Shown: piece by piece, positions 1 to 64,000 of the stretch
How positions within the stretch are numbered: the stretch's first letter is position 1
Layout of the letters: each line of letters starts with the position of its first letter
Source of the DNA: Deltaproteobacteria bacterium
Lineage (GTDB): Bacteria; Desulfobacterota; Desulfobacteria; Desulfobacterales; Desulfosarcinaceae
DNA: 64,000 nt
Direction: 5' to 3'
Assembly: GCA_021824175.1 (NCBI GenBank)
Contig: JAKALP010000007.1
Location: 1-64,000, forward strand
Made by a program: the position numbers and the translations under genes
Notes under the pieces: model-generated
Told to the model about the DNA's origin: nothing
The model's input: only the letters and a program-made list of their open reading frames with translations
Database searches by the model: none

Positions 1-2
1 TC

Positions 3-1574
3 TTCATCAACGGCCGGCCCGCGGCCGTGGTCGGCACCATCACCCAGCACTGCGGCGGACGAGGCTTGATCATCGAAGGCAGCTCCACCGTGATCATCGG
101 CGAGCAAACCCCCATCCTGGAACCGGTGGTGCTTACCCAGGCCGCCCCAGCGCAAAGCCCAGCGTCTGTTGTAACCAGCAAAGCGCGCACCCCCGCCGTG
201 CCCACGCCCCCAACACCGCCTGCGCCCGCGCCGGCAGCCACAACCTCGGCTGGTCAAACCAGCCAAGGATCAACCACTCCCAGATCAACCCCCACCCCCA
301 AACCCGAACTGGTCCTGGGCCTCTTCTTCGACGGCACCGACAACAACATGCTGGCCGATCCGCCGGAGAAGCATACCAATGTGGCGAAACTTTGGGGGCT
401 TTATAACAGCGAAACAACCAACAGCTTTGTCAGAATTCCAATTTATATCCAAGGCGTTGGTACAAAGGCGGTGTATGTTGCTGGGGGAGGGGTTGAGAAA
501 AATACCTCTGTGTTAGGCTTGGCCATGGGCTTGGGGCCCTATGGCGCAGACGGCCGGCTCAAAGAGGCGCGGCAAAAGCTTATTAAGCATCTTAAAGACT
601 TTATTAGCGCATATGGTGGGCCACCTGAAACAGTAATCTTTGATGTCTTCGGCTTCAGCCGCGGCGCCATGCTGGCGCGCCACTTTGTCAATATGGTTTC
701 CGATGGCCTGCCTGATTTGAAGTGTGACCCCAAGGAGGTACGCCCAGTCATCCAACCCTGCTTGCGCCAAACCATCAAGCGTATCCCCCAGGATCCGAGC
801 GATCCTACCGCGCCAGCGGAGGTGCCCGCCCTTTTTCCGCGCTTGAATGCCAAGGTACGGGTAAGATTTTTAGGCATTTTTGATTCCGTGGGATCTTTCT
901 ATATGGCGGGCAATGCAGATGAGGGTTTTGTCAACCCGCACTTGGCGGCCGATTCGGCCGAACTTATCTACCACCCCGTGGCCCGCAACGAGATCCGCCA
1001 CTATTTCCCCCTGACAAGCATTTGCCCCTCTATCCAATCGCCGCCGGCCAATTTTGTGGAAGAGATGTTTTATGGTGCTCATTCCGATGTCGGCGGCGGC
1101 TATGACAGCCAACCGGAGCGGGTATTGGTGCTGGACGAAGTTGAGCCGCCGGCCATAAGCCGCGAGTACTCTTCTTGGAATGACCGCATGCGGGCCAAAG
1201 CCCGCGCCAATGGATGGACTTTGGAGTTGAGGAACGGACATGCATACTTTTTCGAACTCCGCCACACTCGGCCAGAGCTTTCCCGAGTAGCCCTGCGCGC
1301 CATGCATGCCAAGGCCGCTGCCCAAGGGGTGCCATTAAGAAAAATTGATAGCAAAGATTTTGTACCCGCCGATCTGGAGAGCCTGGTAGCCAGGGCCTCT
1401 GGCGGAGATGCCATAGCCGAGCAGCAGATGGCCGGCCAATTCATCCACACATCCCACAACCCATTTGAACCATCCAATGTGCCCGAAGAGAACGGCAAAC
1501 GCCGGATATTTCCAAATCAACCGGCAAAGGCCATCCGCGTGGTATCGGTTCAAGCAGCGAGGAAGCATCCATGA
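3..1574 (+). CDS. PAAR-DUF2235 (Tle1-like) type VI secretion phospholipase effector, 5' end outside window
   Basis: The reading frame is open from base 3, so the true start lies upstream; 523 residues are visible. The first 35 residues (INGRPAAVVG, then GSSTVIIGEQTPI) match the end of a PAAR spike-tip domain. A Pro/Thr/Ala-rich linker follows, then a DUF2235 alpha/beta hydrolase: LFFDGTDNN, the nucleophile elbow GFSRGA (Ser codon at 657), FLGIFDSV (acid) and GAHSDVGGGY (His). This set is the hallmark of Tle1-type phospholipases delivered by type VI secretion. Family knowledge: they attack phospholipids of rival cells and are neutralised by an adjacent immunity lipoprotein. The stop codon overlaps the next gene (ATGA), fitting an effector-immunity pair. 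No other T6SS gene is in the window. Function is inferred from motifs; substrate and phospholipase class are unknown. Confidence 0.85.
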   Translation, partial: FINGRPAAVVGTITQHCGGRGLIIEGSSTVIIGEQTPILEPVVLTQAAPAQSPASVVTSKARTPAVPTPPTPPAPAPAATTSAGQTSQGSTTPRSTPTPKPELVLGLFFDGTDNNMLADPPEKHTNVAKLWGLYNSETTNSFVRIPIYIQGVGTKAVYVAGGGVEKNTSVLGLAMGLGPYGADGRLKEARQKLIKHLKDFISAYGGPPETVIFDVFGFSRGAMLARHFVNMVSDGLPDLKCDPKEVRPVIQPCLRQTIKRIPQDPSDPTAPAEVPALFPRLNAKVRVRFLGIFDSVGSFYMAGNADEGFVNPHLAADSAELIYHPVARNEIRHYFPLTSICPSIQSPPANFVEEMFYGAHSDVGGGYDSQPERVLVLDEVEPPAISREYSSWNDRMRAKARANGWTLELRNGHAYFFELRHTRPELSRVALRAMHAKAAAQGVPLRKIDSKDFVPADLESLVARASGGDAIAEQQMAGQFIHTSHNPFEPSNVPEENGKRRIFPNQPAKAIRVVSVQAARKHP

Positions 1575-2125
1575 GAAGAGGTTTGTTTCCTATACTGATG
1601 ATGTTGTTGCTATCGGGCAGCAGCTTGACCCTGACCGGATGCCCACTATTTTCGAAACCAATAAGATTTGATGTGGCCTGGGCCACCCCCCAGGGTGAAC
1701 CTGTGTATATTGAGGATTCTGTTTATGATGATTCATGGCGTTTTTCTTCCGGAATACTTTCATGTTGTTGGAAAAAAGCTAGTAAGATTGCTGTATTAGC
1801 CCCACCCTTTCCACCAGTGCCGCATAAGGTACGCATCCGCTGGTTTAACTACAAGCAGCAGAAGTATTATGAAGCCACGGTCCCTCTGCCCCAAGACAGT
1901 AAGAAGATCATGCTTTCCCTGCCAAATCCAGATAAGGATAATCTAATTATCACAACTGGCGTGCAGCCCGATGGCCAAGCGGTGGTGTGGTTTTCCGATG
2001 GCTTGTCCGAACATTCAGGTACCTGGATCGAAGTGGGCCGCGCCCAGGCCAAAGAGGTGCCGGGCGATCCCAACGACCATAAAGCCCAGACCGAAGAGAT
2101 GCGGGAGCTTGGAGAAATTCCGTGA
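1571..2125 (+). CDS. Putative lipoprotein, candidate immunity protein of the Tle1-like effector
   Basis: 184 residues. The N-terminus has a short basic start, a hydrophobic stretch and a lipobox-like LTGC (Cys at residue 24), so it is predicted to be a lipoprotein exposed to the periplasm. The mid region (SCCWKKASKIAVLAP followed by HKVRIRWFNYKQQKYYEA) resembles the DUF3304/DUF2931 lipoprotein families that accompany Tle effectors, but the match is by eye only. It overlaps the effector stop by four bases (ATGA), implying translational coupling. A periplasmic lipoprotein next to a phospholipase effector is the expected location for an immunity factor. The family assignment is uncertain; the lipoprotein and coupling calls are stronger. 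Confidence 0.7.
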   Translation: MRRGLFPILMMLLLSGSSLTLTGCPLFSKPIRFDVAWATPQGEPVYIEDSVYDDSWRFSSGILSCCWKKASKIAVLAPPFPPVPHKVRIRWFNYKQQKYYEATVPLPQDSKKIMLSLPNPDKDNLIITTGVQPDGQAVVWFSDGLSEHSGTWIEVGRAQAKEVPGDPNDHKAQTEEMRELGEIP

Positions 2126-2248
2126 AGAACGCAGCAATTCTGCGTGAAACGACCCAGCGCGACGAATTTGGGATTGCAGCAGTGGAATAGTCCAAATCCA
2201 CGGACATTCAGCATGCAGGGAAGATGTGTATTTGCCCTGACCTGTAAA

Positions 2249-2318
2249 TTGAAGGCTGAAGGTTCGTATGGCGGACCGCCGCCAGGCGGCCCCTTCAACC
2301 TTCAGTCTTCAGCCTTGA
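2249..2318. repeat. Period-7 stutter hairpin between lipoprotein gene and pheT
   Basis: The 5' arm reads GAAGGCT then GAAGGTT (2251-2264). The 3' arm (2297-2318) reads, on the opposite strand, AAGGCTG, AAGACTG, AAGGTT, so both arms are tandem copies of a seven-base unit and are inverted to each other. The interior has its own GGCGG-A-CCGCC palindrome. It lies between two convergent genes, so it could also end transcription, but there is no clear T-run. Confidence 0.7.
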
Positions 2319-2319
2319 T

Positions 2320-4737
2320 CTATTGCCCTTGCAATTGAGCTTTGAAGTGCTCCATCAGGTGGCTGGCGATGCGCATGTGCAGCTCATTGACCGTAGCATC
2401 TTCCAAAGTGGTTTCGGCTGAACGGTAAACCATGCGCAACGACACGCTCTTGCGGCCGGTGGCTATGGGCTGGCCTGAAAAGACGGCCACCAGCCGTACT
2501 TCTTCCATCAGGGGCTCATCCATCCGGCGCACATGGGCCAGCAGTGCATCGGCTTCCAGGTCCTGATTCACGATGAGAGAGAGATCCCGTGTGGTGGAGG
2601 GATATTTGGGCAAGGGCTGGGATTGGGTTGCCTCGGGGATATGGGCTCCCAGGCGCAACATTTCCAATTCGAAGATAAATACTTCCTGGCGCAAATCGTA
2701 GGCTGCGAGCACCTGGGGATGCACCTGGCCGATGAGTCCGATCTGATCTTCTCCACAAAGAATTTGGGCGCTGGCGCCGGGTTGGGTGTAGAAGCATTGT
2801 GCTTTGTCGAGACGGGTGAACCGCACCGCGCCCAGGCGCAGCCCATCGAGCAACCCTTCCACGGCCCCCTTGAGATCATAGAAGTCACAGGGTTCGGATT
2901 TGGCATCCCAATGCAGCTCCGCGCGGTCGCCGGTCCACAGGCCGGCCAACATTTCAATTTCATCGGGCTGGGCATTGCTGCCGTTGCTGATGAAGATTTT
3001 GCCGGTTTCAAACAGCTTCAGGTTGCGGTTTTGGCGCGCCATGTTGCGCTTCATGGTTTCAAGCAGACCGGGCACCAGGCTGGTGCGCATCACGGCCTGA
3101 TCTTCGCTCAAGGGGTTGAGCACCGCCAGCTGGCGGCAGCGGGCATCGCTTTCCGGCAAGCGCAGCCGCCGGCAGGAATCGGGGTGGATGAAGCTGTAAT
3201 TGATGGCTTCGGTGAAGCCCATGCCGGTCAGTAAATCACGAATACGCCGGCGCTGACTCAATAATTTGGGTTCCGCCTGCCCCTCGGCCGACATGGCCGG
3301 GAAGGTGACCGGAATCTGATCGTAACCGGCTCGCCGCGCCACCTCTTCCATGAGATCCTCGGGGCGGCTGACATCCACCCGGAAGCTGGGCACCTCAACG
3401 AGCAGGGTGTTGTCTTTGCCGGCCTTGGCCTTGAATTCGATGGCATTGAGCAGCCGGGCCATTTCGGCGCGCGGCATGCCGGTGCCCAGCAACCGGTTGG
3501 CGGCGGCCACGCTCAGGGTGATGGCGGGCGCTTGGGGCAGATCGTATTTGACATCGATGCAGCCCTCCACCAATCGCCCCCTTGCTAGTTGGGTGATCAG
3601 TTGGGCGCAGCGATCCAACGCGTAGAGTGTGCCCTGGGGGTCCACGCCGCGCTCGAAACGGTGGGAGGCGTCCGTCTTAAGCCCCAGGACCTTGGCGGTT
3701 TTGCGGATGCTGATGGGATTGAAATAGGCGCTCTCGATCAAAACGCGGCTGGTGCCGGTTTCGATCTCGGAATTCAAGCCGCCCATGACCCCGCCCACGG
3801 CCACTGGCCGTTGGCCGTCGCAGATCATCAGCATATGGGAATTGAGCCGGCGTTCCTTGCCGTCTAAAGTAGTAAAAAACTCGCCTTCGGCGGCGGTGCG
3901 CACCACGATGCGGTTTTCCGCCAGATGGTCAAAATCAAAGGCGTGCAGGGGCTGGCCGGTTTCCATCATGATGTAATTGGTGACATCCACGATATTATTG
4001 ATGGGGCGCAATCCCACGGAGTTCAAGCGATCCTGCAACCAGAAGGGCGACGGACCGACCTTGACGTTTTCCACCAGCCGCGCCGCATACCGCGGGCAGT
4101 GTTCCGGGGATTGGATGGTCACCGAGGTCAGATCTTCGATGCGGCCTCTGGCTTTGGGCAGGCGCGCCTTGGGACGCTTCACCCGCACGCCCTGAAATCC
4201 GGCGATCTCCCGGGCAATGCCGATCAGGCTCAGACAATCGGCGCGGTTGGGTGTCAGGCTGACCTCCAGAACCATATCGGAAAGTCCCAATGCCCGGTTC
4301 AACGCTTGGCCGTCCGTCAGATTCGGGTCCAGGGCCATCAACCCGGCCCGATCCGGCCCCAGGCCCAGTTCGGCTTGGCTGCACAACATGCCTTGGGAGC
4401 GCTGGCCGCGGATCTCGCCCTCTTTAACCGTCATTCCGCCGAGAAGCTCGCAACCCGGCAAGGCCAAAGGCGCCAGCATCCCCTGGGCCGCGTTGGGCGC
4501 GCCGCAAACGACCTGAAAGCTCGTGCCGCCGGCTTGAACCGTGCACAGTTTCAGTTTGTCGGCATTGGGATGGGGCGCAACGGCCGCGATGCGCGCTACC
4601 ACGACCTTGGCCAGGTAGGCATAGCGATCCTCTACCCCTTCCACTTCCAGACCGGTCATGGTCAACATGTGGGCCAGTTGGTCCACCGGCATCTGGACAG
4701 GCACATACTCGCTGAGCCAGCTTAAGCTTACCTTCAT
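2320..4737 (-). CDS. pheT: Phenylalanyl-tRNA synthetase beta subunit
   Basis: 805 residues, normal length for bacterial PheT. The N-terminus MKVSLSWLSEYVP is typical. Visible domains: tRNA-binding EMAP/OB fold (about 40-150), B3/4 editing domain (about 210-400), B5 domain (about 405-475), catalytic-like core and a C-terminal anticodon-binding FDX-ACB domain (LPKYPSTTRDLSLIVN to the end). With PheS it forms the alpha2-beta2 enzyme that charges tRNA-Phe and edits mischarged Tyr. A TTG six bases upstream would overlap pheS, but the ATG at 4737 fits the conserved start and has an AAGG ribosome site about ten bases before it. It is the last gene of infC-rpmI-rplT-pheS-pheT. Confidence 0.97.
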   Translation of the reverse strand: MKVSLSWLSEYVPVQMPVDQLAHMLTMTGLEVEGVEDRYAYLAKVVVARIAAVAPHPNADKLKLCTVQAGGTSFQVVCGAPNAAQGMLAPLALPGCELLGGMTVKEGEIRGQRSQGMLCSQAELGLGPDRAGLMALDPNLTDGQALNRALGLSDMVLEVSLTPNRADCLSLIGIAREIAGFQGVRVKRPKARLPKARGRIEDLTSVTIQSPEHCPRYAARLVENVKVGPSPFWLQDRLNSVGLRPINNIVDVTNYIMMETGQPLHAFDFDHLAENRIVVRTAAEGEFFTTLDGKERRLNSHMLMICDGQRPVAVGGVMGGLNSEIETGTSRVLIESAYFNPISIRKTAKVLGLKTDASHRFERGVDPQGTLYALDRCAQLITQLARGRLVEGCIDVKYDLPQAPAITLSVAAANRLLGTGMPRAEMARLLNAIEFKAKAGKDNTLLVEVPSFRVDVSRPEDLMEEVARRAGYDQIPVTFPAMSAEGQAEPKLLSQRRRIRDLLTGMGFTEAINYSFIHPDSCRRLRLPESDARCRQLAVLNPLSEDQAVMRTSLVPGLLETMKRNMARQNRNLKLFETGKIFISNGSNAQPDEIEMLAGLWTGDRAELHWDAKSEPCDFYDLKGAVEGLLDGLRLGAVRFTRLDKAQCFYTQPGASAQILCGEDQIGLIGQVHPQVLAAYDLRQEVFIFELEMLRLGAHIPEATQSQPLPKYPSTTRDLSLIVNQDLEADALLAHVRRMDEPLMEEVRLVAVFSGQPIATGRKSVSLRMVYRSAETTLEDATVNELHMRIASHLMEHFKAQLQGQ

Positions 4738-4739
4738 AA

Positions 4740-5762
4740 TCAAAATTGCCTTAAGAACCGCAGATCATTCTCAAAATATTTGCGGATATCGTCTACGCCG
4801 AACTTGAGCATGGTGATGCGCTCCACCCCCATGCCAAAAGCAAAGCCCGTGTAGCGCGTGGTGTCGTATCCCACATTTTCCAACACGGCCGGGTGCACCA
4901 TGCCCGATCCCAGGATTTCCAGCCAGCCGGTCTGTTTGCACACCCGGCACCCTTTGCCGCGACAGATTACGCACTGGATGTCCACTTCGGCGCTGGGTTC
5001 GGTAAAGGGGAAAAAGCTGGGCCGGAATCGTAACCGGGTTTGGGGATCAAACATCTGGTGCACGAATTCGGTCAGGGTGCCTTTAAGGTCGCCGAAGGAG
5101 ACCTTCTCATCCACCAACAACCCCTCTACCTGGTGAAACATGGGGGTGTGGGTGATATCCGAGTCGCAACGGTACACCTTGCCCGGCGCAATGATGCGCA
5201 CCGGCGGCCGGCGTTTTTCCATGACTCGTGGCTGAGTAGGTGAAGTATGGGTGCGCAGGACGATATCCTCGGAGACATAGAAGGTATCCTGCATATCCCT
5301 GGCCGGATGATTTTTGGGTATGTTGAGGGCTTCGAAGTTGTAGTAATCGCTCTCGACTTCCGGCCCCTCCACGACTTCAAACCCCATACGGGTGAAGATG
5401 TCGCAAATGCGGTAGGCGATCTGGGTCAAGGGGTGCAAGGCGCCGGGCGCGGTTTTGCGACCCGGTAAAGACACATCGATGGCGTCCTTGCGCTCGGCGG
5501 CGGCCGATTCGATCCGTGCCATGGCCGCTTGGCAGGCCGCTTCGATCTGCTGCTTGACCTGGTTGGCGCGCCGGCCGGCAGCTGGGCGCTCTTCCGGGGG
5601 CAGCAGGGCCACGGACCGCAGGAATTGGGTGATCACTCCCTTGCGACCGAGGTATTTGGTGTTGAGTTCCTGGACCGCATCGCTGGTCGTGGCGGCCTCC
5701 ACCTCTTTAAGTGCGGCCACGCAAATTTGATCGATGGTTGGCTCCACTGGTGATTGCTCCAC
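4740..5762 (-). CDS. pheS: Phenylalanyl-tRNA synthetase alpha subunit
   Basis: 340 residues, the usual PheS length. The N-terminal coiled-coil tRNA-binding region (LNTKYLGRKGVITQFLRS, PPEERPAAG, DVSLPGR) is followed by the class II catalytic core: motif 2 region APGKVYRCDSDITHTPMFHQ and motif 3 GFAFGMGVERI. The assigned start is GTG; an in-frame TGA lies shortly upstream, so this GTG or the next GTG five codons on are the only options. pheT begins two bases after its stop. The gene is preceded by a 231-base structured leader that may control it separately from rplT. Confidence 0.96.
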   Translation of the reverse strand: MEQSPVEPTIDQICVAALKEVEAATTSDAVQELNTKYLGRKGVITQFLRSVALLPPEERPAAGRRANQVKQQIEAACQAAMARIESAAAERKDAIDVSLPGRKTAPGALHPLTQIAYRICDIFTRMGFEVVEGPEVESDYYNFEALNIPKNHPARDMQDTFYVSEDIVLRTHTSPTQPRVMEKRRPPVRIIAPGKVYRCDSDITHTPMFHQVEGLLVDEKVSFGDLKGTLTEFVHQMFDPQTRLRFRPSFFPFTEPSAEVDIQCVICRGKGCRVCKQTGWLEILGSGMVHPAVLENVGYDTTRYTGFAFGMGVERITMLKFGVDDIRKYFENDLRFLRQF

Positions 5763-5993
5763 TGGCGATATCCCGGATGGTCATTGGGTTCGGCTCTTGA
5801 TCGCCGGCTCTTTGATCTTGGCCCCTTGCGCGGCCTGCATCCTGGCAGGGACACACGAAGCAGAAGAGACCAAAAACAGAGCCTAAGGCTTTTTTGCCGA
5901 GCGGGGTTTCCTTAAGCGTTTGATTGACTCGGAGGAGCTGTCAAACGCCAGCGGCATAGTCGGCGGCCTTAGGCTTCGTTTTGCGCCCGGCGG
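5763..5993 (-). promoter_or_regulatory. Structured leader between rplT and pheS, possible attenuator
   Basis: Read on the minus strand, an outer stem pairs 5976-5966 with 5890-5881 (ten exact pairs, GCCTTAGGCT on the 3' side), enclosing an inner perfect eight-pair stem GCGTTTGA/TCAAACGC (5948-5941 with 5923-5916). The outer stem is followed three bases later by five Ts, giving an attenuator- or terminator-like layout. No Phe-rich leader peptide and no T-box element was recognised. The structure is seen in the sequence; regulation of pheST is inferred. Confidence 0.5.
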
Positions 5994-6341
5994 CTATTGT
6001 TGCGCGGCCAGGGCGGCGACCTTGGTAAAACCGGTGGGGTCGGATACGGCAAGCTCAGCCAGAACCTTACGGTCCAGAGTCACATTGGCTTTCTTCAATC
6101 CGCTGATCAGCTTGCTGTAAGACATATCGTTCATATGGGCCGCGGCGTTGATGCGCACAATCCAGAGCCGTCTGAAATCCCGCTTGCGGTTGCGGCGGTC
6201 ACGATAGGAATACCTCAGCGCTCTGTCCAGGGTGTTGGCCGCCATGCGATAGAGCTTGCTGCGGGCCCCCCGGAAACCTTTGGCCAGCTTAAGCACTTTG
6301 GCGCGCCGGTGCCGGGCCTTAAATCCTCTTTTGATCCGCAT
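5994..6341 (-). CDS. rplT: 50S ribosomal protein L20
   Basis: 115 residues, the standard length for L20, with the diagnostic N-terminus [18 protein letters not shown] and the core [11 protein letters not shown]20 binds 23S rRNA early in large-subunit assembly, and in other bacteria it represses its own operon by binding the leader mRNA. It follows rpmI by 11 bases in the infC-rpmI-rplT order found in most bacteria. The spacer downstream to pheS is long and structured, so pheST may be expressed at a different level. Confidence 0.98.
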
Positions 6342-6352
6342 TTTCTTTCTCC

Positions 6353-6550
6353 TTATCCGTTGGGCAGCAGGCGACGCAGCTCTTTCATATCGCTGGTTTT
6401 GATGGTCTGCTCCATCCGCAGCCGACGTTTGCGTTTCGGGCTTTTGCTCGTCAGAATGTGGCTGGCATGCGATTTGGAAAAGACATATTTGCCTGTTCCG
6501 GTCTTGCGGAACCGCTTGGCAGCCGATCGGTTGGTTTTGATTTTGGGCAT
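6353..6550 (-). CDS. rpmI: 50S ribosomal protein L35
   Basis: 65 residues, normal for L35. The start was set at the ATG giving [14 protein letters not shown], the conserved N-terminus, and this ATG has an AGGAG site about nine bases upstream; seven extra codons are open further upstream but do not belong to the family. L35 is a small basic protein of the large ribosomal subunit. It is cotranscribed with infC and rplT. Confidence 0.97.
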
Positions 6551-6783
6551 GGTCCTTTTCTCCTCATTCAATGTCTTTATCGAATGTCTCGTTCGATAAC
6601 CGTTCTTCGTGGCCCCTTGACTGTCTGCGCTCCAAAAAACGAAGGCGCGAGCACCGGGAACAGACTCCGGCCCACACCAAAAGGGGCTTTACAGTCTCTC
6701 CGTACATTTCAACGGCGCTCGAACGAGCCATTGCCTCGCCTCATCCAGTGGGCGAGATCAATCGTGCTTAAGTTAAGTACTTA
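6551..6783 (-). other. infC-rpmI intergenic region with possible L20-type leader
   Basis: 233 bases without a gene inside an operon whose other ribosomal-protein spacer (rpmI-rplT) is only 11 bases. The minus strand contains several short GC-rich complementary segments (for example TCGCCC near 6745 with GGCGA), which would allow folding. In many bacteria this position carries the RNA site through which L20 represses rpmI-rplT. I could not recognise the L20 pseudoknot itself, so this is a positional suggestion only. Confidence 0.3.
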
Positions 6784-7311
6784 CTACTTTGGCGCCAATA
6801 TCATCATCATGGTGCGCCCTTCGAATTTGGGCAACTGCTCCACGATGGCAAACTCAGTGACTTGGGTTGCGATCTGATCGAGCAGTTCTTTGCCCTTGTC
6901 TGATAGGGCAATCTCCCTGCCCCTGAACATGACCGTTACCTTCACCTTGTCCTTGCGCTCCAGAAACTTTTTGATGTGGCCCAACTTGGTCTGCAAATCG
7001 TGCTCGCCGGTCTTGGGGCGCACCTTGATCTCCTTGAGCTGAAAGGTGGCTTGTTTCTTTTTGGCCTCATGCTGCTTCTTGGTCTGCTCGTACTTGTAAC
7101 GGCCGTAATCCATGATCTTGCACACCGGCGGTTTGGCGGTGGGCGAAACCTCGACGAGATCCAGTCCGAATTCAGCCGCAGCGGTCAGCGCCTGTTGAAT
7201 GGTCAAAATGCCGAGTTGCTGACCGTCTGGATCGATGACGCGAACCTCCCTGGCTCGAATGCCTTGGTTCAACCGTGTGCGTTGGGTCTGGTCTTCCTTT
7301 ACCTGAGCTAT
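6784..7311 (-). CDS. infC: Translation initiation factor IF-3, probable ATA start
   Basis: The body (RVIDPDGQQLGILTIQQAL, VEVSPTAKPPVCKIMDYG, then the C-terminal domain with VKVTVMFRGREIA) is IF-3. If the TTG at 7272 were the start, there would be no ribosome site and the usual N-terminal residues would be missing. Extending in frame gives I-A-Q-V-K-E-D-Q before LNQGIRAREV. The first codon, ATA at 7311-7309, is placed seven bases after a near-perfect AGGAGG. infC is known for rare start codons (AUU in E. coli) that let IF-3 repress its own translation. With this start the protein has 175 residues, a typical length. It is first in the infC-rpmI-rplT-pheST set. Confidence 0.93.
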   Translation of the reverse strand: MAQVKEDQTQRTRLNQGIRAREVRVIDPDGQQLGILTIQQALTAAAEFGLDLVEVSPTAKPPVCKIMDYGRYKYEQTKKQHEAKKKQATFQLKEIKVRPKTGEHDLQTKLGHIKKFLERKDKVKVTVMFRGREIALSDKGKELLDQIATQVTEFAIVEQLPKFEGRTMMMILAPK

Positions 7312-7318
7312 GCCAACA

Positions 7319-7326
7319 CCTCCTCG
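7319..7326 (-). promoter_or_regulatory. Strong Shine-Dalgarno that fixes the infC start at ATA
   Basis: On the minus strand the bases GAGGAGGTGTTGGC precede ATA-GCT-CAG. The AGGAGG core sits seven bases before the ATA codon at 7311, ideal spacing, whereas the nearest common start codon (TTG 7272) has no such site. This is the main argument for a non-canonical infC start. Confidence 0.8.
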
Positions 7327-7479
7327 AAAGCGGGTTAACGCTTTGTGGTCCTATGGCTGAATCGCAGTGTAGCTCTTTGAAATCAGCCGTGATTTACCGC
7401 GGACCGTACTTTTTGAAGTCCCATCTCCTTATATAAACGCCCATGGTTTTGCAAGCGAAAACTGCTTTACCCACACCTA

Positions 7480-7983
7480 TTATGATTGGGTCAGGGTATA
7501 TTGTGCCAGTAGACTACCCCGCCAATAGTCGAGGTGGGCGCGCCCAAAAAATTCTTTGAACAGGATTAGGCTCTCACGACGGCAGATTCCCGGGATGATA
7601 CCGATGCGATTATCCCGATAAAGCGCCGGCCACCCCGACCGATCGCAATGGGCCGCTCCGCCCATGGCATCTTCATAGGCATAGACCAGGGTACCGAGGC
7701 GGCTGAGCAAAATAGCGCTGAAGCACATCAGGCACGGCTCCAGGGTGGCGTAAAGGGTCATCCGGGTCCGATCCCCGAAGTCGACTTTCTTTTCCAGTTC
7801 ACGTAACACAATCATCTCGGCATGATCAATTTCACTGGCCATGGGCTGGGCGGAATTGATGCGCCGGCCCTGGGCGATCACCTGACCGTCATAGACCACG
7901 ATACAACCCACGGGGAATTCATCGGCATCCAAGGCTTGCTGAGCCAGATCCAAGGCTTGGCGCATATATATTTGGTGATTCAT
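7480..7983 (-). CDS. Nucleoside/tRNA adenosine deaminase-like protein (CDA fold)
   Basis: 167 residues. The zinc-dependent deaminase motifs are complete: the HAE motif in EIDHAEMIV carries the zinc ligand and catalytic Glu, and TLEPCLMCFSAIL is the PCxxC motif. The overall layout (MRQALDLAQQALDADEFPVGCIVV) is that of the TadA/nucleoside deaminase branch. It could deaminate the wobble adenosine of tRNA-Arg, but the C-terminal half (YALYRDNRIGIIPGICRRESLILFKEFF) departs from classical TadA, so a free nucleoside or base substrate is also possible. A second deaminase of a different branch lies at 29.5 kb. Confidence 0.85.
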   Translation of the reverse strand: MNHQIYMRQALDLAQQALDADEFPVGCIVVYDGQVIAQGRRINSAQPMASEIDHAEMIVLRELEKKVDFGDRTRMTLYATLEPCLMCFSAILLSRLGTLVYAYEDAMGGAAHCDRSGWPALYRDNRIGIIPGICRRESLILFKEFFGRAHLDYWRGSLLAQYTLTQS

Positions 7984-8036
7984 TGGGTACGATCACTCCT
8001 GCTGACTTTGGCCTCAATGTCGCCCTTGTCAGCGTT

Positions 8037-8603
8037 TTACTTCCTGCTTTGCTCCCAACGGCAGACAGTACTGTCGCATGGGCAACGGTCATCGACCTCA
8101 AAGGCCATCACGATCCGGGCCTCTTTTTGCCCCCGCTCCGGCGCAATCGTTTCCCATACCCAATCCTCCAATATCTGGCTGAGCTCATCATGTGAGGGGA
8201 TCTGTTCAAGTCCCGACGCGACCACTTTGCCGGTTCGGCCGTCGAGAATATCGGCCGTTTCCCCATTGGTAACCACTACTACCGGGATCTGATATGGTGC
8301 CGCCAAGCGCGCCAGAGCCAACGCCGGCCGGTGGCGGGTCACCAGGGAGCCGGGGCCATAATGGATCAAGATTGCGGCCCGGCCGTCGATATTACAAATA
8401 AAGGTCACCGGCACCCGGGCGCATTTATGATCTGCCTGGACCGTCACCGAATGGGCCGCCAGGATATCCGTCTGGGGATACCCCTTGGTCAGCACCAGCA
8501 GCCGGGCGATTTTCTGGCGGTAGCGCTCATCATGCGTATCATCGATCATCCGGCCACTGAGAAAATCGGTTAACTGGCCCAAAATGAGATGGTGATCGTT
8601 CAT
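8037..8603 (-). CDS. Type I restriction R-subunit N-terminal-like (HSDR_N) domain protein
   Basis: 188 residues from the ATG at 8603; upstream codons in the same frame run into divergent-promoter DNA and were discarded, and GGAAAGG lies before the chosen ATG. The sequence (YRQKIARLLVLTKGYPQTDI, then VTFICNIDGRAAILIHYGPG and PVVVVTNGETADILDGRTG) matches the stand-alone HSDR_N_2 family, which has a nuclease-like fold, common in Desulfobacterota. No helicase or methylase partner is near, so it is not part of a visible restriction system. It precedes the deaminase gene by 53 bases on the same strand and diverges from the dGTPase-like gene. Function unknown. Confidence 0.75.
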   Translation of the reverse strand: MNDHHLILGQLTDFLSGRMIDDTHDERYRQKIARLLVLTKGYPQTDILAAHSVTVQADHKCARVPVTFICNIDGRAAILIHYGPGSLVTRHRPALALARLAAPYQIPVVVVTNGETADILDGRTGKVVASGLEQIPSHDELSQILEDWVWETIAPERGQKEARIVMAFEVDDRCPCDSTVCRWEQSRK

Positions 8604-8766
8604 GCCTGGTGTGCCTTTCCATGATGGTCGCGGACTTGCGGGCCCTGAAAATCCGGTTGCCTGCCCAGCCGGAATAAGATACCGTGACGCGACCTTTGGA
8701 TGAATATACCACAAGGCACTGCGGGTGTAATCACCAGGTCCAATTTGGAGGGATTTGGTTTTAGCT

Positions 8767-9822
8767 ATGACCCTGCGCCAGGAGTTCGAAAAAAGAGAAG
8801 CCAACTTCATGTCGCCCTTTGGATGTTTGAGCGCCAACTCCCAGGGGCGGGTCCATCCTGAGCCCTCCTGCCCGATCCGCACGGTGTTCCAGGTGGATAA
8901 AGACCGGATTCTTTACAGCAATGCCTTCCGGCGGCTCAAGCATAAGACCCAGGTATTTCTCAACCCCATGGGCGACGAATACCGCACCCGCCTGACCCAT
9001 ACTCTGGAAGTGGCCCAAATCGCCCGCACCATTGCCAGGGCCATGTTTCTCAACGAAGATTTGGCCGAAGCCATTGCCTTGGGCCATGACCTGGGTCATA
9101 CCCCCTTTGGCCATGGCGGCGAAACGGTGCTCAAGGAGATCTTTTCACCGGCGTTTTCCCACCAGGCCCAAGGCCTGCGGGTAGTGCATATGCTGGAAAA
9201 TTTCGGCCAAGGACTGAATCTGACCTACGAAGTGCGCGATGGCATCGTGAAACACTCCAAGGGCTATGGCAAGATCATGCCGGATGATCCCGAGGAGTTG
9301 CCGGCCACCATGGAGGGCCGGGTGGTGCGCGTGGCCGACATCATGGCCTATCTGAATCACGACCTGGATGATGCCATCCGCAGCGGTGTCATACAGGAAA
9401 TGGACATCCCCTCGCGATGCATCGAAATTCTGGGCGCCACCCACGATGAACGCATCACCACCATGATGACGGACCTGATCGCTCGGACAAAACCCCAAAA
9501 CGGCCAACTGGTTCTCCAAATGAGTGACCCGGTATACGATGCCATGACCGAATTGCGTCAATTTCTCTACGACCGGGTCTATCGCAGCGCTACCGTACAC
9601 AACGAGTTCATCAAGGCCAAGAAGATCATCTCCGAACTCTTTACCTATTTTTTGGCGGATGAACTCATGTTGTCCGAAGAACTGAAAAAAATGCGCCTGC
9701 CGGCCCTGAACAGCAACGGTTCCTCGCGGGAACGGCTGGTGTGCGACCTGCTGGCCTGCATGACCGACCGTTACGCCTTATCGCTGTACGCCCGGATCTT
9801 CTTCCCGGCCCAAATGAGTTAA
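8767..9822 (+). CDS. Deoxyguanosinetriphosphate triphosphohydrolase-like HD protein
   Basis: 351 residues from the ATG at 8767 (MTLRQEFEKRE). A TTG 12 bases upstream is in frame, but it is only two bases after the GGAGGG ribosome site. HD-domain motifs are clear: RLTHTLEVAQIAR, then GHDLGHTPFGHGGE (HD pair and extra metal-binding His) and RVADIMAYLNHDLDDA. Family knowledge: dNTP triphosphohydrolases split dNTPs into nucleoside and triphosphate and tune nucleotide pools. The 350-residue form belongs to the Dgt-like short class. The next two genes encode cysteine-cluster proteins on the same strand. Confidence 0.9.
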   Translation: MTLRQEFEKREANFMSPFGCLSANSQGRVHPEPSCPIRTVFQVDKDRILYSNAFRRLKHKTQVFLNPMGDEYRTRLTHTLEVAQIARTIARAMFLNEDLAEAIALGHDLGHTPFGHGGETVLKEIFSPAFSHQAQGLRVVHMLENFGQGLNLTYEVRDGIVKHSKGYGKIMPDDPEELPATMEGRVVRVADIMAYLNHDLDDAIRSGVIQEMDIPSRCIEILGATHDERITTMMTDLIARTKPQNGQLVLQMSDPVYDAMTELRQFLYDRVYRSATVHNEFIKAKKIISELFTYFLADELMLSEELKKMRLPALNSNGSSRERLVCDLLACMTDRYALSLYARIFFPAQMS

Positions 9823-9839
9823 ATGACCATCACCTAACC

Positions 9840-10409
9840 ATGAACCAAAACACCTCCCCGATGACCACCGTGGCCGAGCTCTTCCAGCGCATGGAGAATG
9901 CTTACCATCAGACTGCCCAGGCCAATGGGTTTCAATGCAGGGGATGCGCGGACAATTGCTGCCTCACACGATTTTACCACCACACCTTGACCGAATATCT
10001 ATATCTACGGCAGGGGTTAAGCGATCTGCCGGAATCGGATCAAAAAAGAGTAGTAAAAAGAGCGGAAGAAACCGCTGCAATGATGCGCAAGCTGGAAAGT
10101 GCCGGGCAGCCGGTCAGGGTCATGTGTCCGCTCAATGAAGAGGAGCGCTGCATTCTCTATACCCATCGCCCCATGATCTGCCGCCTGCACGGCATTCCCC
10201 ATCAACTGCGCCGACCCGACGGCCAGCGTCAAGTGGGGCCGGGTTGCGCCGACTTTGACCGCCAATGCCGCATCGACCCCCCGCGACTCTTGGACCGCAC
10301 CCCGCTCTACATGGATCTGGCGGCCTTGGAAAAGGAGATTCGGCGCCAAAATAACTTTGAAGGCCGGATCAAAATGACCATCGCCCAAATGTTGATTGAA
10401 GAATTATGA
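9840..10409 (+). CDS. YkgJ-type zinc/iron-chelating cysteine-cluster protein
   Basis: 189 residues from the ATG at 9840, 15 bases after the dGTPase-like stop. The cysteine cluster is CRGCADNCC near the N-terminus, followed by CPLNEEERCILYTHRP and ICRLHG, and late cysteines in GCADFDRQCRI. This is the pattern of the YkgJ (CxxCxxxCC) family, thought to bind zinc or an iron-sulfur cluster. The biochemical role of the family is unknown. The stop overlaps the next gene (ATGA), and that gene carries a related cluster, so the two products probably act together. Confidence 0.82.
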   Translation: MNQNTSPMTTVAELFQRMENAYHQTAQANGFQCRGCADNCCLTRFYHHTLTEYLYLRQGLSDLPESDQKRVVKRAEETAAMMRKLESAGQPVRVMCPLNEEERCILYTHRPMICRLHGIPHQLRRPDGQRQVGPGCADFDRQCRIDPPRLLDRTPLYMDLAALEKEIRRQNNFEGRIKMTIAQMLIEEL

Positions 10410-11191
10410 AGTACTTCGACGCCTCCGATGAAAAGAAGATCCCCGGCCGTTCGATCGGACCTGGGGAACGTTTCAACTTTCACTGCCATGCGGGATTGGC
10501 CTGTTTCAACCAGTGCTGCCGAAATCTCAATCTGCTGCTCTACCCGTATGATGTGCTGCGGCTGCGACGCCATTTGAAAATTACTTCCGATAAATTTATT
10601 GACCATTATGTGGATATTGTGCTGCGTCCAGGCCACCATTTCCCGGAAGTACTGCTGCGCATGTCGGACCAGCCCGGCCAGCCCTGTTGCTTTTCCACGG
10701 CTCAAGGCTGCCGTGTCTATGAAGATCGCCCTCACACCTGCCGCCTCTTCCCCGTGGAACAAGGCGCTCGGATGGAGGCAGTCGAAGGGTACGCGACACC
10801 AGTATACTTCTTCCGGCCGCCCGAATTTTGCCAAGGGTCGAGCGAAGATTTTGCCCAAACCATAGACGAGTATTTGAAAGATCAAGAGGCTGAGGAGTAT
10901 TACCCCCTGACCCTGGCCTGGGCTCAGTTACGGCGTCTCTTTGCCACCGACCCCTGGGGCTTGGAAGGCCCCCAAGGCGCCAAAGCAAAAATGGCCTTCA
11001 TGGCCGCTTACAATATCGACCGTTTCCGCGAGTTCGTATTTCAAAGCAGCTTTTTGAAACGCTACCATGTCGCGCCCGCAACAGTAAAAAAGGTCAAACG
11101 CTCGGACGAGGCGCTGCTGAAATTTGGATTCGAATGGATCAGGGTATTTGTATGGGGACAATCTTCCAAAGAGATTCGTGTCAGACGATAG
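10406..11191 (+). CDS. Second YkgJ-type cysteine-cluster protein, coupled to the first
   Basis: 261 residues. Cysteines are arranged as FNFHCHAGLACFNQCC (residues 23-38 or so), PCCFSTAQGC and YEDRPHTCRLFP, the YkgJ/zinc-iron-chelating pattern. A longer C-terminal alpha-helical part has no recognised domain. Start and stop of the upstream gene overlap in ATGA, indicating translational coupling. The stop (11191) is followed within 12 bases by the promoter of the methionine operon. Function unknown; metal or Fe-S binding is inferred from the cysteines. Confidence 0.8.
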   Translation: MKYFDASDEKKIPGRSIGPGERFNFHCHAGLACFNQCCRNLNLLLYPYDVLRLRRHLKITSDKFIDHYVDIVLRPGHHFPEVLLRMSDQPGQPCCFSTAQGCRVYEDRPHTCRLFPVEQGARMEAVEGYATPVYFFRPPEFCQGSSEDFAQTIDEYLKDQEAEEYYPLTLAWAQLRRLFATDPWGLEGPQGAKAKMAFMAAYNIDRFREFVFQSSFLKRYHVAPATVKKVKRSDEALLKFGFEWIRVFVWGQSSKEIRVRR

Positions 11192-11202
11192 CATCCTCCC
11201 GC

Positions 11203-11230
11203 TTGACAACTCTTTTTTGGGTCATATATA
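11203..11230 (+). promoter_or_regulatory. Sigma-70-type promoter of the methionine operon
   Basis: TTGACA at 11203-11208 and TATATA at 11225-11230 are separated by 16 bases, ending about 20 bases before the first stem of the SAM-I riboswitch. A perfect -35 box at the right distance from a riboswitch makes this a confident call. Confidence 0.8.
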
Positions 11231-11248
11231 TCTACGCCATAACATAAT

Positions 11249-11338
11249 TCATGTTGAGAGGCGCGAAGGAACTGGCCTGACGACCGCCCGGCAACCTACC
11301 CAATAAGGTGCCAAATCCAGCCCGCAAGGGAAACATGA
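11249..11338 (+). promoter_or_regulatory. SAM-I (S-box) riboswitch aptamer
   Basis: Conserved S-box segments occur in order: GAAGGAACTGGCCTGACGA, then CCCGGCAACCT, then AAGGTGCCAAATCC. The P1 stem is exact: TCATGTT (11249-11255) with AACATGA (11332-11338). S-box aptamers bind S-adenosylmethionine. The downstream genes metY, metX and metW make methionine, the precursor of SAM, so the logic fits feedback repression. An expression platform with a terminator follows directly. Confidence 0.93.
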
Positions 11339-11391
11339 GGTCAGCGGAGACAACATGGGTAATTGACCTCTCTATTTTGAGAGGTTTTTTT
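11337..11391 (+). terminator. Expression platform: antiterminator and intrinsic terminator of the SAM-I riboswitch
   Basis: Terminator: ACCTCTC (11366-11372), loop TATTTT, GAGAGGT (11379-11385), then seven Ts. Antiterminator: GAGGTCA (11337-11343) can pair with TGACCTC (11364-11370); it would break both the 3' strand of P1 and the 5' arm of the terminator. The two folds are mutually exclusive, as expected for SAM-induced transcription termination before metY. Confidence 0.88.
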
Positions 11392-11439
11392 GTCTCCGCA
11401 AAGCGTCCGCGCATAAAACGTATTGATACGAGCAATTAG

Positions 11440-12753
<1,314 letters not shown>

Positions 12754-12785
12754 TTGAACAGAAGAAAATGATGCCCCCTCACCCA

Positions 12786-12808
12786 ACCCTCTCCCAATGG
12801 GAGAGGGT
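12786..12808. repeat. Perfect palindrome in the metY-metX spacer
   Basis: ACCCTCTCCC, loop AAT, GGGAGAGGGT: ten exact pairs, no T-run on either side, inside an operon. It resembles a dispersed CCCTCTCCC element seen near genes in many proteobacteria. A related imperfect copy (CTCTCTCC-ATG-GGGAGAAAGAG) lies near 15270. Could stabilise or process the operon mRNA; inference only. Confidence 0.6.
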
Positions 12809-12871
12809 GAAGGTGCGCAGCTTGATTAGGGGAGAAGAGTTGAAGTACCAAAATCACGAGAAGGTGGGCTA

Positions 12872-12961
12872 ACGGGCAACCCCGCCAGAGAACGGCGGGA
12901 TCAAACATCTGATTGAACAAATTAAGGTGTTTGACGGGCAAACGGGCAACGGGCAAACGCA
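12872..12961. repeat. ACGGGCA(A) stutter repeat abutting the metX start
   Basis: ACGGGCAA (12934-12941), ACGGGCA (12942-12948), ACGGGCAA (12949-12956) and a partial ACG follow each other with a 7/8-base period. An isolated ACGGGCAAC lies at 12872, followed by a CCCGCC/GGCGGG hairpin (12881-12899). The array ends a few bases before the metX ATG at 12965 and takes the place where a ribosome site should be. Confidence 0.7.
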
Positions 12962-12964
12962 ACC

Positions 12965-14104
12965 ATGGATCGCAATTCAGTCGGCATAGTGACCCCCAAT
13001 AAATTTACTTTCGGCAGCGTGGAAGAACCCATGGTGCTGGAATCGGGTCGTACGTTGGGGCCGGTGGATATCATGTATGAAACCTATGGCGAACCCAACG
13101 CGGACCGCTCCAACGCCATCTTGATCTGCCATGCCCTGTCCGGCGATCACCATGCGGCCGGCTATCATAGTCCCCATGATCCCAATACCGGCTGGTGGGA
13201 CAGCATGATCGGTCCGGGCAAAGGTTTTGACACCCGCAAATACTGGGTAATCTGCTCCAACATCATCGCCGGTTGCAAGGGCTCCACCGGGCCACTGAGC
13301 ATCAATCCGCAAACCGGCCAACCTTATGGTCTCGATTTTCCTGTGGTCACCATCGGCGATATGGTTGAAGCACAGAAACGACTGCTGGATCACTTGCAGA
13401 TCAAACGTTTATACAGCATTGCCGGCGGTTCCATGGGCGGCTTCCAGGTGCTGGAGTGGGCCCTGCGTTATCCCGACATGGTGCGCTCAGCCATCTGTAT
13501 TGCCTCGGCCGCGCGTCTTTCCGCCCAGGCCATTGCCTTTAACACCATCGGCCGCAACGCCATCACCCGCGATCCGGAGTGGAGAGAAGGCAAATACAGC
13601 GACAAAGGGCCGGAGAAGGGCTTGGCCACGGCCCGCATGGTGGGCCACATTACTTATCTTTCAGAAATGCTGCTGGATGCCAAATTTGGCCGCCGGCTGC
13701 AATCCGCCAGCCGGCTGAGCTACAACTTTACTACCGAATTCGCCATCGAAAGCTATCTCAACCACAAAGGCAGCGCCTTTACCCAGCGTTTTGACGCCAA
13801 CAGCTATCTTTACATCACCAAGGCCATGGATTACTTCGATATCAGCCGCTCCCACGGTCCGCTCAAAGCAGCCTTTGCCAATGTCACGGCCCGCTGCCTG
13901 TTTGTCTCCTACAGCAGCGATTGGCTCTTCCCCACCAGCCAAACCAAAGAGATGGTGCGCGCTTTGCTCAGCAACGGCAAGCCAGTGTCGTTCATCGAGA
14001 TCAATTCTCCGTACGGACACGATGCGTTCCTGATAGAAGAAGAGAAGTTGACCCACATTTTGACCGGATTTCTCACCGGCGTGGCCAAGGAGGTGGCGGC
14101 ATGA
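12965..14104 (+). CDS. metX: Homoserine O-acetyltransferase
   Basis: 379 residues, standard MetX length, alpha/beta hydrolase fold. The nucleophile elbow is AGGSMGGFQVLEWA, the acid Asp lies in SSDWLFPTSQ and the catalytic His in GHDAFLIE. It transfers acetyl from acetyl-CoA to homoserine, giving the substrate of MetY. No good Shine-Dalgarno precedes the ATG; a short tandem repeat abuts it instead. The stop overlaps metW (ATGA), the usual MetX-MetW pairing in proteobacteria. An acetyl rather than succinyl donor is assumed from the MetY partner. Confidence 0.94.
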   Translation: MDRNSVGIVTPNKFTFGSVEEPMVLESGRTLGPVDIMYETYGEPNADRSNAILICHALSGDHHAAGYHSPHDPNTGWWDSMIGPGKGFDTRKYWVICSNIIAGCKGSTGPLSINPQTGQPYGLDFPVVTIGDMVEAQKRLLDHLQIKRLYSIAGGSMGGFQVLEWALRYPDMVRSAICIASAARLSAQAIAFNTIGRNAITRDPEWREGKYSDKGPEKGLATARMVGHITYLSEMLLDAKFGRRLQSASRLSYNFTTEFAIESYLNHKGSAFTQRFDANSYLYITKAMDYFDISRSHGPLKAAFANVTARCLFVSYSSDWLFPTSQTKEMVRALLSNGKPVSFIEINSPYGHDAFLIEEEKLTHILTGFLTGVAKEVAA

Positions 14105-14727
14105 ATGCGCACTACGTGGACCGCCTCAGCCGCACGGATCGGGATGTCATTCTTACCCTGGTGCCCCAGGGCGTAAAAGTATTGGATTTGGGCTGCGGCG
14201 ATTGCAGCCTGCTCAGTGAGCTGGCGGCCAAACGCAATGTCCGGGGCACGGGCGTGGATATCAGCGGCGACCTGCTGATCAATGGCCTTTCCCATGGATT
14301 TAATGTCTACCAGGGCGACCTGGATGAAGGCCTGGCCGATTTTCCGGACCACTCCTATGACTACGTCATCCTAAACCAAACTCTACAGGTGGTGAAAAAT
14401 CCCCTGTTGGTCTTCAACGAAATGCTGCGCATCGGCCGCTACGGCATCGTGGGATTTCCCAATTTCGCCCAGTGGCAGTTGCGCAAGGGACTTTTCTTCG
14501 GCGGCCGCGCCCCCAAATCACCGGCCCTGCCCTTCGAATGGTACGACACCCCCAACATCCGCGTGCTGGCCATGCGTGATTTCTTCGACTACTGCCAGGT
14601 CCAAAACATCGAAGTGGTCCAGGAGCGCTACCTGGTGGCAGGCAAGTGGTGGAAGCATTTACCTATCGCGGTGACGAATCTGTTAGCCCATATCGGGCTG
14701 TTTGTTATTACCCGCAAATCGAAATAG
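14101..14727 (+). CDS. metW: Methionine biosynthesis protein MetW
   Basis: 208 residues. The SAM-binding methyltransferase fold begins at VKVLDLGCGDCSLL, followed by GVDISGDLL and the MetW signature YDYVILNQTLQVV and FPNFAQWQLRKGLFFGGRAP. MetW works with MetX in acetylation-based methionine synthesis in proteobacteria; it forms a complex with MetX or supports its activity. The four-base overlap with metX implies coupled translation. It ends 14 bases before a convergent NUDIX gene, with no clear terminator between them. Confidence 0.93.
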   Translation: MNAHYVDRLSRTDRDVILTLVPQGVKVLDLGCGDCSLLSELAAKRNVRGTGVDISGDLLINGLSHGFNVYQGDLDEGLADFPDHSYDYVILNQTLQVVKNPLLVFNEMLRIGRYGIVGFPNFAQWQLRKGLFFGGRAPKSPALPFEWYDTPNIRVLAMRDFFDYCQVQNIEVVQERYLVAGKWWKHLPIAVTNLLAHIGLFVITRKSK

Positions 14728-14741
14728 AGAAAAAAGCATAT

Positions 14742-15191
14742 CTACTCTTCACCGAATTGAAACATGATAGACAGCAACCGCCGGGTGCGGAGGTTGACAT
14801 TCAGGAGCGCCGTCTCTTCAGCCGCCACCCAGCGAGCATCGGCGGCGTCATCGCCGGGACGCGGGTCGCCGCTGACATAGTCGGCGATTAAATCCACTAC
14901 GATGTAGTGAAAGCGCACCTTCCCCTGTTCATCGCGCTCCACTACATCGAAAGTAAAAATCGGCTCGCGGGCAGTAATGACAACGCCGGTCTCCTCCATG
15001 ATCTCCCGTTCTGCGGCCTGTTGCAGGGTTTCTCCCAGGGCGATGCGGCCGCCGGGAATAGCCCATTGGCCCTGGGCCGGTGGCCGGCCGCGCTGTACCA
15101 GCAGCACGCGGTTTTCCTTGAACACTACCGCGCCCACCGAAGCCAGGGGCTGATCTGGATAGACGGATTTGGAAAGTGTCGGCTCGGGCAT
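14742..15191 (-). CDS. NUDIX hydrolase
   Basis: 149 residues. The Nudix box is complete: GRIALGETLQQAAERE then IMEETGV, matching Gx5Ex7REUxEExGU. The start region (LASVGAVVFKENRVLLVQRG) and the VVDLIADYVSGDPRPGDDA segment resemble ADP-ribose or (d)NTP pyrophosphatases of the small MutT-like group. Substrate cannot be told. It converges on metW and is transcribed away from the trp block. Confidence 0.88.
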   Translation of the reverse strand: MPEPTLSKSVYPDQPLASVGAVVFKENRVLLVQRGRPPAQGQWAIPGGRIALGETLQQAAEREIMEETGVVITAREPIFTFDVVERDEQGKVRFHYIVVDLIADYVSGDPRPGDDAADARWVAAEETALLNVNLRTRRLLSIMFQFGEE

Positions 15192-15363
15192 CGCTTCTTA
15201 TCTTAACTAAATATTCAGGCGTAAAGACTGAAAAATTCGAAGAGCTAACCCCCTATACCCCAGGCCTCTCTCCATGGGGAGAAAGAGTAGTGCTGTATGC
15301 CTGATGCATTCAAATTATTACATTAGTTTTGACGGAATCCGGTTCCGTTGGATTCCATCAAAA

Positions 15364-15867
15364 CTACATCGGCCAAAAATGGTTGTCTTCCCAGATGGAG
15401 GCTTTGATTTCACGGTCCAGTTTGGCCAGGAAGGTCAGGTGGCTGTACTCCCAGTCGGCCAGCCAGCGAAACAGGGCTTTTTCTTTGGGGTCTTGGGCCG
15501 CCACGGCCCGGTGGGCATAAAGGGAGATGGTCTCTTCTTCCATGTGCATGGCCGCTGATATGGCAGCCGCTTCAAAGCCGGCGGCGGCGATTTTGGCTTT
15601 TAAGGTATCGGTCAAAACCAGATCGGATAGGGCCGGGTCGGCGCCGGCCGTGAGCTCCACCTCCGTGAAGCGCGCCTTTTCTTTATAAGATTTGAATTGC
15701 GCTTCCATCACCTTCTGGTGTCGCAGCTCTTCGTTAGCCATGACCTGGAAGAACTCCCGGGTGGCATTATTGCGGGCATGATCCGCCATTTTCTGGTAAA
15801 AGGCATGCCCGCGACGTTCGAGCAAGATCGCCTCTTTCAAAATCTCTAATGTTTTATCGTTGGCCAT
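15364..15867 (-). CDS. Ferritin-like / rubrerythrin-type diiron protein
   Basis: 167 residues, four-helix bundle. Iron-ligand motifs are visible: the glutamate in ILLERRGHAFY, EELRHQKV (ExxH), EEETISLYAHRA and the final WADWEYSHLTFL (ExxxH-type). There is no rubredoxin CxxC domain, so it is a ferritin-like or short rubrerythrin protein rather than classical rubrerythrin. Such proteins remove peroxide or handle iron in anaerobes. It follows trpF on the same strand by 29 bases and could be read from the trp promoter, though a link to tryptophan is not expected. Confidence 0.82.
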   Translation of the reverse strand: MANDKTLEILKEAILLERRGHAFYQKMADHARNNATREFFQVMANEELRHQKVMEAQFKSYKEKARFTEVELTAGADPALSDLVLTDTLKAKIAAAGFEAAAISAAMHMEEETISLYAHRAVAAQDPKEKALFRWLADWEYSHLTFLAKLDREIKASIWEDNHFWPM

Positions 15868-15896
15868 GGTTCTCTCTCCATCCCATTGGCGGACCT

Positions 15897-16568
15897 TTAA
15901 AAAACAGAATCCGGAGTGGCGTTCTGCCCCTTGTAAAAACTCTCGGTCGTGCGCACGGCCGCTATAAAGCGCCGCACCTTGTCGATATCTTTGTGCCCCG
16001 GTGCCGATTCCAATCCCGAACTGGCATCCACGGCGGCTGGCAGCGTAGCCTGGATGGCCTGGGCCACATTAACCGGAGATAGACCGCCGGCAAGCACCAT
16101 GGGATAACGCCGGGCAAAATCGGCAGCCGCGCCCCAATCCCATGTTTCGGCATTGCCACCCGGCAAAGGGCCTTTACCGCACTCCACCAGAAAGCCTCCC
16201 ACTTGATATTTTCCGGCCGCGGTCAGATCAGGCGCCTTGGCAGTAAAAAGCGCCTTGATCACCTTGAGGCTGAATTCGGTCTGAATTCGTTGAGCCAACT
16301 CCGGTGGTTCACTGCCATGCAGTTGTACAACCGCCAGCCCACAGCGGTCAATAGCGGCGGCGAGCAGGCGCCATTCGGGGTTGACAAAGACCCCCACCCG
16401 GCGGACGCGGTCAGGCAGGGCCGCGGCGATTTCCGCGGCCAGCTCCAATTCGAGGTTGCGGGGGCTGGGCGGATAGAATACCAGCCCGATGGCATCGGCT
16501 CCCAGCCGGGCACAGTCAGCGGCTTGTTCGGGGATGGTCAGACCGCAAATTTTGATTTGGGGATGCAT
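15897..16568 (-). CDS. trpF: Phosphoribosylanthranilate isomerase
   Basis: 223 residues, a (beta/alpha)8 barrel. The N-terminal KICGLT carries the catalytic Cys, and VDASSGLESAPGHKD near the C-terminus the catalytic Asp and phosphate-binding loop; LAGGLSPVNV is typical. It isomerises phosphoribosylanthranilate in tryptophan synthesis. No Shine-Dalgarno precedes the ATG because the spacer to trpC is filled by a CGTTATT-type repeat array ending two bases upstream. It is the last trp gene here; trpB and trpA are absent from the window. Confidence 0.95.
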   Translation of the reverse strand: MHPQIKICGLTIPEQAADCARLGADAIGLVFYPPSPRNLELELAAEIAAALPDRVRRVGVFVNPEWRLLAAAIDRCGLAVVQLHGSEPPELAQRIQTEFSLKVIKALFTAKAPDLTAAGKYQVGGFLVECGKGPLPGGNAETWDWGAAADFARRYPMVLAGGLSPVNVAQAIQATLPAAVDASSGLESAPGHKDIDKVRRFIAAVRTTESFYKGQNATPDSVF

Positions 16569-16570
16569 GT

Positions 16571-16693
16571 TTCGTTATTCGTTATGCGTTATTCGTTATA
16601 CGTTATTCGTTGAGTCGTTAGGTCATTCGTTGATAGTTTGAAATTGATCATTGAATAAACGAATCAACGAATCGATCATTCAACGAATCAACG
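16571..16693. repeat. Period-7/8 stutter array in the trpC-trpF spacer
   Basis: One side reads CGTTATT, CGTTATG, CGTTATT, CGTTATA, CGTTATT, CGTTGAG from 16573 to 16614, exact seven-base steps. The other side (about 16654-16693) is an AACGAATC-type array with eight-base steps in inverted orientation. The array overlaps the last codons and stop of trpC (S-L-I-R-stop lies in CGTTGATTCGTTGA on the minus strand) and reaches to two bases before trpF. Confidence 0.8.
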
Positions 16694-17465
16694 ATTTCAA
16701 AAACTCGGTGCGATCCGCGGCCCGCACCAGGCTCTCGCCGATGAGAAAATTAAAAATTCCGCTGCGCAGATTGTGCTGGACATCCTCCCGGCTGCTGATA
16801 CCGCTGGCCGCCACCGGTACTTCGCCTGGCCCCAGCATGGCGGACAGGCCCACAGCCGTGCCCAGGTCCGTGTCAAAAGTAGCCAGATTGCGGTTGTTGA
16901 TGCCGATCAGCCGGGCACCGGCCGCGTGGGCCGAGGCATAATCCTCGGCATTGTGGATCTCCACCAGGGCATCCATGCCCAAGGAATGCGTCAAATCCAG
17001 CAACTCCTTGAGCTGATCGGGCGACAAGATTCGAGCGATCAGCAGGATCGCATCCGCACCGGCCACCCGAGACTCATAAAGTTGATAGGTCGATATGATG
17101 AACTCCTTACGCAGAATAGGCAGGGCTACGGCCGCCCGCGCCCGGCGCAGATCTTCCAGCGTGCCTTTGAAGTAAGGGGTGTCGGTCAGCACCGAAATAG
17201 CCGCCGCGCCGCCCGCCTCATACTGCCGGGCACATTGGACCGCATCCAGGTCAATACAGATGTCGCCCTTGGAGGGCGACGCCCGTTTGACCTCGGCAAT
17301 GACATTGACCCCGCCGGGACCGGGAGTAACCAAACGGCGCTCAAAGCCCCTGGCCCCCCAATCCATGCCGGTAATGCGCGCGCGCAACTCGGCTTCGGGC
17401 ACGGCCCGAGCGGCCTGGGCGACTTCTTCCTTTTTATCCGATACGATCCTGTCGAGGATGGCCAT
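16680..17465 (-). CDS. trpC: Indole-3-glycerol-phosphate synthase
   Basis: 261 residues, normal length. Signature segments: VNVIAEVKRASPSKGDI (catalytic Lys), GGAAAISVLTDTPYFKG, LPILRKEFIISTYQLYESR, GINNRNLATFDTDL and AASGISSRED. It closes the indole ring to indole-3-glycerol phosphate. A GGAG site lies six bases before the ATG. The last four residues and the stop codon fall inside the neighbouring repeat array, so the repeat has moved into or defined the 3' end of the gene. It stands between trpD and trpF in transcription order. Confidence 0.96.
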   Translation of the reverse strand: MAILDRIVSDKKEEVAQAARAVPEAELRARITGMDWGARGFERRLVTPGPGGVNVIAEVKRASPSKGDICIDLDAVQCARQYEAGGAAAISVLTDTPYFKGTLEDLRRARAAVALPILRKEFIISTYQLYESRVAGADAILLIARILSPDQLKELLDLTHSLGMDALVEIHNAEDYASAHAAGARLIGINNRNLATFDTDLGTAVGLSAMLGPGEVPVAASGISSREDVQHNLRSGIFNFLIGESLVRAADRTEFLKSLIR

Positions 17466-17505
17466 TTCTACTCCAACCTTAAACTTGAAGTACTTCCCTT
17501 AATAG

Positions 17506-17580
17506 TCGAATCGTCCATTCGTTCTGTAATCATCGAAATTGACAACGAATCAACCAATAAACGTATCAACGAATCAACGC
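17506..17580. repeat. AACGAATC-type stutter repeat in the trpD-trpC spacer
   Basis: Copies of AACGAATCAAC-type sequence (ACAACGAATCAACC, then ACGTATCAACGAATCAACG) with eight-base steps, plus a partial opposite-strand copy CATTCGTTC at 17515. It belongs to the same family as the trpC-trpF array 900 bases away, so the operon carries two related arrays around trpC. Confidence 0.65.
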
Positions 17581-17587
17581 AAAGGTT

Positions 17588-18604
17588 CTATCCATTCTCC
17601 TGAGTATACGCCGCCAACCTCTCCAACTTCTCCCTAGCCTTACCGCTGTCAATGGCACCAGCTGCCATGGCGATACCGGCTTTTAAATCAGCGGCCTTGC
17701 CGGCCGCCACCAGGGCCGCGCCGCTGTTGATCAGCACCACATCGCGCTTGGCCCCTTTTTCTCCGGAAAGAACTGCCTGGGTAATTGCGGCATTGGCCTT
17801 GGGATCACCGCCGGTCATCTCCTTGGGTTCGGCCAACCGGCCAAAGAACTGCTCGGGGTTGATATCGTAAGTGCGGATGGCACCCTCTCTAAGTTCACTG
17901 ACTCGTGTAGGCGCGCAGACGCTGATTTCGTCCAGGCCGTCGTGGCCGTGTACTACCATGGCTGATTTGGCACCCAGCAGCTTCAGCGCCTGGGCGAACA
18001 TTTCGGTGAGCTGGGGCGCGAAAACCCCCAAGAGCTGGCAGTTGGCCGAGGCCGGGTTGGTCAACGGCCCTAGCATGTTAAATATAGAACGCACTCCTAG
18101 CTCCTGGCGCGGCTTGGCGGCATATTTCATGGCGCTGTGAAATAGTGGAGCAAAGAGAAACCCGATGCCCACGGCCGCCACCGCCTCCTCCACAATTTCG
18201 GGCGGGGTGGTGAGTTTGACGCCCAATGCTTCCAGTACATCGGCGCTGCCGCACTTGCTGGAGACTGAGCGGTTGCCGTGTTTGGCCACGGTGACGCCGC
18301 AGCCGGCCACCACAAAGGCTGTAGTAGTAGAAATATTAAAAGTTTGGGCGCCGTCGCCGCCCGTGCCGCAAGTATCCACCACGGGCGAACCGGCCGCCTG
18401 GATGCGGCGGGCATTGCGGCGCATGGCCTGGGCCGCGCCGGCGAGCTCTTCGAAGGTTTCACCCTTAGTGGCCAGGGCCGCCATCATGGCGCCGATCTGG
18501 GCATCGGTGGCCTGGCCGGTGAGCACCGTGTTCATCATGTCGGTCATCTGTTCGGCGCTCAGATTCTTGCGTTGAATGATTTGCTTCAGGTAGTCTTTGA
18601 ACAT
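17588..18604 (-). CDS. trpD: Anthranilate phosphoribosyltransferase
   Basis: 338 residues, standard TrpD. The signature DTCGTGGDGAQTFNIST binds phosphoribosyl pyrophosphate and anthranilate; KHGNRSVSSKCGSADVLEALG and MLGPLTNPA are also characteristic. It joins anthranilate to PRPP. AAAGGA lies before the ATG. Not fused to trpG, unlike in enterobacteria. Both flanking spacers contain stutter repeats. Confidence 0.97.
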   Translation of the reverse strand: MFKDYLKQIIQRKNLSAEQMTDMMNTVLTGQATDAQIGAMMAALATKGETFEELAGAAQAMRRNARRIQAAGSPVVDTCGTGGDGAQTFNISTTTAFVVAGCGVTVAKHGNRSVSSKCGSADVLEALGVKLTTPPEIVEEAVAAVGIGFLFAPLFHSAMKYAAKPRQELGVRSIFNMLGPLTNPASANCQLLGVFAPQLTEMFAQALKLLGAKSAMVVHGHDGLDEISVCAPTRVSELREGAIRTYDINPEQFFGRLAEPKEMTGGDPKANAAITQAVLSGEKGAKRDVVLINSGAALVAAGKAADLKAGIAMAAGAIDSGKAREKLERLAAYTQENG

Positions 18605-18637
18605 GGTAAGTCCTTTCGAAGTAAAGAAAGCAAAGAT

Positions 18638-18765
18638 AGTTTAAAGTGTTAAGTGTAAAGTTTTAAGTTAAGGTATCCTGCCTTTTTTGAAAAAAGGGCC
18701 TCAGCATCACTCAATAAAATCGACCCGATCCTTAACTTTAAACTTTCTACTTTAAACTTAAAACT
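18638..18765. repeat. Period-7 stutter hairpin in the trpG-trpD spacer
   Basis: Arm 1 (18638-18673): AGTTTAA, AGTGTTA, AGTGTAA, AGTTTTA, AGTTAAG, G. Arm 2 (18730-18765): C, CTTAACT, TTAAACT, TTCTACT, TTAAACT, TAAAACT. Five heptamers each, in exact register, and arm 2 is the reverse complement of arm 1 with a few mismatches, so the RNA can form a long AU-rich hairpin with a 56-base loop. This is the clearest example of the class. Confidence 0.85.
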
Positions 18766-18783
18766 GATTCCATAATAGCAGGA

Positions 18784-19359
18784 TCACTCTTGCCCGATCA
18801 TTTTTACAAAATTCCGCAGCAATCTCTTCCCAATCGTCGTCATGATCGACTCCGGGTGGAACTGAATTCCCTCGGTGGGATGGCTGGTGTGGCGGATGCC
18901 CATGATTTCTTTATCTTCGGCTTCGGCGGTGATCTTCAGGCAAGCCGGGATACTGTCTCGTTCCACTGCCAGGGAGTGATAACGCATGGCCTGAAACGGC
19001 TTAGTCACTCCGGCAAACACCCCTTCTCCGTCGCAGGTGACGGTGGAAACTTTGCCGTGCATCAAACGCTGGGCACCGATGATCTTGCCGCCAAACGCTT
19101 CGGCAATGGATTGGTGTCCCAGGCAGACCCCCAGCACCGGGATGCGGCCTGAAAAGTATTGGATGGCCTCCAGGGAGACACCGGCATCCTTGGGACCGCC
19201 CGGTCCGGGCGAGATCACCAGGGCGGTCGGCCCCAGGGCCTCAAGTTGGGCCACATTCATTACATCGTTGCGCACCACCTTGACCGGCGTGCCGATTTCT
19301 TCCAAATATTGAACCAAGTTATACGTAAACGAATCGTAATTGTCGATCATCAGGATCAT
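18784..19359 (-). CDS. trpG: Anthranilate synthase component II (glutamine amidotransferase)
   Basis: 191 residues, class I amidotransferase. MILMIDNYDSFTYNLVQYL at the start, GVCLGHQSIAEAFGG (nucleophile Cys), and HPTEGIQFHPES (His-x-Glu). It supplies ammonia from glutamine to TrpE. The start overlaps the trpE stop by four bases (ATGA), so the two subunits are made in step. In some bacteria the same protein also serves folate synthesis (PabA); the operon favours TrpG. Confidence 0.96.
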   Translation of the reverse strand: MILMIDNYDSFTYNLVQYLEEIGTPVKVVRNDVMNVAQLEALGPTALVISPGPGGPKDAGVSLEAIQYFSGRIPVLGVCLGHQSIAEAFGGKIIGAQRLMHGKVSTVTCDGEGVFAGVTKPFQAMRYHSLAVERDSIPACLKITAEAEDKEIMGIRHTSHPTEGIQFHPESIMTTIGKRLLRNFVKMIGQE

Positions 19360-20858
19360 TGTCGGCTCTCCTTGTCAAGGCTGATTTGGGTCAGGGCCAG
19401 GGCCTTTTGCACGGACATGGCTTTGTTGACCGTCTCCTGGCGCTCGCGCTCTGGATCAGAATCGGCCACGATGCCGGCGCCGGCGCGCACGGTCATCTGC
19501 CCGTTCTGCACGCAGGCCGTGCGAATGGTGATGGCCATGTCCATGTTGCCGGAAAAGGAAATGTAGCCCACGGCGCCACCATAGGTGCCCCGCGGCCCCT
19601 TTTCCATTTCGGCGATGATCTCCATAGCGCGCACCTTGGGCGCACCGCTCAATGTGCCGGCTGGAAACGAGGCTCGCAGCAGATCCCACACATCGCACTC
19701 CGGCTTCATCTCGCTGATGATGTTGGAGACCAGGTGCATCACATGGGAGTAACGCTCCACCACCATCAGGTCCGTGACCTGCACTGTTCCGGTGCGCGCC
19801 ACGCGGCCCAGGTCGTTGCGGCCCAGATCCACCAGCATCAGGTGCTCGGCGCGCTCCTTTTCATCCTGCAGCAATTCATCGGCCAGGGCCCGGTCCTCCT
19901 GCTCGGTTTTACCGCGCGGCCGGGTTCCGGCAATGGGCCGCAAGGTGGCCACGCGGTTTTCCAGGCGTACCATGGTTTCGGGCGACGAGCCGGCCAGGGC
20001 CATCTCCCCCAGATGCATGAAGAACAGATAAGGTGAAGGATTGATGTAGCGCTGGGCCCGGTAGAGCGCCAGCACATCATAGGGTGCCGGGCAGACAAAC
20101 GGCTGGGAGATGACCGACTGGATGATGTCGCCCTTGCGGATATACTCTTTGACGATTTTCACCTGACCGCGAAAATCGTCCTCGGCCAGTACGGGCTGCA
20201 AGGCGAGCTGGAAAGCGGACATGCCCAAAGGTTCGATGGTCAGAGGCGCGCTGATGGTCCGCAGCAACTGATTGAGCCGGTTGGCGGCGGCGGCATAAAC
20301 ATGCCCGGCAGCCTCGGGTTTATCCACAAACCCCACGGCCAGGCACACCAGGGTGTTGCGGATGTTGTCGAAGATCAACAGCTCCTCGGGCACCATGAAG
20401 TGGGCCATGGGCTGGTCGGGCGGCAGCATGTTGGGAATTCGGCTTTCAAAAAAGGAGACCATCTCATAGGTCAGGTAACCCACCAAACCGCCCCAGAAGC
20501 GCGGTAACTCAGGCAGGTTGGCGGCCGTATAGCGGGCCATGATGGCCTTGAGCACGCTCAAGGGATCGTTGTTGTGTTCGATGCTTTCATTGCCATTGCG
20601 GGTGCGGATCTGCACTGTATCGCGAAATACCAACACCTCAGCGTGGGCCGAGGTGCCGATGAAGCTGTAGCGGCCCCATTTTTCGCCACCCTCCACGCTT
20701 TCAAATAAAAAGATGGCGCCTCTCTTGCGGTAAAGCTTGGCCAGCAGCGATACCGGCGTCTCCATGTCGGCCAGGATCTCCACCGCCACTGGGATCACGT
20801 TGTGAGTGCGCGCCAGCTCCTGGAATTGGGACTGACTGGGGAATTTGCGCAACAGCAT
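19356..20858 (-). CDS. trpE: Anthranilate synthase component I
   Basis: 500 residues. Chorismate-binding core signatures: IQSVISQPFVCPA, AGSSPETMVRLE, PIAGTRPRGKTEQED, LVDLGRNDLGRV and PAGTLSGAPKVRAMEII. The N-terminal LFESVEGGEKWGRYSF corresponds to the region that binds tryptophan for feedback inhibition. It makes anthranilate from chorismate. GGAG lies about six bases before the ATG. It is preceded by a leader peptide and attenuator, so expression is set by tRNA-Trp charging. Confidence 0.97.
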   Translation of the reverse strand: MLLRKFPSQSQFQELARTHNVIPVAVEILADMETPVSLLAKLYRKRGAIFLFESVEGGEKWGRYSFIGTSAHAEVLVFRDTVQIRTRNGNESIEHNNDPLSVLKAIMARYTAANLPELPRFWGGLVGYLTYEMVSFFESRIPNMLPPDQPMAHFMVPEELLIFDNIRNTLVCLAVGFVDKPEAAGHVYAAAANRLNQLLRTISAPLTIEPLGMSAFQLALQPVLAEDDFRGQVKIVKEYIRKGDIIQSVISQPFVCPAPYDVLALYRAQRYINPSPYLFFMHLGEMALAGSSPETMVRLENRVATLRPIAGTRPRGKTEQEDRALADELLQDEKERAEHLMLVDLGRNDLGRVARTGTVQVTDLMVVERYSHVMHLVSNIISEMKPECDVWDLLRASFPAGTLSGAPKVRAMEIIAEMEKGPRGTYGGAVGYISFSGNMDMAITIRTACVQNGQMTVRAGAGIVADSDPERERQETVNKAMSVQKALALTQISLDKESRQ

Positions 20859-20909
20859 AGTAACTCCTTTCTTTTACCGGAGCGGCAATGGCTCACTCCG
20901 AAAGTCAAA

Positions 20910-20943
20910 GGGCCGCGATGCCCTGTTACGGCTCACGGCCCTC
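20910..20943 (-). promoter_or_regulatory. Additional stem between trp attenuator and trpE
   Basis: On the minus strand AGGGCCG and CGGCCCT pair around a 20-base loop. The 5' side contains another CCGTGAGC (20938-20931), an exact partner of the GCTCACGG present in both the leader and the terminator 3' arm. It may be a later alternative pairing partner or protect the trpE ribosome site; inference. Confidence 0.45.
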
Positions 20944-20948
20944 TGAAC

Positions 20949-20983
20949 AAAAAAAGGACCGTGAGCTCTGCGGCCCACGGTCC
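20949..20983 (-). terminator. trp operon attenuator terminator
   Basis: On the minus strand AGGACCGTG and CACGGTCCT form nine exact pairs, followed by seven Ts. The 5' arm segment CCGTGGGC can instead pair with GCTCACGG inside the leader peptide coding region (21030-21023), giving an antiterminator. The terminator 3' arm carries the same GCTCACGG, so leader and terminator compete for one partner, the standard attenuation layout. Confidence 0.9.
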
Positions 20984-21003
20984 TGAAATTGCCATTTATT
21001 CGA

Positions 21004-21075
21004 TCAGCCGGTTGGCAAGGCCCCGTGAGCACACACACGCCACAGCCACCACCACCAACCCTTGATTGTTTCCAT
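21004..21075 (-). CDS. trpL: trp leader peptide
   Basis: 23 residues: METIKGWWWWLWRVCAHG and then ALPTG. Five of six residues from 7 to 12 are Trp (four in a row), the hallmark of an attenuation leader. Another in-frame ATG seven codons upstream (21096) would give a 30-residue peptide; neither has a strong ribosome site. The codons after the Trp run encode the RNA segment GCTCACGG that pairs with the terminator arm, so ribosome stalling on Trp codons would favour readthrough into trpE. Confidence 0.9.
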   Translation of the reverse strand: METIKGWWWWLWRVCAHGALPTG

Positions 21076-21120
21076 AATGTGCTTCACGGAGGTCATCCTG
21101 TTTATGTATTCTCTTCGGCT

Positions 21121-21149
21121 TTCATAGAAAAGCGGCTGACCGGTGTCAA
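21121..21149 (-). promoter_or_regulatory. Sigma-70-type trp promoter
   Basis: On the minus strand TTGACA (21149-21144), a 17-base spacer, then TATGAA (21126-21121). It would start transcription near 21114, about 20 bases before the first possible trpL start codon. No trp operator was recognised. Confidence 0.8.
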
Positions 21150-21159
21150 GCGTTTTTTA

Positions 21160-21187
21160 TTGACTTTCAACGGCCAAAACATAAAGT
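21160..21187 (+). promoter_or_regulatory. Possible proC promoter
   Basis: TTGACT at 21160-21165 and TAAAGT at 21182-21187, 16-base spacer, divergent from and adjacent to the trp promoter. The -10 box is a weak match. Confidence 0.4.
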
Positions 21188-21250
21188 AACCCCAGTATTT
21201 AACGGGAGATTCACTCCGCGGAGCGATCCAAAAAATGAGGAGAGACCAGT

Positions 21251-22078
21251 ATGCTCCAGAATAAAACCATTGGCTTCATTGGCGCGGGCAACATGGCCGA
21301 AGCACTGTTGGGCGGCCTTTTAAATACAGGAGTATCGGACCCGGCCCATGTGATTTGCTCGGATGTCCGGGAAGAACGACGCCAGGAATTAGCCCAACGC
21401 TATAAAGTCCAAACCACGGGCGATAATCTGGAGGTGGTGCGGAAAGCCGATATCGTGATCCTGGCCGTCAAGCCCCAAAACATGGAGACCGTCCTCCAGG
21501 AGACGGCCGGTTTGCTGGACCCGAGCAAGCTGGTAATTTCCATTGCCGCCGGTGTACCCCTGGCTTCCATTGCGGCTTTCTCTAAAAAACCCCTGCGCCT
21601 GGTGCGGGCCATGCCCAATGTGTGCGCCATGGTCAAATCCGCGGCTACGGCCGTGGCTGCCGGTCCCCATGCCCGAACTGAAGATCTCCAAATCGCGGAA
21701 GCCATCTTCAATGCCGTGGGGCGCTGTATCGCGGTGCCGGCCGAACATCTGCTGGATGCGGTCACTGGCCTGAGCGGCAGCGGACCGGCCTATGTGTTTG
21801 TGATGCTCGAAGCCTTGGCTGACGGAGGCGTTAAAATGGGCTTGGGACGCAAAGAGGCCCAACTGCTGGCGGCCCAGACCTTGCTGGGAGCAGCCCAGAT
21901 GCAATTGGAGACCGGCACTTCGCCCGGCCAGCTCAAAGAGATGGTGACATCACCGGGTGGTACGACCATTGCCGGTCTACACGTGATGGAAGAAGCGGGC
22001 CTGCGCGGTACGCTGATCAGCACCGTGCAAGCAGCCACCCAACGGGCCAAAGAGCTGGGCGCGGCCGTAAAAAAATAG
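21251..22078 (+). CDS. proC: Pyrroline-5-carboxylate reductase
   Basis: 275 residues. The N-terminal Rossmann motif is GFIGAGNMAEALLGG; the C-terminal ProC signature is LSGSGPAYVFVMLEALADGG, then TSPGGTTIAGLHVMEEAG. It reduces pyrroline-5-carboxylate to proline with NAD(P)H. An AATGAGGAGAG ribosome site precedes the ATG. Divergent from the trp operon and followed on the same strand by a membrane redox cassette, with no functional link expected. Confidence 0.96.
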   Translation: MLQNKTIGFIGAGNMAEALLGGLLNTGVSDPAHVICSDVREERRQELAQRYKVQTTGDNLEVVRKADIVILAVKPQNMETVLQETAGLLDPSKLVISIAAGVPLASIAAFSKKPLRLVRAMPNVCAMVKSAATAVAAGPHARTEDLQIAEAIFNAVGRCIAVPAEHLLDAVTGLSGSGPAYVFVMLEALADGGVKMGLGRKEAQLLAAQTLLGAAQMQLETGTSPGQLKEMVTSPGGTTIAGLHVMEEAGLRGTLISTVQAATQRAKELGAAVKK

Positions 22079-22097
22079 GAAACAAAAATAGGAAACA

Positions 22098-22574
22098 ATG
22101 ATCGTGTGGAGAATGAAATTCTTTGACCTTAAAATCCTCACAATCTGGCTGGAACGTACCGCCCGCGTAATCCTGGGAGCGGTTTTTATTTATGCCAGTT
22201 GGAGCAAAATCCTCCATCCGGCGGGATTTGCCGAGAGCATCGCCAATTATCAGATTCTTCCTCCCATGTGGGTCAACCCCACGGCCTTGCTGTTGCCATG
22301 GCTTGAACTGATGTGCGGTGTGGGGGTGCTCAGCGGAGTCTTAACCCGCGGGAGTGCCTTGATCGCCGCTATTTTGCTGCTCGTTTTTGGCGCGGTTTTG
22401 GGCTACAGCGCTTACCGCGGCCTGGATATCCATTGCGGCTGTTTCTCCGTAGGTGGTGAAGCAGCATCCAATTTGTATCTGGATCTGTTGCGGGATATAG
22501 TACTTCTGATCACAGCGATTTTGATTATGATTTTTTATGGCCGTCCGCGGAGAAGTAAAGCTGAAAGCACCTAA
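22098..22574 (+). CDS. MauE/DoxX-family membrane protein
   Basis: 158 residues with four predicted membrane segments: a first near residues 18-35, then around ALLLPWLELMCGVGVLSGVL, AAILLLVFGAVLGYSA and a last near LLRDIVLLITAILIMIFYG. The loop GLDIHCGCFSVGG carries a Cys-x-Cys typical of MauE/DoxX-like proteins. In methylamine-oxidising bacteria MauE works with the thioredoxin-like MauD in disulfide formation. Here the next two genes are ccdA-like and a secreted thioredoxin-fold protein, so a thiol-redox relay across the membrane is likely. Confidence 0.8.
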   Translation: MIVWRMKFFDLKILTIWLERTARVILGAVFIYASWSKILHPAGFAESIANYQILPPMWVNPTALLLPWLELMCGVGVLSGVLTRGSALIAAILLLVFGAVLGYSAYRGLDIHCGCFSVGGEAASNLYLDLLRDIVLLITAILIMIFYGRPRRSKAEST

Positions 22575-22643
22575 AACCAGAGCAAGCCGGCAGTCCGTTA
22601 CGCCACTTTGTTAACTTCCAATTAACCCACAAGAGTCTACCCT

Positions 22644-23348
22644 ATGTTTGAACCAGTAGAAATCACCGCGGCCTTCGTTGCTGGACTGCTTTCCTTTTTT
22701 TCACCCTGCATTCTACCGCTGGTGCCATCTTATTTCTCCTTTATCGCCGGGGTCTCCATGGATGAACTGAGCCAAACCGCTACGGGAGCCATCCGCCGCA
22801 AAATCATCCTCAGCACTTTGGCCTTTGTCCTTGGGTTTTCATTGATCTTCATCCTCTTGGGAGCCACGGCCGCTATCTTTTCCGGTTTCTTTATGGGCGC
22901 CAAGAGCTATATCCGCATTATCGGCGGGGCGCTGGTGCTGATTCTGGGGCTGCACCTGCTGGGGGTGTTCCGGATCCAGGCACTGGATGTGGAAAAACGG
23001 ATCCATCTGAATCACAAGCCAGTCCACTTTTTGGGGGCCTTCGTCATTGGCATGGCCTTTGGCGCTGGCTGGAGCCCCTGCATTGGCCCACTGCTGGGGT
23101 CCATCTTGATTTTGGCCGGCAATCAAGATACGGTCGGCCAAGGGATTGGGTTGTTGGCCGTGTATTCCGCCGGCGTAGCGTTGCCATTTATGGTTTTATC
23201 CATGACCGTTCACCTTTTGTTTGGATTTGTGCGCCGGGCCAACAAAATGCTGCGTTTTATCAACATCGGTGCCGGTCTTCTATTGATAGCCACAGGTCTG
23301 TTGCTCATTACCGATAAGTTCAAAATGATCGCCGGTATTGCCTTCTAA
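22644..23348 (+). CDS. ccdA: CcdA/DsbD-like transmembrane thiol-disulfide transporter
   Basis: 234 residues, six membrane segments. The first active-site Cys is in FFSPCILPLVPSYFSF and the second in GAGWSPCIGPLLGSIL, the paired P-C-x-x-P pattern of CcdA. Such proteins carry electrons from cytoplasmic thioredoxin to periplasmic thiols, used in cytochrome c maturation. It lies between the MauE-like gene and a secreted thioredoxin-fold gene that could be its periplasmic partner. Which substrate is reduced cannot be told from this window. Confidence 0.92.
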   Translation: MFEPVEITAAFVAGLLSFFSPCILPLVPSYFSFIAGVSMDELSQTATGAIRRKIILSTLAFVLGFSLIFILLGATAAIFSGFFMGAKSYIRIIGGALVLILGLHLLGVFRIQALDVEKRIHLNHKPVHFLGAFVIGMAFGAGWSPCIGPLLGSILILAGNQDTVGQGIGLLAVYSAGVALPFMVLSMTVHLLFGFVRRANKMLRFINIGAGLLLIATGLLLITDKFKMIAGIAF

Positions 23349-23358
23349 AGGACGACCC

Positions 23359-23829
23359 ATGAAAAAACTGATATTCTTCATTATCTTTACCTCTCTAATG
23401 CTCAATTTCTTCCCGATAAACGCCATATTCGCCGACTCCAGCAAGGGAAGTGTGAACTGGCTGACCTTTGACGAGGCCCAAAAAAAGGGTCAGGGTCAAT
23501 CCCAAAAATTTTTGCTTTACTTCTACACCGATTGGTGTGGGTACTGCCGTAAGCTGGACCATGAAACATTTACCGATAAAACCGTGGCCGACTACATCAA
23601 TTCCAATTTTATCCCGGTGCGCATCAATTCCGAAAAGATGCCCCAGGTCGCCGGCCGCTATGGCGTGGGAGGGGTGCCCGACCTGCGCTTTCTGACTGCC
23701 AAAGGTGAAGATATTGCCCGCTGGCCGGGCTACATCGAGCCCGACCGCTTTCTACCCTTGCTTAAATATATTCAAAGCGACAGCTATCAGAAGATGAGCT
23801 ACGGGGAGTTTTTAAAGAAACAACCATGA
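23359..23829 (+). CDS. Secreted thioredoxin-fold protein
   Basis: 156 residues from the ATG at 23359 with AAAGGA before it, ten bases after ccdA. A signal peptide (MKKLIFFIIFTSLMLNFF, cleavage near IFADS) is followed by a thioredoxin fold with active site YTDWCGYCRKLDHETF (C-G-Y-C) and the cis-Pro in GVPDLRF. Probably accepts electrons from the CcdA-like protein in the periplasm. Similar to the DsbDgamma / thioredoxin_7 group. Confidence 0.88.
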   Translation: MKKLIFFIIFTSLMLNFFPINAIFADSSKGSVNWLTFDEAQKKGQGQSQKFLLYFYTDWCGYCRKLDHETFTDKTVADYINSNFIPVRINSEKMPQVAGRYGVGGVPDLRFLTAKGEDIARWPGYIEPDRFLPLLKYIQSDSYQKMSYGEFLKKQP

Positions 23830-23968
23830 TGTGTTCAGCAACCCCTTGATGCTCAATCTTCGTTTTACCGTAACTTTTCTATCATAGAACACCGTTCCCC
23901 AAAGGTAACTGCTTAAAATTGTAAAAAATATGATCAGCCCGAATTTTATCTGGGCCTACAAAATACCC

Positions 23969-23997
23969 TTGACACAGGATGGGTGAATTGCTAATTA
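23969..23997 (+). promoter_or_regulatory. Promoter of the tRNA cluster
   Basis: TTGACA at 23969-23974, a 17-base spacer and TAATTA at 23992-23997, about 50 bases before tRNA-Val. The 140 bases before this contain no recognised gene. Confidence 0.65.
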
Positions 23998-24045
23998 CAG
24001 CGTTCTGTTTGGGCTTTGGCCCTCTGTTGGTATTTGATGTTTCGG

Positions 24046-24121
24046 GGGCGGGTAGCTCAGTTGGGAGAGCATCGGCCTTACAAGCCGAGGGTCACAGGTT
24101 CAAGCCCTGTTCCGCCTACCA
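24046..24121 (+). tRNA. tRNA-Val (anticodon TAC), CCA encoded
   Basis: Full cloverleaf: acceptor GGGCGGG with TCCGCCT (two G-U pairs), D arm GCTCAGTTGGGAGAGC, anticodon stem TCGGC/GCCGA with loop CTTACAA (anticodon TAC, reads GUA), T arm ACAGG-TTCAAGC-CCTGT and ACCA end. 76 bases including CCA. First of three tRNA-like units. Confidence 0.95.
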
Positions 24122-24151
24122 CTTTTTGGTAAGCTCTTTATACAGGTTTTC

Positions 24152-24225
24152 GGGGGTGTAGTTCAGTTCGGTTAGAACGTCCCGCATGACATGCGGGAAG
24201 GTCGCGAGTTGAACCTCCCTTTTAG
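24152..24225 (+). pseudogene. Degenerate tRNA-like unit (Asp/Val-like chimera)
   Basis: The first 28 bases (GGGGGTGTAGTTCAG, then TTCGGTTAGAACG) are identical to the start of tRNA-Asp 99 bases downstream. The anticodon arm differs: stem CCCGC/GCGGG with loop ATGACAT, anticodon GAC (Val). After AGGTCGCGAG the T loop is damaged (TTGAACC instead of TTCGAGT), no matching T stem or acceptor 3' strand exists, and no CCA. It cannot form a normal tRNA. The flanks (a CTCTTT tract, then AG(G)TTTTC) are duplicated too, so it arose by tandem duplication and drift, or by recombination with a tRNA-Val(GAC). Confidence 0.7.
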
Positions 24226-24250
24226 CTCTAAGGCTCTTTTAACAGTTTTC

Positions 24251-24328
24251 GGGGGTGTAGTTCAGTTCGGTTAGAACGCCGGCCTGTCACGCCGGAGGTC
24301 GCGAGTTCGAGTCTCGTCGCTCCCGCCA
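24251..24328 (+). tRNA. tRNA-Asp (anticodon GTC), CCA encoded
   Basis: Acceptor GGGGGTG with CGCTCCC, D arm GTTCAGTTCGGTTAGAAC, anticodon stem CCGGC/GCCGG with loop CTGTCAC (anticodon GTC), T arm GCGAG-TTCGAGT-CTCGT, discriminator G and CCA. 78 bases. Followed ten bases later by a strong terminator that ends the tRNA transcript. Confidence 0.95.
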
Positions 24329-24337
24329 TAATATACT

Positions 24338-24366
24338 AAGCCCGCCTGACCAGGCGGGCTTTTTTT
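24338..24366 (+). terminator. Intrinsic terminator after tRNA-Asp
   Basis: AAGCCCGCCTG, loop AC, CAGGCGGGCTT: eleven exact pairs, then a run of seven or eight Ts. It overlaps the 3' end of the convergent diguanylate cyclase gene and may serve both strands, since A-rich sequence precedes it. Confidence 0.92.
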
Positions 24367-26869
24367 ATCCCACCTTGGCCATCTGGGAATCAAAATGCAG
24401 CCAGTTGATTGCGCCTTTTTTGGCTTCGTACATGGCCAAGTCCGCGTTCTTCATCAGGGCGGCGGTCGTAGTCCCATCCTTGGGGAAAGTGGCGATGCCG
24501 ATGCTGACCCCCACAAAGCCAATGCTGACCTCGCCAAAGTGGAAGGGTTTGGCGAAGCTTTCCACAATTCGCTTAGCCACCAGATCAGGGAATATCTCCT
24601 CGGGATTCCGCAAAATAATGGTGAATTCATCGCCACCGAACCGGGCGATCAGATCGGTTTCGCGCACCCCCACCTTAAGCCTCTCCGCCACCGCTTTCAA
24701 AAGTCTATCCCCGACTTCATGGCCATAAGTGTCGTTGGCCTGCTTGAATTTGTTCAGGTCAAAGAAGAGAACGGCCAGTCCTGATTGGTATCGCAGCGCA
24801 TATTTGATTTCATTGTCCAGCAATTCAATGAAGGCTTTGCGGTTGTAAAGTCCGGTCAGCGCATCATGGTAAGCCATGTAGTGCAACTCCTGCTCTGATT
24901 GGCGCCGTCGGGTGATGTCGCGAGTCATGCCCACGATACCGATGATGGTGCCGGCTGCATCTTTGACAAATCGGGTGTTGACTTCGGTCCAGACCGTGGT
25001 GCCATCTTTTCGCACCTGTTCCAACTCAAGCGAGCGGTCTTTGTTCCTTCCACTGGCTTTGGTCACCGCTTTGAATTCCTCGGCAATGGTATTGATAGCC
25101 AGTTGATAGGACTGAATGGTTAGCACATGCGAGGTCTTCATTTGGAGCATCTCTTCGGGTGTGTATTGCAACAGATGATAGACCGAGGGGCTCATGTAGG
25201 TGAAATTATCCTCCAGATCGATGGTCCAGATCACATCCGCGGAGTTATCGGCCAACAATCGGTACATCTTTTCGCTTTGGCGCAATGCTTCTTCGACGCG
25301 CCGGCGGTCTTCCATTTCCTTGCGCAGCACATAATTAGTGATCTCCACCTTGGCCCGCATTTCATTAGCCTGCAAAATGGAGGTTTCCAGCTCGATATTG
25401 GCTTGTCGCAAATCTCCCTGGGCGATTTGAAGGTCGGCTTCTACACGCTTGCGTTCAACAATTTCCTCGCTCAACGCATCGGTGCGAACCTGCAAGTGAT
25501 CTTTGAGTGTAGTAATTCTTTGATACATGACGGCATTGGACAATGCTACGGCCAACGTCGTTGCCACACCACGGATAAATGCTGCTTCATCAGGCATGAT
25601 TGGTTTTCGATTATGTTTGGCGGGCAGGGTGAGCAGTCCGACAAATGCTTCTTTATGAATCAATGCGATGGCGTACGCCGCGTTCAATTGAGACAGGACC
25701 CGTTGCACCTGAGTCTGGACACCTGCCAGGGCGGACAGGTGATCTAATGCCGATATCTCCAAAATACTTCTGAAATTGCCCAATCTATTAACCACGTCGT
25801 CAGCTATCTCGAACATAGTGCCATCGACGCTGATCATCGCCTTGCGGGCATCGTCATACACATACACCCTTGCCCAGCCAATGGGCAGGCAGGACTGCAT
25901 GGCCCGATTGACATGGGCCGACAGATCATTGGCGTCGCGCAATTCGAGCAGTTCCCGGATTAATTTGCCCTCGGCCAATTTGAGCCCGTAGCGCGCCTTG
26001 TATACCCAACGCTGGAAAATCTTCCGCACCCAAAGGATGTAGAGATGGTTAGCCAGAAACCAAAGTGTCAGAAGGACAAACAGTTGGTTGTACGCAAGGC
26101 CCCCTAAGCGTCCGAGTCCCCAGCCAAACAGCAAATAGTTGGGTACGATGATCAATAGCAGCATTAAAAATCGAGCCAATGAGAGAAGCAACAGACTGCC
26201 GAAGTCTAGTAAACGGTACTTGAGCATGCCGTAGGCCAGAATCAAAAGAGGAATAAAACTGAAATTTCCCGGTGGGTAGAGATCAATACCGTTCATGGCC
26301 GGGATGTTCAGGAAGGTCAGGGTGCCTGTCATGCCAAATGAGAAGAGGATATATTTGAATTTCAACTTCAAACGCGGGTTGGTTTCAACCCTGAGGCGTT
26401 TTATGAAGAGATAGAGACAGTAGAAGTATACCATGCCGCAATAGAGCCCGAATATATGGAAGCTGATACCCCCTTTGGCGATGTAGCCCCATTGAAAATG
26501 GTTGAGCCCTTGGATGTAGAGATTGCTTTGGGTGGTTATGCTGATCAGGAAACTCAAGGCAATCGAGGCCAGAAGAATTTTGTTACGACGGACATCAAGC
26601 AACTGATGATGGAAAGCGATCACCACCGCCGGCAAAAAAACATAAATGAAGTGGACGCGCCGTTCGATGGTCAATATGAGATCCGCATTCTTGACCAGGT
26701 GGTGGCAAATGAAGTTGGGAGCCAGCAGGGAATACCAGATGCACACCAGCACAAAGAGCATCTTTTCCCGGTTGATTTGCCCTTTGGCCAGAGCCAATAC
26801 CACCAGAATAATTCCACTGACCAGCGATAGGATCGGTAGCAGCAGGTAAATGGAAAGTGGCTCGATCAT
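24365..26869 (-). CDS. Membrane diguanylate cyclase (7TM-GAF-PAS-GGDEF)
   Basis: 834 residues. Residues 1 to about 250 form seven or so membrane segments of the HisKA_7TM sensory type. A GAF-like region (about 310-455), a coiled coil (about 455-540), a PAS domain (about 540-660, SEKMYRLLADNSADVIWTID) and a C-terminal GGDEF domain follow. The active site RFGGDEF is intact, and RETD five residues before it is the product-inhibition I-site. It should make cyclic di-GMP from GTP in response to an unknown signal. No EAL domain. Convergent with the tRNA cluster and divergent from the histidine kinase gene. Confidence 0.93.
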   Translation of the reverse strand: MIEPLSIYLLLPILSLVSGIILVVLALAKGQINREKMLFVLVCIWYSLLAPNFICHHLVKNADLILTIERRVHFIYVFLPAVVIAFHHQLLDVRRNKILLASIALSFLISITTQSNLYIQGLNHFQWGYIAKGGISFHIFGLYCGMVYFYCLYLFIKRLRVETNPRLKLKFKYILFSFGMTGTLTFLNIPAMNGIDLYPPGNFSFIPLLILAYGMLKYRLLDFGSLLLLSLARFLMLLLIIVPNYLLFGWGLGRLGGLAYNQLFVLLTLWFLANHLYILWVRKIFQRWVYKARYGLKLAEGKLIRELLELRDANDLSAHVNRAMQSCLPIGWARVYVYDDARKAMISVDGTMFEIADDVVNRLGNFRSILEISALDHLSALAGVQTQVQRVLSQLNAAYAIALIHKEAFVGLLTLPAKHNRKPIMPDEAAFIRGVATTLAVALSNAVMYQRITTLKDHLQVRTDALSEEIVERKRVEADLQIAQGDLRQANIELETSILQANEMRAKVEITNYVLRKEMEDRRRVEEALRQSEKMYRLLADNSADVIWTIDLEDNFTYMSPSVYHLLQYTPEEMLQMKTSHVLTIQSYQLAINTIAEEFKAVTKASGRNKDRSLELEQVRKDGTTVWTEVNTRFVKDAAGTIIGIVGMTRDITRRRQSEQELHYMAYHDALTGLYNRKAFIELLDNEIKYALRYQSGLAVLFFDLNKFKQANDTYGHEVGDRLLKAVAERLKVGVRETDLIARFGGDEFTIILRNPEEIFPDLVAKRIVESFAKPFHFGEVSIGFVGVSIGIATFPKDGTTTAALMKNADLAMYEAKKGAINWLHFDSQMAKVG

Positions 26870-27251
26870 AGATTTTTATCTTCGCCTTTGGCCCATCTTA
26901 AAAATTCCAATTTGATTCCAAGTGGTTCCTCACCAAATGGACGCCATTTGGCACACGCTGGCAACCCCCTCTTGCGCCATGGCATGGGTTATATTAGATC
27001 AACCCTATAAGGTATCGGCTTTTTTGTGGAATAGATTACAGGACATCTCAAAAAAGCCTTTTGACCCAAGCTCTTGGTGGAAGCAAAATTTAAATCATCG
27101 AAATACTTAATTATACCTATGACTTAAATTTTACCTCGGCCGCGATCTTGGCTTAAAATCCATTTTTAGAGATGGCTTGTAACGGAATCCCCTACCGTGG
27201 GAATAGTTTCTTTCAGACAAGTATCATAGACACTGGGCCGGAGATGATGCC
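26870..27251. other. 382-base divergent intergenic region, nothing recognised
   Basis: Separates the divergent diguanylate cyclase and histidine kinase genes and should contain both promoters. I saw no convincing sigma-70 pair, no sigma-54 site in correct register (a TGGCAC/GGCAA pair near 26949 is one base off), no hairpin with T-run and no ORF with coding character. It is more A+T-rich than its surroundings. Confidence 0.5.
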
Positions 27252-28424
27252 ATGGAAAAGTTCCCCCCCCGCGACACCGAAGAATCCCGACGGTCTTTAC
27301 TTGAACAGCAGACCGCGGAGTTGGCCCAACTCAAGGACGCCCTGCGCCAGGCCGAAGACAAGTACCGCGTGCTGGTGGAAAACGCCAACGACGCTATTTT
27401 TGTTTTGCAGGATGGAAAAATCAAATTTGCCAATCCCAAAGCCCTGGCAATGGGCGGAGTGCTGGCCAAAGATCTGGAAAAGGTCCCATTCAGCGAATAC
27501 CTGCACCCCGAAGAGCGCGACATGGTACTTCAGCGCTATGAAAAGCGCCTCAAGGGTGAAAAAATATTGAATATGTATCCGCTGCGGATCGTGACCCGTA
27601 GCGGGGATCTGTTTTGGGCCGAGGTCAATGCCGTACGAATCGAATGGGAAGGCCGGCCCGCCACTTTGAACATTATCCGGGACATCACCTCCCAGAAACT
27701 CATTGAACAGCACTACTTCCAGAACGAAAACCTTGCCACCCTGCGCACCCTGGCCGGCGGCACGGCTCACTCCTTCAACAATCTCTTGATGGGCATTCAA
27801 GGGCGGGTGTCGATTTTAAGCCGCAATTTGGCCGCCGATGATCCCCGCCGGGAACACCTGCGAGGTATCGAGCAGTGCGTGGCCGACGCCGCCAAGTTGA
27901 CCCAGCAAATGCTGGGATTTGCCCAATCTGGCAAATACAGCGTCGTGCGGGTCAACCTGAACCTGTTGATCGAACAGATTCTCGAATCCATGCTCCACAA
28001 AGAAAAGCATATTTCCATCCGACGGGATCTGCAGCTTGGCTTGTGGCCTGTGGAGGTGGATCGCCACCAGCTGGAAGAAGCGATTATGAATATTTTGGTC
28101 AATGCCTGGCAAGCCATTGCTGATTCTGGTGAAATCATTATCAAAACCGAAAATTTTGAAATGACGGAGGGGCGTGAGCGCTTTCAGGATATGCGCACCG
28201 GAAAGTATGTCCGGTTAGCGGTGCGCGATACCGGCGTGGGCATGGAGGATACCGTGCGCAAGCGCGTCTTCGAGCCTTTCTTTACCACCAAGGGCCTGGG
28301 CAAACATCGCGGTTTAGGCTTATCCAGCGCCTATGGCATCGTGGCCAACCATGCCGGCCTCATCGATGTCGAAAGCACACCCGGTGCCGGCACCACGGTT
28401 TCAGTCTATCTTCCCTCGGTCTGA
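27252..28424 (+). CDS. PAS-domain sensor histidine kinase, cytoplasmic
   Basis: 390 residues without membrane segments. A short coiled coil (10-38), a PAS domain (about 35-150, YRVLVENANDAIFVLQDGKI), the H-box GGTAHSFNNLLMG with phospho-accepting His at residue 173, the N-box NILVNAWQAI and G-boxes DTGVGMED, FEPFFTTKGLGKHRGLGLS. The residue after the His is Ser, where most kinases have Asp or Glu. There is no receiver domain, so the partner regulator is elsewhere. The start ATG has GGAG eight bases upstream. Confidence 0.9.
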   Translation: MEKFPPRDTEESRRSLLEQQTAELAQLKDALRQAEDKYRVLVENANDAIFVLQDGKIKFANPKALAMGGVLAKDLEKVPFSEYLHPEERDMVLQRYEKRLKGEKILNMYPLRIVTRSGDLFWAEVNAVRIEWEGRPATLNIIRDITSQKLIEQHYFQNENLATLRTLAGGTAHSFNNLLMGIQGRVSILSRNLAADDPRREHLRGIEQCVADAAKLTQQMLGFAQSGKYSVVRVNLNLLIEQILESMLHKEKHISIRRDLQLGLWPVEVDRHQLEEAIMNILVNAWQAIADSGEIIIKTENFEMTEGRERFQDMRTGKYVRLAVRDTGVGMEDTVRKRVFEPFFTTKGLGKHRGLGLSSAYGIVANHAGLIDVESTPGAGTTVSVYLPSV

Positions 28425-28497
28425 AAATTCGGGAATACGAGGCGTCCTACAAAGACTTTGGCCTAAACCGCTATTGGAATGGCTGGGCGATCTTCTC

Positions 28498-29331
28498 CTA
28501 CCCAATATTGTGAAAGGGGTTGATGTGATCGTGACTTTCTTTTTGGACGCCCATATTGATGATCACTTCAGCCACGCCTTCCATCTGGGAAGCGGCGGTC
28601 TTCAATTGCTCCAGCTCATCCGTCTGTAAGGACCTTTCAAGGGGGTGGATGTGCACCTTGCCACCTTCGGCTTCAACCTGAATTTTGGGCGTGATGTCAA
28701 TCAGGCTCGCTTTGACCCTGGCCGCCAGAGCCAGATTTTCAATAACCTGGCGGGAGTCCGCCGTGGTCTGGAAAGCCGGTTTGCGGGCACTTGTCGCGAT
28801 GATATCCACCGCGTCGTCCACTGATAGCTTGTGAATGTGCACCACCAGATCGTAGAGCCGGCTATCCCAAGTATCCATGCCATAAAGAAACATACTCCAC
28901 TTGCGCCGCTCCTCATCATCCTTTTGAAGGGTATACAATGCTTTCTCAGCGGAAATATCATGGCGCCGCATCTCTTCATTTACCCGGTCCTGCATGTCGG
29001 CGAGAATCCGGACCTTGAATACATGGGGAATGCCCTGCAGCAAAAACTGCCCGGCCAAACCGTGATACACGATATTGTCCTTACGCACGTGCTGAAGCAG
29101 CGCGGACTGGATATAACTGACGTAGCGCTCTTTGCCGAAGCTGAAACGGTCCAGCACCGAGGGGGCATCGTGTAATGCCCGCACCAATTTCATTTCCGGG
29201 ATGTTGAACTCTTCGGATGCTTCCAGCAGAATATCGCGCGAAATACATTCATAACCCAATCGCTGAGCCAATTTTTCAGCCACGGCCTTGCCCCGGCTGT
29301 ATGATCCGCGATTAATGGTAATAATGGACAT
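28498..29331 (-). CDS. Cytidylate-kinase-like (AAA_26) protein
   Basis: 277 residues. The N-terminus MSIITINRGSYSRGKAVAEKLA is the P-loop variant of the cytidylate kinase-like family found widely in Desulfobacterota; QRLGYECISRDILLEAS follows. The C-terminal part (about 195-277), with VEAEGGKVHIHPLERSL and MEGVAEVIINM, resembles a BON-type module. True cytidylate kinases are shorter and keep a strict GxxxxGKS/T, so nucleotide binding is likely but the phosphoryl acceptor is unknown. Stands alone between convergent and same-strand genes. Confidence 0.75.
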   Translation of the reverse strand: MSIITINRGSYSRGKAVAEKLAQRLGYECISRDILLEASEEFNIPEMKLVRALHDAPSVLDRFSFGKERYVSYIQSALLQHVRKDNIVYHGLAGQFLLQGIPHVFKVRILADMQDRVNEEMRRHDISAEKALYTLQKDDEERRKWSMFLYGMDTWDSRLYDLVVHIHKLSVDDAVDIIATSARKPAFQTTADSRQVIENLALAARVKASLIDITPKIQVEAEGGKVHIHPLERSLQTDELEQLKTAASQMEGVAEVIINMGVQKESHDHINPFHNIG

Positions 29332-29548
29332 AGGCTGCCTTCTTTCTAATCATCAAGGGGTTAATATTGAAAAGAGATCATCTTGCTTCAGAATTGAGCG
29401 TAAGAAACGATCTACCGCCACCATACCACAAAACCGGACTGACTGTAGGGTTAATTTCCGACACCGCTCAACGGTGCCCCTGATTTTGCGACGAAGACAA
29501 AGTCCGCGGTGATATAACCGTTAATGAGCAAATAGAACTTCCAAACAC

Positions 29549-30145
29549 TTATTCCTGCGCATTCCCCCGCCTGGAATTGTAGATTAGTCCGCCGTGGCTT
29601 AAATAATACAGAAGCACACCACGCGCGGCATCCCTTTCGATGCCGGATAGGACATCAATGCCACGGCTTTGCAAGGTCTCCACCCAGTCCGCCGGCTTGG
29701 GCCCCTCATCAAAACCAATGTCGCGCGCATCCTGATCGCACGCCGCTGTTACCACGCGCCGCACGCCGGACCACACAATAGCTCCCAGGCACATGGTACA
29801 AGGCTCAGTGCTGGCCAGGAGCTCGTAAGCCGCCAAGCCGGGGCCGCCAAGATCATAGACCCCCAGCTTTCTTTGAGCCACCGCGATAGCCACCATCTCG
29901 GCATGCAAAAAAGATAACCCCTGGGCCAGCACCAAATTCACCCCCAAAGATACCAATGCGCCCGTGCCAGCCTCAAAAATCGCGGCCGCGAAGGGGCCGC
30001 CGGTCTGTTCTTCGACATTCTTCCTGGCCGCGGCAATAACAAAACCCATCCGTCGACGGATATCGCCCGTAGCTGTGTATTTGCGGGCAAACGCCCCAAT
30101 CCAGGACGGCAACTCAAAAGCCACTTTGCGGGGTTGTGAGAACAT
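29549..30145 (-). CDS. Nucleoside/guanine deaminase-like protein (CDA fold)
   Basis: 198 residues. Zinc motifs: FLHAEMVAI (HAE) and ASTEPCTMCLGAI (PCxxC). GGPFAAAIFE and VRRVVTAACDQDARDIGFDEGP match the guanine deaminase/GuaD-like branch rather than tRNA deaminases. A 35-residue N-terminal extension (LPSWIGAFARKY) precedes the fold. The window therefore has two deaminases of separate branches (the other at 7.5 kb). Substrate not known. Confidence 0.8.
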   Translation of the reverse strand: MFSQPRKVAFELPSWIGAFARKYTATGDIRRRMGFVIAAARKNVEEQTGGPFAAAIFEAGTGALVSLGVNLVLAQGLSFLHAEMVAIAVAQRKLGVYDLGGPGLAAYELLASTEPCTMCLGAIVWSGVRRVVTAACDQDARDIGFDEGPKPADWVETLQSRGIDVLSGIERDAARGVLLYYLSHGGLIYNSRRGNAQE

Positions 30146-30259
30146 CCGGGCCCACCCTTCATTGACATTTGGACAAATCTGATAAAAATTCCAGATGCAT
30201 TATACATGGATCGATTTGAGTTTGCCTATGACATTGTTTCATAAAATGCAGGAGTTGCC

Positions 30260-31321
30260 ATGACACCCCAGACCGCCGAGCGCTACCATTTTGAAACCGG
30301 CATCTACCGCCCACCCAGCGAAGGTGGTTCTTATTCACTGCTGGTGCGCTTTACGCGCAACTGCCCATGGAATCGATGCGAGTTCTGCGCCATGTACAAA
30401 ACTGAAAAATTCCAATTGCGCCCCGTGGAAGAAATCAAACGCGATATCGACGCCATTGCCGCCCTCTGCAATGACTTGCGGGAGTTGTCCCGGCAAGGCG
30501 GCCAAGCAGGTGCCATCACCAGAGAAGCCGTCATCACGCTGATCGACCGCTATCCGGATCTTAACTACCATCAAGGGTTTGCCATGGTGTTTCACTGGCT
30601 GATCTCGGGCGGCAAAACCGCTTTTATCCAGGATGCCAACAGCCTGATCATGCCCACCGACCACCTGGTGGAAGTACTACGTCATCTGCGCAAAACATTT
30701 CCCTCTCTCGTACGGGTCACCAGCTATGCCCGCTCCAAAACCATCGCCCAAAAAAAAGAAGAAGAACTATTGGCCATCCGCAAAGCCGGCCTGGACCGGC
30801 TGCACGTGGGCCTGGAAACCGGCGACGATGAACTGCTCAAACGCGTCAAAAAAGGGGTCACCGCCGAGCAGCATATTCAAGCCGGCCAAAAGGCCATGGC
30901 CGCGGGTTTCCAACTATCCGAATACTGGATGCCCGGCCTGGGCGGCAAAGAGCTGTGGGAAAACCACGCCGTCAATACAGCAAAAGTACTCAACCAGATC
31001 AACCCCCATTACATTCGCTCGCGGCCCTTTTACACCATCCCCGGCACCCCCATGCAGGAAGCCGAAGCAAATGGCCGGCTCCAGATACTCGACGCCCACG
31101 GGCAGTTGACCGAGCTCAAACGCATGATGGAAGAACTGACCGTCACCTCAAGGGTATGCTTCGACCACGCCGGCAACTACTGGACTGATCGAAGGGGCAA
31201 TCTTCTCTTCACCCACAGCTACGAAGGCTACAAATTCCCCGAAGAGAAGCAAAAAGTACTCGACCGCATCCAGGAAGGATTGCTGGCTGACAACCGCCGG
31301 CCGAATCTTCTGAATTTGTGA
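30260..31321 (+). CDS. Radical SAM protein (Elp3/MiaB-like core)
   Basis: 353 residues. The cluster motif is FTRNCPWNRCEFCAMYK, with cysteines at 35, 40 and 43 (Cx4Cx2C rather than the common Cx3Cx2C). Downstream, HVGLETGDDELLKRVKKG and SEYWMPGLGGKELW are features of the radical SAM barrel as in HemN/Elp3-like proteins. GGAG lies before the ATG. No partner enzyme is adjacent. A rearrangement or methylthiolation role cannot be chosen; no TRAM or B12 domain is present. Confidence 0.85.
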   Translation: MTPQTAERYHFETGIYRPPSEGGSYSLLVRFTRNCPWNRCEFCAMYKTEKFQLRPVEEIKRDIDAIAALCNDLRELSRQGGQAGAITREAVITLIDRYPDLNYHQGFAMVFHWLISGGKTAFIQDANSLIMPTDHLVEVLRHLRKTFPSLVRVTSYARSKTIAQKKEEELLAIRKAGLDRLHVGLETGDDELLKRVKKGVTAEQHIQAGQKAMAAGFQLSEYWMPGLGGKELWENHAVNTAKVLNQINPHYIRSRPFYTIPGTPMQEAEANGRLQILDAHGQLTELKRMMEELTVTSRVCFDHAGNYWTDRRGNLLFTHSYEGYKFPEEKQKVLDRIQEGLLADNRRPNLLNL

Positions 31322-31554
31322 GCAGTGCTCTATGAATTTAAAGGTGTGGGGCATTTTCATCAGAGAGGCCCAGTTACGCATAGTCGATCATCGCGGAATT
31401 AAAACCGGCTACCCGGACTCCCACTACCAAAATACAGTCCCGGACCGCCGCCAGATATAGCAAAGTCCTACTTTCCCAAGCCACAGCTGTGTATTTTATT
31501 AAGGGCATGGATCCGTGCCCGTTGCCGGAGTCCGGAATTCGAGGTCTGAAGAAG

Positions 31555-32748
31555 ATGAAAATGCACAAATGGATGTTGCTTGGGGCGGTTGTGATAGCGG
31601 GTGCGGTTTTTCTGGGCTGGCGGCTGACGCGGCCGCAGCCGCCGCGCTTCATTACGGAAACTGTGAACAAGGGTGATGTCAGCCACTTCATCATCACCAC
31701 CGGAACCGTCAATCCAGTAGTGACCGTGCAGGTCGGCTCATATGTGTCCGGTCCGATTCAGCAGCTGTACTGCGATTACAATACGAAGGTGAAGGCCGGC
31801 CAGCTTTGCGCCAAGATCGATCCCAAGCCCTTTCAGGTGACCCTGGACCAGGCCCAGGCCAACCTCGCCATTGCCCAGGCCCAGCTTGTCAAGGACAAGG
31901 CCGCCCTGGCCTACGCCCAGAGCAACTACTCGCGGGACAAAGGACTGATCAGCAAGGGGATCGTTTCCCAGGACAATGCCGAAAGCGACCAGAGCGCTTA
32001 TCAGCAGGCCGCGGCCCAGATCAAGCTGGACCAGGCCACCATTGTCCAGCGCCGGGCCGCATTGGAAGCGGCCCAGGTCAATCTCGACTACACCAACATC
32101 ATCTCGCCGGTGGACGGCATCGTGGTTTCCCGCAACGTCAACGTGGGCCAGACCGTGGCCGCCAGCTTTCAAACCCCTACGCTGTTTCTGATCGCCCAGG
32201 ATCTGACCAAGATGCAGGTCGATACCAATGTCAGCGAATCGGATATCGGCAATGTGCAGGTCGGCCAGCCGGCCACCTTCACGGTGGAGGCCTATGCCCA
32301 GGAGACCTTTCGGGGGGTGGTTTCCGAGGTCCGCAAGGCGCCCATCACGGTTCAGAACGTGGTCACCTATGACGCGGTCATCAGCGTGAACAACCCGAAA
32401 TTGCAGCTGCTGCCCGGCATGACGGCCAATGCGCACATCATCACCGAGCAGCGCACAGATGTCCTCCGCGTCCCCCTGGCGGCGCTGCAGTTCAGCCCGT
32501 TTTCCTCCCAGACCGCGTTTTTGCCCCAGGGCGCGACCGGCAGCGTCGGCCGCTATGTCTACCGGCTAAAAGCCGGCAAGCCCGTGCCGGTTCCGGTCAA
32601 GGTCGGCATCGAAGACAGCGCTTTCGCGCAGATCACGGGCGGTGCGCTCCAAGCCGGCGAACCGGTGATCGTCAGCGAAGCCACGGGCAGCGAAAAAAGC
32701 GGCAAGACCGGTGGCGGGCAGCGTCCCCACTTTCCCATGCACTTTTAA
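31555..32748 (+). CDS. macA: Periplasmic adaptor of a MacAB-type efflux pump (membrane fusion protein)
   Basis: 397 residues from the ATG giving MKMHKWMLLGAVVIAGAVFLGW, one N-terminal membrane anchor. The lipoyl/barrel-sandwich halves (VQVGSYVSGPIQQLYCDYN and SPVDGIVVSRNVNVGQTV) flank a coiled-coil hairpin rich in Gln and Ala (residues about 95-185). This is the HlyD/MacA adaptor that joins the MacB ABC pump to an outer-membrane channel. DNA here is visibly richer in G+C than the genes before it, as are the next two genes, which suggests import as one unit. Confidence 0.92.
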   Translation: MKMHKWMLLGAVVIAGAVFLGWRLTRPQPPRFITETVNKGDVSHFIITTGTVNPVVTVQVGSYVSGPIQQLYCDYNTKVKAGQLCAKIDPKPFQVTLDQAQANLAIAQAQLVKDKAALAYAQSNYSRDKGLISKGIVSQDNAESDQSAYQQAAAQIKLDQATIVQRRAALEAAQVNLDYTNIISPVDGIVVSRNVNVGQTVAASFQTPTLFLIAQDLTKMQVDTNVSESDIGNVQVGQPATFTVEAYAQETFRGVVSEVRKAPITVQNVVTYDAVISVNNPKLQLLPGMTANAHIITEQRTDVLRVPLAALQFSPFSSQTAFLPQGATGSVGRYVYRLKAGKPVPVPVKVGIEDSAFAQITGGALQAGEPVIVSEATGSEKSGKTGGGQRPHFPMHF

Positions 32749-32767
32749 GCCTGAAAGGGGGAACGCC

Positions 32768-34855
32768 ATGGCGAATTCAGATCCGGTCATCCAAGTGCGC
32801 GATCTTACCAAGACCTATCGCATCGGCGAGATCGAGGTGCGGGCCCTGCGCGGGGTCAGCCTGGAAGTGCGTCGCGGCGAGTTCGTGGCCATCATGGGTG
32901 CCTCCGGCTCGGGCAAATCGACCCTGATGAACATCCTCGGCTGCCTGGACCAGCCCTCCACCGGCATCTATCTGCTGGAGGGCAGCGATATCACGCGCCA
33001 GAGCGAAACCGCCCTGGCAACGATCCGCAGCCGGCGCATCGGGTTTGTCTTCCAGAGTTTCAACCTGCTGACCCGCACCAGCGCCCGTGAAAACGTGGCC
33101 CTGCCCCTTTTTTACGCCGGCCGGCAGGCCGAAAGCCTGCCCCGGGCCACGGAGCTGTTGCATTCCATGGGCCTCCAAGGCCACGAACACAACCACCCCA
33201 GCCAGCTCTCCGGCGGCCAGCAGCAGCGCGTGGCCATCGCGCGCGCCCTGATCAACGACCCGGCGATCCTGTTGGCCGACGAGCCCACCGGCAATCTGGA
33301 TTCTCAGACCGCCACGGATATCATGACCACCATTCAAACCCTCAACCGCGAAAAGGGGGTCACGGTGGTGCTGGTGACCCATGAGCCGGACATGGCCGCC
33401 TATGCCGACCGGGTCATCAGCATGAAAGACGGCCTGATCGTGTCCGACACGCGCAACACGCCCCTGTCCCCGGCAGCCGTGCCGGCGCCGGTTGCCGCCC
33501 GGCCCGCGCCGGCGCCCGCCGCGACGCCGGCCGAGACCGGCCAGATGATCTCTTTCGCGGCCATGTCCCTGCGGGTGGCGCTGCGGGCCATCTCCCGCAA
33601 TAAAATGCGCTCCACCCTGACCATGCTGGGCATTTTCATCGGCGTGGCGGCCCTGATCACCATGGTGGCCTTTGGTCAGGGCGCCAATGCCGCCGTGACC
33701 CAGCGCATCGAAAGCCTGGGCACCAACCTGCTGATCGTTGTGCCCGGCGCCGCCACCGTGGGCGGGGTGCGGGGGGGCTTCGGCAGCGCCTCGACCCTGA
33801 CCGTGGCCGATGCGGACGCCATCCAAAAAAAGGCCCCGGCCGTGGTCAATGTCAGCTACCTGATCCGCCAGCAAGGCATGGTTCAATACGGCGACAAGAA
33901 CTGGACCACCGGCATCCAAGGGGTCAGCCCCAGCTATTTCGCCATCCGCAACTGGCCGGTGGTGGCCGGGCGGCCCCTTGACCCGGCCGATGAACGTGAC
34001 GCCAGCCGCATCTGCCTCATCGGCAACACCGTGTACCGCAACCTGTTCGGCGCCCATGAAAACCCGGTGGGCGCCACCATTCTGATCAAGGATGTTCCCA
34101 TGGAAGTGGCCGGCCTGCTTCAGTCGCGCGGCCAGACCGGCTTCGGCCAGGATCAGGACGACGTGGTCTTCATCCCCTTCACCACTGCGGAAAACAAGGT
34201 CCTGGGCGCGGCCGTGCCCTCGGCCGTGCAATCCAGTCAGACCGATATCTATGCCTCGGCCCCTAATCCCTTTGGCATCCAGCCCAAGCTGACCGGCTAC
34301 GTCAACATCATCTTCGTGCAGGCCCGCAGCACGGCGCTGGTCCCCAAGGCCCTGGACCAGATCACCAAGATCCTCGACGCGCGGCACCACATCGAAGCCG
34401 GCCAGCCCGAAGACTTCAATGTGCACAACATCAGCGACATCACCCAGGCCGTGGAAGGCAGCAGCCGCACCCTGGCCATCCTGCTGGCGGCCGTGGCTTC
34501 GATCTCGCTCATCGTGGGCGGCATCGGCATCATGAACATCCTGCTGGTCTCGGTCACCGAGCGCACGCGCGAGATCGGCATCCGCATGGCCATCGGGGCC
34601 CGCCGCAGCCATGTGCTGCTGCAGTTTCTGGTGGAATCCGTGCTGTTGAGCGCCATGGGCGGGGTGGCCGGCATCGTGTTCGGCGTGGCGGTCTCCAAAA
34701 TCGTATCGATGGCCGCGGACTGGCCTACGCTCATTTCCGTGACGGCCATCGTGGGCGGCTTTTTGTTTTCGGCCTTTGTGGGCGTGTTCTTCGGCTTTTA
34801 CCCGGCCCGGCGCGCCTCTTTGCTCAATCCCATCGACGCGTTGCGCTATGAGTAG
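32768..34855 (+). CDS. macB: MacB-type ABC transporter, fused ATPase and FtsX-like permease
   Basis: 695 residues. ATPase half (1-235): Walker A GASGSGKS, signature LSGGQQQR, Walker [10 protein letters not shown]. An Ala/Pro-rich linker (about 240-275) leads to the membrane half: one segment near [16 protein letters not shown], a large periplasmic MacB_PCD domain, and three C-terminal segments ending in the FtsX pattern NPIDALRYE. MacB pumps macrolides, peptides or lipids via MacA and an outer-membrane channel. It follows macA by 19 bases. Substrate unknown. Confidence 0.95.
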
Positions 34856-34864
34856 ACAAACGAC

Positions 34865-36373
34865 ATGGAGCATTCAAAAAGAAGTATAAGCAAAAGAATC
34901 CTTAGCCTGGGCCTGGCCCTGGGCATTGCCGGCGCGGCTGCCGCCCTCGACGGCTGCGCCGTGGGGCCGGATTTCGTGCGTCCGGCGCCGCCAAAAGAAG
35001 ATCGTTACACGGCGGGCCCAACCCCCGTCCAGATCGCGCCGGCCGGGGGTGCCGCCGGTCAGGAGATCCATCTGGGTCAAGAGATCGCCGCCCAATGGTG
35101 GACCCTCTTCAATGTGCCGGCGCTTGACGGCGTGCTCAAGGAAGCCCTTGAAAAAAGCCCGACCCTCGCGGCCGCGCGGGCCACCCTGGCCGCCAATCTC
35201 GAAGCCGTGACCGCGGCCAGGGGCGGATTCTTCCCCCAGCTGGACGCCTCGGCCGGCTTCACCCGCCAGAAGCCGTCGGCCTTCTCGCAGCAGAATAGTT
35301 TTCCCGGTGCCAACACCCAGTCCACGGATCTCTACTCCCTGGGCGCCACGGTCAGTTACGCGCCGGATGTCTTCGGCGGCCTGCGGCGCAAAGTAGAGCA
35401 GCAGCAGAGCCTGGCCGAATATCAGCGCGACGAGCTGGCCGCCGCCTACCTGAGCCTCACCGGCAACAGCGTCACCCAGGCCGTCACCATTGCTTCCCTG
35501 CGCGCCCAGATCCAGGCCACCGAAGATGTCATCGCCGACGACGAGCAGAATCTCGCCCTGGTCCGCCTGAAGTATGAAGCCGGTAAAGCGGCCCGCACCG
35601 ATGTGCTGACCGCCGAAACCCAGCTGGCCAGCGATCGCACCGGCCTGCCGCCGCTGCGCCAGCAGCTCAGCGCGGCGCGCCACGCCCTGTCGATCCTCAG
35701 CGGCCGTGGGCCGGGCGAATGGTCCCCGCCGGACTTCGACCTCAACGCCTTCAGACTGCCCCATGACCTGCCCCTGACCCTGCCCGCGGAACTCGTCCGC
35801 CGGCGGCCGGACATCCTGGCCGCTGAAGCCCAGCTGCACGCCAGCAGCGCGGCCATCGGCGTGGCCGCGGCCCAGCTCTACCCGGCCCTGACCTTGTCCG
35901 GCTCCCTGGGCCAAGAAGCGCCGGGCATCGACACCCTGTTCAAGGAGATCAACCAATTCTGGAGCCTGGCCGCCAACCTCAGCGGCCCCCTCTTCCACGG
36001 CGGCAGCCTCAGGGCCCAGAAGCGCGCGGCCGTGGACACGTATCACGCGACTTTGGCCACCTACGAACAAACCGTGCTCCAGGGCCTGCAGCAGGTGGCC
36101 GACACTCTCCAGGCTTTGCAGCACGACGCGCAGCTCATGGCCGCCGCCGCCCAGCTGCTCCAGACCGCGAACGACTCCCTGGCCCTGCAGCGGCTCAGCT
36201 ACCAAAGCGGGAAATCCGATATTCTCCAACTGATCATCGCCGAGCGCGCCTACCAGGAAGCGCGCCTGACCTATGCCCGGGCCGGCGCCCAACAACTGCT
36301 CGATACCACCCAGCTCTTCGTGGCCCTGGGCGGCGGCTGGTGGCAGACCGAAATCGCCCATGCTTCCGGGTAG
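34865..36373 (+). CDS. Outer-membrane efflux lipoprotein, NodT/OprM type
   Basis: 502 residues. A lipobox LDGCAVGPDF (Cys near residue 31) and the characteristic AVGPDFVRP start define the NodT family. Two outer-membrane-factor repeats with long helices are seen (residues about 60-260 and 270-485); LVRRRPDILAAEAQLHA is the family signature. It completes the MacA-MacB pump, nine bases after macB. G+C-rich like its partners; the following DNA holds an epimerase fragment. Confidence 0.93.
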   Translation: MEHSKRSISKRILSLGLALGIAGAAAALDGCAVGPDFVRPAPPKEDRYTAGPTPVQIAPAGGAAGQEIHLGQEIAAQWWTLFNVPALDGVLKEALEKSPTLAAARATLAANLEAVTAARGGFFPQLDASAGFTRQKPSAFSQQNSFPGANTQSTDLYSLGATVSYAPDVFGGLRRKVEQQQSLAEYQRDELAAAYLSLTGNSVTQAVTIASLRAQIQATEDVIADDEQNLALVRLKYEAGKAARTDVLTAETQLASDRTGLPPLRQQLSAARHALSILSGRGPGEWSPPDFDLNAFRLPHDLPLTLPAELVRRRPDILAAEAQLHASSAAIGVAAAQLYPALTLSGSLGQEAPGIDTLFKEINQFWSLAANLSGPLFHGGSLRAQKRAAVDTYHATLATYEQTVLQGLQQVADTLQALQHDAQLMAAAAQLLQTANDSLALQRLSYQSGKSDILQLIIAERAYQEARLTYARAGAQQLLDTTQLFVALGGGWWQTEIAHASG

Positions 36374-36471
36374 CGGCCCAATTTGACTTTTGCTTGGGGA
36401 GACGCTTCCGGCCCCGTTTCTGCGCCATGGACTCCTTTACGAGCCAGGCACCGGTTTTGCAGAAAACGGGA

Positions 36472-36648
36472 ATGATTGCTGATCGGGTCCGCAGACGCCG
36501 TCTGCCCATCGTCGGTGACGGTGCCGGCATCTGGTCGTTCATTCATATAAGTAATGAGGCTCCAGCAACGGCGGCTGCGATTGCCCATGGCGAACCCGGT
36601 ATATACAAAGTCGTGGACGACGAACCGGCGCCGGTCTCCATATGGCTG
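36472..36648 (+). pseudogene. Fragment of an NAD-dependent epimerase/dehydratase gene
   Basis: 59 codons that match the C-terminal third of extended SDR epimerases: ADRVRRRRLPIVGDGAGIW, then SFIH, PGIYKVVDDEPAPVSIWL. The usual FIHVDDAAxAT segment has become FIHISNEAPAT. The N-terminal Rossmann domain and the end of the protein are missing, and the frame is open only because of its short length. It lies directly after the imported-looking efflux operon and antisense-adjacent to the MORN gene, so it probably marks a rearrangement scar. Confidence 0.75.
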
Positions 36649-36739
36649 AAGGTGAAACGCGAACTCAAAGGGCCGATCTATCCTATCTGGCGGCATGGTT
36701 TTGTGGAAGGGCTTGGCGACCAGTAGGGTCTGGCCAAAC

Positions 36740-37909
36740 CTACCAAATGCATGCTTGCCATTGGCCGGATTGCGGATCAAAAGGCGCGCAGAGGCACCAG
36801 CGGCGGTCCTGGGCGAACTCCCTGGAACACCAGGTGCGTTCCTCGTTGACGCGGGCTTGATGCTCGGCCTGGAGTTTCTGCTGGGCCTCGGCGAGGCGGT
36901 AGAGTCTGGCGGCTTGCTGGTTTTCCAAAAATGTCTGATAGGCGGCTTGATAGATCGCCATGAAAGCCTCATCGGCCCCAAGGGTCATCGAATAGGGACA
37001 ATAGCTGAAAAACTGCTCGATTTCGTGGCGCTCCTCAATGGCCACCTCGATTTTAGCCAGCGATTCAAAGGAAGGGGTGACATCCAGGCCATTTTCGAAA
37101 GTGCAATACTCTGGCCCCCACTCGCCGCTGCGCAGGCCGGTGCCCTGGGGTTTTTCACCTGAAAAGGCGCCCGTGAAGAGAATGCGCCCGTCAAGGGTCA
37201 TCCACACGCCTGAGCCCAAGGGTCTTCCCTTGGCGAGCCGTCCCATGTAAATGCTTCCATCAGGGAAGAAAAACCGTCCTTTTTCGGTCAAGTGGCCATG
37301 GTTGAAGACTCCTTCGTAACGGCTGCCGTCGGGCCAGATGAGCATCCCTTTGCCGTGGGGCAGACCATCCATCTCCGGGCCTTCATAGGCGGTGTCGAAG
37401 TACTCCTTGACGTGGGCGCTCGCTTCGGCCATCAGCTCTTGGGTCAGGACGCGTTTGGCAGTGAACCCCGCCAAAAGTTGCGTGGTTGCATCTTGACGCC
37501 GGATGCCCGCGCCATCTTCGTAAATATAAATGTAGCTCCGGCCGGTATCCTGATGGGAGAAATTCAAGGGTTGCCCTACGCTCATGGGGGCGCTGGTTTC
37601 GCCAAACAACGTCTCCTCGGGCCGCAAGAAATTGAGGTAGTAATCTCCGGGCCACAACTCGATGCGGAAGTAATTCTCCTGGGTCAAGCGGCCCAGGGTG
37701 CGGCCGTCCAGTTGCAGCAGATGGGTGCTGCCGCCGCCCTGGTAATTGACTTCGCGGTAAATGTATATCAACACTTTGTCGGCCGCGGGCCTTCTTATGG
37801 GCGCCGTCAGGCGTGCTTCTTGCGTTTGCGGCGCCTTGGACACATGGACACAGGCCACCAACACTACGGCGCCAAACAGAAAACCGAAGCAAAACCATCG
37901 GCCGGTCAT
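36740..37909 (-). CDS. MORN-repeat lipoprotein with DUF2846-like domain
   Basis: 389 residues. Lipobox-like VVLVAC (Cys 20) ends a hydrophobic start. Residues about 45-110 (VLIYIYREVNYQGGG to FRIELWPGDYYL) resemble DUF2846, a lipoprotein-associated domain. At least three MORN repeats follow (HGKGMLIWPDGSRYEGVF, KGRFFFPDGSIYMGRL, LGSGVWMTLDGRILFTGAF). The C-terminal 100 residues are a charged coiled coil with several cysteines (ERTWCSREFAQDRRWCLC). Function unknown; MORN repeats often bind lipids or proteins. Confidence 0.8.
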   Translation of the reverse strand: MTGRWFCFGFLFGAVVLVACVHVSKAPQTQEARLTAPIRRPAADKVLIYIYREVNYQGGGSTHLLQLDGRTLGRLTQENYFRIELWPGDYYLNFLRPEETLFGETSAPMSVGQPLNFSHQDTGRSYIYIYEDGAGIRRQDATTQLLAGFTAKRVLTQELMAEASAHVKEYFDTAYEGPEMDGLPHGKGMLIWPDGSRYEGVFNHGHLTEKGRFFFPDGSIYMGRLAKGRPLGSGVWMTLDGRILFTGAFSGEKPQGTGLRSGEWGPEYCTFENGLDVTPSFESLAKIEVAIEERHEIEQFFSYCPYSMTLGADEAFMAIYQAAYQTFLENQQAARLYRLAEAQQKLQAEHQARVNEERTWCSREFAQDRRWCLCAPFDPQSGQWQACIW

Positions 37910-38263
37910 GGTGCATCCCCTCGTTAAAAATGGAAGTTTAAACCTCTACATTTCATATAGAATGCAGGTTGCGGGCCAATGGTACTGAATTGCTCAAAAA
38001 AGGGGAAATGCTTCACCGCGACATTGTGGGACGACTTAGCAGCAATCGATCAAAGGATGCCCCTTCACCTTGATTTTCGGGCGCTTGGACCGTCATATTG
38101 GAACGGGGTGATGACCAGAATTAATGAAGTTGCGGCGCGGACCGTGGAATGGGTGAGGCACTATCTAAGCAATTCGAAGTACCGCCCCAAAGCTGCAAAA
38201 AACGATACAGGTGAAACAATTGTGAACACCAACCGTCGCTACAATTCGGCGACAGCCGCCTGC
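37910..38263. other. 354-base region without a recognised gene
   Basis: Lies between the MORN gene start and the chimeric pseudogene end. The plus-strand frame that crosses it continues antisense through the pseudogene and has no family resemblance. No hairpin with T-run, repeat array or promoter was recognised. Likely decaying sequence. Confidence 0.4.
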
Positions 38264-39169
38264 CTAAATCTTGATGGCCAGAATATCAGCAAATGCATCC
38301 AGAGCGGTCTCAATGGGAATGGCGAACCCAATGCCTTCGGCCTCGGCATGCCGCGCCGTATTGATGCCGATCACGGAGCCGGCCTCATTGATCAGCGGGC
38401 CGCCACTGTTGCCGGGATTGATGGGCGCATCGGTCTGAATGAACTTCTCCTCACCAAAAGTACGGCGGCCGGAAAGCACGCCGGCCGTGACACTATGCCG
38501 AAGGCCTTCGGGATTGCCGATGGTGAAGAGCTTTTGCCCGAATTGCAGCTTCTGGGCCGAATCGGCCTGGATGGCCGGGCACTCTTTATCCACGATCTGA
38601 AGCAGCGCCAGATCATGATTTTCGCTGATCTGCTGGGCAGCATCTTCTTCGCCCAGGGCTTCGTGGGTGCGCGCCAGCAGCAGGCGGAACTGGTCGGCCT
38701 TGAAATCGTTGTTGCCTTCCAGCAGCCGGTTCAAATGCTTCTTGGCAATGGCATAGTCGCCTTTGAAGAAACAGGCGCAGCTCAACCCTTCCAGTTAATG
38801 GGGATCATCCGCGTAGAGGCCGTCCAGAGATTGATGGTACAGCGCGATGGCGGCATCGAACATGCCACTGTTGACATAGGCGTCGGCCAAGGCCTTTTTG
38901 TTCTTCAGACTGGGGGTGCGTTCCACTTCGGCTTGCAGCAAACGCACCTGTTTGCCGGGATTGAGGACCTGGCTGACGTTGTTCGTGAACTTTTGCATGC
39001 GGTAGTCGCGCTGCAGCGAAGGCAGGTATTCGGCGAAGAAATAGACCAAACTGCCGATCACTGGAAAAAAGAGGATAATGTAAATCCAGTAGCGGTCGCT
39101 GCCCAAACGGATGGCGTGAATGATGAAGAAGGCTTGAAAGCACATTTCGAGCACAGCTAATACTGGCAT
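38264..39169 (-). pseudogene. Chimeric TPR / serine-protease pseudogene with in-frame stop
   Basis: One reading frame interrupted by TAA at 38797-38795. Before the stop: 124 residues of a membrane-anchored TPR protein (FFPVIGSLVYFFAEYLP, KKALADAYVNSGMFDAAIAL, LDGLYADDPH). After the stop the same family continues (GDYAIAKKHLNRLLEGNN, LLLARTHEALGE), so the stop is a nonsense change. The TPR part then runs abruptly into the second half of a DegP/trypsin-like protease (NHDLALLQIV, INPGNSGGPLINEAGSVIG): Asp and Ser of the triad are present, but the His-bearing first barrel is gone. A deletion evidently fused two genes. Re-initiation at a TTG (38785) is possible but would not give an active protease. 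Confidence 0.8.
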
Positions 39170-39236
39170 GGCTTATCCTTTTAACAAAAGACGGCAAAAT
39201 GCCGAAAAGTGTTTGCGCCAAGATTTTATAAAAAGT

Positions 39237-39312
39237 CACCACAGTGGCCACAGAGATCGCAGAGGAGAGAAATAATTATCTCTCCTCTGTGATCTCCGCG
39301 TTCTCTGTGGTG
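39237..39312. repeat. Period-9 stutter hairpin (CACAGAGAT family)
   Basis: Arm 1 (39237-39270) steps by nine: CACAGTGGC, CACAGAGAT, CGCAGAGGA, GAGA. Arm 2 (39279-39312) is its inverted copy: TCTCCTCTG, TGATCTCCG, CGTTCTCTG, TGGTG. The loop is eight A/T bases. The innermost GCAGAGGAGAGA/TCTCTCCTCTG pairing is nearly perfect. The same nonamer family recurs at 43.2 kb. Confidence 0.82.
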
Positions 39313-39368
39313 TGAATATAAAGAAATGAATAAAGATCTAATCAGAAGTAAAAATTGCGGGTAAACAC

Positions 39369-39872
39369 TTATTTGATTTTGGTCAGAGCCGTGCGCATCA
39401 GCTTCTCGCAAGCGGTCTGTTGGGCCGCCTCGGTGGCGCCCATGACCAGCGTGGTGATGATCAAATAGTGGCTTCCCTTGAAGGTATTGAGCTGGACCAT
39501 GCCATAGCCGGGGCTGGAAAAAAATGATCTGTCGCCAATGTCGGCGGCCTTGGAAACGGGAATCTTGCGTTTTTGCAGCTCCGCTTTGACATTATCGGCA
39601 GTTTCGCCCGGAGCTGCTGGTTTGATCAGGATGCTGAAAGAACCGTAAGAGCCGATCTTATACTGGCAAGGCGCGCCCACCATTGGGTTGGCGGCGGTAT
39701 TGGCCTTGCCGTCGGTGACTTCCTGACCAAAGGCCGCTTTAATTTCATCCTTGGTCAACAAAGAACAGCTATCAATCTGCTGGGCTTCCCCGGCGACGGC
39801 CAGGTTCGACAAGCCGAATAAGATAATTACTGCGATCAACATGACTTCCTTCAAACAAATACTTCTGCTCAT
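39369..39872 (-). CDS. Secreted protein of unknown function
   Basis: 167 residues with a signal peptide (hydrophobic LIAVIILFGLSNLAVA, cleavage after AVAGEA). The mature part starts QIDSCSLLTKDEIKAAFGQEV and contains GAPCQYKIGSYGSFSILI and QTACEKLMRTAL; the Cys-Ser-Leu-Leu-T-x-E-I pattern is like DUF3558/DUF4245-type envelope proteins. Probably periplasmic. Its start overlaps the stop of a small upstream ORF by ATGA, suggesting a two-gene unit. Function unknown. Confidence 0.75.
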   Translation of the reverse strand: MSRSICLKEVMLIAVIILFGLSNLAVAGEAQQIDSCSLLTKDEIKAAFGQEVTDGKANTAANPMVGAPCQYKIGSYGSFSILIKPAAPGETADNVKAELQKRKIPVSKAADIGDRSFFSSPGYGMVQLNTFKGSHYLIITTLVMGATEAAQQTACEKLMRTALTKIK

Positions 39873-40015
39873 TGGCGATCTCCTGTTTGTGTGTGTGGCT
39901 CTTCGGGCAATTGATCAATTGCTATCTCAAAATAATCTTTTGGCCCAAACTCTTCATTTTGGGATAGTTTGGTCTCAATTTCACTCCACTCTTTTTCAGA
40001 AATTTTCTCCATCAT
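39869..40015 (-). CDS. Small acidic protein, translationally coupled to the secreted protein
   Basis: 48 residues from the ATG at 40015 (MMEKISEKEWSEIETKL, then NEEFGPKDYFEIAIDQLPEE). A GGGCGAG sequence seven bases before this ATG is a fair ribosome site; an ATG six codons upstream lacks one. The stop overlaps the next start in ATGA. The composition is coding-like and acidic with no membrane segment. No family recognised. It follows the ASKHA gene by about 40 bases. Confidence 0.5.
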   Translation of the reverse strand: MMEKISEKEWSEIETKLSQNEEFGPKDYFEIAIDQLPEEPHTQTGDRQ

Positions 40016-40055
40016 AAATAGACTCGCCCGCATGCATAACTGTGAATCTACCAAT

Positions 40056-42032
40056 TCATTGTCCCTCTTTGCTCCGCCCCCGCATCTTGGCCACATCCGC
40101 CCGGTGTTGGGTCACCTGTTCGTTAACTCCGGGGAAGCGGTTGAGATCGGTATGGGGTAGAAACAGGGCCGCGATGTAATTATCCATGTAGGAGTGGGTT
40201 TCCGACAGCTCGAAGTTGGTCATCATGTTGGTGACGCCCACCACTTCCTGGCGGATGCTGTTGGTCAGGGCGCTCATGCGGGCACCCAGCAGGGAGCTGT
40301 TGCCCACATAGATCACTTTCTCCGGTGCCACTTCGGGCAGCAGCCCGATGGTCATGGCGCGCTCTAAGTCCACATAGCTGCCAAAGCCGCCGGCCAGGAT
40401 GATCTGCTCGATGTTGTCCGGCTGCATCCCCACTTCGGCCAGCAAGGTCATGCAGCCGGCATAGATGGCGCCCTTGGCCCGGATCAGGTTTTCGATGTCG
40501 ATCTCGTTGATGACAATATCGCGGTCGATCTGGGTCTGCTCTTTGTAAGCCAGCACATACTCCCAGACATTGCTATTTTCGCGGATGCGCGGGGTCTTCA
40601 GGCTGCGGTCGAATTTGCCCTGATTGTCGATCACGCCCGTTTCAAACAAGGTGGCCACGATGATGATCAGTCCCGAGCCGCAGATGCCCTTGGGCCGCAC
40701 ATTGCCGATGGTCATGAGCATGGGTTCCAGGGTGATGGGATCAATGGAGAAATCCTCGATGGCGCCCTTGGCCGCCCGCATGCCGAAAGTGATGCCGCCG
40801 CCTTCAAAGGCCGGGCCGGCGCTGCAGGCCGCGCAAGCCATCCAATCCTTGTTGCCCACCACCACTTCGGCGTTGGTGCCGATGTCCAGGAAGAGCGTCA
40901 ACTTTTCCGTGCGGTACATGCCGCTGCCCATGACGCCGGCCACGATATCGCCGCCCACATAACTGGACACCTGGGGATAGACCAGGGCCGTGACATGGCG
41001 CTCGAAGTTCAATCCCAGGTCAGCGGCCCGGATAGGCGGATAGATGGTGGCCGTGGGCACATAGGGCGAGCGCCGGATGTAGCGCGGGTCCACGGAGACC
41101 AGCAACTGGGTCATGGTGGTGTTGCCCGCCAGGGTGATCAGGGAGATGTCTTCGCGGGCCACTTTGGATTCTTTCACGATCTGGTCGATGACCTTGTTGG
41201 CCGTGGCGATCACGGCCCGGTTGAGGGTCTCCAACCCCTGGGGCTTTTCGGCAAACATGATGCGCGTGATCACATCTTCGCCGTAGCTGATCTGGCCATT
41301 AAACTCGCCGTGCTCGGCCAGCGCTTTGCCTGACACCAGATCCACCATCTGACCCCATACGGTGGTAGTGCCGATATCCATGGCCACGGCATAGTTCTGG
41401 GCCGTGGTGTCGCCAGCCTGCACATTCATGATGAGGGTCTTGCCCGAGGAACGCACGGGTCGCGCAAGCGTGACCGTCACCTTGAAATTCTGTTCCCTGA
41501 AGACTGTGGGGATTTTGCGGATCACGTCCAGCAGCACCTGCAGGCCATGCTCGTTATGGTGCATGCGCAGATGGTTGACCAGACGGGTCACGTCCGGCAG
41601 ATGGTCCTGAGCATCGGGAGGAGTGAGTTCCAGGTAGAGTTTTTCCACGGCCGGCAGGAACAAGCCCTGCTCCTTGATCTCCTCAAATCCGATCTGCTGA
41701 ACCGTGGCCGTGCGCCGGGGGGCCTTGCGCCGCAGGGCCGAAGCATCCACCACCGATTCCACCGGAATGCGCACCTGCACATCGCTGAACACTTGAGTTT
41801 TGCAGGCCAGGCGATAGCCCCTGGCCCAATCCTCCTTGCTGATGCGCTCGGAGGGTTCGCTTTCGACCGTGCCAGCTTCAACGATCACGCGGCACTTGCC
41901 GCACACCCCGTCCCCGCCGCACGAGGCGTTGATATGCACACCCGCGGCCATAGCGGCCCGCAGCAGGGTCTCGCCCTGGGGCACGCGAATGGGGACATTG
42001 CTGGGTAGGAAGGTGACTTGAATCTCACTCAT
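40056..42032 (-). CDS. 2Fe-2S ferredoxin-ASKHA protein, RACo-type activator of corrinoid proteins
   Basis: 658 residues. The N-terminal 2Fe-2S domain (1-95) has CGGDGVCGKCRV and a later Cys in RLACKTQ. A linker (about 95-210) leads to an ASKHA ATPase domain of the DUF4445 type starting YAVAMDIGTTTVWGQMVDL, with FLDIGTNAEVVVGNK and LAGGFGSYVDLERA. RACo proteins use reduced ferredoxin and ATP to reactivate Co(II) corrinoids in methyltransferases and acetyl-CoA synthase. No corrinoid protein or methyltransferase is in the window, so the target lies elsewhere. Confidence 0.88.
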   Translation of the reverse strand: MSEIQVTFLPSNVPIRVPQGETLLRAAMAAGVHINASCGGDGVCGKCRVIVEAGTVESEPSERISKEDWARGYRLACKTQVFSDVQVRIPVESVVDASALRRKAPRRTATVQQIGFEEIKEQGLFLPAVEKLYLELTPPDAQDHLPDVTRLVNHLRMHHNEHGLQVLLDVIRKIPTVFREQNFKVTVTLARPVRSSGKTLIMNVQAGDTTAQNYAVAMDIGTTTVWGQMVDLVSGKALAEHGEFNGQISYGEDVITRIMFAEKPQGLETLNRAVIATANKVIDQIVKESKVAREDISLITLAGNTTMTQLLVSVDPRYIRRSPYVPTATIYPPIRAADLGLNFERHVTALVYPQVSSYVGGDIVAGVMGSGMYRTEKLTLFLDIGTNAEVVVGNKDWMACAACSAGPAFEGGGITFGMRAAKGAIEDFSIDPITLEPMLMTIGNVRPKGICGSGLIIIVATLFETGVIDNQGKFDRSLKTPRIRENSNVWEYVLAYKEQTQIDRDIVINEIDIENLIRAKGAIYAGCMTLLAEVGMQPDNIEQIILAGGFGSYVDLERAMTIGLLPEVAPEKVIYVGNSSLLGARMSALTNSIRQEVVGVTNMMTNFELSETHSYMDNYIAALFLPHTDLNRFPGVNEQVTQHRADVAKMRGRSKEGQ

Positions 42033-42283
42033 GGGAGCTCCTTGATGGGTTCATTCAAAATTGAATCTTTATGCATTTTAGGCCCAAGGGTTGTCAAATG
42101 CTATTGGGAACATAAGGGCAGACATCTGTATTTCCGTGTGACGCCGCCCGCCAATCATTTGATATGTCGCGCTGCCGCGCCGTTGCGTCAAAATCATAAA
42201 ATGGTTATTGTCCCACCCAACGGGCGGCCCGAGCGATCCAAATGAGCGCGCCCCATATCATAAATCAAAGGAATGAGTTGTCG

Positions 42284-43090
42284 ATGCAGTGGACTGTCGA
42301 GGCCGAAGCAGCCATTAAAAAAGTGCCATTTTTTGTGCGCAAACGGGTGCGGGCGCGGGTGGAAAACGAAACCCGCCAGGAAGGCAAAGATACGGTCACG
42401 CTGGCCGAAGTCACCGCCACCCAGCAGCGCTACCTCACCGGCATGGCCGCCGAGGTCAAAGGGTATCAATTGGATGCCTGCTTTGGCCCGGCCGGCTGCC
42501 CCAATCAGATTCAGCCCAGCACGGGCTTGCCGGAAAAGATTGAAAATCTCCTGCGCGCGGCCGACTTGGTCGGCTTTTTGAAATCCAAGGGCATCCAGGA
42601 TCTCAAATTCCATCACGAATTCCGCGTCACCCTGGCCGACTGCCCCAATGCCTGCTCCCAGCCCCAGATCAAGGATATTGGCATCATCGGCGCGGCCCGG
42701 CCCCAGGTGGGAGAAGAAGCATGCAGCGGCTGCAACACCTGCGTGGAGACCTGCCGGGAAGGGGCCATCAGCCTCGATGACCAACCCCGGCCGCGGATTG
42801 AACAAGAGCGGTGTGTGGCGTGCGGCCAATGTATCCCGGTTTGCCCCACGGGGACCATCGTGGCCGGCCCTAAAGGCTACCGGGTGCAACTGGGCGGCAA
42901 GCTGGGCCGCCATCCCCAGCTGGCCAGGGAACTGCCCGGCATTTACACCGAAGAAGTTGTAGTAGAGATCGTCGCGGCCTGCATCGAACTCTACAAGCAG
43001 AAAAGCCGGCGAGGCGAACGCTTCGGCGAACTGCTGCAAGCGGAGGATTTTGAACGGCTGGCACGGCAATTTGCTTCCCGGCGGCTATAA
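42284..43090 (+). CDS. PCP_red-type N-terminus fused to sulfite-reductase-like and 2x[4Fe-4S] ferredoxin domains
   Basis: 268 residues from the ATG giving MQWTVEAEAAIKKVPFFVR, with AAGGA upstream; the ATG 14 codons earlier has no site. Residues 1-60 match the PCP_red domain (light-independent protochlorophyllide reductase-like). The middle region (DCPNACSQPQIKDIGI) resembles the siroheme-binding NIR/SIR C-terminal domain. Two ferredoxin clusters follow: CSGCNTCVETC and CVACGQCIPVC. This architecture is common in sulfate reducers and related anaerobes; it probably carries electrons, but the reaction is not known. Divergent from the RACo-type gene. Confidence 0.8.
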   Translation: MQWTVEAEAAIKKVPFFVRKRVRARVENETRQEGKDTVTLAEVTATQQRYLTGMAAEVKGYQLDACFGPAGCPNQIQPSTGLPEKIENLLRAADLVGFLKSKGIQDLKFHHEFRVTLADCPNACSQPQIKDIGIIGAARPQVGEEACSGCNTCVETCREGAISLDDQPRPRIEQERCVACGQCIPVCPTGTIVAGPKGYRVQLGGKLGRHPQLARELPGIYTEEVVVEIVAACIELYKQKSRRGERFGELLQAEDFERLARQFASRRL

Positions 43091-43168
43091 AATTGCATCT
43101 GGGCTTCTACACAATTCTTTCATATTGGACACAATGTATTATCGATCTTTCGCTGATGGTACAATTCA

Positions 43169-43336
43169 GCGCAAGGCGGTAGAGATCGCCGAGGAGCGCA
43201 GAGGTTTCGTGAGATCCAATCATTGGGCCGACGATTTACCGGCATGCAGTTCAGGCAGGAAAGTATTGTATGAAGGACATCTGTTCTTTTTACACTGACT
43301 CCGCGCTTCTTTGCGGTCTCTGCGCCTGCGTTGAAA
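43169..43336. repeat. Period-9 stutter arms (GCAGAGG family) upstream of nhaA
   Basis: Arm 1 (43169-43204): GCGCAAGGC, GGTAGAGAT, CGCCGAGGA, GCGCAGAGG. Arm 2 (43299-43336), inverted: CTCCGCG, CTTCTTTGC, GGTCTCTGC, GCCTGCGTT. Arms are separated by about 95 bases. The second and third units align unit by unit with the hairpin at 39.24 kb (GGTAGAGAT with CACAGAGAT, CGCCGAGGA with CGCAGAGGA), so both derive from one family. Confidence 0.75.
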
Positions 43337-43383
43337 TAGTTACCACCAATTATTCGACCTTAGCAATTTTTGAAAGAAGGATC

Positions 43384-44718
43384 ATGACCCCAGCAACCGC
43401 TAAAGAAGTAAACGCCTTCCAACGCTTCTTCAGCCATGAAGTTCTCGGCACCCTGCCGCTTTTCGTAGCCACGGCCGCGGCCCTGCTCTGGGCCAATCTG
43501 CACTTTTCTTCCTATCAGCATTTCTGGCATGCAGAGTTGGGCATCTACATCGGCCCTTATGGCGTCACCAAATCCCTGGCCCACTGGATCGACGAAGCCT
43601 TGATGGCCATCTTCTTCTTCACCGTGGGGTTGGAGATCAAATACGAAGTATTGGTGGGAGAGCTGGCCTCCTTTCGCAAATCCTTGCTGCCCATTGTGGG
43701 CGCCGTGGGCGGCATGCTGGTGCCGGCCTTGGTGTACGTGGCTTTTAACCGCGGCCAAGCCACTCTGCATGGTTGGGGCATTCCCATGGCCACGGACATC
43801 GCCTTTGCCCTGGCTGTGCTGGCCACCCTGGGAACACGCGTGCCGCTGGGGCTTAGAGTATTTTTATCAGCCCTGGCCATTGCCGATGATTTGGGCGCGG
43901 TCATGGTGATCGCTCTTTTCTATTCTCAGAAGATCGCCACAGGTTACCTACTGATGGCTGTGGGCTTCATCCTGCTGCTGATCATTGCCAACCGCTACTG
44001 GGTCCAACACGCTCTGGTGTATGCTCTGTTGGGCATCGGCGTGTGGGCCGCCTTTTTAGGGGCCGGCATCCACGCCACGGTGGCCGGCGTGCTGGTGGCG
44101 GCCTTTGTGCCGGCCCGGGGGGAATATGCGACCGATGCCTTCCTCCAGCGCGTCAACCACCACCTGAAGCAGTTTCAGTGTGCGATAGACGATTGTGGCT
44201 TTTCGCTGTTGACCAATAGCCGCCAGTTGGATGCGGTGCGCGCCATCGAAGAGAACTGCTTTGAGGTGGAGCCACCGCTGCAACGGCTGGAATTTGCCCT
44301 GCACCCGTGGGTGACCTATCTGATCATCCCCCTCTTTGCTCTGGCCCATGCAGGTCTGTACTTGGGCGACCTCAATGTATCCCAGGCCATAGCGCACCCC
44401 TTAACCTTGGGGATATTACTAGGCCTTCTGGCCGGCAAACCGGCTGGCATCGCGCTGTTTACCCTGGCAGTGTCCAAGGTCTTCAGAATCGAACTGCCCC
44501 AAGGGGTTACGGCCCACCATATCATGGGCGCCGGCTGCCTGGGGGGTATCGGCTTTACCATGTCGCTATTTATCAGCAATCTCTCCTTTACCGATCCACA
44601 AATGATTGATTTTGCCAAACTGGGCATTTTGCTGGCTTCGCTGCTGTCGGCCGTGATTGGCGCTGTAATTCTATTCAAAGGCCGGCCCGTGACTGAAATG
44701 CCCGCTGAGAAGAGATGA
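43384..44718 (+). CDS. nhaA: Na+/H+ antiporter NhaA
   Basis: 444 residues from the ATG at 43384 with GAAGGA before it. About 12 membrane segments. The ion-binding Asp pair is in SALAIADDLGAVMVI, and the flanking MATDIAFALAVLATLG and AGIHATVAGVLVA are NhaA signatures. It exchanges sodium for protons across the inner membrane, helping pH and salt balance. A roughly 80-residue insert (YATDAFLQRVNHHLKQFQ onwards) is usual for the long NhaA class. Single gene, repeat elements on both sides. Confidence 0.95.
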   Translation: MTPATAKEVNAFQRFFSHEVLGTLPLFVATAAALLWANLHFSSYQHFWHAELGIYIGPYGVTKSLAHWIDEALMAIFFFTVGLEIKYEVLVGELASFRKSLLPIVGAVGGMLVPALVYVAFNRGQATLHGWGIPMATDIAFALAVLATLGTRVPLGLRVFLSALAIADDLGAVMVIALFYSQKIATGYLLMAVGFILLLIIANRYWVQHALVYALLGIGVWAAFLGAGIHATVAGVLVAAFVPARGEYATDAFLQRVNHHLKQFQCAIDDCGFSLLTNSRQLDAVRAIEENCFEVEPPLQRLEFALHPWVTYLIIPLFALAHAGLYLGDLNVSQAIAHPLTLGILLGLLAGKPAGIALFTLAVSKVFRIELPQGVTAHHIMGAGCLGGIGFTMSLFISNLSFTDPQMIDFAKLGILLASLLSAVIGAVILFKGRPVTEMPAEKR

Positions 44719-44728
44719 ATAATTCCGT

Positions 44729-44794
44729 CATCCGTGCCATCCGTATAATCCGTGGTAAAAATATAGACCACGGATTACACGGATGGCACGGATG
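44729..44794. repeat. Period-9 stutter hairpin (CACGGATG family)
   Basis: Arm 1: CATCCGTGC, CATCCGTAT, AATCCGTGG (44729-44755). Loop of 12 A/T-rich bases. Arm 2: CCACGGATT, ACACGGATG, GCACGGATG (44768-44794). 26 of 27 positions pair. It lies 11 bases after the nhaA stop and 34 bases before the glycosyltransferase. It could fold in mRNA but has no T-run. Confidence 0.88.
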
Positions 44795-44827
44795 AGAAAA
44801 AAGCCTTGAAGAAAGATTTACTACCAA

Positions 44828-45940
44828 ATGGTTCAACAAAAAAAGATTCCCACCATCGCCTATTTCATCAGCTATCACGGTTTTGGCCACGCCACGCGCG
44901 CGGCGGCGGTCATGGCGGCTTTCAAACGCCTCCTGCCCCAAGTGCGCTTCGAACTTTTCACCAATTGCCCCCGGCCCCTTTTTGAAAGCGCCATCGGCGA
45001 TGATTTCGGCTACTTCGATCTCCAGGCCGATGTGGGCGTCGTCCAGCGCTCGCCCCTGGAAGAAGACTTCGAGGCCACCGGCCGGAAGCTATCTGCCTGG
45101 ATCCCCTTTGATCCCCGTCTTATTGAGCGAGCGGCCCAACATCTTCAGCGCCAGGGCTGCCAACTGGTCATTTGCGAAATTTCGCCCCTGGGGATAGCCG
45201 CGGCCAGGGGTGCGGGAGTGCCCAGCGTGCTCATCGAGAATTTCACCTGGGATTTCATTTACGAGCCCTACCTGGAGCAAGTACCGGGTTTGGAGATGTA
45301 CTCCTACTACCTGAAGAATATCTTTTCCCAAGCGGATCTGCATATTCAAACCGAACCGGTGTGCCGGCCGGCGGAGAGCGCCATCCAGGTGGCTCCCATC
45401 AGCCGCATGCCCCGAACCGCGCCGGAAGAGACCCGCACCAGGCTCAAGGTGCCTTTGGATGCCAAAATGGTGGTGGTCTCCATGGGCGGCGTGCCGGATC
45501 AATTTCGTTTCCTGGGCCGTCTGCCGGCCGCCATTGAGCCGTATATCGTGATCCCCAGCGCGGACCATCTCTACTGCGGTCATGAAAGGATCATTTTACT
45601 GCCCACCCATTCGGAATTCTTCCACCCCGATCTGCTGCTGGCCGCGGATTTGTTGATCGGCAAAGCCGGTTACAGCACTATCGCGGAGGTGTATCACACC
45701 GGCGTGCCGTTCGGCTATGTGCCGCGACCCCAGTCGCCGGAGACCCCGGCCCTGGAACGCTTCATCAAAGACCATTTATCGGCCCAAGCCATTTCCGCCC
45801 AGGAGTACACCGAAGGCCGCTGGTTTGCCATGCTGCCCGATCTGCTGAAAATGCCCCGCGGCCGCCCAACCCAGAAGAACGGCGCCGATGCCGTGGCCCG
45901 GCTGCTGGGCGAGCGGTTTTTCAGCCTCCCGACTTTATAG
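44828..45940 (+). CDS. Glycosyltransferase-like protein (GT-B, MGT/GT28-like)
   Basis: 370 residues. An N-terminal Rossmann-like half begins IAYFISYHGFGHATRAAAV, the usual GHxxR loop of GT-B enzymes that act on lipids or undecaprenyl carriers. The C-terminal donor half has VVVSMGGVPD, LLAADLLIGKAGYSTIAEV and GVPFGYVPRP, matching the nucleotide-sugar site of UDP-glycosyltransferases such as MurG-like or MGT proteins. Donor and acceptor cannot be deduced. It stands alone between repeat-bearing spacers. Confidence 0.8.
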   Translation: MVQQKKIPTIAYFISYHGFGHATRAAAVMAAFKRLLPQVRFELFTNCPRPLFESAIGDDFGYFDLQADVGVVQRSPLEEDFEATGRKLSAWIPFDPRLIERAAQHLQRQGCQLVICEISPLGIAAARGAGVPSVLIENFTWDFIYEPYLEQVPGLEMYSYYLKNIFSQADLHIQTEPVCRPAESAIQVAPISRMPRTAPEETRTRLKVPLDAKMVVVSMGGVPDQFRFLGRLPAAIEPYIVIPSADHLYCGHERIILLPTHSEFFHPDLLLAADLLIGKAGYSTIAEVYHTGVPFGYVPRPQSPETPALERFIKDHLSAQAISAQEYTEGRWFAMLPDLLKMPRGRPTQKNGADAVARLLGERFFSLPTL

Positions 45941-46048
45941 CGATCCGCCTTTTAGCGTCTGCCTGCCTGGAGAAGATGACCTATGCTCGGGTATCAGGGG
46001 CGCTGTCAGTGGAGTTACCTACCAAGACCACAATTGTTGAGGTGAAGG

Positions 46049-46115
46049 TCGTACTCGTGCTCGAAATGTGTGAAAAGGCCCTGCGAGTACGCGTACGAGT
46101 ACGAGTACGAAAACA
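46049..46115. repeat. Period-6 stutter element (TACGAG family), copy 1
   Basis: A short arm TCGTACTCGTGCTCG (46049-46063) is followed by GAGTAC, GCGTAC, GAGTAC, GAGTAC, GAAAAC (46085-46114). The last 29 bases from GTACGCGTACG (46087-46115) are identical to 49297-49325. It sits in a 376-base gap (45941-46316) that otherwise shows no gene. Confidence 0.82.
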
Positions 46116-46316
46116 TCAGGCTTGTTTTCCATGCTGCAAGCAACGCCTGTACCTCGCACCCCCTACTTGTAGGTTGCGCACCTGCTTAAATCCAGTTAAA
46201 ATGCCTTTTACATTCGCTTTCGTTGCCTGCGCCAGCGCTGATTGGACCCTGCTGATTCCCTCTCTGATCTGAATTCGGCTTGAACTGACCCTTTAACCAA
46301 TGCCGGTGTTGAATCC

Positions 46317-49268
46317 ATGATGCGCGAAAAAGACAAATTCGAATACTCCTTCAAGATCTTCTACGAACTCATGGCCCGGCGGGTTCAGGAGATCCTGCTC
46401 ATCTCCAGCCCCTATGACGCCTATATTATGGAGGAAGATGGCCGCCTGGCCGGCCGCATCATCCATGAATACCGCGGTTTGAACCTGACGCGGCCGCCGC
46501 GCATCACCTGGGCCTCTTCCGGCCGCGAGGCCCTGGCCCTGCTGGCCCAACGGCCCTTTGACCTGATCATCACCATGACCCGCCTGGATGACGTAGAACC
46601 CATGCTGCTGTGCGGTGAGATCAAGGGCCGCCATCCCCAAATGCCCATTTACTACCTTTCTCACGAAGCTATTTCCCAAGCCGAGTCTCAGGATATGAGC
46701 TGCCGCTGGATCGACCGCCAGTTTGTATGGCTGGGCAATACCGATCTGCTGCTGGCCCTGATCAAAAATACCGAAGACCGCATGAATGTGGATTTCGACA
46801 CCCAGGCGGCCGGCGTGCGGGTCATTTTGATCGTGGAGGACTCACCGCTGTATCTCTCCTCTGTGCTGCCCTTTATCTACAAGGAGATTGTGCGCCAGAC
46901 CCAATCCGCCATGGATGAATCGCTCAATGAAGAGCACCGCATCCTGCGCATGCGCGCCCGGCCCAAGATCCTGACGGCCGAAACCTTCGAAGAGGCCCAG
47001 GCCCTTTACGAATGCTACGCGCCTTTCATGCTCACGGCATTGTGCGACGCCCGCTTCCCGCGCCACGGCCGGTTGGCTGAGGACGCCGGCCTGGCCTTGC
47101 TGACCCATATTCAACAACTCAATCCCGAATTGCCGCTGATGCTGCTGAGCTCGGAGCCGGCCAACCACGCCAAGGCCGATCGCTTAGGCGCCCACTTCAT
47201 CGACAAAAACTCCTCTTCCCTGCACGATGACATCCGCGCTTTTTTTGTGCGCAACCTCGGCTTCGAAGAGTTTGTCTTCCGCTTGCCCGACGGCCGGGCG
47301 GTGGGCCGGGCCGCGGATTTGCGAGCCATGACCGAAGTGTTGAATACGATCCCCGATGCTTCCATTGAGTATCACGCCCGGAGGGAGGATTTCTCCACTT
47401 GGATGATGGCCCGCATGGAGATCGAGCTGGCTCAGACCCTGCGCGCGGCCAAAGTGGCCGATTTCACCGGTATCCCCCAGGTGCGCGATTACATCCTGCA
47501 AGAGATTGTCACCCAACGCAAAGAGCGGCAACGAGGCATCGTGGTGGAGTTCTCCCATGAGCGCTATGACCCCGCGGCAGAATTCGCCAAGATCGGCAGT
47601 GGTTCATTAGGTGGGAAAGCCAGGGGGTTGGCTTTTTTCTCCTCATTGCTGAAAAACAGCCCCGAACTGCTGAGCAAATATCCCCAGGTGGAGATCGGCA
47701 TCCCCCGCACGCTCGTCATCAGCACCGATGGCTTTGAACAGTTCTTAAGTAAGAACCGATTGCGCCTTGATGCCGTCGAAGCTATGAGCGATGGGGAGAT
47801 CGAAGCTCTTTTCGCCCAGGCCCGATTTCCCGAAACCATGAAGAATAAGCTGGCCTCTTTTCTTCAGGCCATTCAAAAGCCTCTGGCCGTGCGATCTTCC
47901 GGGCTGCTGGAAGATGCCCAGGCCCAACCCAGCGCCGGTATGTATAAGACCGTGATGATCCCCAACCAGCACCCCAACCCGGAGATCCGATTGGCGCAAC
48001 TGCTGCGGGCCGTTCAGCGGGTGTATGCTTCGACCTATTTCGCGGCCCCCCGGGCCTTTGCCCGCCGCTCGCCCTATCGTACCGAAGAGGACCGCATGGC
48101 GGTGATCATCCAGCCCATCGTCGGAACACTTACTGATGGCTATTACTACCCGGCCATCTCAGGAGTGGCCCAATCCTTCAATTTCTATCCGGTCTCCTAC
48201 ATGAAGGCCGAAGAGGGGATCGTGCATGCGGCCATGGGACTGGGGCGCACGGTGGTGGAAGGCGGCGTCGCCCTGCACTTCTCGCCCCGCTATCCCCAAC
48301 TGCTGCCCCAGATCGACAGCGTGCCCAAGGCCCTGAAAAATGCCCAGCGCTTCTTCTACGCCCTTAACATGAACAAGGCCGCCGACGCCGCCATGGATCC
48401 GGATTCGCTGATCGAATCGCTATGCGTGGATACCGTGACATCCCATCCGGCGGTTCAGGCCCTGGCCAGCACCTACGATCCAGCCGATCAACGCATCCGG
48501 GATTCAGCCTCGCCAGAAGGACAAAAGCTGATCACCTTTGCCGGGGTATTGAAATACCATCTCTTCCCCCTGGGCGCCATTGTCGAGGATCTTCTGGAAA
48601 TAGGACGGCGCGGCATGGGCTGTCCGGTGGAAATCGAATTCGCGGTGCGCTGGCCCCAGTCGCCCCAAGAAAAGTACTTTTTTGCTTTACTGCAAATCCG
48701 GCCCATGGCCAAACGGGAGCAAAGCATGCCCATCGCCATCGCCGCCGAAGAGGAACAGCGCGCCGTTTGCCTGTCCCGGCGCGCCCTGGGAAACGGCCTG
48801 TTCCAGGAGGTACGCGATATTGTCTTCGTCAAGCCGGAAACTTTTGACCCAGCCCTTACCGTGGCCATCAGCGCTGAAATCGCCTCCTTAAACCAACGGC
48901 TGGAGCAACAAGGACGGCGCTATGTGCTGATCGGCCCCGGCCGCTGGGGCTCGGCGGACCGCTGGCTGGGCATTCCCGTGGGGTGGAAGGATATCTCCGC
49001 CGTGGCAGCCATTGTGGAGACCTCGGCGGCCAATCTCAATGCCGATCCCTCCCAGGGGAGCCATTTCTTTCATAATATTACTGCTCTGGGAATCGGTTAT
49101 TTCACCATTACTTCACCTGAGAACGGGCACCTGGACTTGGCCTGGCTGCAGGGATTAACGTCAGCCGGTGAAACCACCCACGTTCGTCATGTGACCCTTG
49201 AACAGCCATTGACCATCAAAATCGACGGCAAATCGTCGGTGGGCGTGATCATGGCGGAAGAACAATGA
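46317..49268 (+). CDS. PEP/pyruvate-binding protein with two receiver-like domains
   Basis: 983 residues. Residues about 20-150 form a receiver-like domain whose phospho-acceptor position is lost (FDLIITMTRLDD). A second receiver-like region (about 165-330, VILIVEDSPLYLSS, LTALCDARFP) keeps acidic residues. The C-terminal 550 residues are a PPDK_N / PEP synthase ATP-grasp domain (GSLGGKARGLAFFSSLL, LAVRSSGLLEDAQ, IGPGRWGSADRW). The phosphohistidine and PEP-binding catalytic domains of PEP synthase are absent, so it is not a complete enzyme. Such proteins recur in Desulfobacterota and may sense or use ATP/PEP; role unknown. Confidence 0.82.
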   Translation: MMREKDKFEYSFKIFYELMARRVQEILLISSPYDAYIMEEDGRLAGRIIHEYRGLNLTRPPRITWASSGREALALLAQRPFDLIITMTRLDDVEPMLLCGEIKGRHPQMPIYYLSHEAISQAESQDMSCRWIDRQFVWLGNTDLLLALIKNTEDRMNVDFDTQAAGVRVILIVEDSPLYLSSVLPFIYKEIVRQTQSAMDESLNEEHRILRMRARPKILTAETFEEAQALYECYAPFMLTALCDARFPRHGRLAEDAGLALLTHIQQLNPELPLMLLSSEPANHAKADRLGAHFIDKNSSSLHDDIRAFFVRNLGFEEFVFRLPDGRAVGRAADLRAMTEVLNTIPDASIEYHARREDFSTWMMARMEIELAQTLRAAKVADFTGIPQVRDYILQEIVTQRKERQRGIVVEFSHERYDPAAEFAKIGSGSLGGKARGLAFFSSLLKNSPELLSKYPQVEIGIPRTLVISTDGFEQFLSKNRLRLDAVEAMSDGEIEALFAQARFPETMKNKLASFLQAIQKPLAVRSSGLLEDAQAQPSAGMYKTVMIPNQHPNPEIRLAQLLRAVQRVYASTYFAAPRAFARRSPYRTEEDRMAVIIQPIVGTLTDGYYYPAISGVAQSFNFYPVSYMKAEEGIVHAAMGLGRTVVEGGVALHFSPRYPQLLPQIDSVPKALKNAQRFFYALNMNKAADAAMDPDSLIESLCVDTVTSHPAVQALASTYDPADQRIRDSASPEGQKLITFAGVLKYHLFPLGAIVEDLLEIGRRGMGCPVEIEFAVRWPQSPQEKYFFALLQIRPMAKREQSMPIAIAAEEEQRAVCLSRRALGNGLFQEVRDIVFVKPETFDPALTVAISAEIASLNQRLEQQGRRYVLIGPGRWGSADRWLGIPVGWKDISAVAAIVETSAANLNADPSQGSHFFHNITALGIGYFTITSPENGHLDLAWLQGLTSAGETTHVRHVTLEQPLTIKIDGKSSVGVIMAEEQ

Positions 49269-49291
49269 GAGGCGTATGGGAGTGGTTGCGT

Positions 49292-49325
49292 TTTTCGTAC
49301 GCGTACGAGTACGAGTACGAAAACA
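49292..49325. repeat. Period-6 stutter element (TACGAG family), copy 2
   Basis: TTTTCGTAC (49292-49300) and GTACGAAAA (49315-49323) form a nine-pair palindrome around tandem GTACGA units. From 49297 on it is identical over 29 bases to copy 1 at 46087. The two copies lie just before and just after the PEP-binding gene and are in the same orientation. Confidence 0.85.
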
Positions 49326-49380
49326 AGAGTGAGAAGAATCTGGGGAAACGCTGTACGCTAACATGGAGGAGAATATTACG

Positions 49381-50730
49381 ATGCAAGAGATCATGGAGAA
49401 GATCAAAGCTAAAGATCCTGGAGAAAAAGAGTTTCACCAGGCCGTGGGCGAAGTGGTGACCACGGTCAAACCCGTGCTCGACGCCCACCCCGAATATCGC
49501 TTCCAAAAAGTGCTGGAACGTCTAGTGGAGCCCGAACGGGTCATCATCTTCCGCGTGCCCTGGATGGATGACCGCGGCGAACCCCAGGTAAACCGCGGTT
49601 TCCGCATCGAGATGAACAGCGCCATTGGCCCATACAAAGGCGGGCTGCGCTTCCATCCTTCGGTCAATCTCTCCATCCTCAAATTCCTGGCTTTTGAACA
49701 AGTGTTCAAGAACGCCTTGACTTCCCTGCCCCTGGGCGGCGGCAAAGGCGGCTCGGACTTTGATCCCAAGGGTAAATCGGACAACGAAGTGATGCGCTTC
49801 TGCCAGAGCTTCATGGCCGAACTCTTCCGCCACATCGGCGCTGACACCGATGTGCCGGCCGGCGACATTGGCGTGGGCGCGCGGGAGATCGGCTTTCTCT
49901 TCGGCATGTATAAAAAGCTGCGCAACGAGTTCACCGGCGTGCTCACCGGCAAGAGCCTCAACTGGGGCGGCAGCCTGATTCGCCCCGAAGCCACGGGTTA
50001 CGGTTGCGTTTACTTTGCCGCGGAAATGCTCGCCACGCGCAATCAATCCCTGACCGGAAAGACCTGCCTGGTCTCGGGCTCGGGCAATGTGGCCCAGTTC
50101 ACCGTGGAGAAGATCATCGCCCTGGGCGGCAAGGCTGTCACACTCTCCGACTCTTCGGGCCATATCTTCGACGAAGCGGGCATCGATTCCGAAAAGCTGG
50201 CCTTTGTCAAAGCCTTGAAGAATGTGCGGCGCGGTCGCATCAAGGAGTACGCCGACGCTTTTCCCAAGGCCGTCTTTACTCCCGCGACCTCCCCCGGCAG
50301 TGCCAATCCCTTGTGGCAACACACGGCCGATTGCGCCTTCCCCTGCGCCACCGAAAATGAAATCAATGGCCAGGATGCCAAAAACCTCATTGCCGGCGGC
50401 ATCAAGCTGGTGGCCGAAGGCGCCAACATGCCCACCACGCCCGAAGGCATCGACCTCTTCCTGGAGGCCGGCATGCAATACGCCCCCGGCAAAGCCTCCA
50501 ATGCCGGCGGCGTGGCCGTTTCCGGCCTGGAGATGTCCCAGAACAGCATGCGCCTGCACTGGCCCCGGGAAGAAGTGGACAGCCGCCTGCAAATGATCAT
50601 GAAAAGCATCCACAAAAATTGTCTGAACGCAGCCGAACAGTACGGCACACCGGGCAACTATCTGGTGGGCGCCAACATCGCCGGTTTCATCAAAGTGGTG
50701 AATGCCATGCTGGATCAGGGGTTGGTATAG
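49381..50730 (+). CDS. gdhA: Glutamate dehydrogenase, probably NADP-specific
   Basis: 449 residues from the ATG at 49381 (MQEIMEK), which has GGAGGAG nine bases upstream; the ATG at 49363 lies before that site. Signatures: SAIGPYKGGLRFHPSVN, LPLGGGKGGSDFDPKG (catalytic Lys), DTDVPAGDIGVG, SGSGNVAQFTVEKI and the late GANMPTTPEG. The sequence follows the E. coli GdhA type, the biosynthetic NADP enzyme that fixes ammonium on 2-oxoglutarate. The nitrogen genes glnB-amtB lie 5 kb downstream. Confidence 0.95.
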   Translation: MQEIMEKIKAKDPGEKEFHQAVGEVVTTVKPVLDAHPEYRFQKVLERLVEPERVIIFRVPWMDDRGEPQVNRGFRIEMNSAIGPYKGGLRFHPSVNLSILKFLAFEQVFKNALTSLPLGGGKGGSDFDPKGKSDNEVMRFCQSFMAELFRHIGADTDVPAGDIGVGAREIGFLFGMYKKLRNEFTGVLTGKSLNWGGSLIRPEATGYGCVYFAAEMLATRNQSLTGKTCLVSGSGNVAQFTVEKIIALGGKAVTLSDSSGHIFDEAGIDSEKLAFVKALKNVRRGRIKEYADAFPKAVFTPATSPGSANPLWQHTADCAFPCATENEINGQDAKNLIAGGIKLVAEGANMPTTPEGIDLFLEAGMQYAPGKASNAGGVAVSGLEMSQNSMRLHWPREEVDSRLQMIMKSIHKNCLNAAEQYGTPGNYLVGANIAGFIKVVNAMLDQGLV

Positions 50731-50758
50731 GTTGCCGCTTGAAAAGGAGGAGGATGCC

Positions 50759-53290
50759 ATGGCGGTCTACAAAGACAAGCAGGAGCTTCAGGCGATTTTG
50801 TCCCGGTTGTGGGAGCGGATCTTTAATACGGCTTCCATCGTGGAGAAGCTGGCCGATCTCTCTATGGTGGTGGAGTTCCGTTTCACCGATATCCAGACGC
50901 GCATGTTCATCGTGGCCGGTAGTGGTCGCCGGGAGGTGCTCTGGGACCCAGCGACGCAGCCCAAGGCTGATGTGGAGATGATTCTGGCCACCGATACCGG
51001 TCATGCGTTCTGGATGGAAGAATTGAACGTGCCCCTGGCCCTGGCCAGTCGCAAGATTGTGGCCAAGGGTTCGGTACAAAAAGCGCTCAAACTGCTGCCG
51101 GCGCTCAAGCCGGCCTTTGCCATCTATCCCCAGGTGCTGGCCGAGATGGGGCGCAACGATCTGCTGCTGCGGAAGAAATCGGCCGGCCGGAAGAAAAAGT
51201 GGTTGACACTGCCGGGATTTTCCGCGCCCAAGAAGATTGCGAGGGAAACTCTTCCGGTCTTCCCCATGAATTTTGCCGAGGCGCGGCGGTCCGTGACCCT
51301 GAGTAAAGAAACGGACAAGAGCGCCACGCCGCTGGATCTTTACCGCACCATGGTCACCATCCGGGCCTTTGAACAGCACTTGTCGGACGGGTTCCGCAAT
51401 GGTGAGATCCCCTCCGAGGCCATTCATCTCTCCATCGGCCAGGAGGCTGTGGCGGCCGGCGTTTGCCTGAAACTGCGAAACAGCGACTACATCAATACGA
51501 CCCACCGGGGTCACGGTCATATCATCGCCAAGGGCACGGACCTGAAGAAGATGATGGCCGAACTCTACGGCAAAGCCGATGGGCTGTGCGAAGGCAAGGG
51601 CGGCTCCATGCATGTGACGGATGGATCGCTGGGCATTCTGGGGGCCAACGGCATCGTGGGCGCGGGTTTTTTGCTGGCTCTGGGCGCGGCACAGACCATT
51701 CGGTACTTGGGCCGGGACGACATCTCGGTAGTATTTGCCGGGGACGGCGCCGTAAACCAGGGCATGTTCCATGAGGCGCTGAACATGGCCGCCGTTTTCA
51801 GGCTGCCCCTGCTGGTGATCATCGAGAACAATCTCTACGGCGAATTTACTTCCATCGAGCGCCATTCGGCCGAGACCGATATCCGCAAGCGCATGGCGGC
51901 CTATAACATCGAAACCGAGCAACTCGACGGCAATGATGTCACTACAGTATTCAAGCGCGTGGGGGAGATCCTCCAGGCCATGCGCGGCGACGGCAAACCC
52001 AGGGGCATTGAGCTTAAAACTTACCGCTGGCACGGCCACATGGAAGGAGAGCCGGAACTCTACCGCTCCGAAGAAGAAAAACAGGTGTACAGACTGAAGG
52101 ACCCCATTGTGCGGTTGGAAAAGGAACTGGTGGAGAAGGGGCTTTGCAATAAGGAGAAATTGGCGGCCATCCGAAGTGAAGTCAATCAACAGATCCAGGA
52201 GGCGGCCGAATTCGCCAAGAAAGCTGCTGAACCTGAAAAGATGGCGTTGACCAGTCGCATCTACAGCCCAGACCCCGCTATCCTGTTCCACGGAGAGATT
52301 GGCCCGACACCACCGGGACCGGTCATGTCTTATTCTCAAGCCATCAACAAGGGGTTGGAAGAAGAAATGAACCGCGACGAGCGCATATTTCTATGGGGTG
52401 AAGATGTGCGCCTGGGCGGCTATTTCAGCGTCACCGAAGGCTTGGTGGAAAAAATGGGGGAGAAAAGAATCATCGACACGCCCATCAGCGAATACGCCAT
52501 CGTGGGCGGGGCCGTGGGCGCGGCCATGACCGGCTTGCGGCCGGTGTGCGAAATTCTTTTCGGCGATTTTCTCACCTGCTGCATGGACCCCATCCTCAAC
52601 CAGGCAGCCAAGCTGCGCTACATGACCGGCGGCCAGGTGAGCATCCCCTTGACCATCCGCACGCCGGTGGGCAGCGGCATCGGCATGGCGGCCCAGCACT
52701 CCCAGAGCATGGAGCGCTTTTTCTTCGGCATTCCGGGGTTGATCGTTGTGGCCCCTTCCGACCCGTATACTGCCAAAGGGCTGCTCAAAACAGCCATCCG
52801 CTCCGACAACCCGGTGCTCTTCTTCGAACACAAGCTGCTCTATGCCAGCACTGGGCCGGTGCCCGCAGAAGAGTACATCCTGCCCCTGGGCAAGGCCCGG
52901 GTGGTGCGCAAAGGGCGCGATCTGACCCTGGTCACCCACCTGATCGGCGTATCGGCGGCCCTGGAGGCAGCGCAAATTCTTATGAGCCAGGGGATCGAGA
53001 TGGAAGTAATTGATCTGGTTACTCTGTACCCCATGGATCACGAAACTCTTCTTGAGTCGATCTCGCGCACCCGCGGCCTTGTCACCCTCGAAGAAGGCAC
53101 GGCCACGGGCGGTATCGGCGCCGAAGTCATCAGCCGTGTTTGTCTGGGCGGCTTTGCCCTGCTCAAGCGCCCACCCCTGCGGCTGGCCGCGCCCGAGTGC
53201 CCGATTCCGTATGCCAAAACGCTCGAAAACGCCATGATGCCCAATCCGCAAACGATTGCGGCAGCCGTTTCCCAATGGCTGGGAAAGTGA
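50759..53290 (+). CDS. SCP2-like domain fused to 2-oxoacid dehydrogenase E1 alpha and beta
   Basis: 843 residues from the ATG giving MAVYKDKQEL, with AGGAGG upstream. Residues 1-125 (VVEFRFTDIQTRMFIVAG, ADVEMILATDTGHAFW, KIVAKGSVQKALKLLPALKP) look like an SCP2 sterol-carrier-type domain. Residues about 190-500 are E1 alpha with the TPP motif GDGAVNQGMFHEAL, then IIENNLYGE. Residues about 520-843 are E1 beta (IFLWGEDVRLGGYF, FGDFLTCCMDPI, TPVGSGIGMAAQHSQS). It would decarboxylate pyruvate, acetoin or a branched 2-oxoacid. No E2 or E3 gene is near. The fusion order is unusual. Confidence 0.87.
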   Translation: MAVYKDKQELQAILSRLWERIFNTASIVEKLADLSMVVEFRFTDIQTRMFIVAGSGRREVLWDPATQPKADVEMILATDTGHAFWMEELNVPLALASRKIVAKGSVQKALKLLPALKPAFAIYPQVLAEMGRNDLLLRKKSAGRKKKWLTLPGFSAPKKIARETLPVFPMNFAEARRSVTLSKETDKSATPLDLYRTMVTIRAFEQHLSDGFRNGEIPSEAIHLSIGQEAVAAGVCLKLRNSDYINTTHRGHGHIIAKGTDLKKMMAELYGKADGLCEGKGGSMHVTDGSLGILGANGIVGAGFLLALGAAQTIRYLGRDDISVVFAGDGAVNQGMFHEALNMAAVFRLPLLVIIENNLYGEFTSIERHSAETDIRKRMAAYNIETEQLDGNDVTTVFKRVGEILQAMRGDGKPRGIELKTYRWHGHMEGEPELYRSEEEKQVYRLKDPIVRLEKELVEKGLCNKEKLAAIRSEVNQQIQEAAEFAKKAAEPEKMALTSRIYSPDPAILFHGEIGPTPPGPVMSYSQAINKGLEEEMNRDERIFLWGEDVRLGGYFSVTEGLVEKMGEKRIIDTPISEYAIVGGAVGAAMTGLRPVCEILFGDFLTCCMDPILNQAAKLRYMTGGQVSIPLTIRTPVGSGIGMAAQHSQSMERFFFGIPGLIVVAPSDPYTAKGLLKTAIRSDNPVLFFEHKLLYASTGPVPAEEYILPLGKARVVRKGRDLTLVTHLIGVSAALEAAQILMSQGIEMEVIDLVTLYPMDHETLLESISRTRGLVTLEEGTATGGIGAEVISRVCLGGFALLKRPPLRLAAPECPIPYAKTLENAMMPNPQTIAAAVSQWLGK

Positions 53291-53294
53291 CCCG

Positions 53295-53711
53295 ATGAAT
53301 GCAAACAAAGCCTCTTCGAAGCTTAGGCTCAGACCTCATCACATTTTATGCCTTCAATTCCTCAACATCGAGCCACCAGGGCGAGGCGCCGCATATGAGC
53401 GCGCCAGCCGGGAAATCATCGAAATACTGCGCTGGCATGAAGACGATGAGATTGAAGTGACCTGCGGCGTGGATGATCTGTGCCGCCACTGCCCGAACCT
53501 TGTAGAAAACAAATGCATCAGTCCTTTGGGGGATGAAGAGAAGGTCCGGCGCTGGGATGCGAAGGTCATGGAAGGTCTGAAGCTGAATTGCGGCGACCAA
53601 AAATCGGTTAGAGACCTGCGGCGGCTTTTCCAGCAGTGTCTGCCGCTGCCATTTTGTAAAGAGTGCTGCCCCTGGAGAACGATATGCGCGGCGCCGTCCT
53701 TTGGGGTTTGA
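53295..53711 (+). CDS. DUF1284 protein
   Basis: 138 residues from the ATG at 53295, five bases after the E1 fusion gene. The family pattern is complete: LRLRPHHILCLQFL at the start, VDDLCRHCPNL, and FCKECCPWRTIC near the end. The cysteines (CxxC and CxxCC types) suggest a metal or Fe-S site. DUF1284 has no assigned function and occurs mainly in anaerobes. Close spacing suggests co-transcription with the E1 gene. Confidence 0.85.
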   Translation: MNANKASSKLRLRPHHILCLQFLNIEPPGRGAAYERASREIIEILRWHEDDEIEVTCGVDDLCRHCPNLVENKCISPLGDEEKVRRWDAKVMEGLKLNCGDQKSVRDLRRLFQQCLPLPFCKECCPWRTICAAPSFGV

Positions 53712-53723
53712 GTTCAGCCCTAT

Positions 53724-54965
53724 TTACTCCAACGGCCCCATTCGATGCACATCGTAAAGCCCCATGAACACTTCATCGAAGTAATCGGGAAGATAACGGT
53801 CCCACAACCGCATGGGCAGCTCATTGAGCTCGGTATGCGACGAGGAAGCAAAGGCAAAAAGGTAGGCGATCAAAAACTCGATGTTGCGGGCCAGTTGCCC
53901 GGTATACTGCTGATTCGTGCGTTGTTGCTGGATCCGGTCTTCGTGCATGCAGCGCCCGATTTCACTCTCCATCATCTCCTGATAGTTGCACACAATTACC
54001 TCGATGTGGACGGCAGCTTCGGCTTCAAGCACAAATCGCTGGAAGTCGGCATGGATCTCTTCCGGCCGCAGGCCCCGGGCCTGCATCACATGGAACAGTC
54101 TGGCCCCCGGCGGTTTGGCCACCAGGGCCTCCCGATCGGGTCGATAGCGCACGATGAGATTGACGGCATTGTAATTGCCGCGGTGTTCTTCTACTTCTAC
54201 CAATTCGCAGTGTTCCATGTGCTCGATCTTAGCCAATAGCGCGGCCCGCTGCTCGTCGGGCACGATCACCTTGGCGCCGGCCACATCCTGGATCACCAGC
54301 TTTTCGTTGGTCAGAATCGGCCGCCCCATCTTCAAATCGTCCAACAATCGGCTTTCAGCCTTCTGAAACTCCGCCACCATCTGGTCCTGGGGCGTGATCA
54401 GGGCGCCGCGCGGCACGCCAATGCGGTCGGCGCGGTCCTGGGCCAGGAGATCGGCCCGGGATTTGATGCTGGCAAAGACAGCGTCGATAATCCGCCGGGC
54501 GGTTTTTTCGGCCAGGCGCCGAACCCGCTTGATCCGGCTGGAGCCCACGACCATGGCGTCATCAGCGGCGCCCAGCAGATAGAGCGTGCCGTTAAACGGG
54601 GTTTCGCGATAAAACCGGCCGGGCTCATAACGGTATTGGCTGATCATTTGCTCCAGGCGCTGATTCCAGTATGGACAGTGGGAGACCAGCACATCTTTAA
54701 GATCAGCCTTGCGCCTGGAGGGTCGGGCGTATACCGGCGTTTCGTGCAACAACGCAAAAAGCCGCGAACAGAAATCCGGCAGGCAACGGGCGAGGAACAC
54801 CGTGTTGTAATTGATGATCCGGCCGATGGCGGCGGCATCCGACGGCCACACCTGGCCATACATCCATCGGCGGATGATGTCTTTGAGGGTGTCGTGGTAC
54901 AAGTAGCTGGTTATGCTGATCATGTCGCCCGGCGAATCCTTAAAGAGCTTAATTTCTTCTTCCAA
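53724..54965 (-). CDS. Unknown protein with a possible RelA/SpoT-related segment
   Basis: 413 residues, no signal peptide or membrane segment. The central region (about 205-285) reads EKLVIQDVAGAKVIVPDEQ, then LVEVEEHRGNYNAVNLIVRY, which resembles the order of motifs in RelA/SpoT nucleotidyltransferase domains (DxxGxRI then GYRSIHLIV). The similarity is weak and by eye. The N-terminal half (SYLYHDTLKDIIRRWMYG, KADLKDVLVSHCPYW) and the acidic C-terminal half match nothing I know. Convergent with the DUF1284 gene. I cannot assign a function. Confidence 0.65.
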   Translation of the reverse strand: MEEEIKLFKDSPGDMISITSYLYHDTLKDIIRRWMYGQVWPSDAAAIGRIINYNTVFLARCLPDFCSRLFALLHETPVYARPSRRKADLKDVLVSHCPYWNQRLEQMISQYRYEPGRFYRETPFNGTLYLLGAADDAMVVGSSRIKRVRRLAEKTARRIIDAVFASIKSRADLLAQDRADRIGVPRGALITPQDQMVAEFQKAESRLLDDLKMGRPILTNEKLVIQDVAGAKVIVPDEQRAALLAKIEHMEHCELVEVEEHRGNYNAVNLIVRYRPDREALVAKPPGARLFHVMQARGLRPEEIHADFQRFVLEAEAAVHIEVIVCNYQEMMESEIGRCMHEDRIQQQRTNQQYTGQLARNIEFLIAYLFAFASSSHTELNELPMRLWDRYLPDYFDEVFMGLYDVHRMGPLE

Positions 54966-55633
<668 letters not shown>

Positions 55634-55683
55634 TACTCAATTTTACAAAACAATAACATGCGCGCTATGGGAGAATTCAAATC

Positions 55684-57246
55684 ATGAAAAAGACAAAAAT
55701 CATATTGATGGGTTTGTTACTGCTATTTTGCACAGTCATTGCGGCCTGGGCGGAGGATTCAACGGCGGCAGCGGCAGCGCCGACCATTCAGGATCTGGCT
55801 CAAAAGCTTACCGATACCCAGACCGCGCTCAATATCGTTTGGACCATGGTCGCCGGCTTTCTGGTGATGTTCATGCAAGCCGGTTTCGCCCTGGTGGAAA
55901 CTGGCCTGACGCGCGCGAAAAACGTGGCGCACACCATGGGCATGAATTTTCTGGTTTACGCCATCGGCATTCTCGGTTTCTGGACCTTGGGCTTTGCCCT
56001 TCAAATGGGTGGCGTCGGCCCCATGGCCACCTTCGGCGGCGATCCGAGCCTCAACCATGAGTTCGCCATCACCATCGGCGGCAAGACTTTTGGCTTGTTC
56101 GGCTTGAAAGGGTTTTTCTTACAAGGGATCACATTTTACACGCCGGCTGTGGCGACCATGTTTCTCTTCCAGATGTGCTTCATGGACACCACTTGCACCA
56201 TTCCCACCGGCGCATTGGCCGAGCGCTGGAAGTTCACCTCCTTTGTGATTTTCAGCTTTGTCATTTCCACCATCATCTACCCGGTGTATGCCAACTGGGT
56301 TTGGGGCGGCGGCTGGCTGGCCGCTCTGGGAAGTAATTTCGGATTGGGCCATGGACATGTGGATTTCGCCGGCAGCTCGGTGGTGCATATGACCGGCGGC
56401 GTGCTGGCCATTACGTTGTCCAAGCTGCTGGGACCACGTTTGGGCAAATACAGCGCTGATGGCCGTGTGAACCCGATCCCCGGCCATAACATCGCCTATG
56501 TTATGACCGGCACCTTTATACTAGCTTTCGGCTGGTTTGGTTTCAATGCCGGGTCAACCCTGGCGGGCACGGATATGCGCCTGGCGGTAGTGGCGACGAA
56601 TACCATGCTGGCCTCGGCCTCCGGCGCCTTCTTTGCCTACCTCTATGTCACCCTACGTTTTGGCAAGCCGGATACCACTTGGTTGGCCAACGGCATGCTG
56701 GCGGGCCTGGTGGCGATTACCGCGCCGTGTGCCTTTGTCTCGGCCTGGGCCGCCGTCCTCATCGGCGCCGTAGCCGGTGTTCTGGTAGTCGTGGCGGCAC
56801 TCTTTATCGAACAGAAGCTCAAAATCGACGACCCGGTCGGCGCCACGGCGGTGCATGGTGTTAACGGCGCTTGGGGTGTGTTGTCGCTGGGATTATTCGC
56901 CAATGGCGCCTATGGTGACGGATTCAACGGTGTGGCCGGCACGGTGCGTGGGCTCTTCTACGGTGATCCGGGCCAATTCGTGGCCGAGGCCATCGGTGTG
57001 CTGGCCAATATCGGCTATGTGGCGACGGTGGGTGCCGTGGCCTTTGTGCTCATCGGCAAACTGGTGGGCAATCGGGTCACGGCCGAAGATGAAATCGCCG
57101 GCCTGGATCTGCCCGAGATGGGCGTGCTGGGATATGCTTCCGAGAGCGGCCCTCAACCCAAGGGCATGGAGCTTGCCGCCATGACGACATCCAGCAAGCC
57201 TATCGTAGCGCTCTCATCTTCTTTGGCCACTAGGGCTGCTGAGTAA
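55684..57246 (+). CDS. amtB: Ammonium transporter
   Basis: 520 residues, longer than E. coli AmtB (428 with signal). A signal peptide (LLLLFCTVIAAWAEDS) and an extra about 20-residue periplasmic spacer precede the 11-helix channel. The pore His residues are in VDFAGSSVVHMTGG and AVHGVNGAWG; ALVETGLTRAKNVAH and AFGWFGFNAGS are family signatures. The C-terminal cytoplasmic tail (AEDEIAGLDLPEMGVLGYA) is the PII-binding region, followed by a 35-residue extension. Forms a unit with glnB. Confidence 0.96.
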   Translation: MKKTKIILMGLLLLFCTVIAAWAEDSTAAAAAPTIQDLAQKLTDTQTALNIVWTMVAGFLVMFMQAGFALVETGLTRAKNVAHTMGMNFLVYAIGILGFWTLGFALQMGGVGPMATFGGDPSLNHEFAITIGGKTFGLFGLKGFFLQGITFYTPAVATMFLFQMCFMDTTCTIPTGALAERWKFTSFVIFSFVISTIIYPVYANWVWGGGWLAALGSNFGLGHGHVDFAGSSVVHMTGGVLAITLSKLLGPRLGKYSADGRVNPIPGHNIAYVMTGTFILAFGWFGFNAGSTLAGTDMRLAVVATNTMLASASGAFFAYLYVTLRFGKPDTTWLANGMLAGLVAITAPCAFVSAWAAVLIGAVAGVLVVVAALFIEQKLKIDDPVGATAVHGVNGAWGVLSLGLFANGAYGDGFNGVAGTVRGLFYGDPGQFVAEAIGVLANIGYVATVGAVAFVLIGKLVGNRVTAEDEIAGLDLPEMGVLGYASESGPQPKGMELAAMTTSSKPIVALSSSLATRAAE

Positions 57247-57294
57247 AGTCCAATCCGGCACCTGCGAAATAAGACGAACGGAAACAAATGAAGT

Positions 57295-57330
57295 AATCGG
57301 GTCAAGATCGTTCTTGGCCCGATTGCTTTT
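57295..57330 (+). terminator. Terminator after amtB
   Basis: AATCGGG (57295-57301) and CCCGATT (57318-57324) pair, with an inner AAG/CTT extension, followed by GCTTTT. It lies about 50 bases after the amtB stop. Confidence 0.7.
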
Positions 57331-57518
57331 CAATTTTCAGATATTCGAGGAATCGGAACGTTTCTCCCATAAAATTGGAGCGGCCTGGAGCGCTGATACT
57401 GAAGTATTTCGCGGATTTAAATTTTTCCGCCAATCCCGCCTCAGATCGGCGGGAGACCCAAATACTTTTTTGAGATGGCTTGTCAAAGTAATTCAAGGGG
57501 CATTGAGGTGATGTCACC

Positions 57519-57938
57519 TTATTTCTTCAACTCCACATCCTTCTGGGCCTGCTTGCAACGGGCGCTGACCTTGGCATCGTTTTTCTCCAGACACTGCGCG
57601 AGGCGCCCCTCGCCCGCGGCCACTGAGCCGCACAGTTTTTCCAGATCCTCCCGGCATTCATGGACCAGGTAGCTGAGCGCCGCGGCAGCGCGTTCCAACC
57701 GGGCGGCGGAATCATACAGGGCATACTCGCATTGGGCGGAAAGCTTGTCGCTGCGGGAATACAGGCAGGCCAAGATACGCCCCTCGCCCGGCGTGATATC
57801 CTTGCAATAGGTATCTAGTTCTTTTTTGCAGCCGTCGGCAACCTTTTGCAGCAGCCCGTCACCGGCCTGGGCGGGGATGGATACCAACATCAGCAAGCAT
57901 ACGAGCGCGATGGCGACGATCAAACTTCTTTGCTTCAT
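57519..57938 (-). CDS. Secreted cysteine-rich GLG1-repeat protein
   Basis: 139 residues with a clear signal peptide (LIVAIALVCLLMLVSIPAQA). Two repeats follow: ADGCKKELDTYCKDITPGEG then RILACLYSRSDKLSAQCEYAL, and HECREDLEKLCGSVAAGEG then RLAQCLEKNDAKVSARCKQA. Each has the Cys spacing of the cysteine-rich GLG1 (Golgi apparatus protein 1) repeat, first described in animals but present in many bacterial periplasmic proteins. Disulfide-rich periplasmic role expected; function unknown. Confidence 0.82.
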   Translation of the reverse strand: MKQRSLIVAIALVCLLMLVSIPAQAGDGLLQKVADGCKKELDTYCKDITPGEGRILACLYSRSDKLSAQCEYALYDSAARLERAAAALSYLVHECREDLEKLCGSVAAGEGRLAQCLEKNDAKVSARCKQAQKDVELKK

Positions 57939-58058
57939 CTTTTTTCTCCTCTGTCTCTGGTGTTGAGATTACCGCAAGCGGCGACCATCGCCACTCTATT
58001 TAATCCAATATGTTATTTCAACCTGAATGAGGTCATTTCCCTTTTGGGGACATCATCG

Positions 58059-58610
58059 TCATGCATCCACCCTTTGAGGGGCGTCGAGGCCTTCTCTTGA
58101 TTTGAAAAACAAGGCAAGCACCCTGCCCTCTCCACCCAGCATGCGCGCCACCTCTCGCAAGGCAAAGAAGGGAATGAAGGCCGTGAAAATCACCAGCACG
58201 CCGGCGAGCAGTTCGTAGGGTTGGGCCAGGAAGAAATCCTTTGTGCTTTCAATGATCCCAAGGCCCTTGAACATGGCCTTGATTGTGTGTTCGATCAGGT
58301 CAAAAAGAGCGAAAAAGAGCGTGAATACCACGGCCTTTAATAACGTCGGGAATATCAACGGCTTGTTTTCCAAACCGCGACCGAGATGGAGGGCATCGCC
58401 GATCATCAGGACTTTGCCGAAAATCAGCGCTTCAATCAGCGCCACGCCGTAATCGGTATAGACGATGCCCACATGGGCCAGGATGAGCCGGCGGTACCAA
58501 GTAAACGACCCGAAGACCATGGTCAGATAAGCGGCATAGGCCCAAAATACCTTCACTTCGTGAAGTACTTTTTTCTTAAGGCTGACCTTGCCTTGCGCGG
58601 TATTACTCAT
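58059..58610 (-). CDS. Inner-membrane protein of unknown function
   Basis: 183 residues, four predicted membrane segments (around WAYAAYLTMVFGSFTW, YGVALIEALIFGKVLMIGDAL, LKAVVFTLFFALFDLIEH and LLAGVLVIFTAFIPFFAL). The C-terminus is cytoplasmic and charged. No named family was recognised with confidence. It overlaps a small upstream ORF by eight bases and lies next to an AI-2E-type permease gene on the same strand. Confidence 0.7.
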   Translation of the reverse strand: MSNTAQGKVSLKKKVLHEVKVFWAYAAYLTMVFGSFTWYRRLILAHVGIVYTDYGVALIEALIFGKVLMIGDALHLGRGLENKPLIFPTLLKAVVFTLFFALFDLIEHTIKAMFKGLGIIESTKDFFLAQPYELLAGVLVIFTAFIPFFALREVARMLGGEGRVLALFFKSREGLDAPQRVDA

Positions 58611-58767
58611 CTTCTTCTCCTTTCACGGCTATTAACGGATCACCTCCGCCGGGGCCGGTGATAGGAATCAGCAGGACCCAGAGCGCCGCAAACATTTTCC
58701 ACATCCGATGCTTGCGGGCCGATGCGGGCTTGGATGCGCGACCGCCCAAGCGCAAATACCTTTTCAT
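58603..58767 (-). CDS. Possible small membrane protein
   Basis: 54 residues from the ATG giving MKRYLRLGGRASKPASARK, a basic start, then one hydrophobic segment (WKMFAALWVLLIPITG) and an acidic tail (VKGEEDE). It overlaps the next gene by eight bases and is preceded by AGAAGGAAG, a fair ribosome site. No family known; it could be a real single-span protein or a chance ORF. Confidence 0.45.
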   Translation of the reverse strand: MKRYLRLGGRASKPASARKHRMWKMFAALWVLLIPITGPGGGDPLIAVKGEEDE

Positions 58768-58800
58768 TATTCTTCCTTCTCTTGGCAAATTCGGTCAATT

Positions 58801-59844
58801 CTACCCTTCCCCAATCCAGTGCACCATCAGGTTGTAACCTACTGAAAGAACAATGGCCCCGGTGAACAGCCCAATCAAGCCGGAGAAGATGAATCCACCG
58901 ATGGCGCCGAGGAAGATGACCAACATGGGCACGCTGGAGCCTTTTCCCATGAGCAGTGGTTTGAGTACATTATCGGAGAGGCCTATGATCAGCAGGGGCA
59001 CCGTCCAAAGGATAGCCGTCACCAGTGCTTTTTTTGAAAAAAGGTAAATGATGATGGGCAAGATGACAAGGAAGGAAGGCAACTGGAGAATGGCCAACAC
59101 CAGCACGGCAAAGGCCCAAAGTCCCGCCAGGGGCACCCCCGCCAAAATCAGCACCGTACCGGAAGTAACAAATTGAAAAAATGCGACCCCAAGAATACCC
59201 TTGGCGACATTCTTGATAGTTGCCCCCGTGACATGGATCAGCTCATCGCCGCGTTCTCCAGCCAGGCGCTGGGTGAGTTTTCGCGCAAAAGCAGCCGAAG
59301 CATCGGCTTTGACCAGGAATGCGCCGGCGATGATCACCGAGACGAAAAACAGGACGAGGCCTCTGCTGAAGCCGCCGAGGGGCCCGATGATGGTCATGCC
59401 CAGTTTCGACAGGGGTTCCCTGTAGGCCGTGATAGCCGATTCGATGCTTTTGGAGGCCAGCGACCATACTTCCGAAATGGGTTTTCCGATCAAGGGCCAT
59501 CCCGCCACGGACGGGTCGGGGGGCGGAATCACCAGGGTCTGGTCCCTGAACTGGGCGACCAGGCTATGGATCCCTTCAATGAGCAACTTGACGAGCAAGC
59601 CTGTCGGCGCCAGGAGAATGACAACGATCAGCAGGGTCAGCAGCACCCCTGCCAGCATATCCCTGTTCCCCAACCACCGTTTTACCCTCCCAAAGAAGGG
59701 GTGCAGGGCCACGGCAATGATGGCACCCCAGATCACGGTCTCGAGAAAGGGCAGGATGATCCCGATGCACCAGGCGATGAGCAGAAAAAGCACGACGATC
59801 CTGAGGATGGTGTCGATTAAAGGAGATTTATCGGTTTGGTTCAT
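58801..59844 (-). CDS. AI-2E family transporter (PerM/YdiK type)
   Basis: 347 residues, seven or eight membrane segments. The family layout is clear: paired N-terminal helices (ILRIVVLFLLIAWCIGIILPF), a soluble middle part with GWPLIGKPISEVW, and the C-terminal membrane block with the signature LPSFLVILPIIIYLF, LIGLSDNVLKPLLMGKGSSVP and FLGAIGGFIFSGLIGLFTG. Family members include autoinducer exporters and Na+/H+ antiporters; the substrate here is unknown. Confidence 0.9.
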   Translation of the reverse strand: MNQTDKSPLIDTILRIVVLFLLIAWCIGIILPFLETVIWGAIIAVALHPFFGRVKRWLGNRDMLAGVLLTLLIVVILLAPTGLLVKLLIEGIHSLVAQFRDQTLVIPPPDPSVAGWPLIGKPISEVWSLASKSIESAITAYREPLSKLGMTIIGPLGGFSRGLVLFFVSVIIAGAFLVKADASAAFARKLTQRLAGERGDELIHVTGATIKNVAKGILGVAFFQFVTSGTVLILAGVPLAGLWAFAVLVLAILQLPSFLVILPIIIYLFSKKALVTAILWTVPLLIIGLSDNVLKPLLMGKGSSVPMLVIFLGAIGGFIFSGLIGLFTGAIVLSVGYNLMVHWIGEG

Positions 59845-59925
59845 GCCCTTGCCTCCAATAGTCTTGAGCTTATGGTTTCGGAAGTGATCAAGGAACAGCC
59901 ATGGCCGTTCTGTTTTTTCATTTTT

Positions 59926-61605
59926 TCATGATCGGTCGCCCGTCGCGGCCTGCTGCGCCTGGTAGCGTTCGATCGCCGCACGCGCGTTAAACAGCAAGCG
60001 CTCGCGGCCGAGTCTTTTGTCCAGCCCGGCATGCCGTACGATCTCGAGAACACCCGGGTTGAGCGCCACCAGCCATCTTTCGGCGCCGCGTTCGATTGCC
60101 CGCTTCTCACCCGCCATGAGCATTTGAAGCGCCGAGTATTCGATGTCGGGCACCCGGCTCATGTCCAAGGCCATCACGCGTGGCTTGTACTGCAAGACCA
60201 GTGCGTCGATCTGATCGGCCACATACTGCACGTTGACGAAGTAAAGGCGCCCCTCCGGCCGCACGATCAGCAGGCCATCCAAGGTCTCGTCGTCCGGATG
60301 GTCGGCAGACAACGGTCGCAGCACGTCGGATCCGCGTTTGCGGCCGATGACGGACACGCGTGGGCGCGCGGTCTGGCCGGCTAGGCCGATCATCGACACG
60401 ATGATTGCCACCACGATGCCCTTGAGCGTGCCGAACACCAGCACACCGGCACAGGCGATCAGCGCCCAATAAAATTCCATCGCGCGCACCTTGCGGATCG
60501 CGTTGAACTCCACAGGCTGGATCAGTCCGACGGAGTAGACGATGACGATTGCCGCAAGTGTGGCGTAGGGCAGCAGGCCCAGCACGGGCGCGAGCAGAAG
60601 CATGATTGCCGCCGCGACACCGGCGGTAACGAGCGACGCCTTCTGGGACCGACCGCCGGTGGCCCTCACCACCGCGGTCTGCGATGTGCCTCCGCCCGCC
60701 GGCATCGCTCCGAACAGCGAGCCCGCAAGATTGGCCGCCCCGATGGCGATCAGCTCACGGTTGGCATTGATCGGAGGATCATCGGGGCGAACAAAAGCGC
60801 GACCCGCCGCAATCGTTTCGGTGAAGCTCATCAGCGCGATCCCGAGCGCACCCGGCAACAACTTTTCGATCAGCGGGAGGGCCGGAAACGTGAGCGACGG
60901 GAATCCTTGCGGAATCAGGCCGACCAAAGAGACGCCCTTAACCTGCAGGCCGAACAACCACGACGCGGCAATGGCGCCCGCCACCGCAACCAGCGGGGCT
61001 GGAGAATGCGGCCATAGGCGATCCATGCCGATCAGCACGACCAGTGTGGCCGCGGCCACCGCGAGCGTCATCAGCGAGGTTCCGGGGAGGTGGTGCGCAA
61101 TGCTGAAAATGTCGAGGAAGAATCCCGCCTTGGTGATGTGGATTCCCAGGAGTTTCGGCACCTGGTCCAGCACGATCACGAGACCGATCCCGGCTTTGAA
61201 GCCAGTCAGCACCGGCGCTGAAATGAAGTTGGCGACGAATCCCAGACGCATCAGTCTCGCCAATAACAGCATCGCGCCGACCATCGCGGTCAGCGTGGCC
61301 GTCGCCGTGACGAGCTTTGCCGGATCGCCGTCCGGCACGACCAGGCCAAGCTGCGTGCCGGCCAGGATCGCCAGCGTCGTGGTGCTGCTGACGCTCAGCA
61401 CCCGCGACGAGCCCAGCAGGGCGTACACGATCATCGGGACGAAGGCCGTATAGAGCCCCACCGCAACGGGCAAGCCGGCAACCGTCGCGTAGGCCATGGC
61501 CTTCGGAAGAACAACCGCCGCCGCCGTCAGACCGGCGACCACGTCGAAGCGTAGCGCCGGGGTGTTTGACGCGCTTGTTCTCGTTGCCTGCTGAGGTTGA
61601 TTCAT
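59926..61605 (-). CDS. SulP-family anion transporter with STAS domain
   Basis: 559 residues from the ATG giving MNQPQQATRTSAS, with GGGAGC before it; the frame is open 13 codons further upstream. Ten or more membrane segments, with the SulP start DVVAGLTAAAVVLPKAMAYA and AGLPVAVGLYTAFVPMIVYA. A cytoplasmic STAS domain covers about 430-545 (DGLLIVRPEGRLYFVN, PRVMALDMSRVPDIEYS). SulP proteins carry sulfate, bicarbonate or related anions with protons or sodium. Sulfate is attractive in a sulfur-metabolising organism but not proven. G+C-rich compared with neighbours. Confidence 0.9.
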   Translation of the reverse strand: MNQPQQATRTSASNTPALRFDVVAGLTAAAVVLPKAMAYATVAGLPVAVGLYTAFVPMIVYALLGSSRVLSVSSTTTLAILAGTQLGLVVPDGDPAKLVTATATLTAMVGAMLLLARLMRLGFVANFISAPVLTGFKAGIGLVIVLDQVPKLLGIHITKAGFFLDIFSIAHHLPGTSLMTLAVAAATLVVLIGMDRLWPHSPAPLVAVAGAIAASWLFGLQVKGVSLVGLIPQGFPSLTFPALPLIEKLLPGALGIALMSFTETIAAGRAFVRPDDPPINANRELIAIGAANLAGSLFGAMPAGGGTSQTAVVRATGGRSQKASLVTAGVAAAIMLLLAPVLGLLPYATLAAIVIVYSVGLIQPVEFNAIRKVRAMEFYWALIACAGVLVFGTLKGIVVAIIVSMIGLAGQTARPRVSVIGRKRGSDVLRPLSADHPDDETLDGLLIVRPEGRLYFVNVQYVADQIDALVLQYKPRVMALDMSRVPDIEYSALQMLMAGEKRAIERGAERWLVALNPGVLEIVRHAGLDKRLGRERLLFNARAAIERYQAQQAATGDRS

Positions 61606-61652
61606 GCGATTTGCTCCCTTGATAAGAACCCGTATTTTAGGCAAATAACACG

Positions 61653-61658
61653 ATTATA
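61653..61658 (-). promoter_or_regulatory. Possible -10 box upstream of the SulP gene
   Basis: On the minus strand TATAAT (61658-61653), a perfect -10 hexamer, 48 bases before the assigned start codon. The -35 position (17 bases further upstream) reads GGGTCA and is poor. The surrounding 147-base spacer is A+T-rich and holds no gene. Confidence 0.4.
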
Positions 61659-61792
61659 AGTTTGTATTTTCCACTTGACCCAGTTTGATTTTACATAAAA
61701 ATGGCACCGGTATCAGTATCACAAGCATAAGTATAACCACCGTTGCGATCATCAACATTACATTTGGCAGATCACGAAACGCATCATTTGCA

Positions 61793-62764
61793 TCATCTAC
61801 CCCCCGAGGAGTGCCGGCCGAACGCCTCGTCGATGATGGCCTGCAGGCGGCTCATCGTTTCCGGCGGCGGGGGATTGAAATCCTGCATTTCGTAGATCTT
61901 GCCCAGAAAGCCGTATTTGCTTTCGCCAAAGCGCATATAGGGCAGCAGTTCGTAATCCACCACGTTCTTGTAGGGCTTGATGAAGGCCAAGGTCGCTCGG
62001 ATGTGTTCTTCGTCGTCATTGACGCCTGGGATAAGCGGGGTCCGGGCGATGAACTTTGCTTCGGGGAATGTCTCGTAGGCCTTTTGGAGGTTGGCGCGGA
62101 TGCGGCTGTTGTCCACGCCGGTCCACTTTTTGTGGAGTTGCGGATCGGTCAACTTGATGTCGTGGAGCACGGTGTCCACATGCGGTAGTACTTTGGCCAT
62201 GAACTCCCAGGGCACATTGCTGGCCGTCTCGATGGTGGTGTTGATGCCGCGCGCATGCGCCCCTGCCAGCAGGGCCGCGGCAAAGTCCGCCTGAAGCTGG
62301 CACTCGCCGCCGCTGAGCGTGATGCCGCCGCCGGATTCGCGGTAGAAACTGGCGTCCTGCTCCACTTCGTCAAGCACCTGGTCCACCGTCAGCGCCTGTC
62401 CAAACAGGTAAAGGGCATTGCTGGGGCACACGGGAATGCACTGGCCGCAGTTGGTGCAAAGATCCCAGTTGATGCGCACCTTATCGTCAGGCCGGTCTCC
62501 TGCGCCAACGACATGGATGGCCGACTCCGGGCAGACACCCTTGAGGCAGAAACCGCACTGCTTTTCACCAATGCACTTGCCAGGGTTGTACCCAAGTTCC
62601 GGCTTGGCATTGATACTCTCGGGATTGGAGCACCATTTGCAGCGCAGGGAGCAGCCCTTGAGGAAGACATTGGTCCGGATGCCGGGTCCATCGTGGGTGC
62701 AGAAGTGCTGGATATTCAGGACCACTCCTGTCAGTGCTTTTGTATTTCCTTGCAAATGCGTCAT
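61793..62764 (-). CDS. Glycyl-radical enzyme activating protein (radical SAM)
   Basis: 323 residues. Start: VVLNIQHFCTHDGPGIRTNVFLKGC, the activase signature. The radical SAM cluster motif is GCSLRCKWC (Cx3Cx2C), and two extra 4Fe-4S clusters are carried by CIGEKQCGFCLKGVC and CTNCGQCIPVCP, as in the BssD/HpdA/HpsH class rather than the short PFL activase. GGGITLSGGE binds SAM. It puts a glycyl radical on a partner enzyme not seen in the window. It follows the phosphofructokinase-like gene by 12 bases and probably shares its transcript. Confidence 0.92.
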   Translation of the reverse strand: MTHLQGNTKALTGVVLNIQHFCTHDGPGIRTNVFLKGCSLRCKWCSNPESINAKPELGYNPGKCIGEKQCGFCLKGVCPESAIHVVGAGDRPDDKVRINWDLCTNCGQCIPVCPSNALYLFGQALTVDQVLDEVEQDASFYRESGGGITLSGGECQLQADFAAALLAGAHARGINTTIETASNVPWEFMAKVLPHVDTVLHDIKLTDPQLHKKWTGVDNSRIRANLQKAYETFPEAKFIARTPLIPGVNDDEEHIRATLAFIKPYKNVVDYELLPYMRFGESKYGFLGKIYEMQDFNPPPPETMSRLQAIIDEAFGRHSSGGR

Positions 62765-62776
62765 GGCTTATTTTCC

Positions 62777-63934
62777 TTAGTCTCCCAGCGCGATGCCCAA
62801 TGCGCGGGCAACCTCAACGAATCCGTTGTCGGCGGAAATGATCCGAACATTGTTGATGACCTCGGCCAAAGGCACGAAGTCCAGGTCCGGCGGCTGGAAG
62901 ACCACCATGACGCCGCTCTGACCGCCCTGTATGGCGCGCACCGCGCCGGCGCCATAGACCAGCCCCAGTTGGCGATCCACGACCGTGGGCGTGCCCCCTT
63001 TGGCCAACTGGCCCAGGACCAGGGGGTAGGTCTCCTGGCCGGTCAGGCGCTGGATCCCAAGGGCGACTTGCGTGGCCACCCGGCCGGCGCGTTCGATGAT
63101 ATTGACCCCTTCGTTGCCCGTGGCGCCGGGGGAAAGCGCGGCTTTCATGGCGGCATCCGACGGCTTGGGCGGCGCATTCAAGTCAATGGCCGGTTTCGCG
63201 CCCTCGGCCACCACCACCAGCCCGAAGGTTTGGCCGGCCTGGGTCTTTTCCAGCAACCGGGCCGCCACTTTGGGTAGATCATAGGCAATCTCCGGGATAA
63301 GCACGGCATCGGCGCAAACCGCTATGCCCGCTTGCAGCGCCAGCCAGCCCGCGTTCTCGCCCAGGACTTCGACCACACCGATGCGCCGGGCCGACTGAGC
63401 CGCCTGGCGGGCCCGTTCGAGCATCTCGGCCGTGAAGCTCAGGGTGCTGTTGAATCCGAAGGAGAGCATCGTGGCGGCCATGTCGTTTTCCACCGACTTG
63501 GGCACGCACACTGTCTTGAGCCCTTTGCGGCTGAGCTTCCAGAGAATGGCGAGCGCTCGTGGGCCCACCACCGAGATGACTGCTTCGATCTTCTCTTCGC
63601 GGATCTTTGCGAGCAGCGCATCGGAGCGGTCCAGTTCCTCGACACAATTTTCGGCATTGACGGTGCGCACATGAAACGGATCGCTGCGGCCCGCCGTGCC
63701 CAGGATGCAACCGCCGGCCCCGGCCAGGTTATTGGCCATGCTGGGGACAAGCTTCAATAACCCGCCCTCGGGGTAGCGCTCGGGAAACAGCAGCCCGTCA
63801 AAGCCGTCGCGGATGCCCACCACTTCCCATCCCAGTTCATCGGCCGCCCGGAGCGCGCCCGCGATGACGGCGTTGAGCCCCGGAGCATAGCCCCCGCCAA
63901 AATTGACGGCAATACGTTTTTTTTGATTGGTCAT
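62777..63934 (-). CDS. 6-phosphofructokinase-like protein with altered active site
   Basis: 385 residues, PfkA fold. It begins RIAVNFGGGYAPGLNAVIAG; RIGVVEVLGENAGWLAL, TFGLVVVAEGAK and LGQLAKGGTPTVVDRQLG are family features. The nucleotide/Mg loop GGDGS is replaced by VVGPRAL, and the catalytic PGTIDND is PKSVENDM, so the usual Mg-binding Asp is Pro and the catalytic base Asp is Glu; Lys follows Pro as in pyrophosphate-dependent enzymes. It may act on another sugar phosphate, use PPi in a different way, or be regulatory. GGAG precedes the ATG. Co-oriented with a glycyl-radical activase gene 12 bases downstream. Confidence 0.85.
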   Translation of the reverse strand: MTNQKKRIAVNFGGGYAPGLNAVIAGALRAADELGWEVVGIRDGFDGLLFPERYPEGGLLKLVPSMANNLAGAGGCILGTAGRSDPFHVRTVNAENCVEELDRSDALLAKIREEKIEAVISVVGPRALAILWKLSRKGLKTVCVPKSVENDMAATMLSFGFNSTLSFTAEMLERARQAAQSARRIGVVEVLGENAGWLALQAGIAVCADAVLIPEIAYDLPKVAARLLEKTQAGQTFGLVVVAEGAKPAIDLNAPPKPSDAAMKAALSPGATGNEGVNIIERAGRVATQVALGIQRLTGQETYPLVLGQLAKGGTPTVVDRQLGLVYGAGAVRAIQGGQSGVMVVFQPPDLDFVPLAEVINNVRIISADNGFVEVARALGIALGD

Positions 63935-64000
63935 ACGCTTACGTTTTACTCCTCTCCAGGGTTACGCTTTAAGCTGGCGCTGCTTTGATAGAGATCAGAA

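Follow-up and report, generated by a model that had tools for sequence, protein, structure and literature searches.

Intergenic tandem-unit hairpins in a Desulfosarcinaceae genome as probable ORF-less copies of small elements carrying IVP or GxxExxY genes

The window analysed here, the whole 64,000-nt stretch of contig JAKALP010000007.1, raises the question of why so many of its spacers hold short degenerate units in tandem, commonly arranged as two inverted arms, when the unit sequence changes from site to site. We think it probable that each site is a MITE-like copy, lacking the ORF, of a very small dispersed element that carries a gene; the full-length, gene-carrying members are the piece absent from the earlier interpretation. 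In a full-length element, two inverted arms built of degenerate tandem units flank a single ORF of about 110-130 codons. Where the product is an IVP/S23 four-helix-bundle protein the units are mostly 7 nt long; where it is a GxxExxY protein they are 8-10 nt long and typically CACNNAKNN-like.

The ten window sites

The preliminary description counted at least ten tandem or inverted intergenic sites, and this is borne out by scores mostly far above those of dinucleotide shuffles; the shuffle comparison that it asked for, run on the window and on a genome sample, gave observed counts well above shuffled ones. Each of the ten is intergenic, its neighbours being ORFs called as protein genes. Scored in segments drawn manually round each coordinate, the inverted arms (complementary, terminal and stem-forming) beat all 60 shuffles at eight sites, the exceptions being 12872 (5/60 shuffles equally good) and 17506 (15/60). 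The fixed-period tandem score lies above all 200 shuffles at seven sites, the exceptions being 12872 (3/200), 39237 (9/200) and 43169 (46/200). Nine of the ten thus succeed in at least one test. Site 12872 fails both scores alone; its units match a carrier arm in the same genome at 23.5, where shuffles reach at most 14.5. Among the 39 window spacers defined by a simple in-house gene caller, seven have a tandem score of at least 10 (shuffle mean 0.05), ten an inverted score of at least 12 (0.1 shuffled) and six both scores of at least 10 (0.0).

An Rfam scan of the window returned two tRNAs, one SAM riboswitch and nothing else. There is no IVP profile match in the window and no carrier ORF at any of the ten sites, whose class is called by likeness to carrier arms. 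All ten resemble such arms more than 40 shuffles each, with a narrow margin in four (2249, 16571, 17506 and 43169), where the call stands only 1-1.5 above the best shuffle. The sites are listed below by window position, with no strand assigned; fractions are shuffles doing as well, "max" is the shuffle maximum, and trp names are presumed from operon order.

2250..2316: ORF-less hairpin, period 7 (GAAGGCT-type); arms 2250-2264/2297-2311, score 12.5 (0/60); tandem period 7, 10.5 (0/200); IVP-type by arm match with weak margin (best carrier arm 13.0, max 12.0)
12934..12959: single degenerate array (site 12872) of AACGGGCA units, period 7-8 (TRF period 8); second arm not significant; the matched arm belongs to this genome's IVP carrier L359
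16571..16693: hairpin of TTCGTTA/TTCGTTGA units, period 7-8, trpC-trpF spacer; arms 16587-16619/16658-16693, 13.5 (0/60); tandem 24.0 (0/200); IVP-type with weak margin (16.5, max 15.0)
17517..17579: GTTGATTC-type array, period 8, trpD-trpC spacer; tandem period 8, 14.0 (0/200); second arm not significant (inverted 7.0, 15/60); class ambiguous (IVP 15.0, GxxExxY 14.5, max 14.0)
18638..18765: AAGTTTA-type hairpin, period 7, trpG-trpD spacer; arms 18638-18673/18730-18765, 21.0 (0/60); probable ORF-less copy of an IVP element (carrier arms matched at 35.0, max 16.0), with similarity extending beyond the units
39237..39312: CACAGAGNN hairpin, period 9; arms 39237-39270/39279-39312, 19.0 (0/60); tandem 7.0, not significant (9/200); GxxExxY-type (19.0, max 14.5); further related copies in the same genome
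43165..43335: decayed CGCAGAG-type hairpin, loop about 95 nt; arms 43165-43203/43299-43335, 13.5 (0/60); tandem not significant (46/200); GxxExxY-type with weak margin (15.0, max 14.0)
44728..44795: ATCCGTGNN hairpin, period 9, family E; arms 44728-44756/44767-44795, 26.5 (0/60); tandem period 9, 12.0 (0/200); GxxExxY-type (carrier L422 at 30.0, max 13.5)
46049..46110: CGTACN hairpin, period 6, family D; arms 46049-46063/46096-46110, 12.5 (0/60); tandem period 6, 16.0 (0/200); IVP-type (carrier L365 arm at 22.0, max 12.0)
49292..49323: CGTACN hairpin, period 6, family D, nearly loop-less; arms 49292-49306/49309-49323, 12.5 (0/60); tandem period 6, 16.5 (0/200); IVP-type (carrier L365 arm at 19.0, max 12.0)

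The 18638..18765 hairpin is not seen at that place in the 12 relatives displayed, and in the same relatives no array corresponding to 17517..17579 is visible by eye. The earlier statement that unit sequences differ between sites needs amending: there are many unit sequences, but 46049 and 49292 both have CGTACN and 16571 and 17506 are closely related. Its view that this is no ordinary REP or MITE family stands, the sites forming a single class with a common architecture and multiple unit sequences.

Abundance and distribution

The genome sample spans 792,724 bp (about 13% of the genome, biased to contig starts) and gives 521 intergenic chunks. Overlaps between chunks reach 100 bp, so that element L096 8278 is double-counted in the score and mismatch tallies. 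The tandem score is at least 10 in 83 chunks versus 2 shuffled, the inverted score at least 14 in 86 versus 0, and both at least 10 in 56 versus 0 (27.2 expected if independent); for 521 coding chunks the corresponding counts are 15, 0 and 5. Lone inverted-score matches in the sample include ordinary terminator-like hairpins. Tandem units are paired on opposite strands, with loops of 3 to 217 nt and periods mostly of 6-9. Families by unit are GTTGATTC, CCCGTTNN, CGTACN, AAGTTTA, ATCCGTGNN and CACAGAGNN, among others, the clusters being chained and the two largest containing a few unrelated palindromes.

Copy numbers of families D and E differ sharply between congeners. Family E (ATCCGTGNN) has 112 arm matches in this genome and 0 in 10 congeners; family D (CGTACN) has 154 here, 62, 38, 8, 4, 2 and 2 in six congeners, and none in the remaining 33 of the 40 genomes (overlapping matches counted). 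The long family-E consensus recurs at dozens of loci, and other phyla have it too; there its arms are outward-only in 39 cases, inward in 4 and single in 75, mostly the reverse of the orientation here; plasmids gave no match to it. Elements are rarer in divergent spacers (5/99 chunks vs 51/422, p = 0.046), as they are when chunks of 150-500 bp are compared (5/95 vs 43/276, p = 0.008).

Arms around IVP and GxxExxY genes

Loci for the arm test were taken best-first, at most 30 per search out of more matches. Among these best matches, the test was passed at 67/81 loci of IVP/S23 genes (PF05635), mostly with 7-nt units, and at 45/59 loci of GxxExxY nuclease-like genes (PF13366), with 8-10-nt units; 14 loci failed in each class, and shuffled flanks passed in 0/81 and 1/59 cases respectively. 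Thresholds were fixed on the first IVP set and left unchanged, and the GxxExxY association was forecast first and tested afterwards. By set, again among the matches listed, paired inverted tandem arms flank 18/24 IVP genes in this genome and its relatives, 26/29 in genomes of other phyla picked for family E and 23/28 in a phylum-wide draw, and 24/30 GxxExxY genes in the first set and 20/28 in the phylum-wide draw. That draw holds an IVP match in 62/99 genomes and a GxxExxY match in 40/99.

The first IVP set is 24 of 30 loci, those cut by contig ends being excluded; the later sets (29 of 30 IVP, 30 of 31 GxxExxY, and 28 of 29 twice) exclude loci with a flank below 100 bp, and cut loci L383, L399, L400, L388, L391, L392, L406, L408, L416, L420 and L424 were retained with an assumed gene position. 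Flanks were 600 bp for the first GxxExxY set and 500 bp for the pooled test, from which fragment L424 was excluded and to which L436 was added as a GxxExxY locus.

Control loci seldom pass the same test: trpD 0/23, small genes of this genome 2/112, small genes of congeners 0/57 and small genes in family-E-positive loci 5/109, three of the five lying in loci L278, L195 and L283, which also contain GxxExxY or IVP matches. Y1 transposase loci pass in 1/20. This last count bears on the idea that the sites are REP/REPIN elements mobilised by RAYT (Y1) transposases. The genome does have seven Y1_Tnp matches, and five of these, at 324-340 aa, are long and RAYT-like, but a tandem score of at least 10 is seen in 2/14 Y1 flanks, neither of a window family, which is similar to the background of 83/521. 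We rejected the link, as none of the seven Y1 genes is flanked by window unit families, and regard RAYT mobilisation as extremely improbable.

The unit family is linked to the class of the enclosed ORF. Among the matches listed, the period is at most 7 in 57/67 IVP loci and at least 8 in 43/45 GxxExxY loci (p = 1e-18). Two IVP families of this genome, CCCGTTNN and GGGACTAA, have period 8, and class is therefore not fixed by period alone. Arm similarity tracks protein similarity (Mantel p 0.008 and 0.002), the observed IVP value being exceeded by some permutations. In 811 kb of family-E loci all six GxxExxY ORFs lie less than 300 bp from an E array, and the sole IVP ORF lies 1431 bp from one. 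Within this genome 3/3 IVP genes pass the arm test, as do 2/3 GxxExxY genes, C14 (L020) and C52 (L436), the latter adjoining a full family-E hairpin; C32 (L411) fails.

Sequence comparison of the GxxExxY protein with solved structures gave no convincing match (best E 0.59). Its predicted fold best matches 4ic1 (SSO0001, E 3.5e-4), which we take to be a Cas4 nuclease; two matches only are at or below 1e-3, and those ranked lower are other nucleases of the same fold. The model thus suggests a PDDEXK nuclease fold for a protein family to which, as far as we know, no function has been given. We found no link between intergenic tandem hairpins and IVP or GxxExxY genes in the open-licence PMC literature, and none of six unit strings, sought as exact strings only, appears in PMC text.

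Unit evolution, movement and known relatives

Three origins had been proposed for the sites: slippage followed by inverted copying, reverse-transcription-like priming, and selection for folded spacer RNA. The units favour neither the first nor the last. Across 77 arrays from this genome, a set with some low-complexity arrays and overlap duplicates among them, adjacent units differ at fixed phases (4338 versus a null maximum of 1944). Unit cores are conserved: in eight family-E elements (two of ten cluster members excluded, one a duplicate) the 7-nt cores are changed at 8/352 positions and the 2-nt linkers at 27/64, core change being about 18-fold rarer. Slippage is unsupported because it would duplicate linkers as well as cores. 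Independent local slippage at each site, followed by template-switch inverted copying, would fit the finding that linker variants are common to both arms of one element beyond chance (identical in 14 of the 24 readable family-E pairs, null maximum 10). This core conservation, the recurrence of one long family-E consensus at dozens of loci and across phyla, and the two specific ORF families enclosed by arms nevertheless make this origin very unlikely.

The same agreement of linkers, together with the close pairing of the arms, fits RNA elements selected for folding, for processing or 3'-end protection, comparable to rRNA intervening sequences (IVS) cut by RNase III; IVS carrying the IVP ORF family are reported as RNase III substrates (PMC4990558, in part). 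The linkers of the two arms are, however, discordant in 10/24 family-E hairpins, and sense-strand arm mismatches in co-directional spacers, a small sample, comprise 28 G-U versus 34 A-C (p = 0.53); wobble pairs are therefore not favoured, and we consider selection for RNA folding improbable.

Conserved cores with free linkers also resemble protein sites, and the same architecture in Geobacter metallireducens, where tandem octamers are paired, has been interpreted as sites of a global regulator or nucleoid protein (IHF/HU-like; PMC2700814, in part), which would leave the small ORFs incidental. Against this stand the tracking of the enclosed ORF by the unit family, the rise from 0 to 112 family-E arm matches between congeners and the depletion of divergent spacers, and regulator sites seem to us an unlikely account.

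A plausible scenario for gene-carrying elements and their ORF-less copies is that IVP and GxxExxY proteins are unit-binding proteins and that the copies are mobile. The encoded protein would recognise the cores of the units in both arms; arms and ORF would therefore travel together, and arm-only copies would be multiplied in trans. Insertion would occur without target duplication and be tolerated chiefly away from divergent promoters. The transcribed hairpin would probably be cut by RNase III, by analogy with rRNA IVS, and insertion into operons such as trp may thus be nearly harmless. Target-site duplications of 3-9 nt give no signal in 18 family-E hairpins, the values lying within the permuted-flank range, and at the trp operon, the sole place with an empty-site comparison, the junction could not be placed exactly.

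The known cousins of the window elements are the rRNA IVS with the same IVP gene. 23S rRNA IVS likewise have inverted terminal arms around an S23p/IVP ORF (PF05635), and the Coxiella IVS has tandem heptamers (GACAGAT) upstream of its ORF, in strain-variable number (PMC4990558, in part). The elements here differ in lying between protein genes, in being mostly ORF-less and multicopy with many unit families, and in having a second, unrelated ORF class (GxxExxY) with the same architecture. This genome has a single 23S rRNA match, which covers 2400 bp and shows no obvious insertion.

The G. metallireducens predicted global regulator sites (classes 1-4) are also degenerate tandem repeats, of 7-8 nt, that form opposite-strand pairs with variable separation; classes 1-3 have 8 to 24 pairs, and a fourth set resembles multicopy sequences in many genomes; by eye, the consensus TWGTTGAY is similar to CGTTGATT units here, and the portion of that paper available makes no IVP or GxxExxY link (PMC2700814). 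Geobacter bemidjiensis has multicopy direct-repeat (6-42 nt) and palindromic families in 12% of intergenic regions, 31% of the repeat-holding regions having several, and the excerpted account names no carrier ORF (PMC2996986). Lineage-specific intergenic heptamer arrays of cyanobacteria, Xanthomonas/Nostoc (GGGNATC) and Beggiatoaceae (TAACTGA) are described as direct arrays with G-quadruplex or translational roles, with one indirect repeat for TAACTGA and no carrier gene given in the text excerpts (PMC4692102, PMC4679880). Xanthomonas also has an IVP gene, XCC0516 (PDB 2gsc).

MITEs are likewise short and ORF-less with inverted ends, and undergo copy bursts with ends common to a coding partner. 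The elements here differ in having no detected target duplication (family E) and a partner that encodes no known transposase; their ends are common to IVP or GxxExxY carriers, and Y1 transposase loci are unflanked. Avd of diversity-generating retroelements is a distant relative of IVP proteins (PMC10053308, in part); the DivGenRetAVD model matches one IVP protein of this genome at E = 2e-7, below the model's cut-off. Both this kinship and the single partial match from a reverse transcriptase search of the genome bear on reverse-transcription-like priming, which may or may not have a part in the origin of the sites.

More tentatively, the elements here may belong to a minimal class of selfish element without a known transposase, in which stutter arms of protein-recognised units are cognate to one tiny gene, for an IVP/S23 (Avd-like) or a GxxExxY (nuclease-fold) protein, and copies consisting of arms alone reach hundreds per genome in many phyla through amplification in trans; the class would then take in rRNA IVS, the Geobacter "global regulator sites" and perhaps the heptamer arrays between genes of other bacteria, as members or remnants. 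The main reading joins intergenic tandem repeats of no known cause with the GxxExxY proteins and with the IVP/S23 proteins, whose function and origin in rRNA IVS were called unclear after 25 years (PMC4990558, in part). If the reading is true, two protein families that are common but have no known role would prove to be encoded by tiny mobile elements, with the arms as direct biochemical substrates for them. Spacer hairpins of this kind should not by default be taken for regulatory sites or RNA genes.

Tandem-unit hairpins in the window and its genome

Ten intergenic sites in the window were preliminarily described as 'stutter hairpins', tandem units arranged mostly as two inverted arms, and comparison with shuffled DNA bears this out. 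Genes were called with a simple hexamer model, and the spacers were scored for tandem identity at lags of 5-12 and for ungapped inverted repeats, with dinucleotide-preserving shuffles as the null. Tandem scores of at least 10 are seen in 7 of 39 window spacers (shuffle mean 0.05), inverted scores of at least 12 in 10 (shuffle mean 0.1), and both scores of at least 10 in six (shuffle mean 0.0). The inverted arms exceed all 60 shuffles at eight of the ten sites and the tandem score exceeds all 200 shuffles at seven; site 17506 did not pass the inverted test against the 60 shuffles, and site 12872, taken by itself, passed neither test. The two features occur together in 56 of 521 chunks from 792,724 bp of the window's own genome (6.07 Mb, 61 contigs), compared with none when shuffled and 5/521 coding chunks. 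Extrapolation gives about 430 such elements in the whole genome; this number is approximate, as contig starts are over-represented in the sample.

Clustering of the own-genome arrays yields recurring unit families, including further ones smaller than the n=3 cluster. Chaining has joined the two largest clusters internally, and some of their members are palindromes of no evident relation.

Recurring unit families of the window's own genome
GTTGATT[CG] with CCCGTTNN: single cluster, n=24
GGCACAAA/GGGACTGA: cluster, n=15
CGTACN: cluster, n=11
ATCCGTGNN: cluster, n=10, one member counted twice
CACAGAGNN: cluster, n=4
CGTTGCGC: cluster, n=3

The consensus of family E, the period-9 family at window site 44728..44795, exceeds one unit and comprises ATCCGTGNNATCCGTGNNATCCGTGGT, an A/T loop and the complement, with sharp ends, so that the hairpins are dispersed copies rather than separate inventions site by site. 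In long-looped families the loops appear, by eye, unrelated between copies.

Other elements were also noted. Window positions 27050-27167 hold a member of a different palindromic, non-tandem family of ~145 bp, which forms a cluster of 10 within the genome sample and is probably MITE-like in the ordinary sense. A palindrome at 12776-12808 (CCCTCACCC...GGGAGAGGG) lies immediately before site 12872, and visual inspection showed similar pieces at other places in the genome; a SAM riboswitch at 11246-11341 precedes the ORF at 11455. Two distant relatives carry another dispersed repeat, long and inverted, whose copies at L064 and L073 (congener G002) and L071 (G034) share a core resembling GCGGCCCAGACTGTTTGAGCGCAGCGAG. 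The own genome also encodes five RAYT-like Y1 transposases of 324-340 aa (L158, L159, L160, L025 and L021), which the unit families do not flank.

Full-length carriers with IVP/S23 and GxxExxY genes

IVP/S23 genes (PF05635) are enclosed by the same kind of tandem arrays as the hairpins. In our arm test the 500 bp left of the gene are locally aligned with the reverse-complemented 500 bp on its right, a pass being a score of at least 14 with a tandem score of at least 7 in an arm; these thresholds were fixed on the first IVP set, in which 18 of 24 loci pass. Controls gave 0/23 for trpD, 1/20 for Y1 transposases and 2/112 for own-genome small genes. Passes were also recorded for 26/29 IVP loci of other-phylum genomes chosen for family E and, among the best loci of an evenly drawn phylum-wide set, for 23/28 (pooled, 67/81; shuffled flanks, 0). 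Family-E arms adjoin the IVP gene at none of the 29 other-phylum loci, E pieces lying more than 700 bp off in two.

Because family E has period 9, a second ORF class, GxxExxY (PF13366), was predicted for the period-9 families, and the prediction was recorded before its test result was seen. With 600-bp flanks 24 of 30 GxxExxY loci pass, as do 20/28 among the best phylum-wide loci (pooled, 45/59; shuffled flanks, 1), with arm units such as CACAGAG, CACGGAT, CACGAAT and CGCAGAT, each plus linkers. Within 811 kb of E-containing loci, all six GxxExxY ORFs found have an E array no more than 300 bp away, and the single IVP ORF is 1431 bp from one. Unselected small genes of E-containing loci pass in 5/109 cases, three of them in loci with GxxExxY or IVP matches (L278, L195, L283), and congener small genes in 0/57. 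The own-genome GxxExxY gene C52 is flanked by a full E hairpin on its upstream side and an E arm on its downstream side, and one such gene of genome G079 has E hairpins on either side; the third own-genome GxxExxY gene, C32, failed the arm test.

The own-genome proteins are named four helix bundle (TIGR02436; IVP) and GxxExxY (TIGR04256) by NCBIfam, and one IVP protein also has a hit to the Avd model (2e-7) that falls short of the model's cut-off. The predicted GxxExxY model (pLDDT 91) matches PDDEXK-type nucleases (best, 4ic1, 3.5e-4).

The arms fit the class of ORF that they enclose. Their period is at most 7 in 57/67 IVP carriers and at least 8 in 43/45 GxxExxY carriers (p = 1e-18), and carriers with more similar proteins have more similar arms (Mantel p = 0.008 and 0.002), with some permutations of the IVP test above the observed value. 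All ten window sites align to some carrier arm above the best of 40 self-shuffles, with wide margins at 12872, 18638, 39237, 44729, 46049 and 49292 and narrow ones (1-1.5) at 2249, 16571, 17506 and 43169. By best carrier arm, seven are IVP-type, with the two classes nearly tied at 17506, and three (39237, 43169, 44729) are GxxExxY-type; at 18638 the similarity to IVP carriers extends past the units.

PMC4990558 describes the ORF of the IVP carriers in rRNA intervening sequences, where it lies between complementary ends, and tandem heptamers ahead of the ORF in the Coxiella intervening sequence. Paired tandem sites have been reported for G. metallireducens (PMC2700814), and G. bemidjiensis is reported to have spacers rich in repeats (PMC2996986). 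No paper that ties such intergenic repeats to IVP or GxxExxY genes was found in searches of the open-licence PMC literature.

Distribution among genomes

Searched as three units with at most one mismatch, family E yields 57 forward matches and 55 reverse ones in the own genome, none in any of the 10 congeners, and is present in only two (G032, G038) of 59 other genomes searched. Yet at least 118 stretches of public genomes match it exactly (chance expectation <0.1 by our own estimate, for 22 specified bases), and the 80 listed by title include Verrucomicrobia, Planctomycetes, Acidobacteria, Bacteroidetes and Chloroflexi; some, such as those of Streptomyces or Natrialba, resemble coding repeats by eye. 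Among the 118 matches listed, 39 are outward-only, 4 inward and 75 single, and most other-phylum pairs are reversed relative to those here. The pattern also matches exactly in 51 viral-contig stretches (L295-L345), which may be coding repeats or true elements.

Family D (CGTACN, period 6; window sites 46049 and 49292) has 154 matches in the own genome and 62, 38, 8, 4, 2 and 2 in six congeners, overlapping matches being counted, and none in the remaining 33 of 40 genomes. The own-genome trpG-trpD spacer is a 179-nt gap holding a hairpin that, on reading by eye, none of the 12 relatives displayed shows, some of them having a gap of 13-17 nt, and this points to a gain in the own lineage.

Unit evolution and a possible mode of spread

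Slippage, proposed earlier as a generating process, does not fit the way the units vary. Mismatches between adjacent units are clustered by phase in 77 own-genome arrays (4338 against a null maximum of 1944) and in IVP arms (828 against 638); GxxExxY arms, with too few mismatches, gave 20 (null mean 7, maximum 26). Across eight family-E elements, changes affect 8/352 core positions and 27/64 linker positions. Such phase-bound mismatches and the conservation of cores over linkers fit protein-recognition cores rather than slippage. Linkers are common to both arms of one E element in 14/24 readable pairs (null maximum 10), or 5/11 pairs without the commonest pattern. Sense-strand arm mismatches are roughly equal, with 28 G-U and 34 A-C.

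Elements are depleted in divergent spacers (5/99 vs 51/422, p = 0.046; for chunks of 150-500 bp, 5/95 vs 43/276, p = 0.008), and target duplication gave no signal at 18 E hairpins. A plausible scenario is that the encoded protein binds the arm units, and that arm-only copies may have been multiplied in trans by a duplication-free route.
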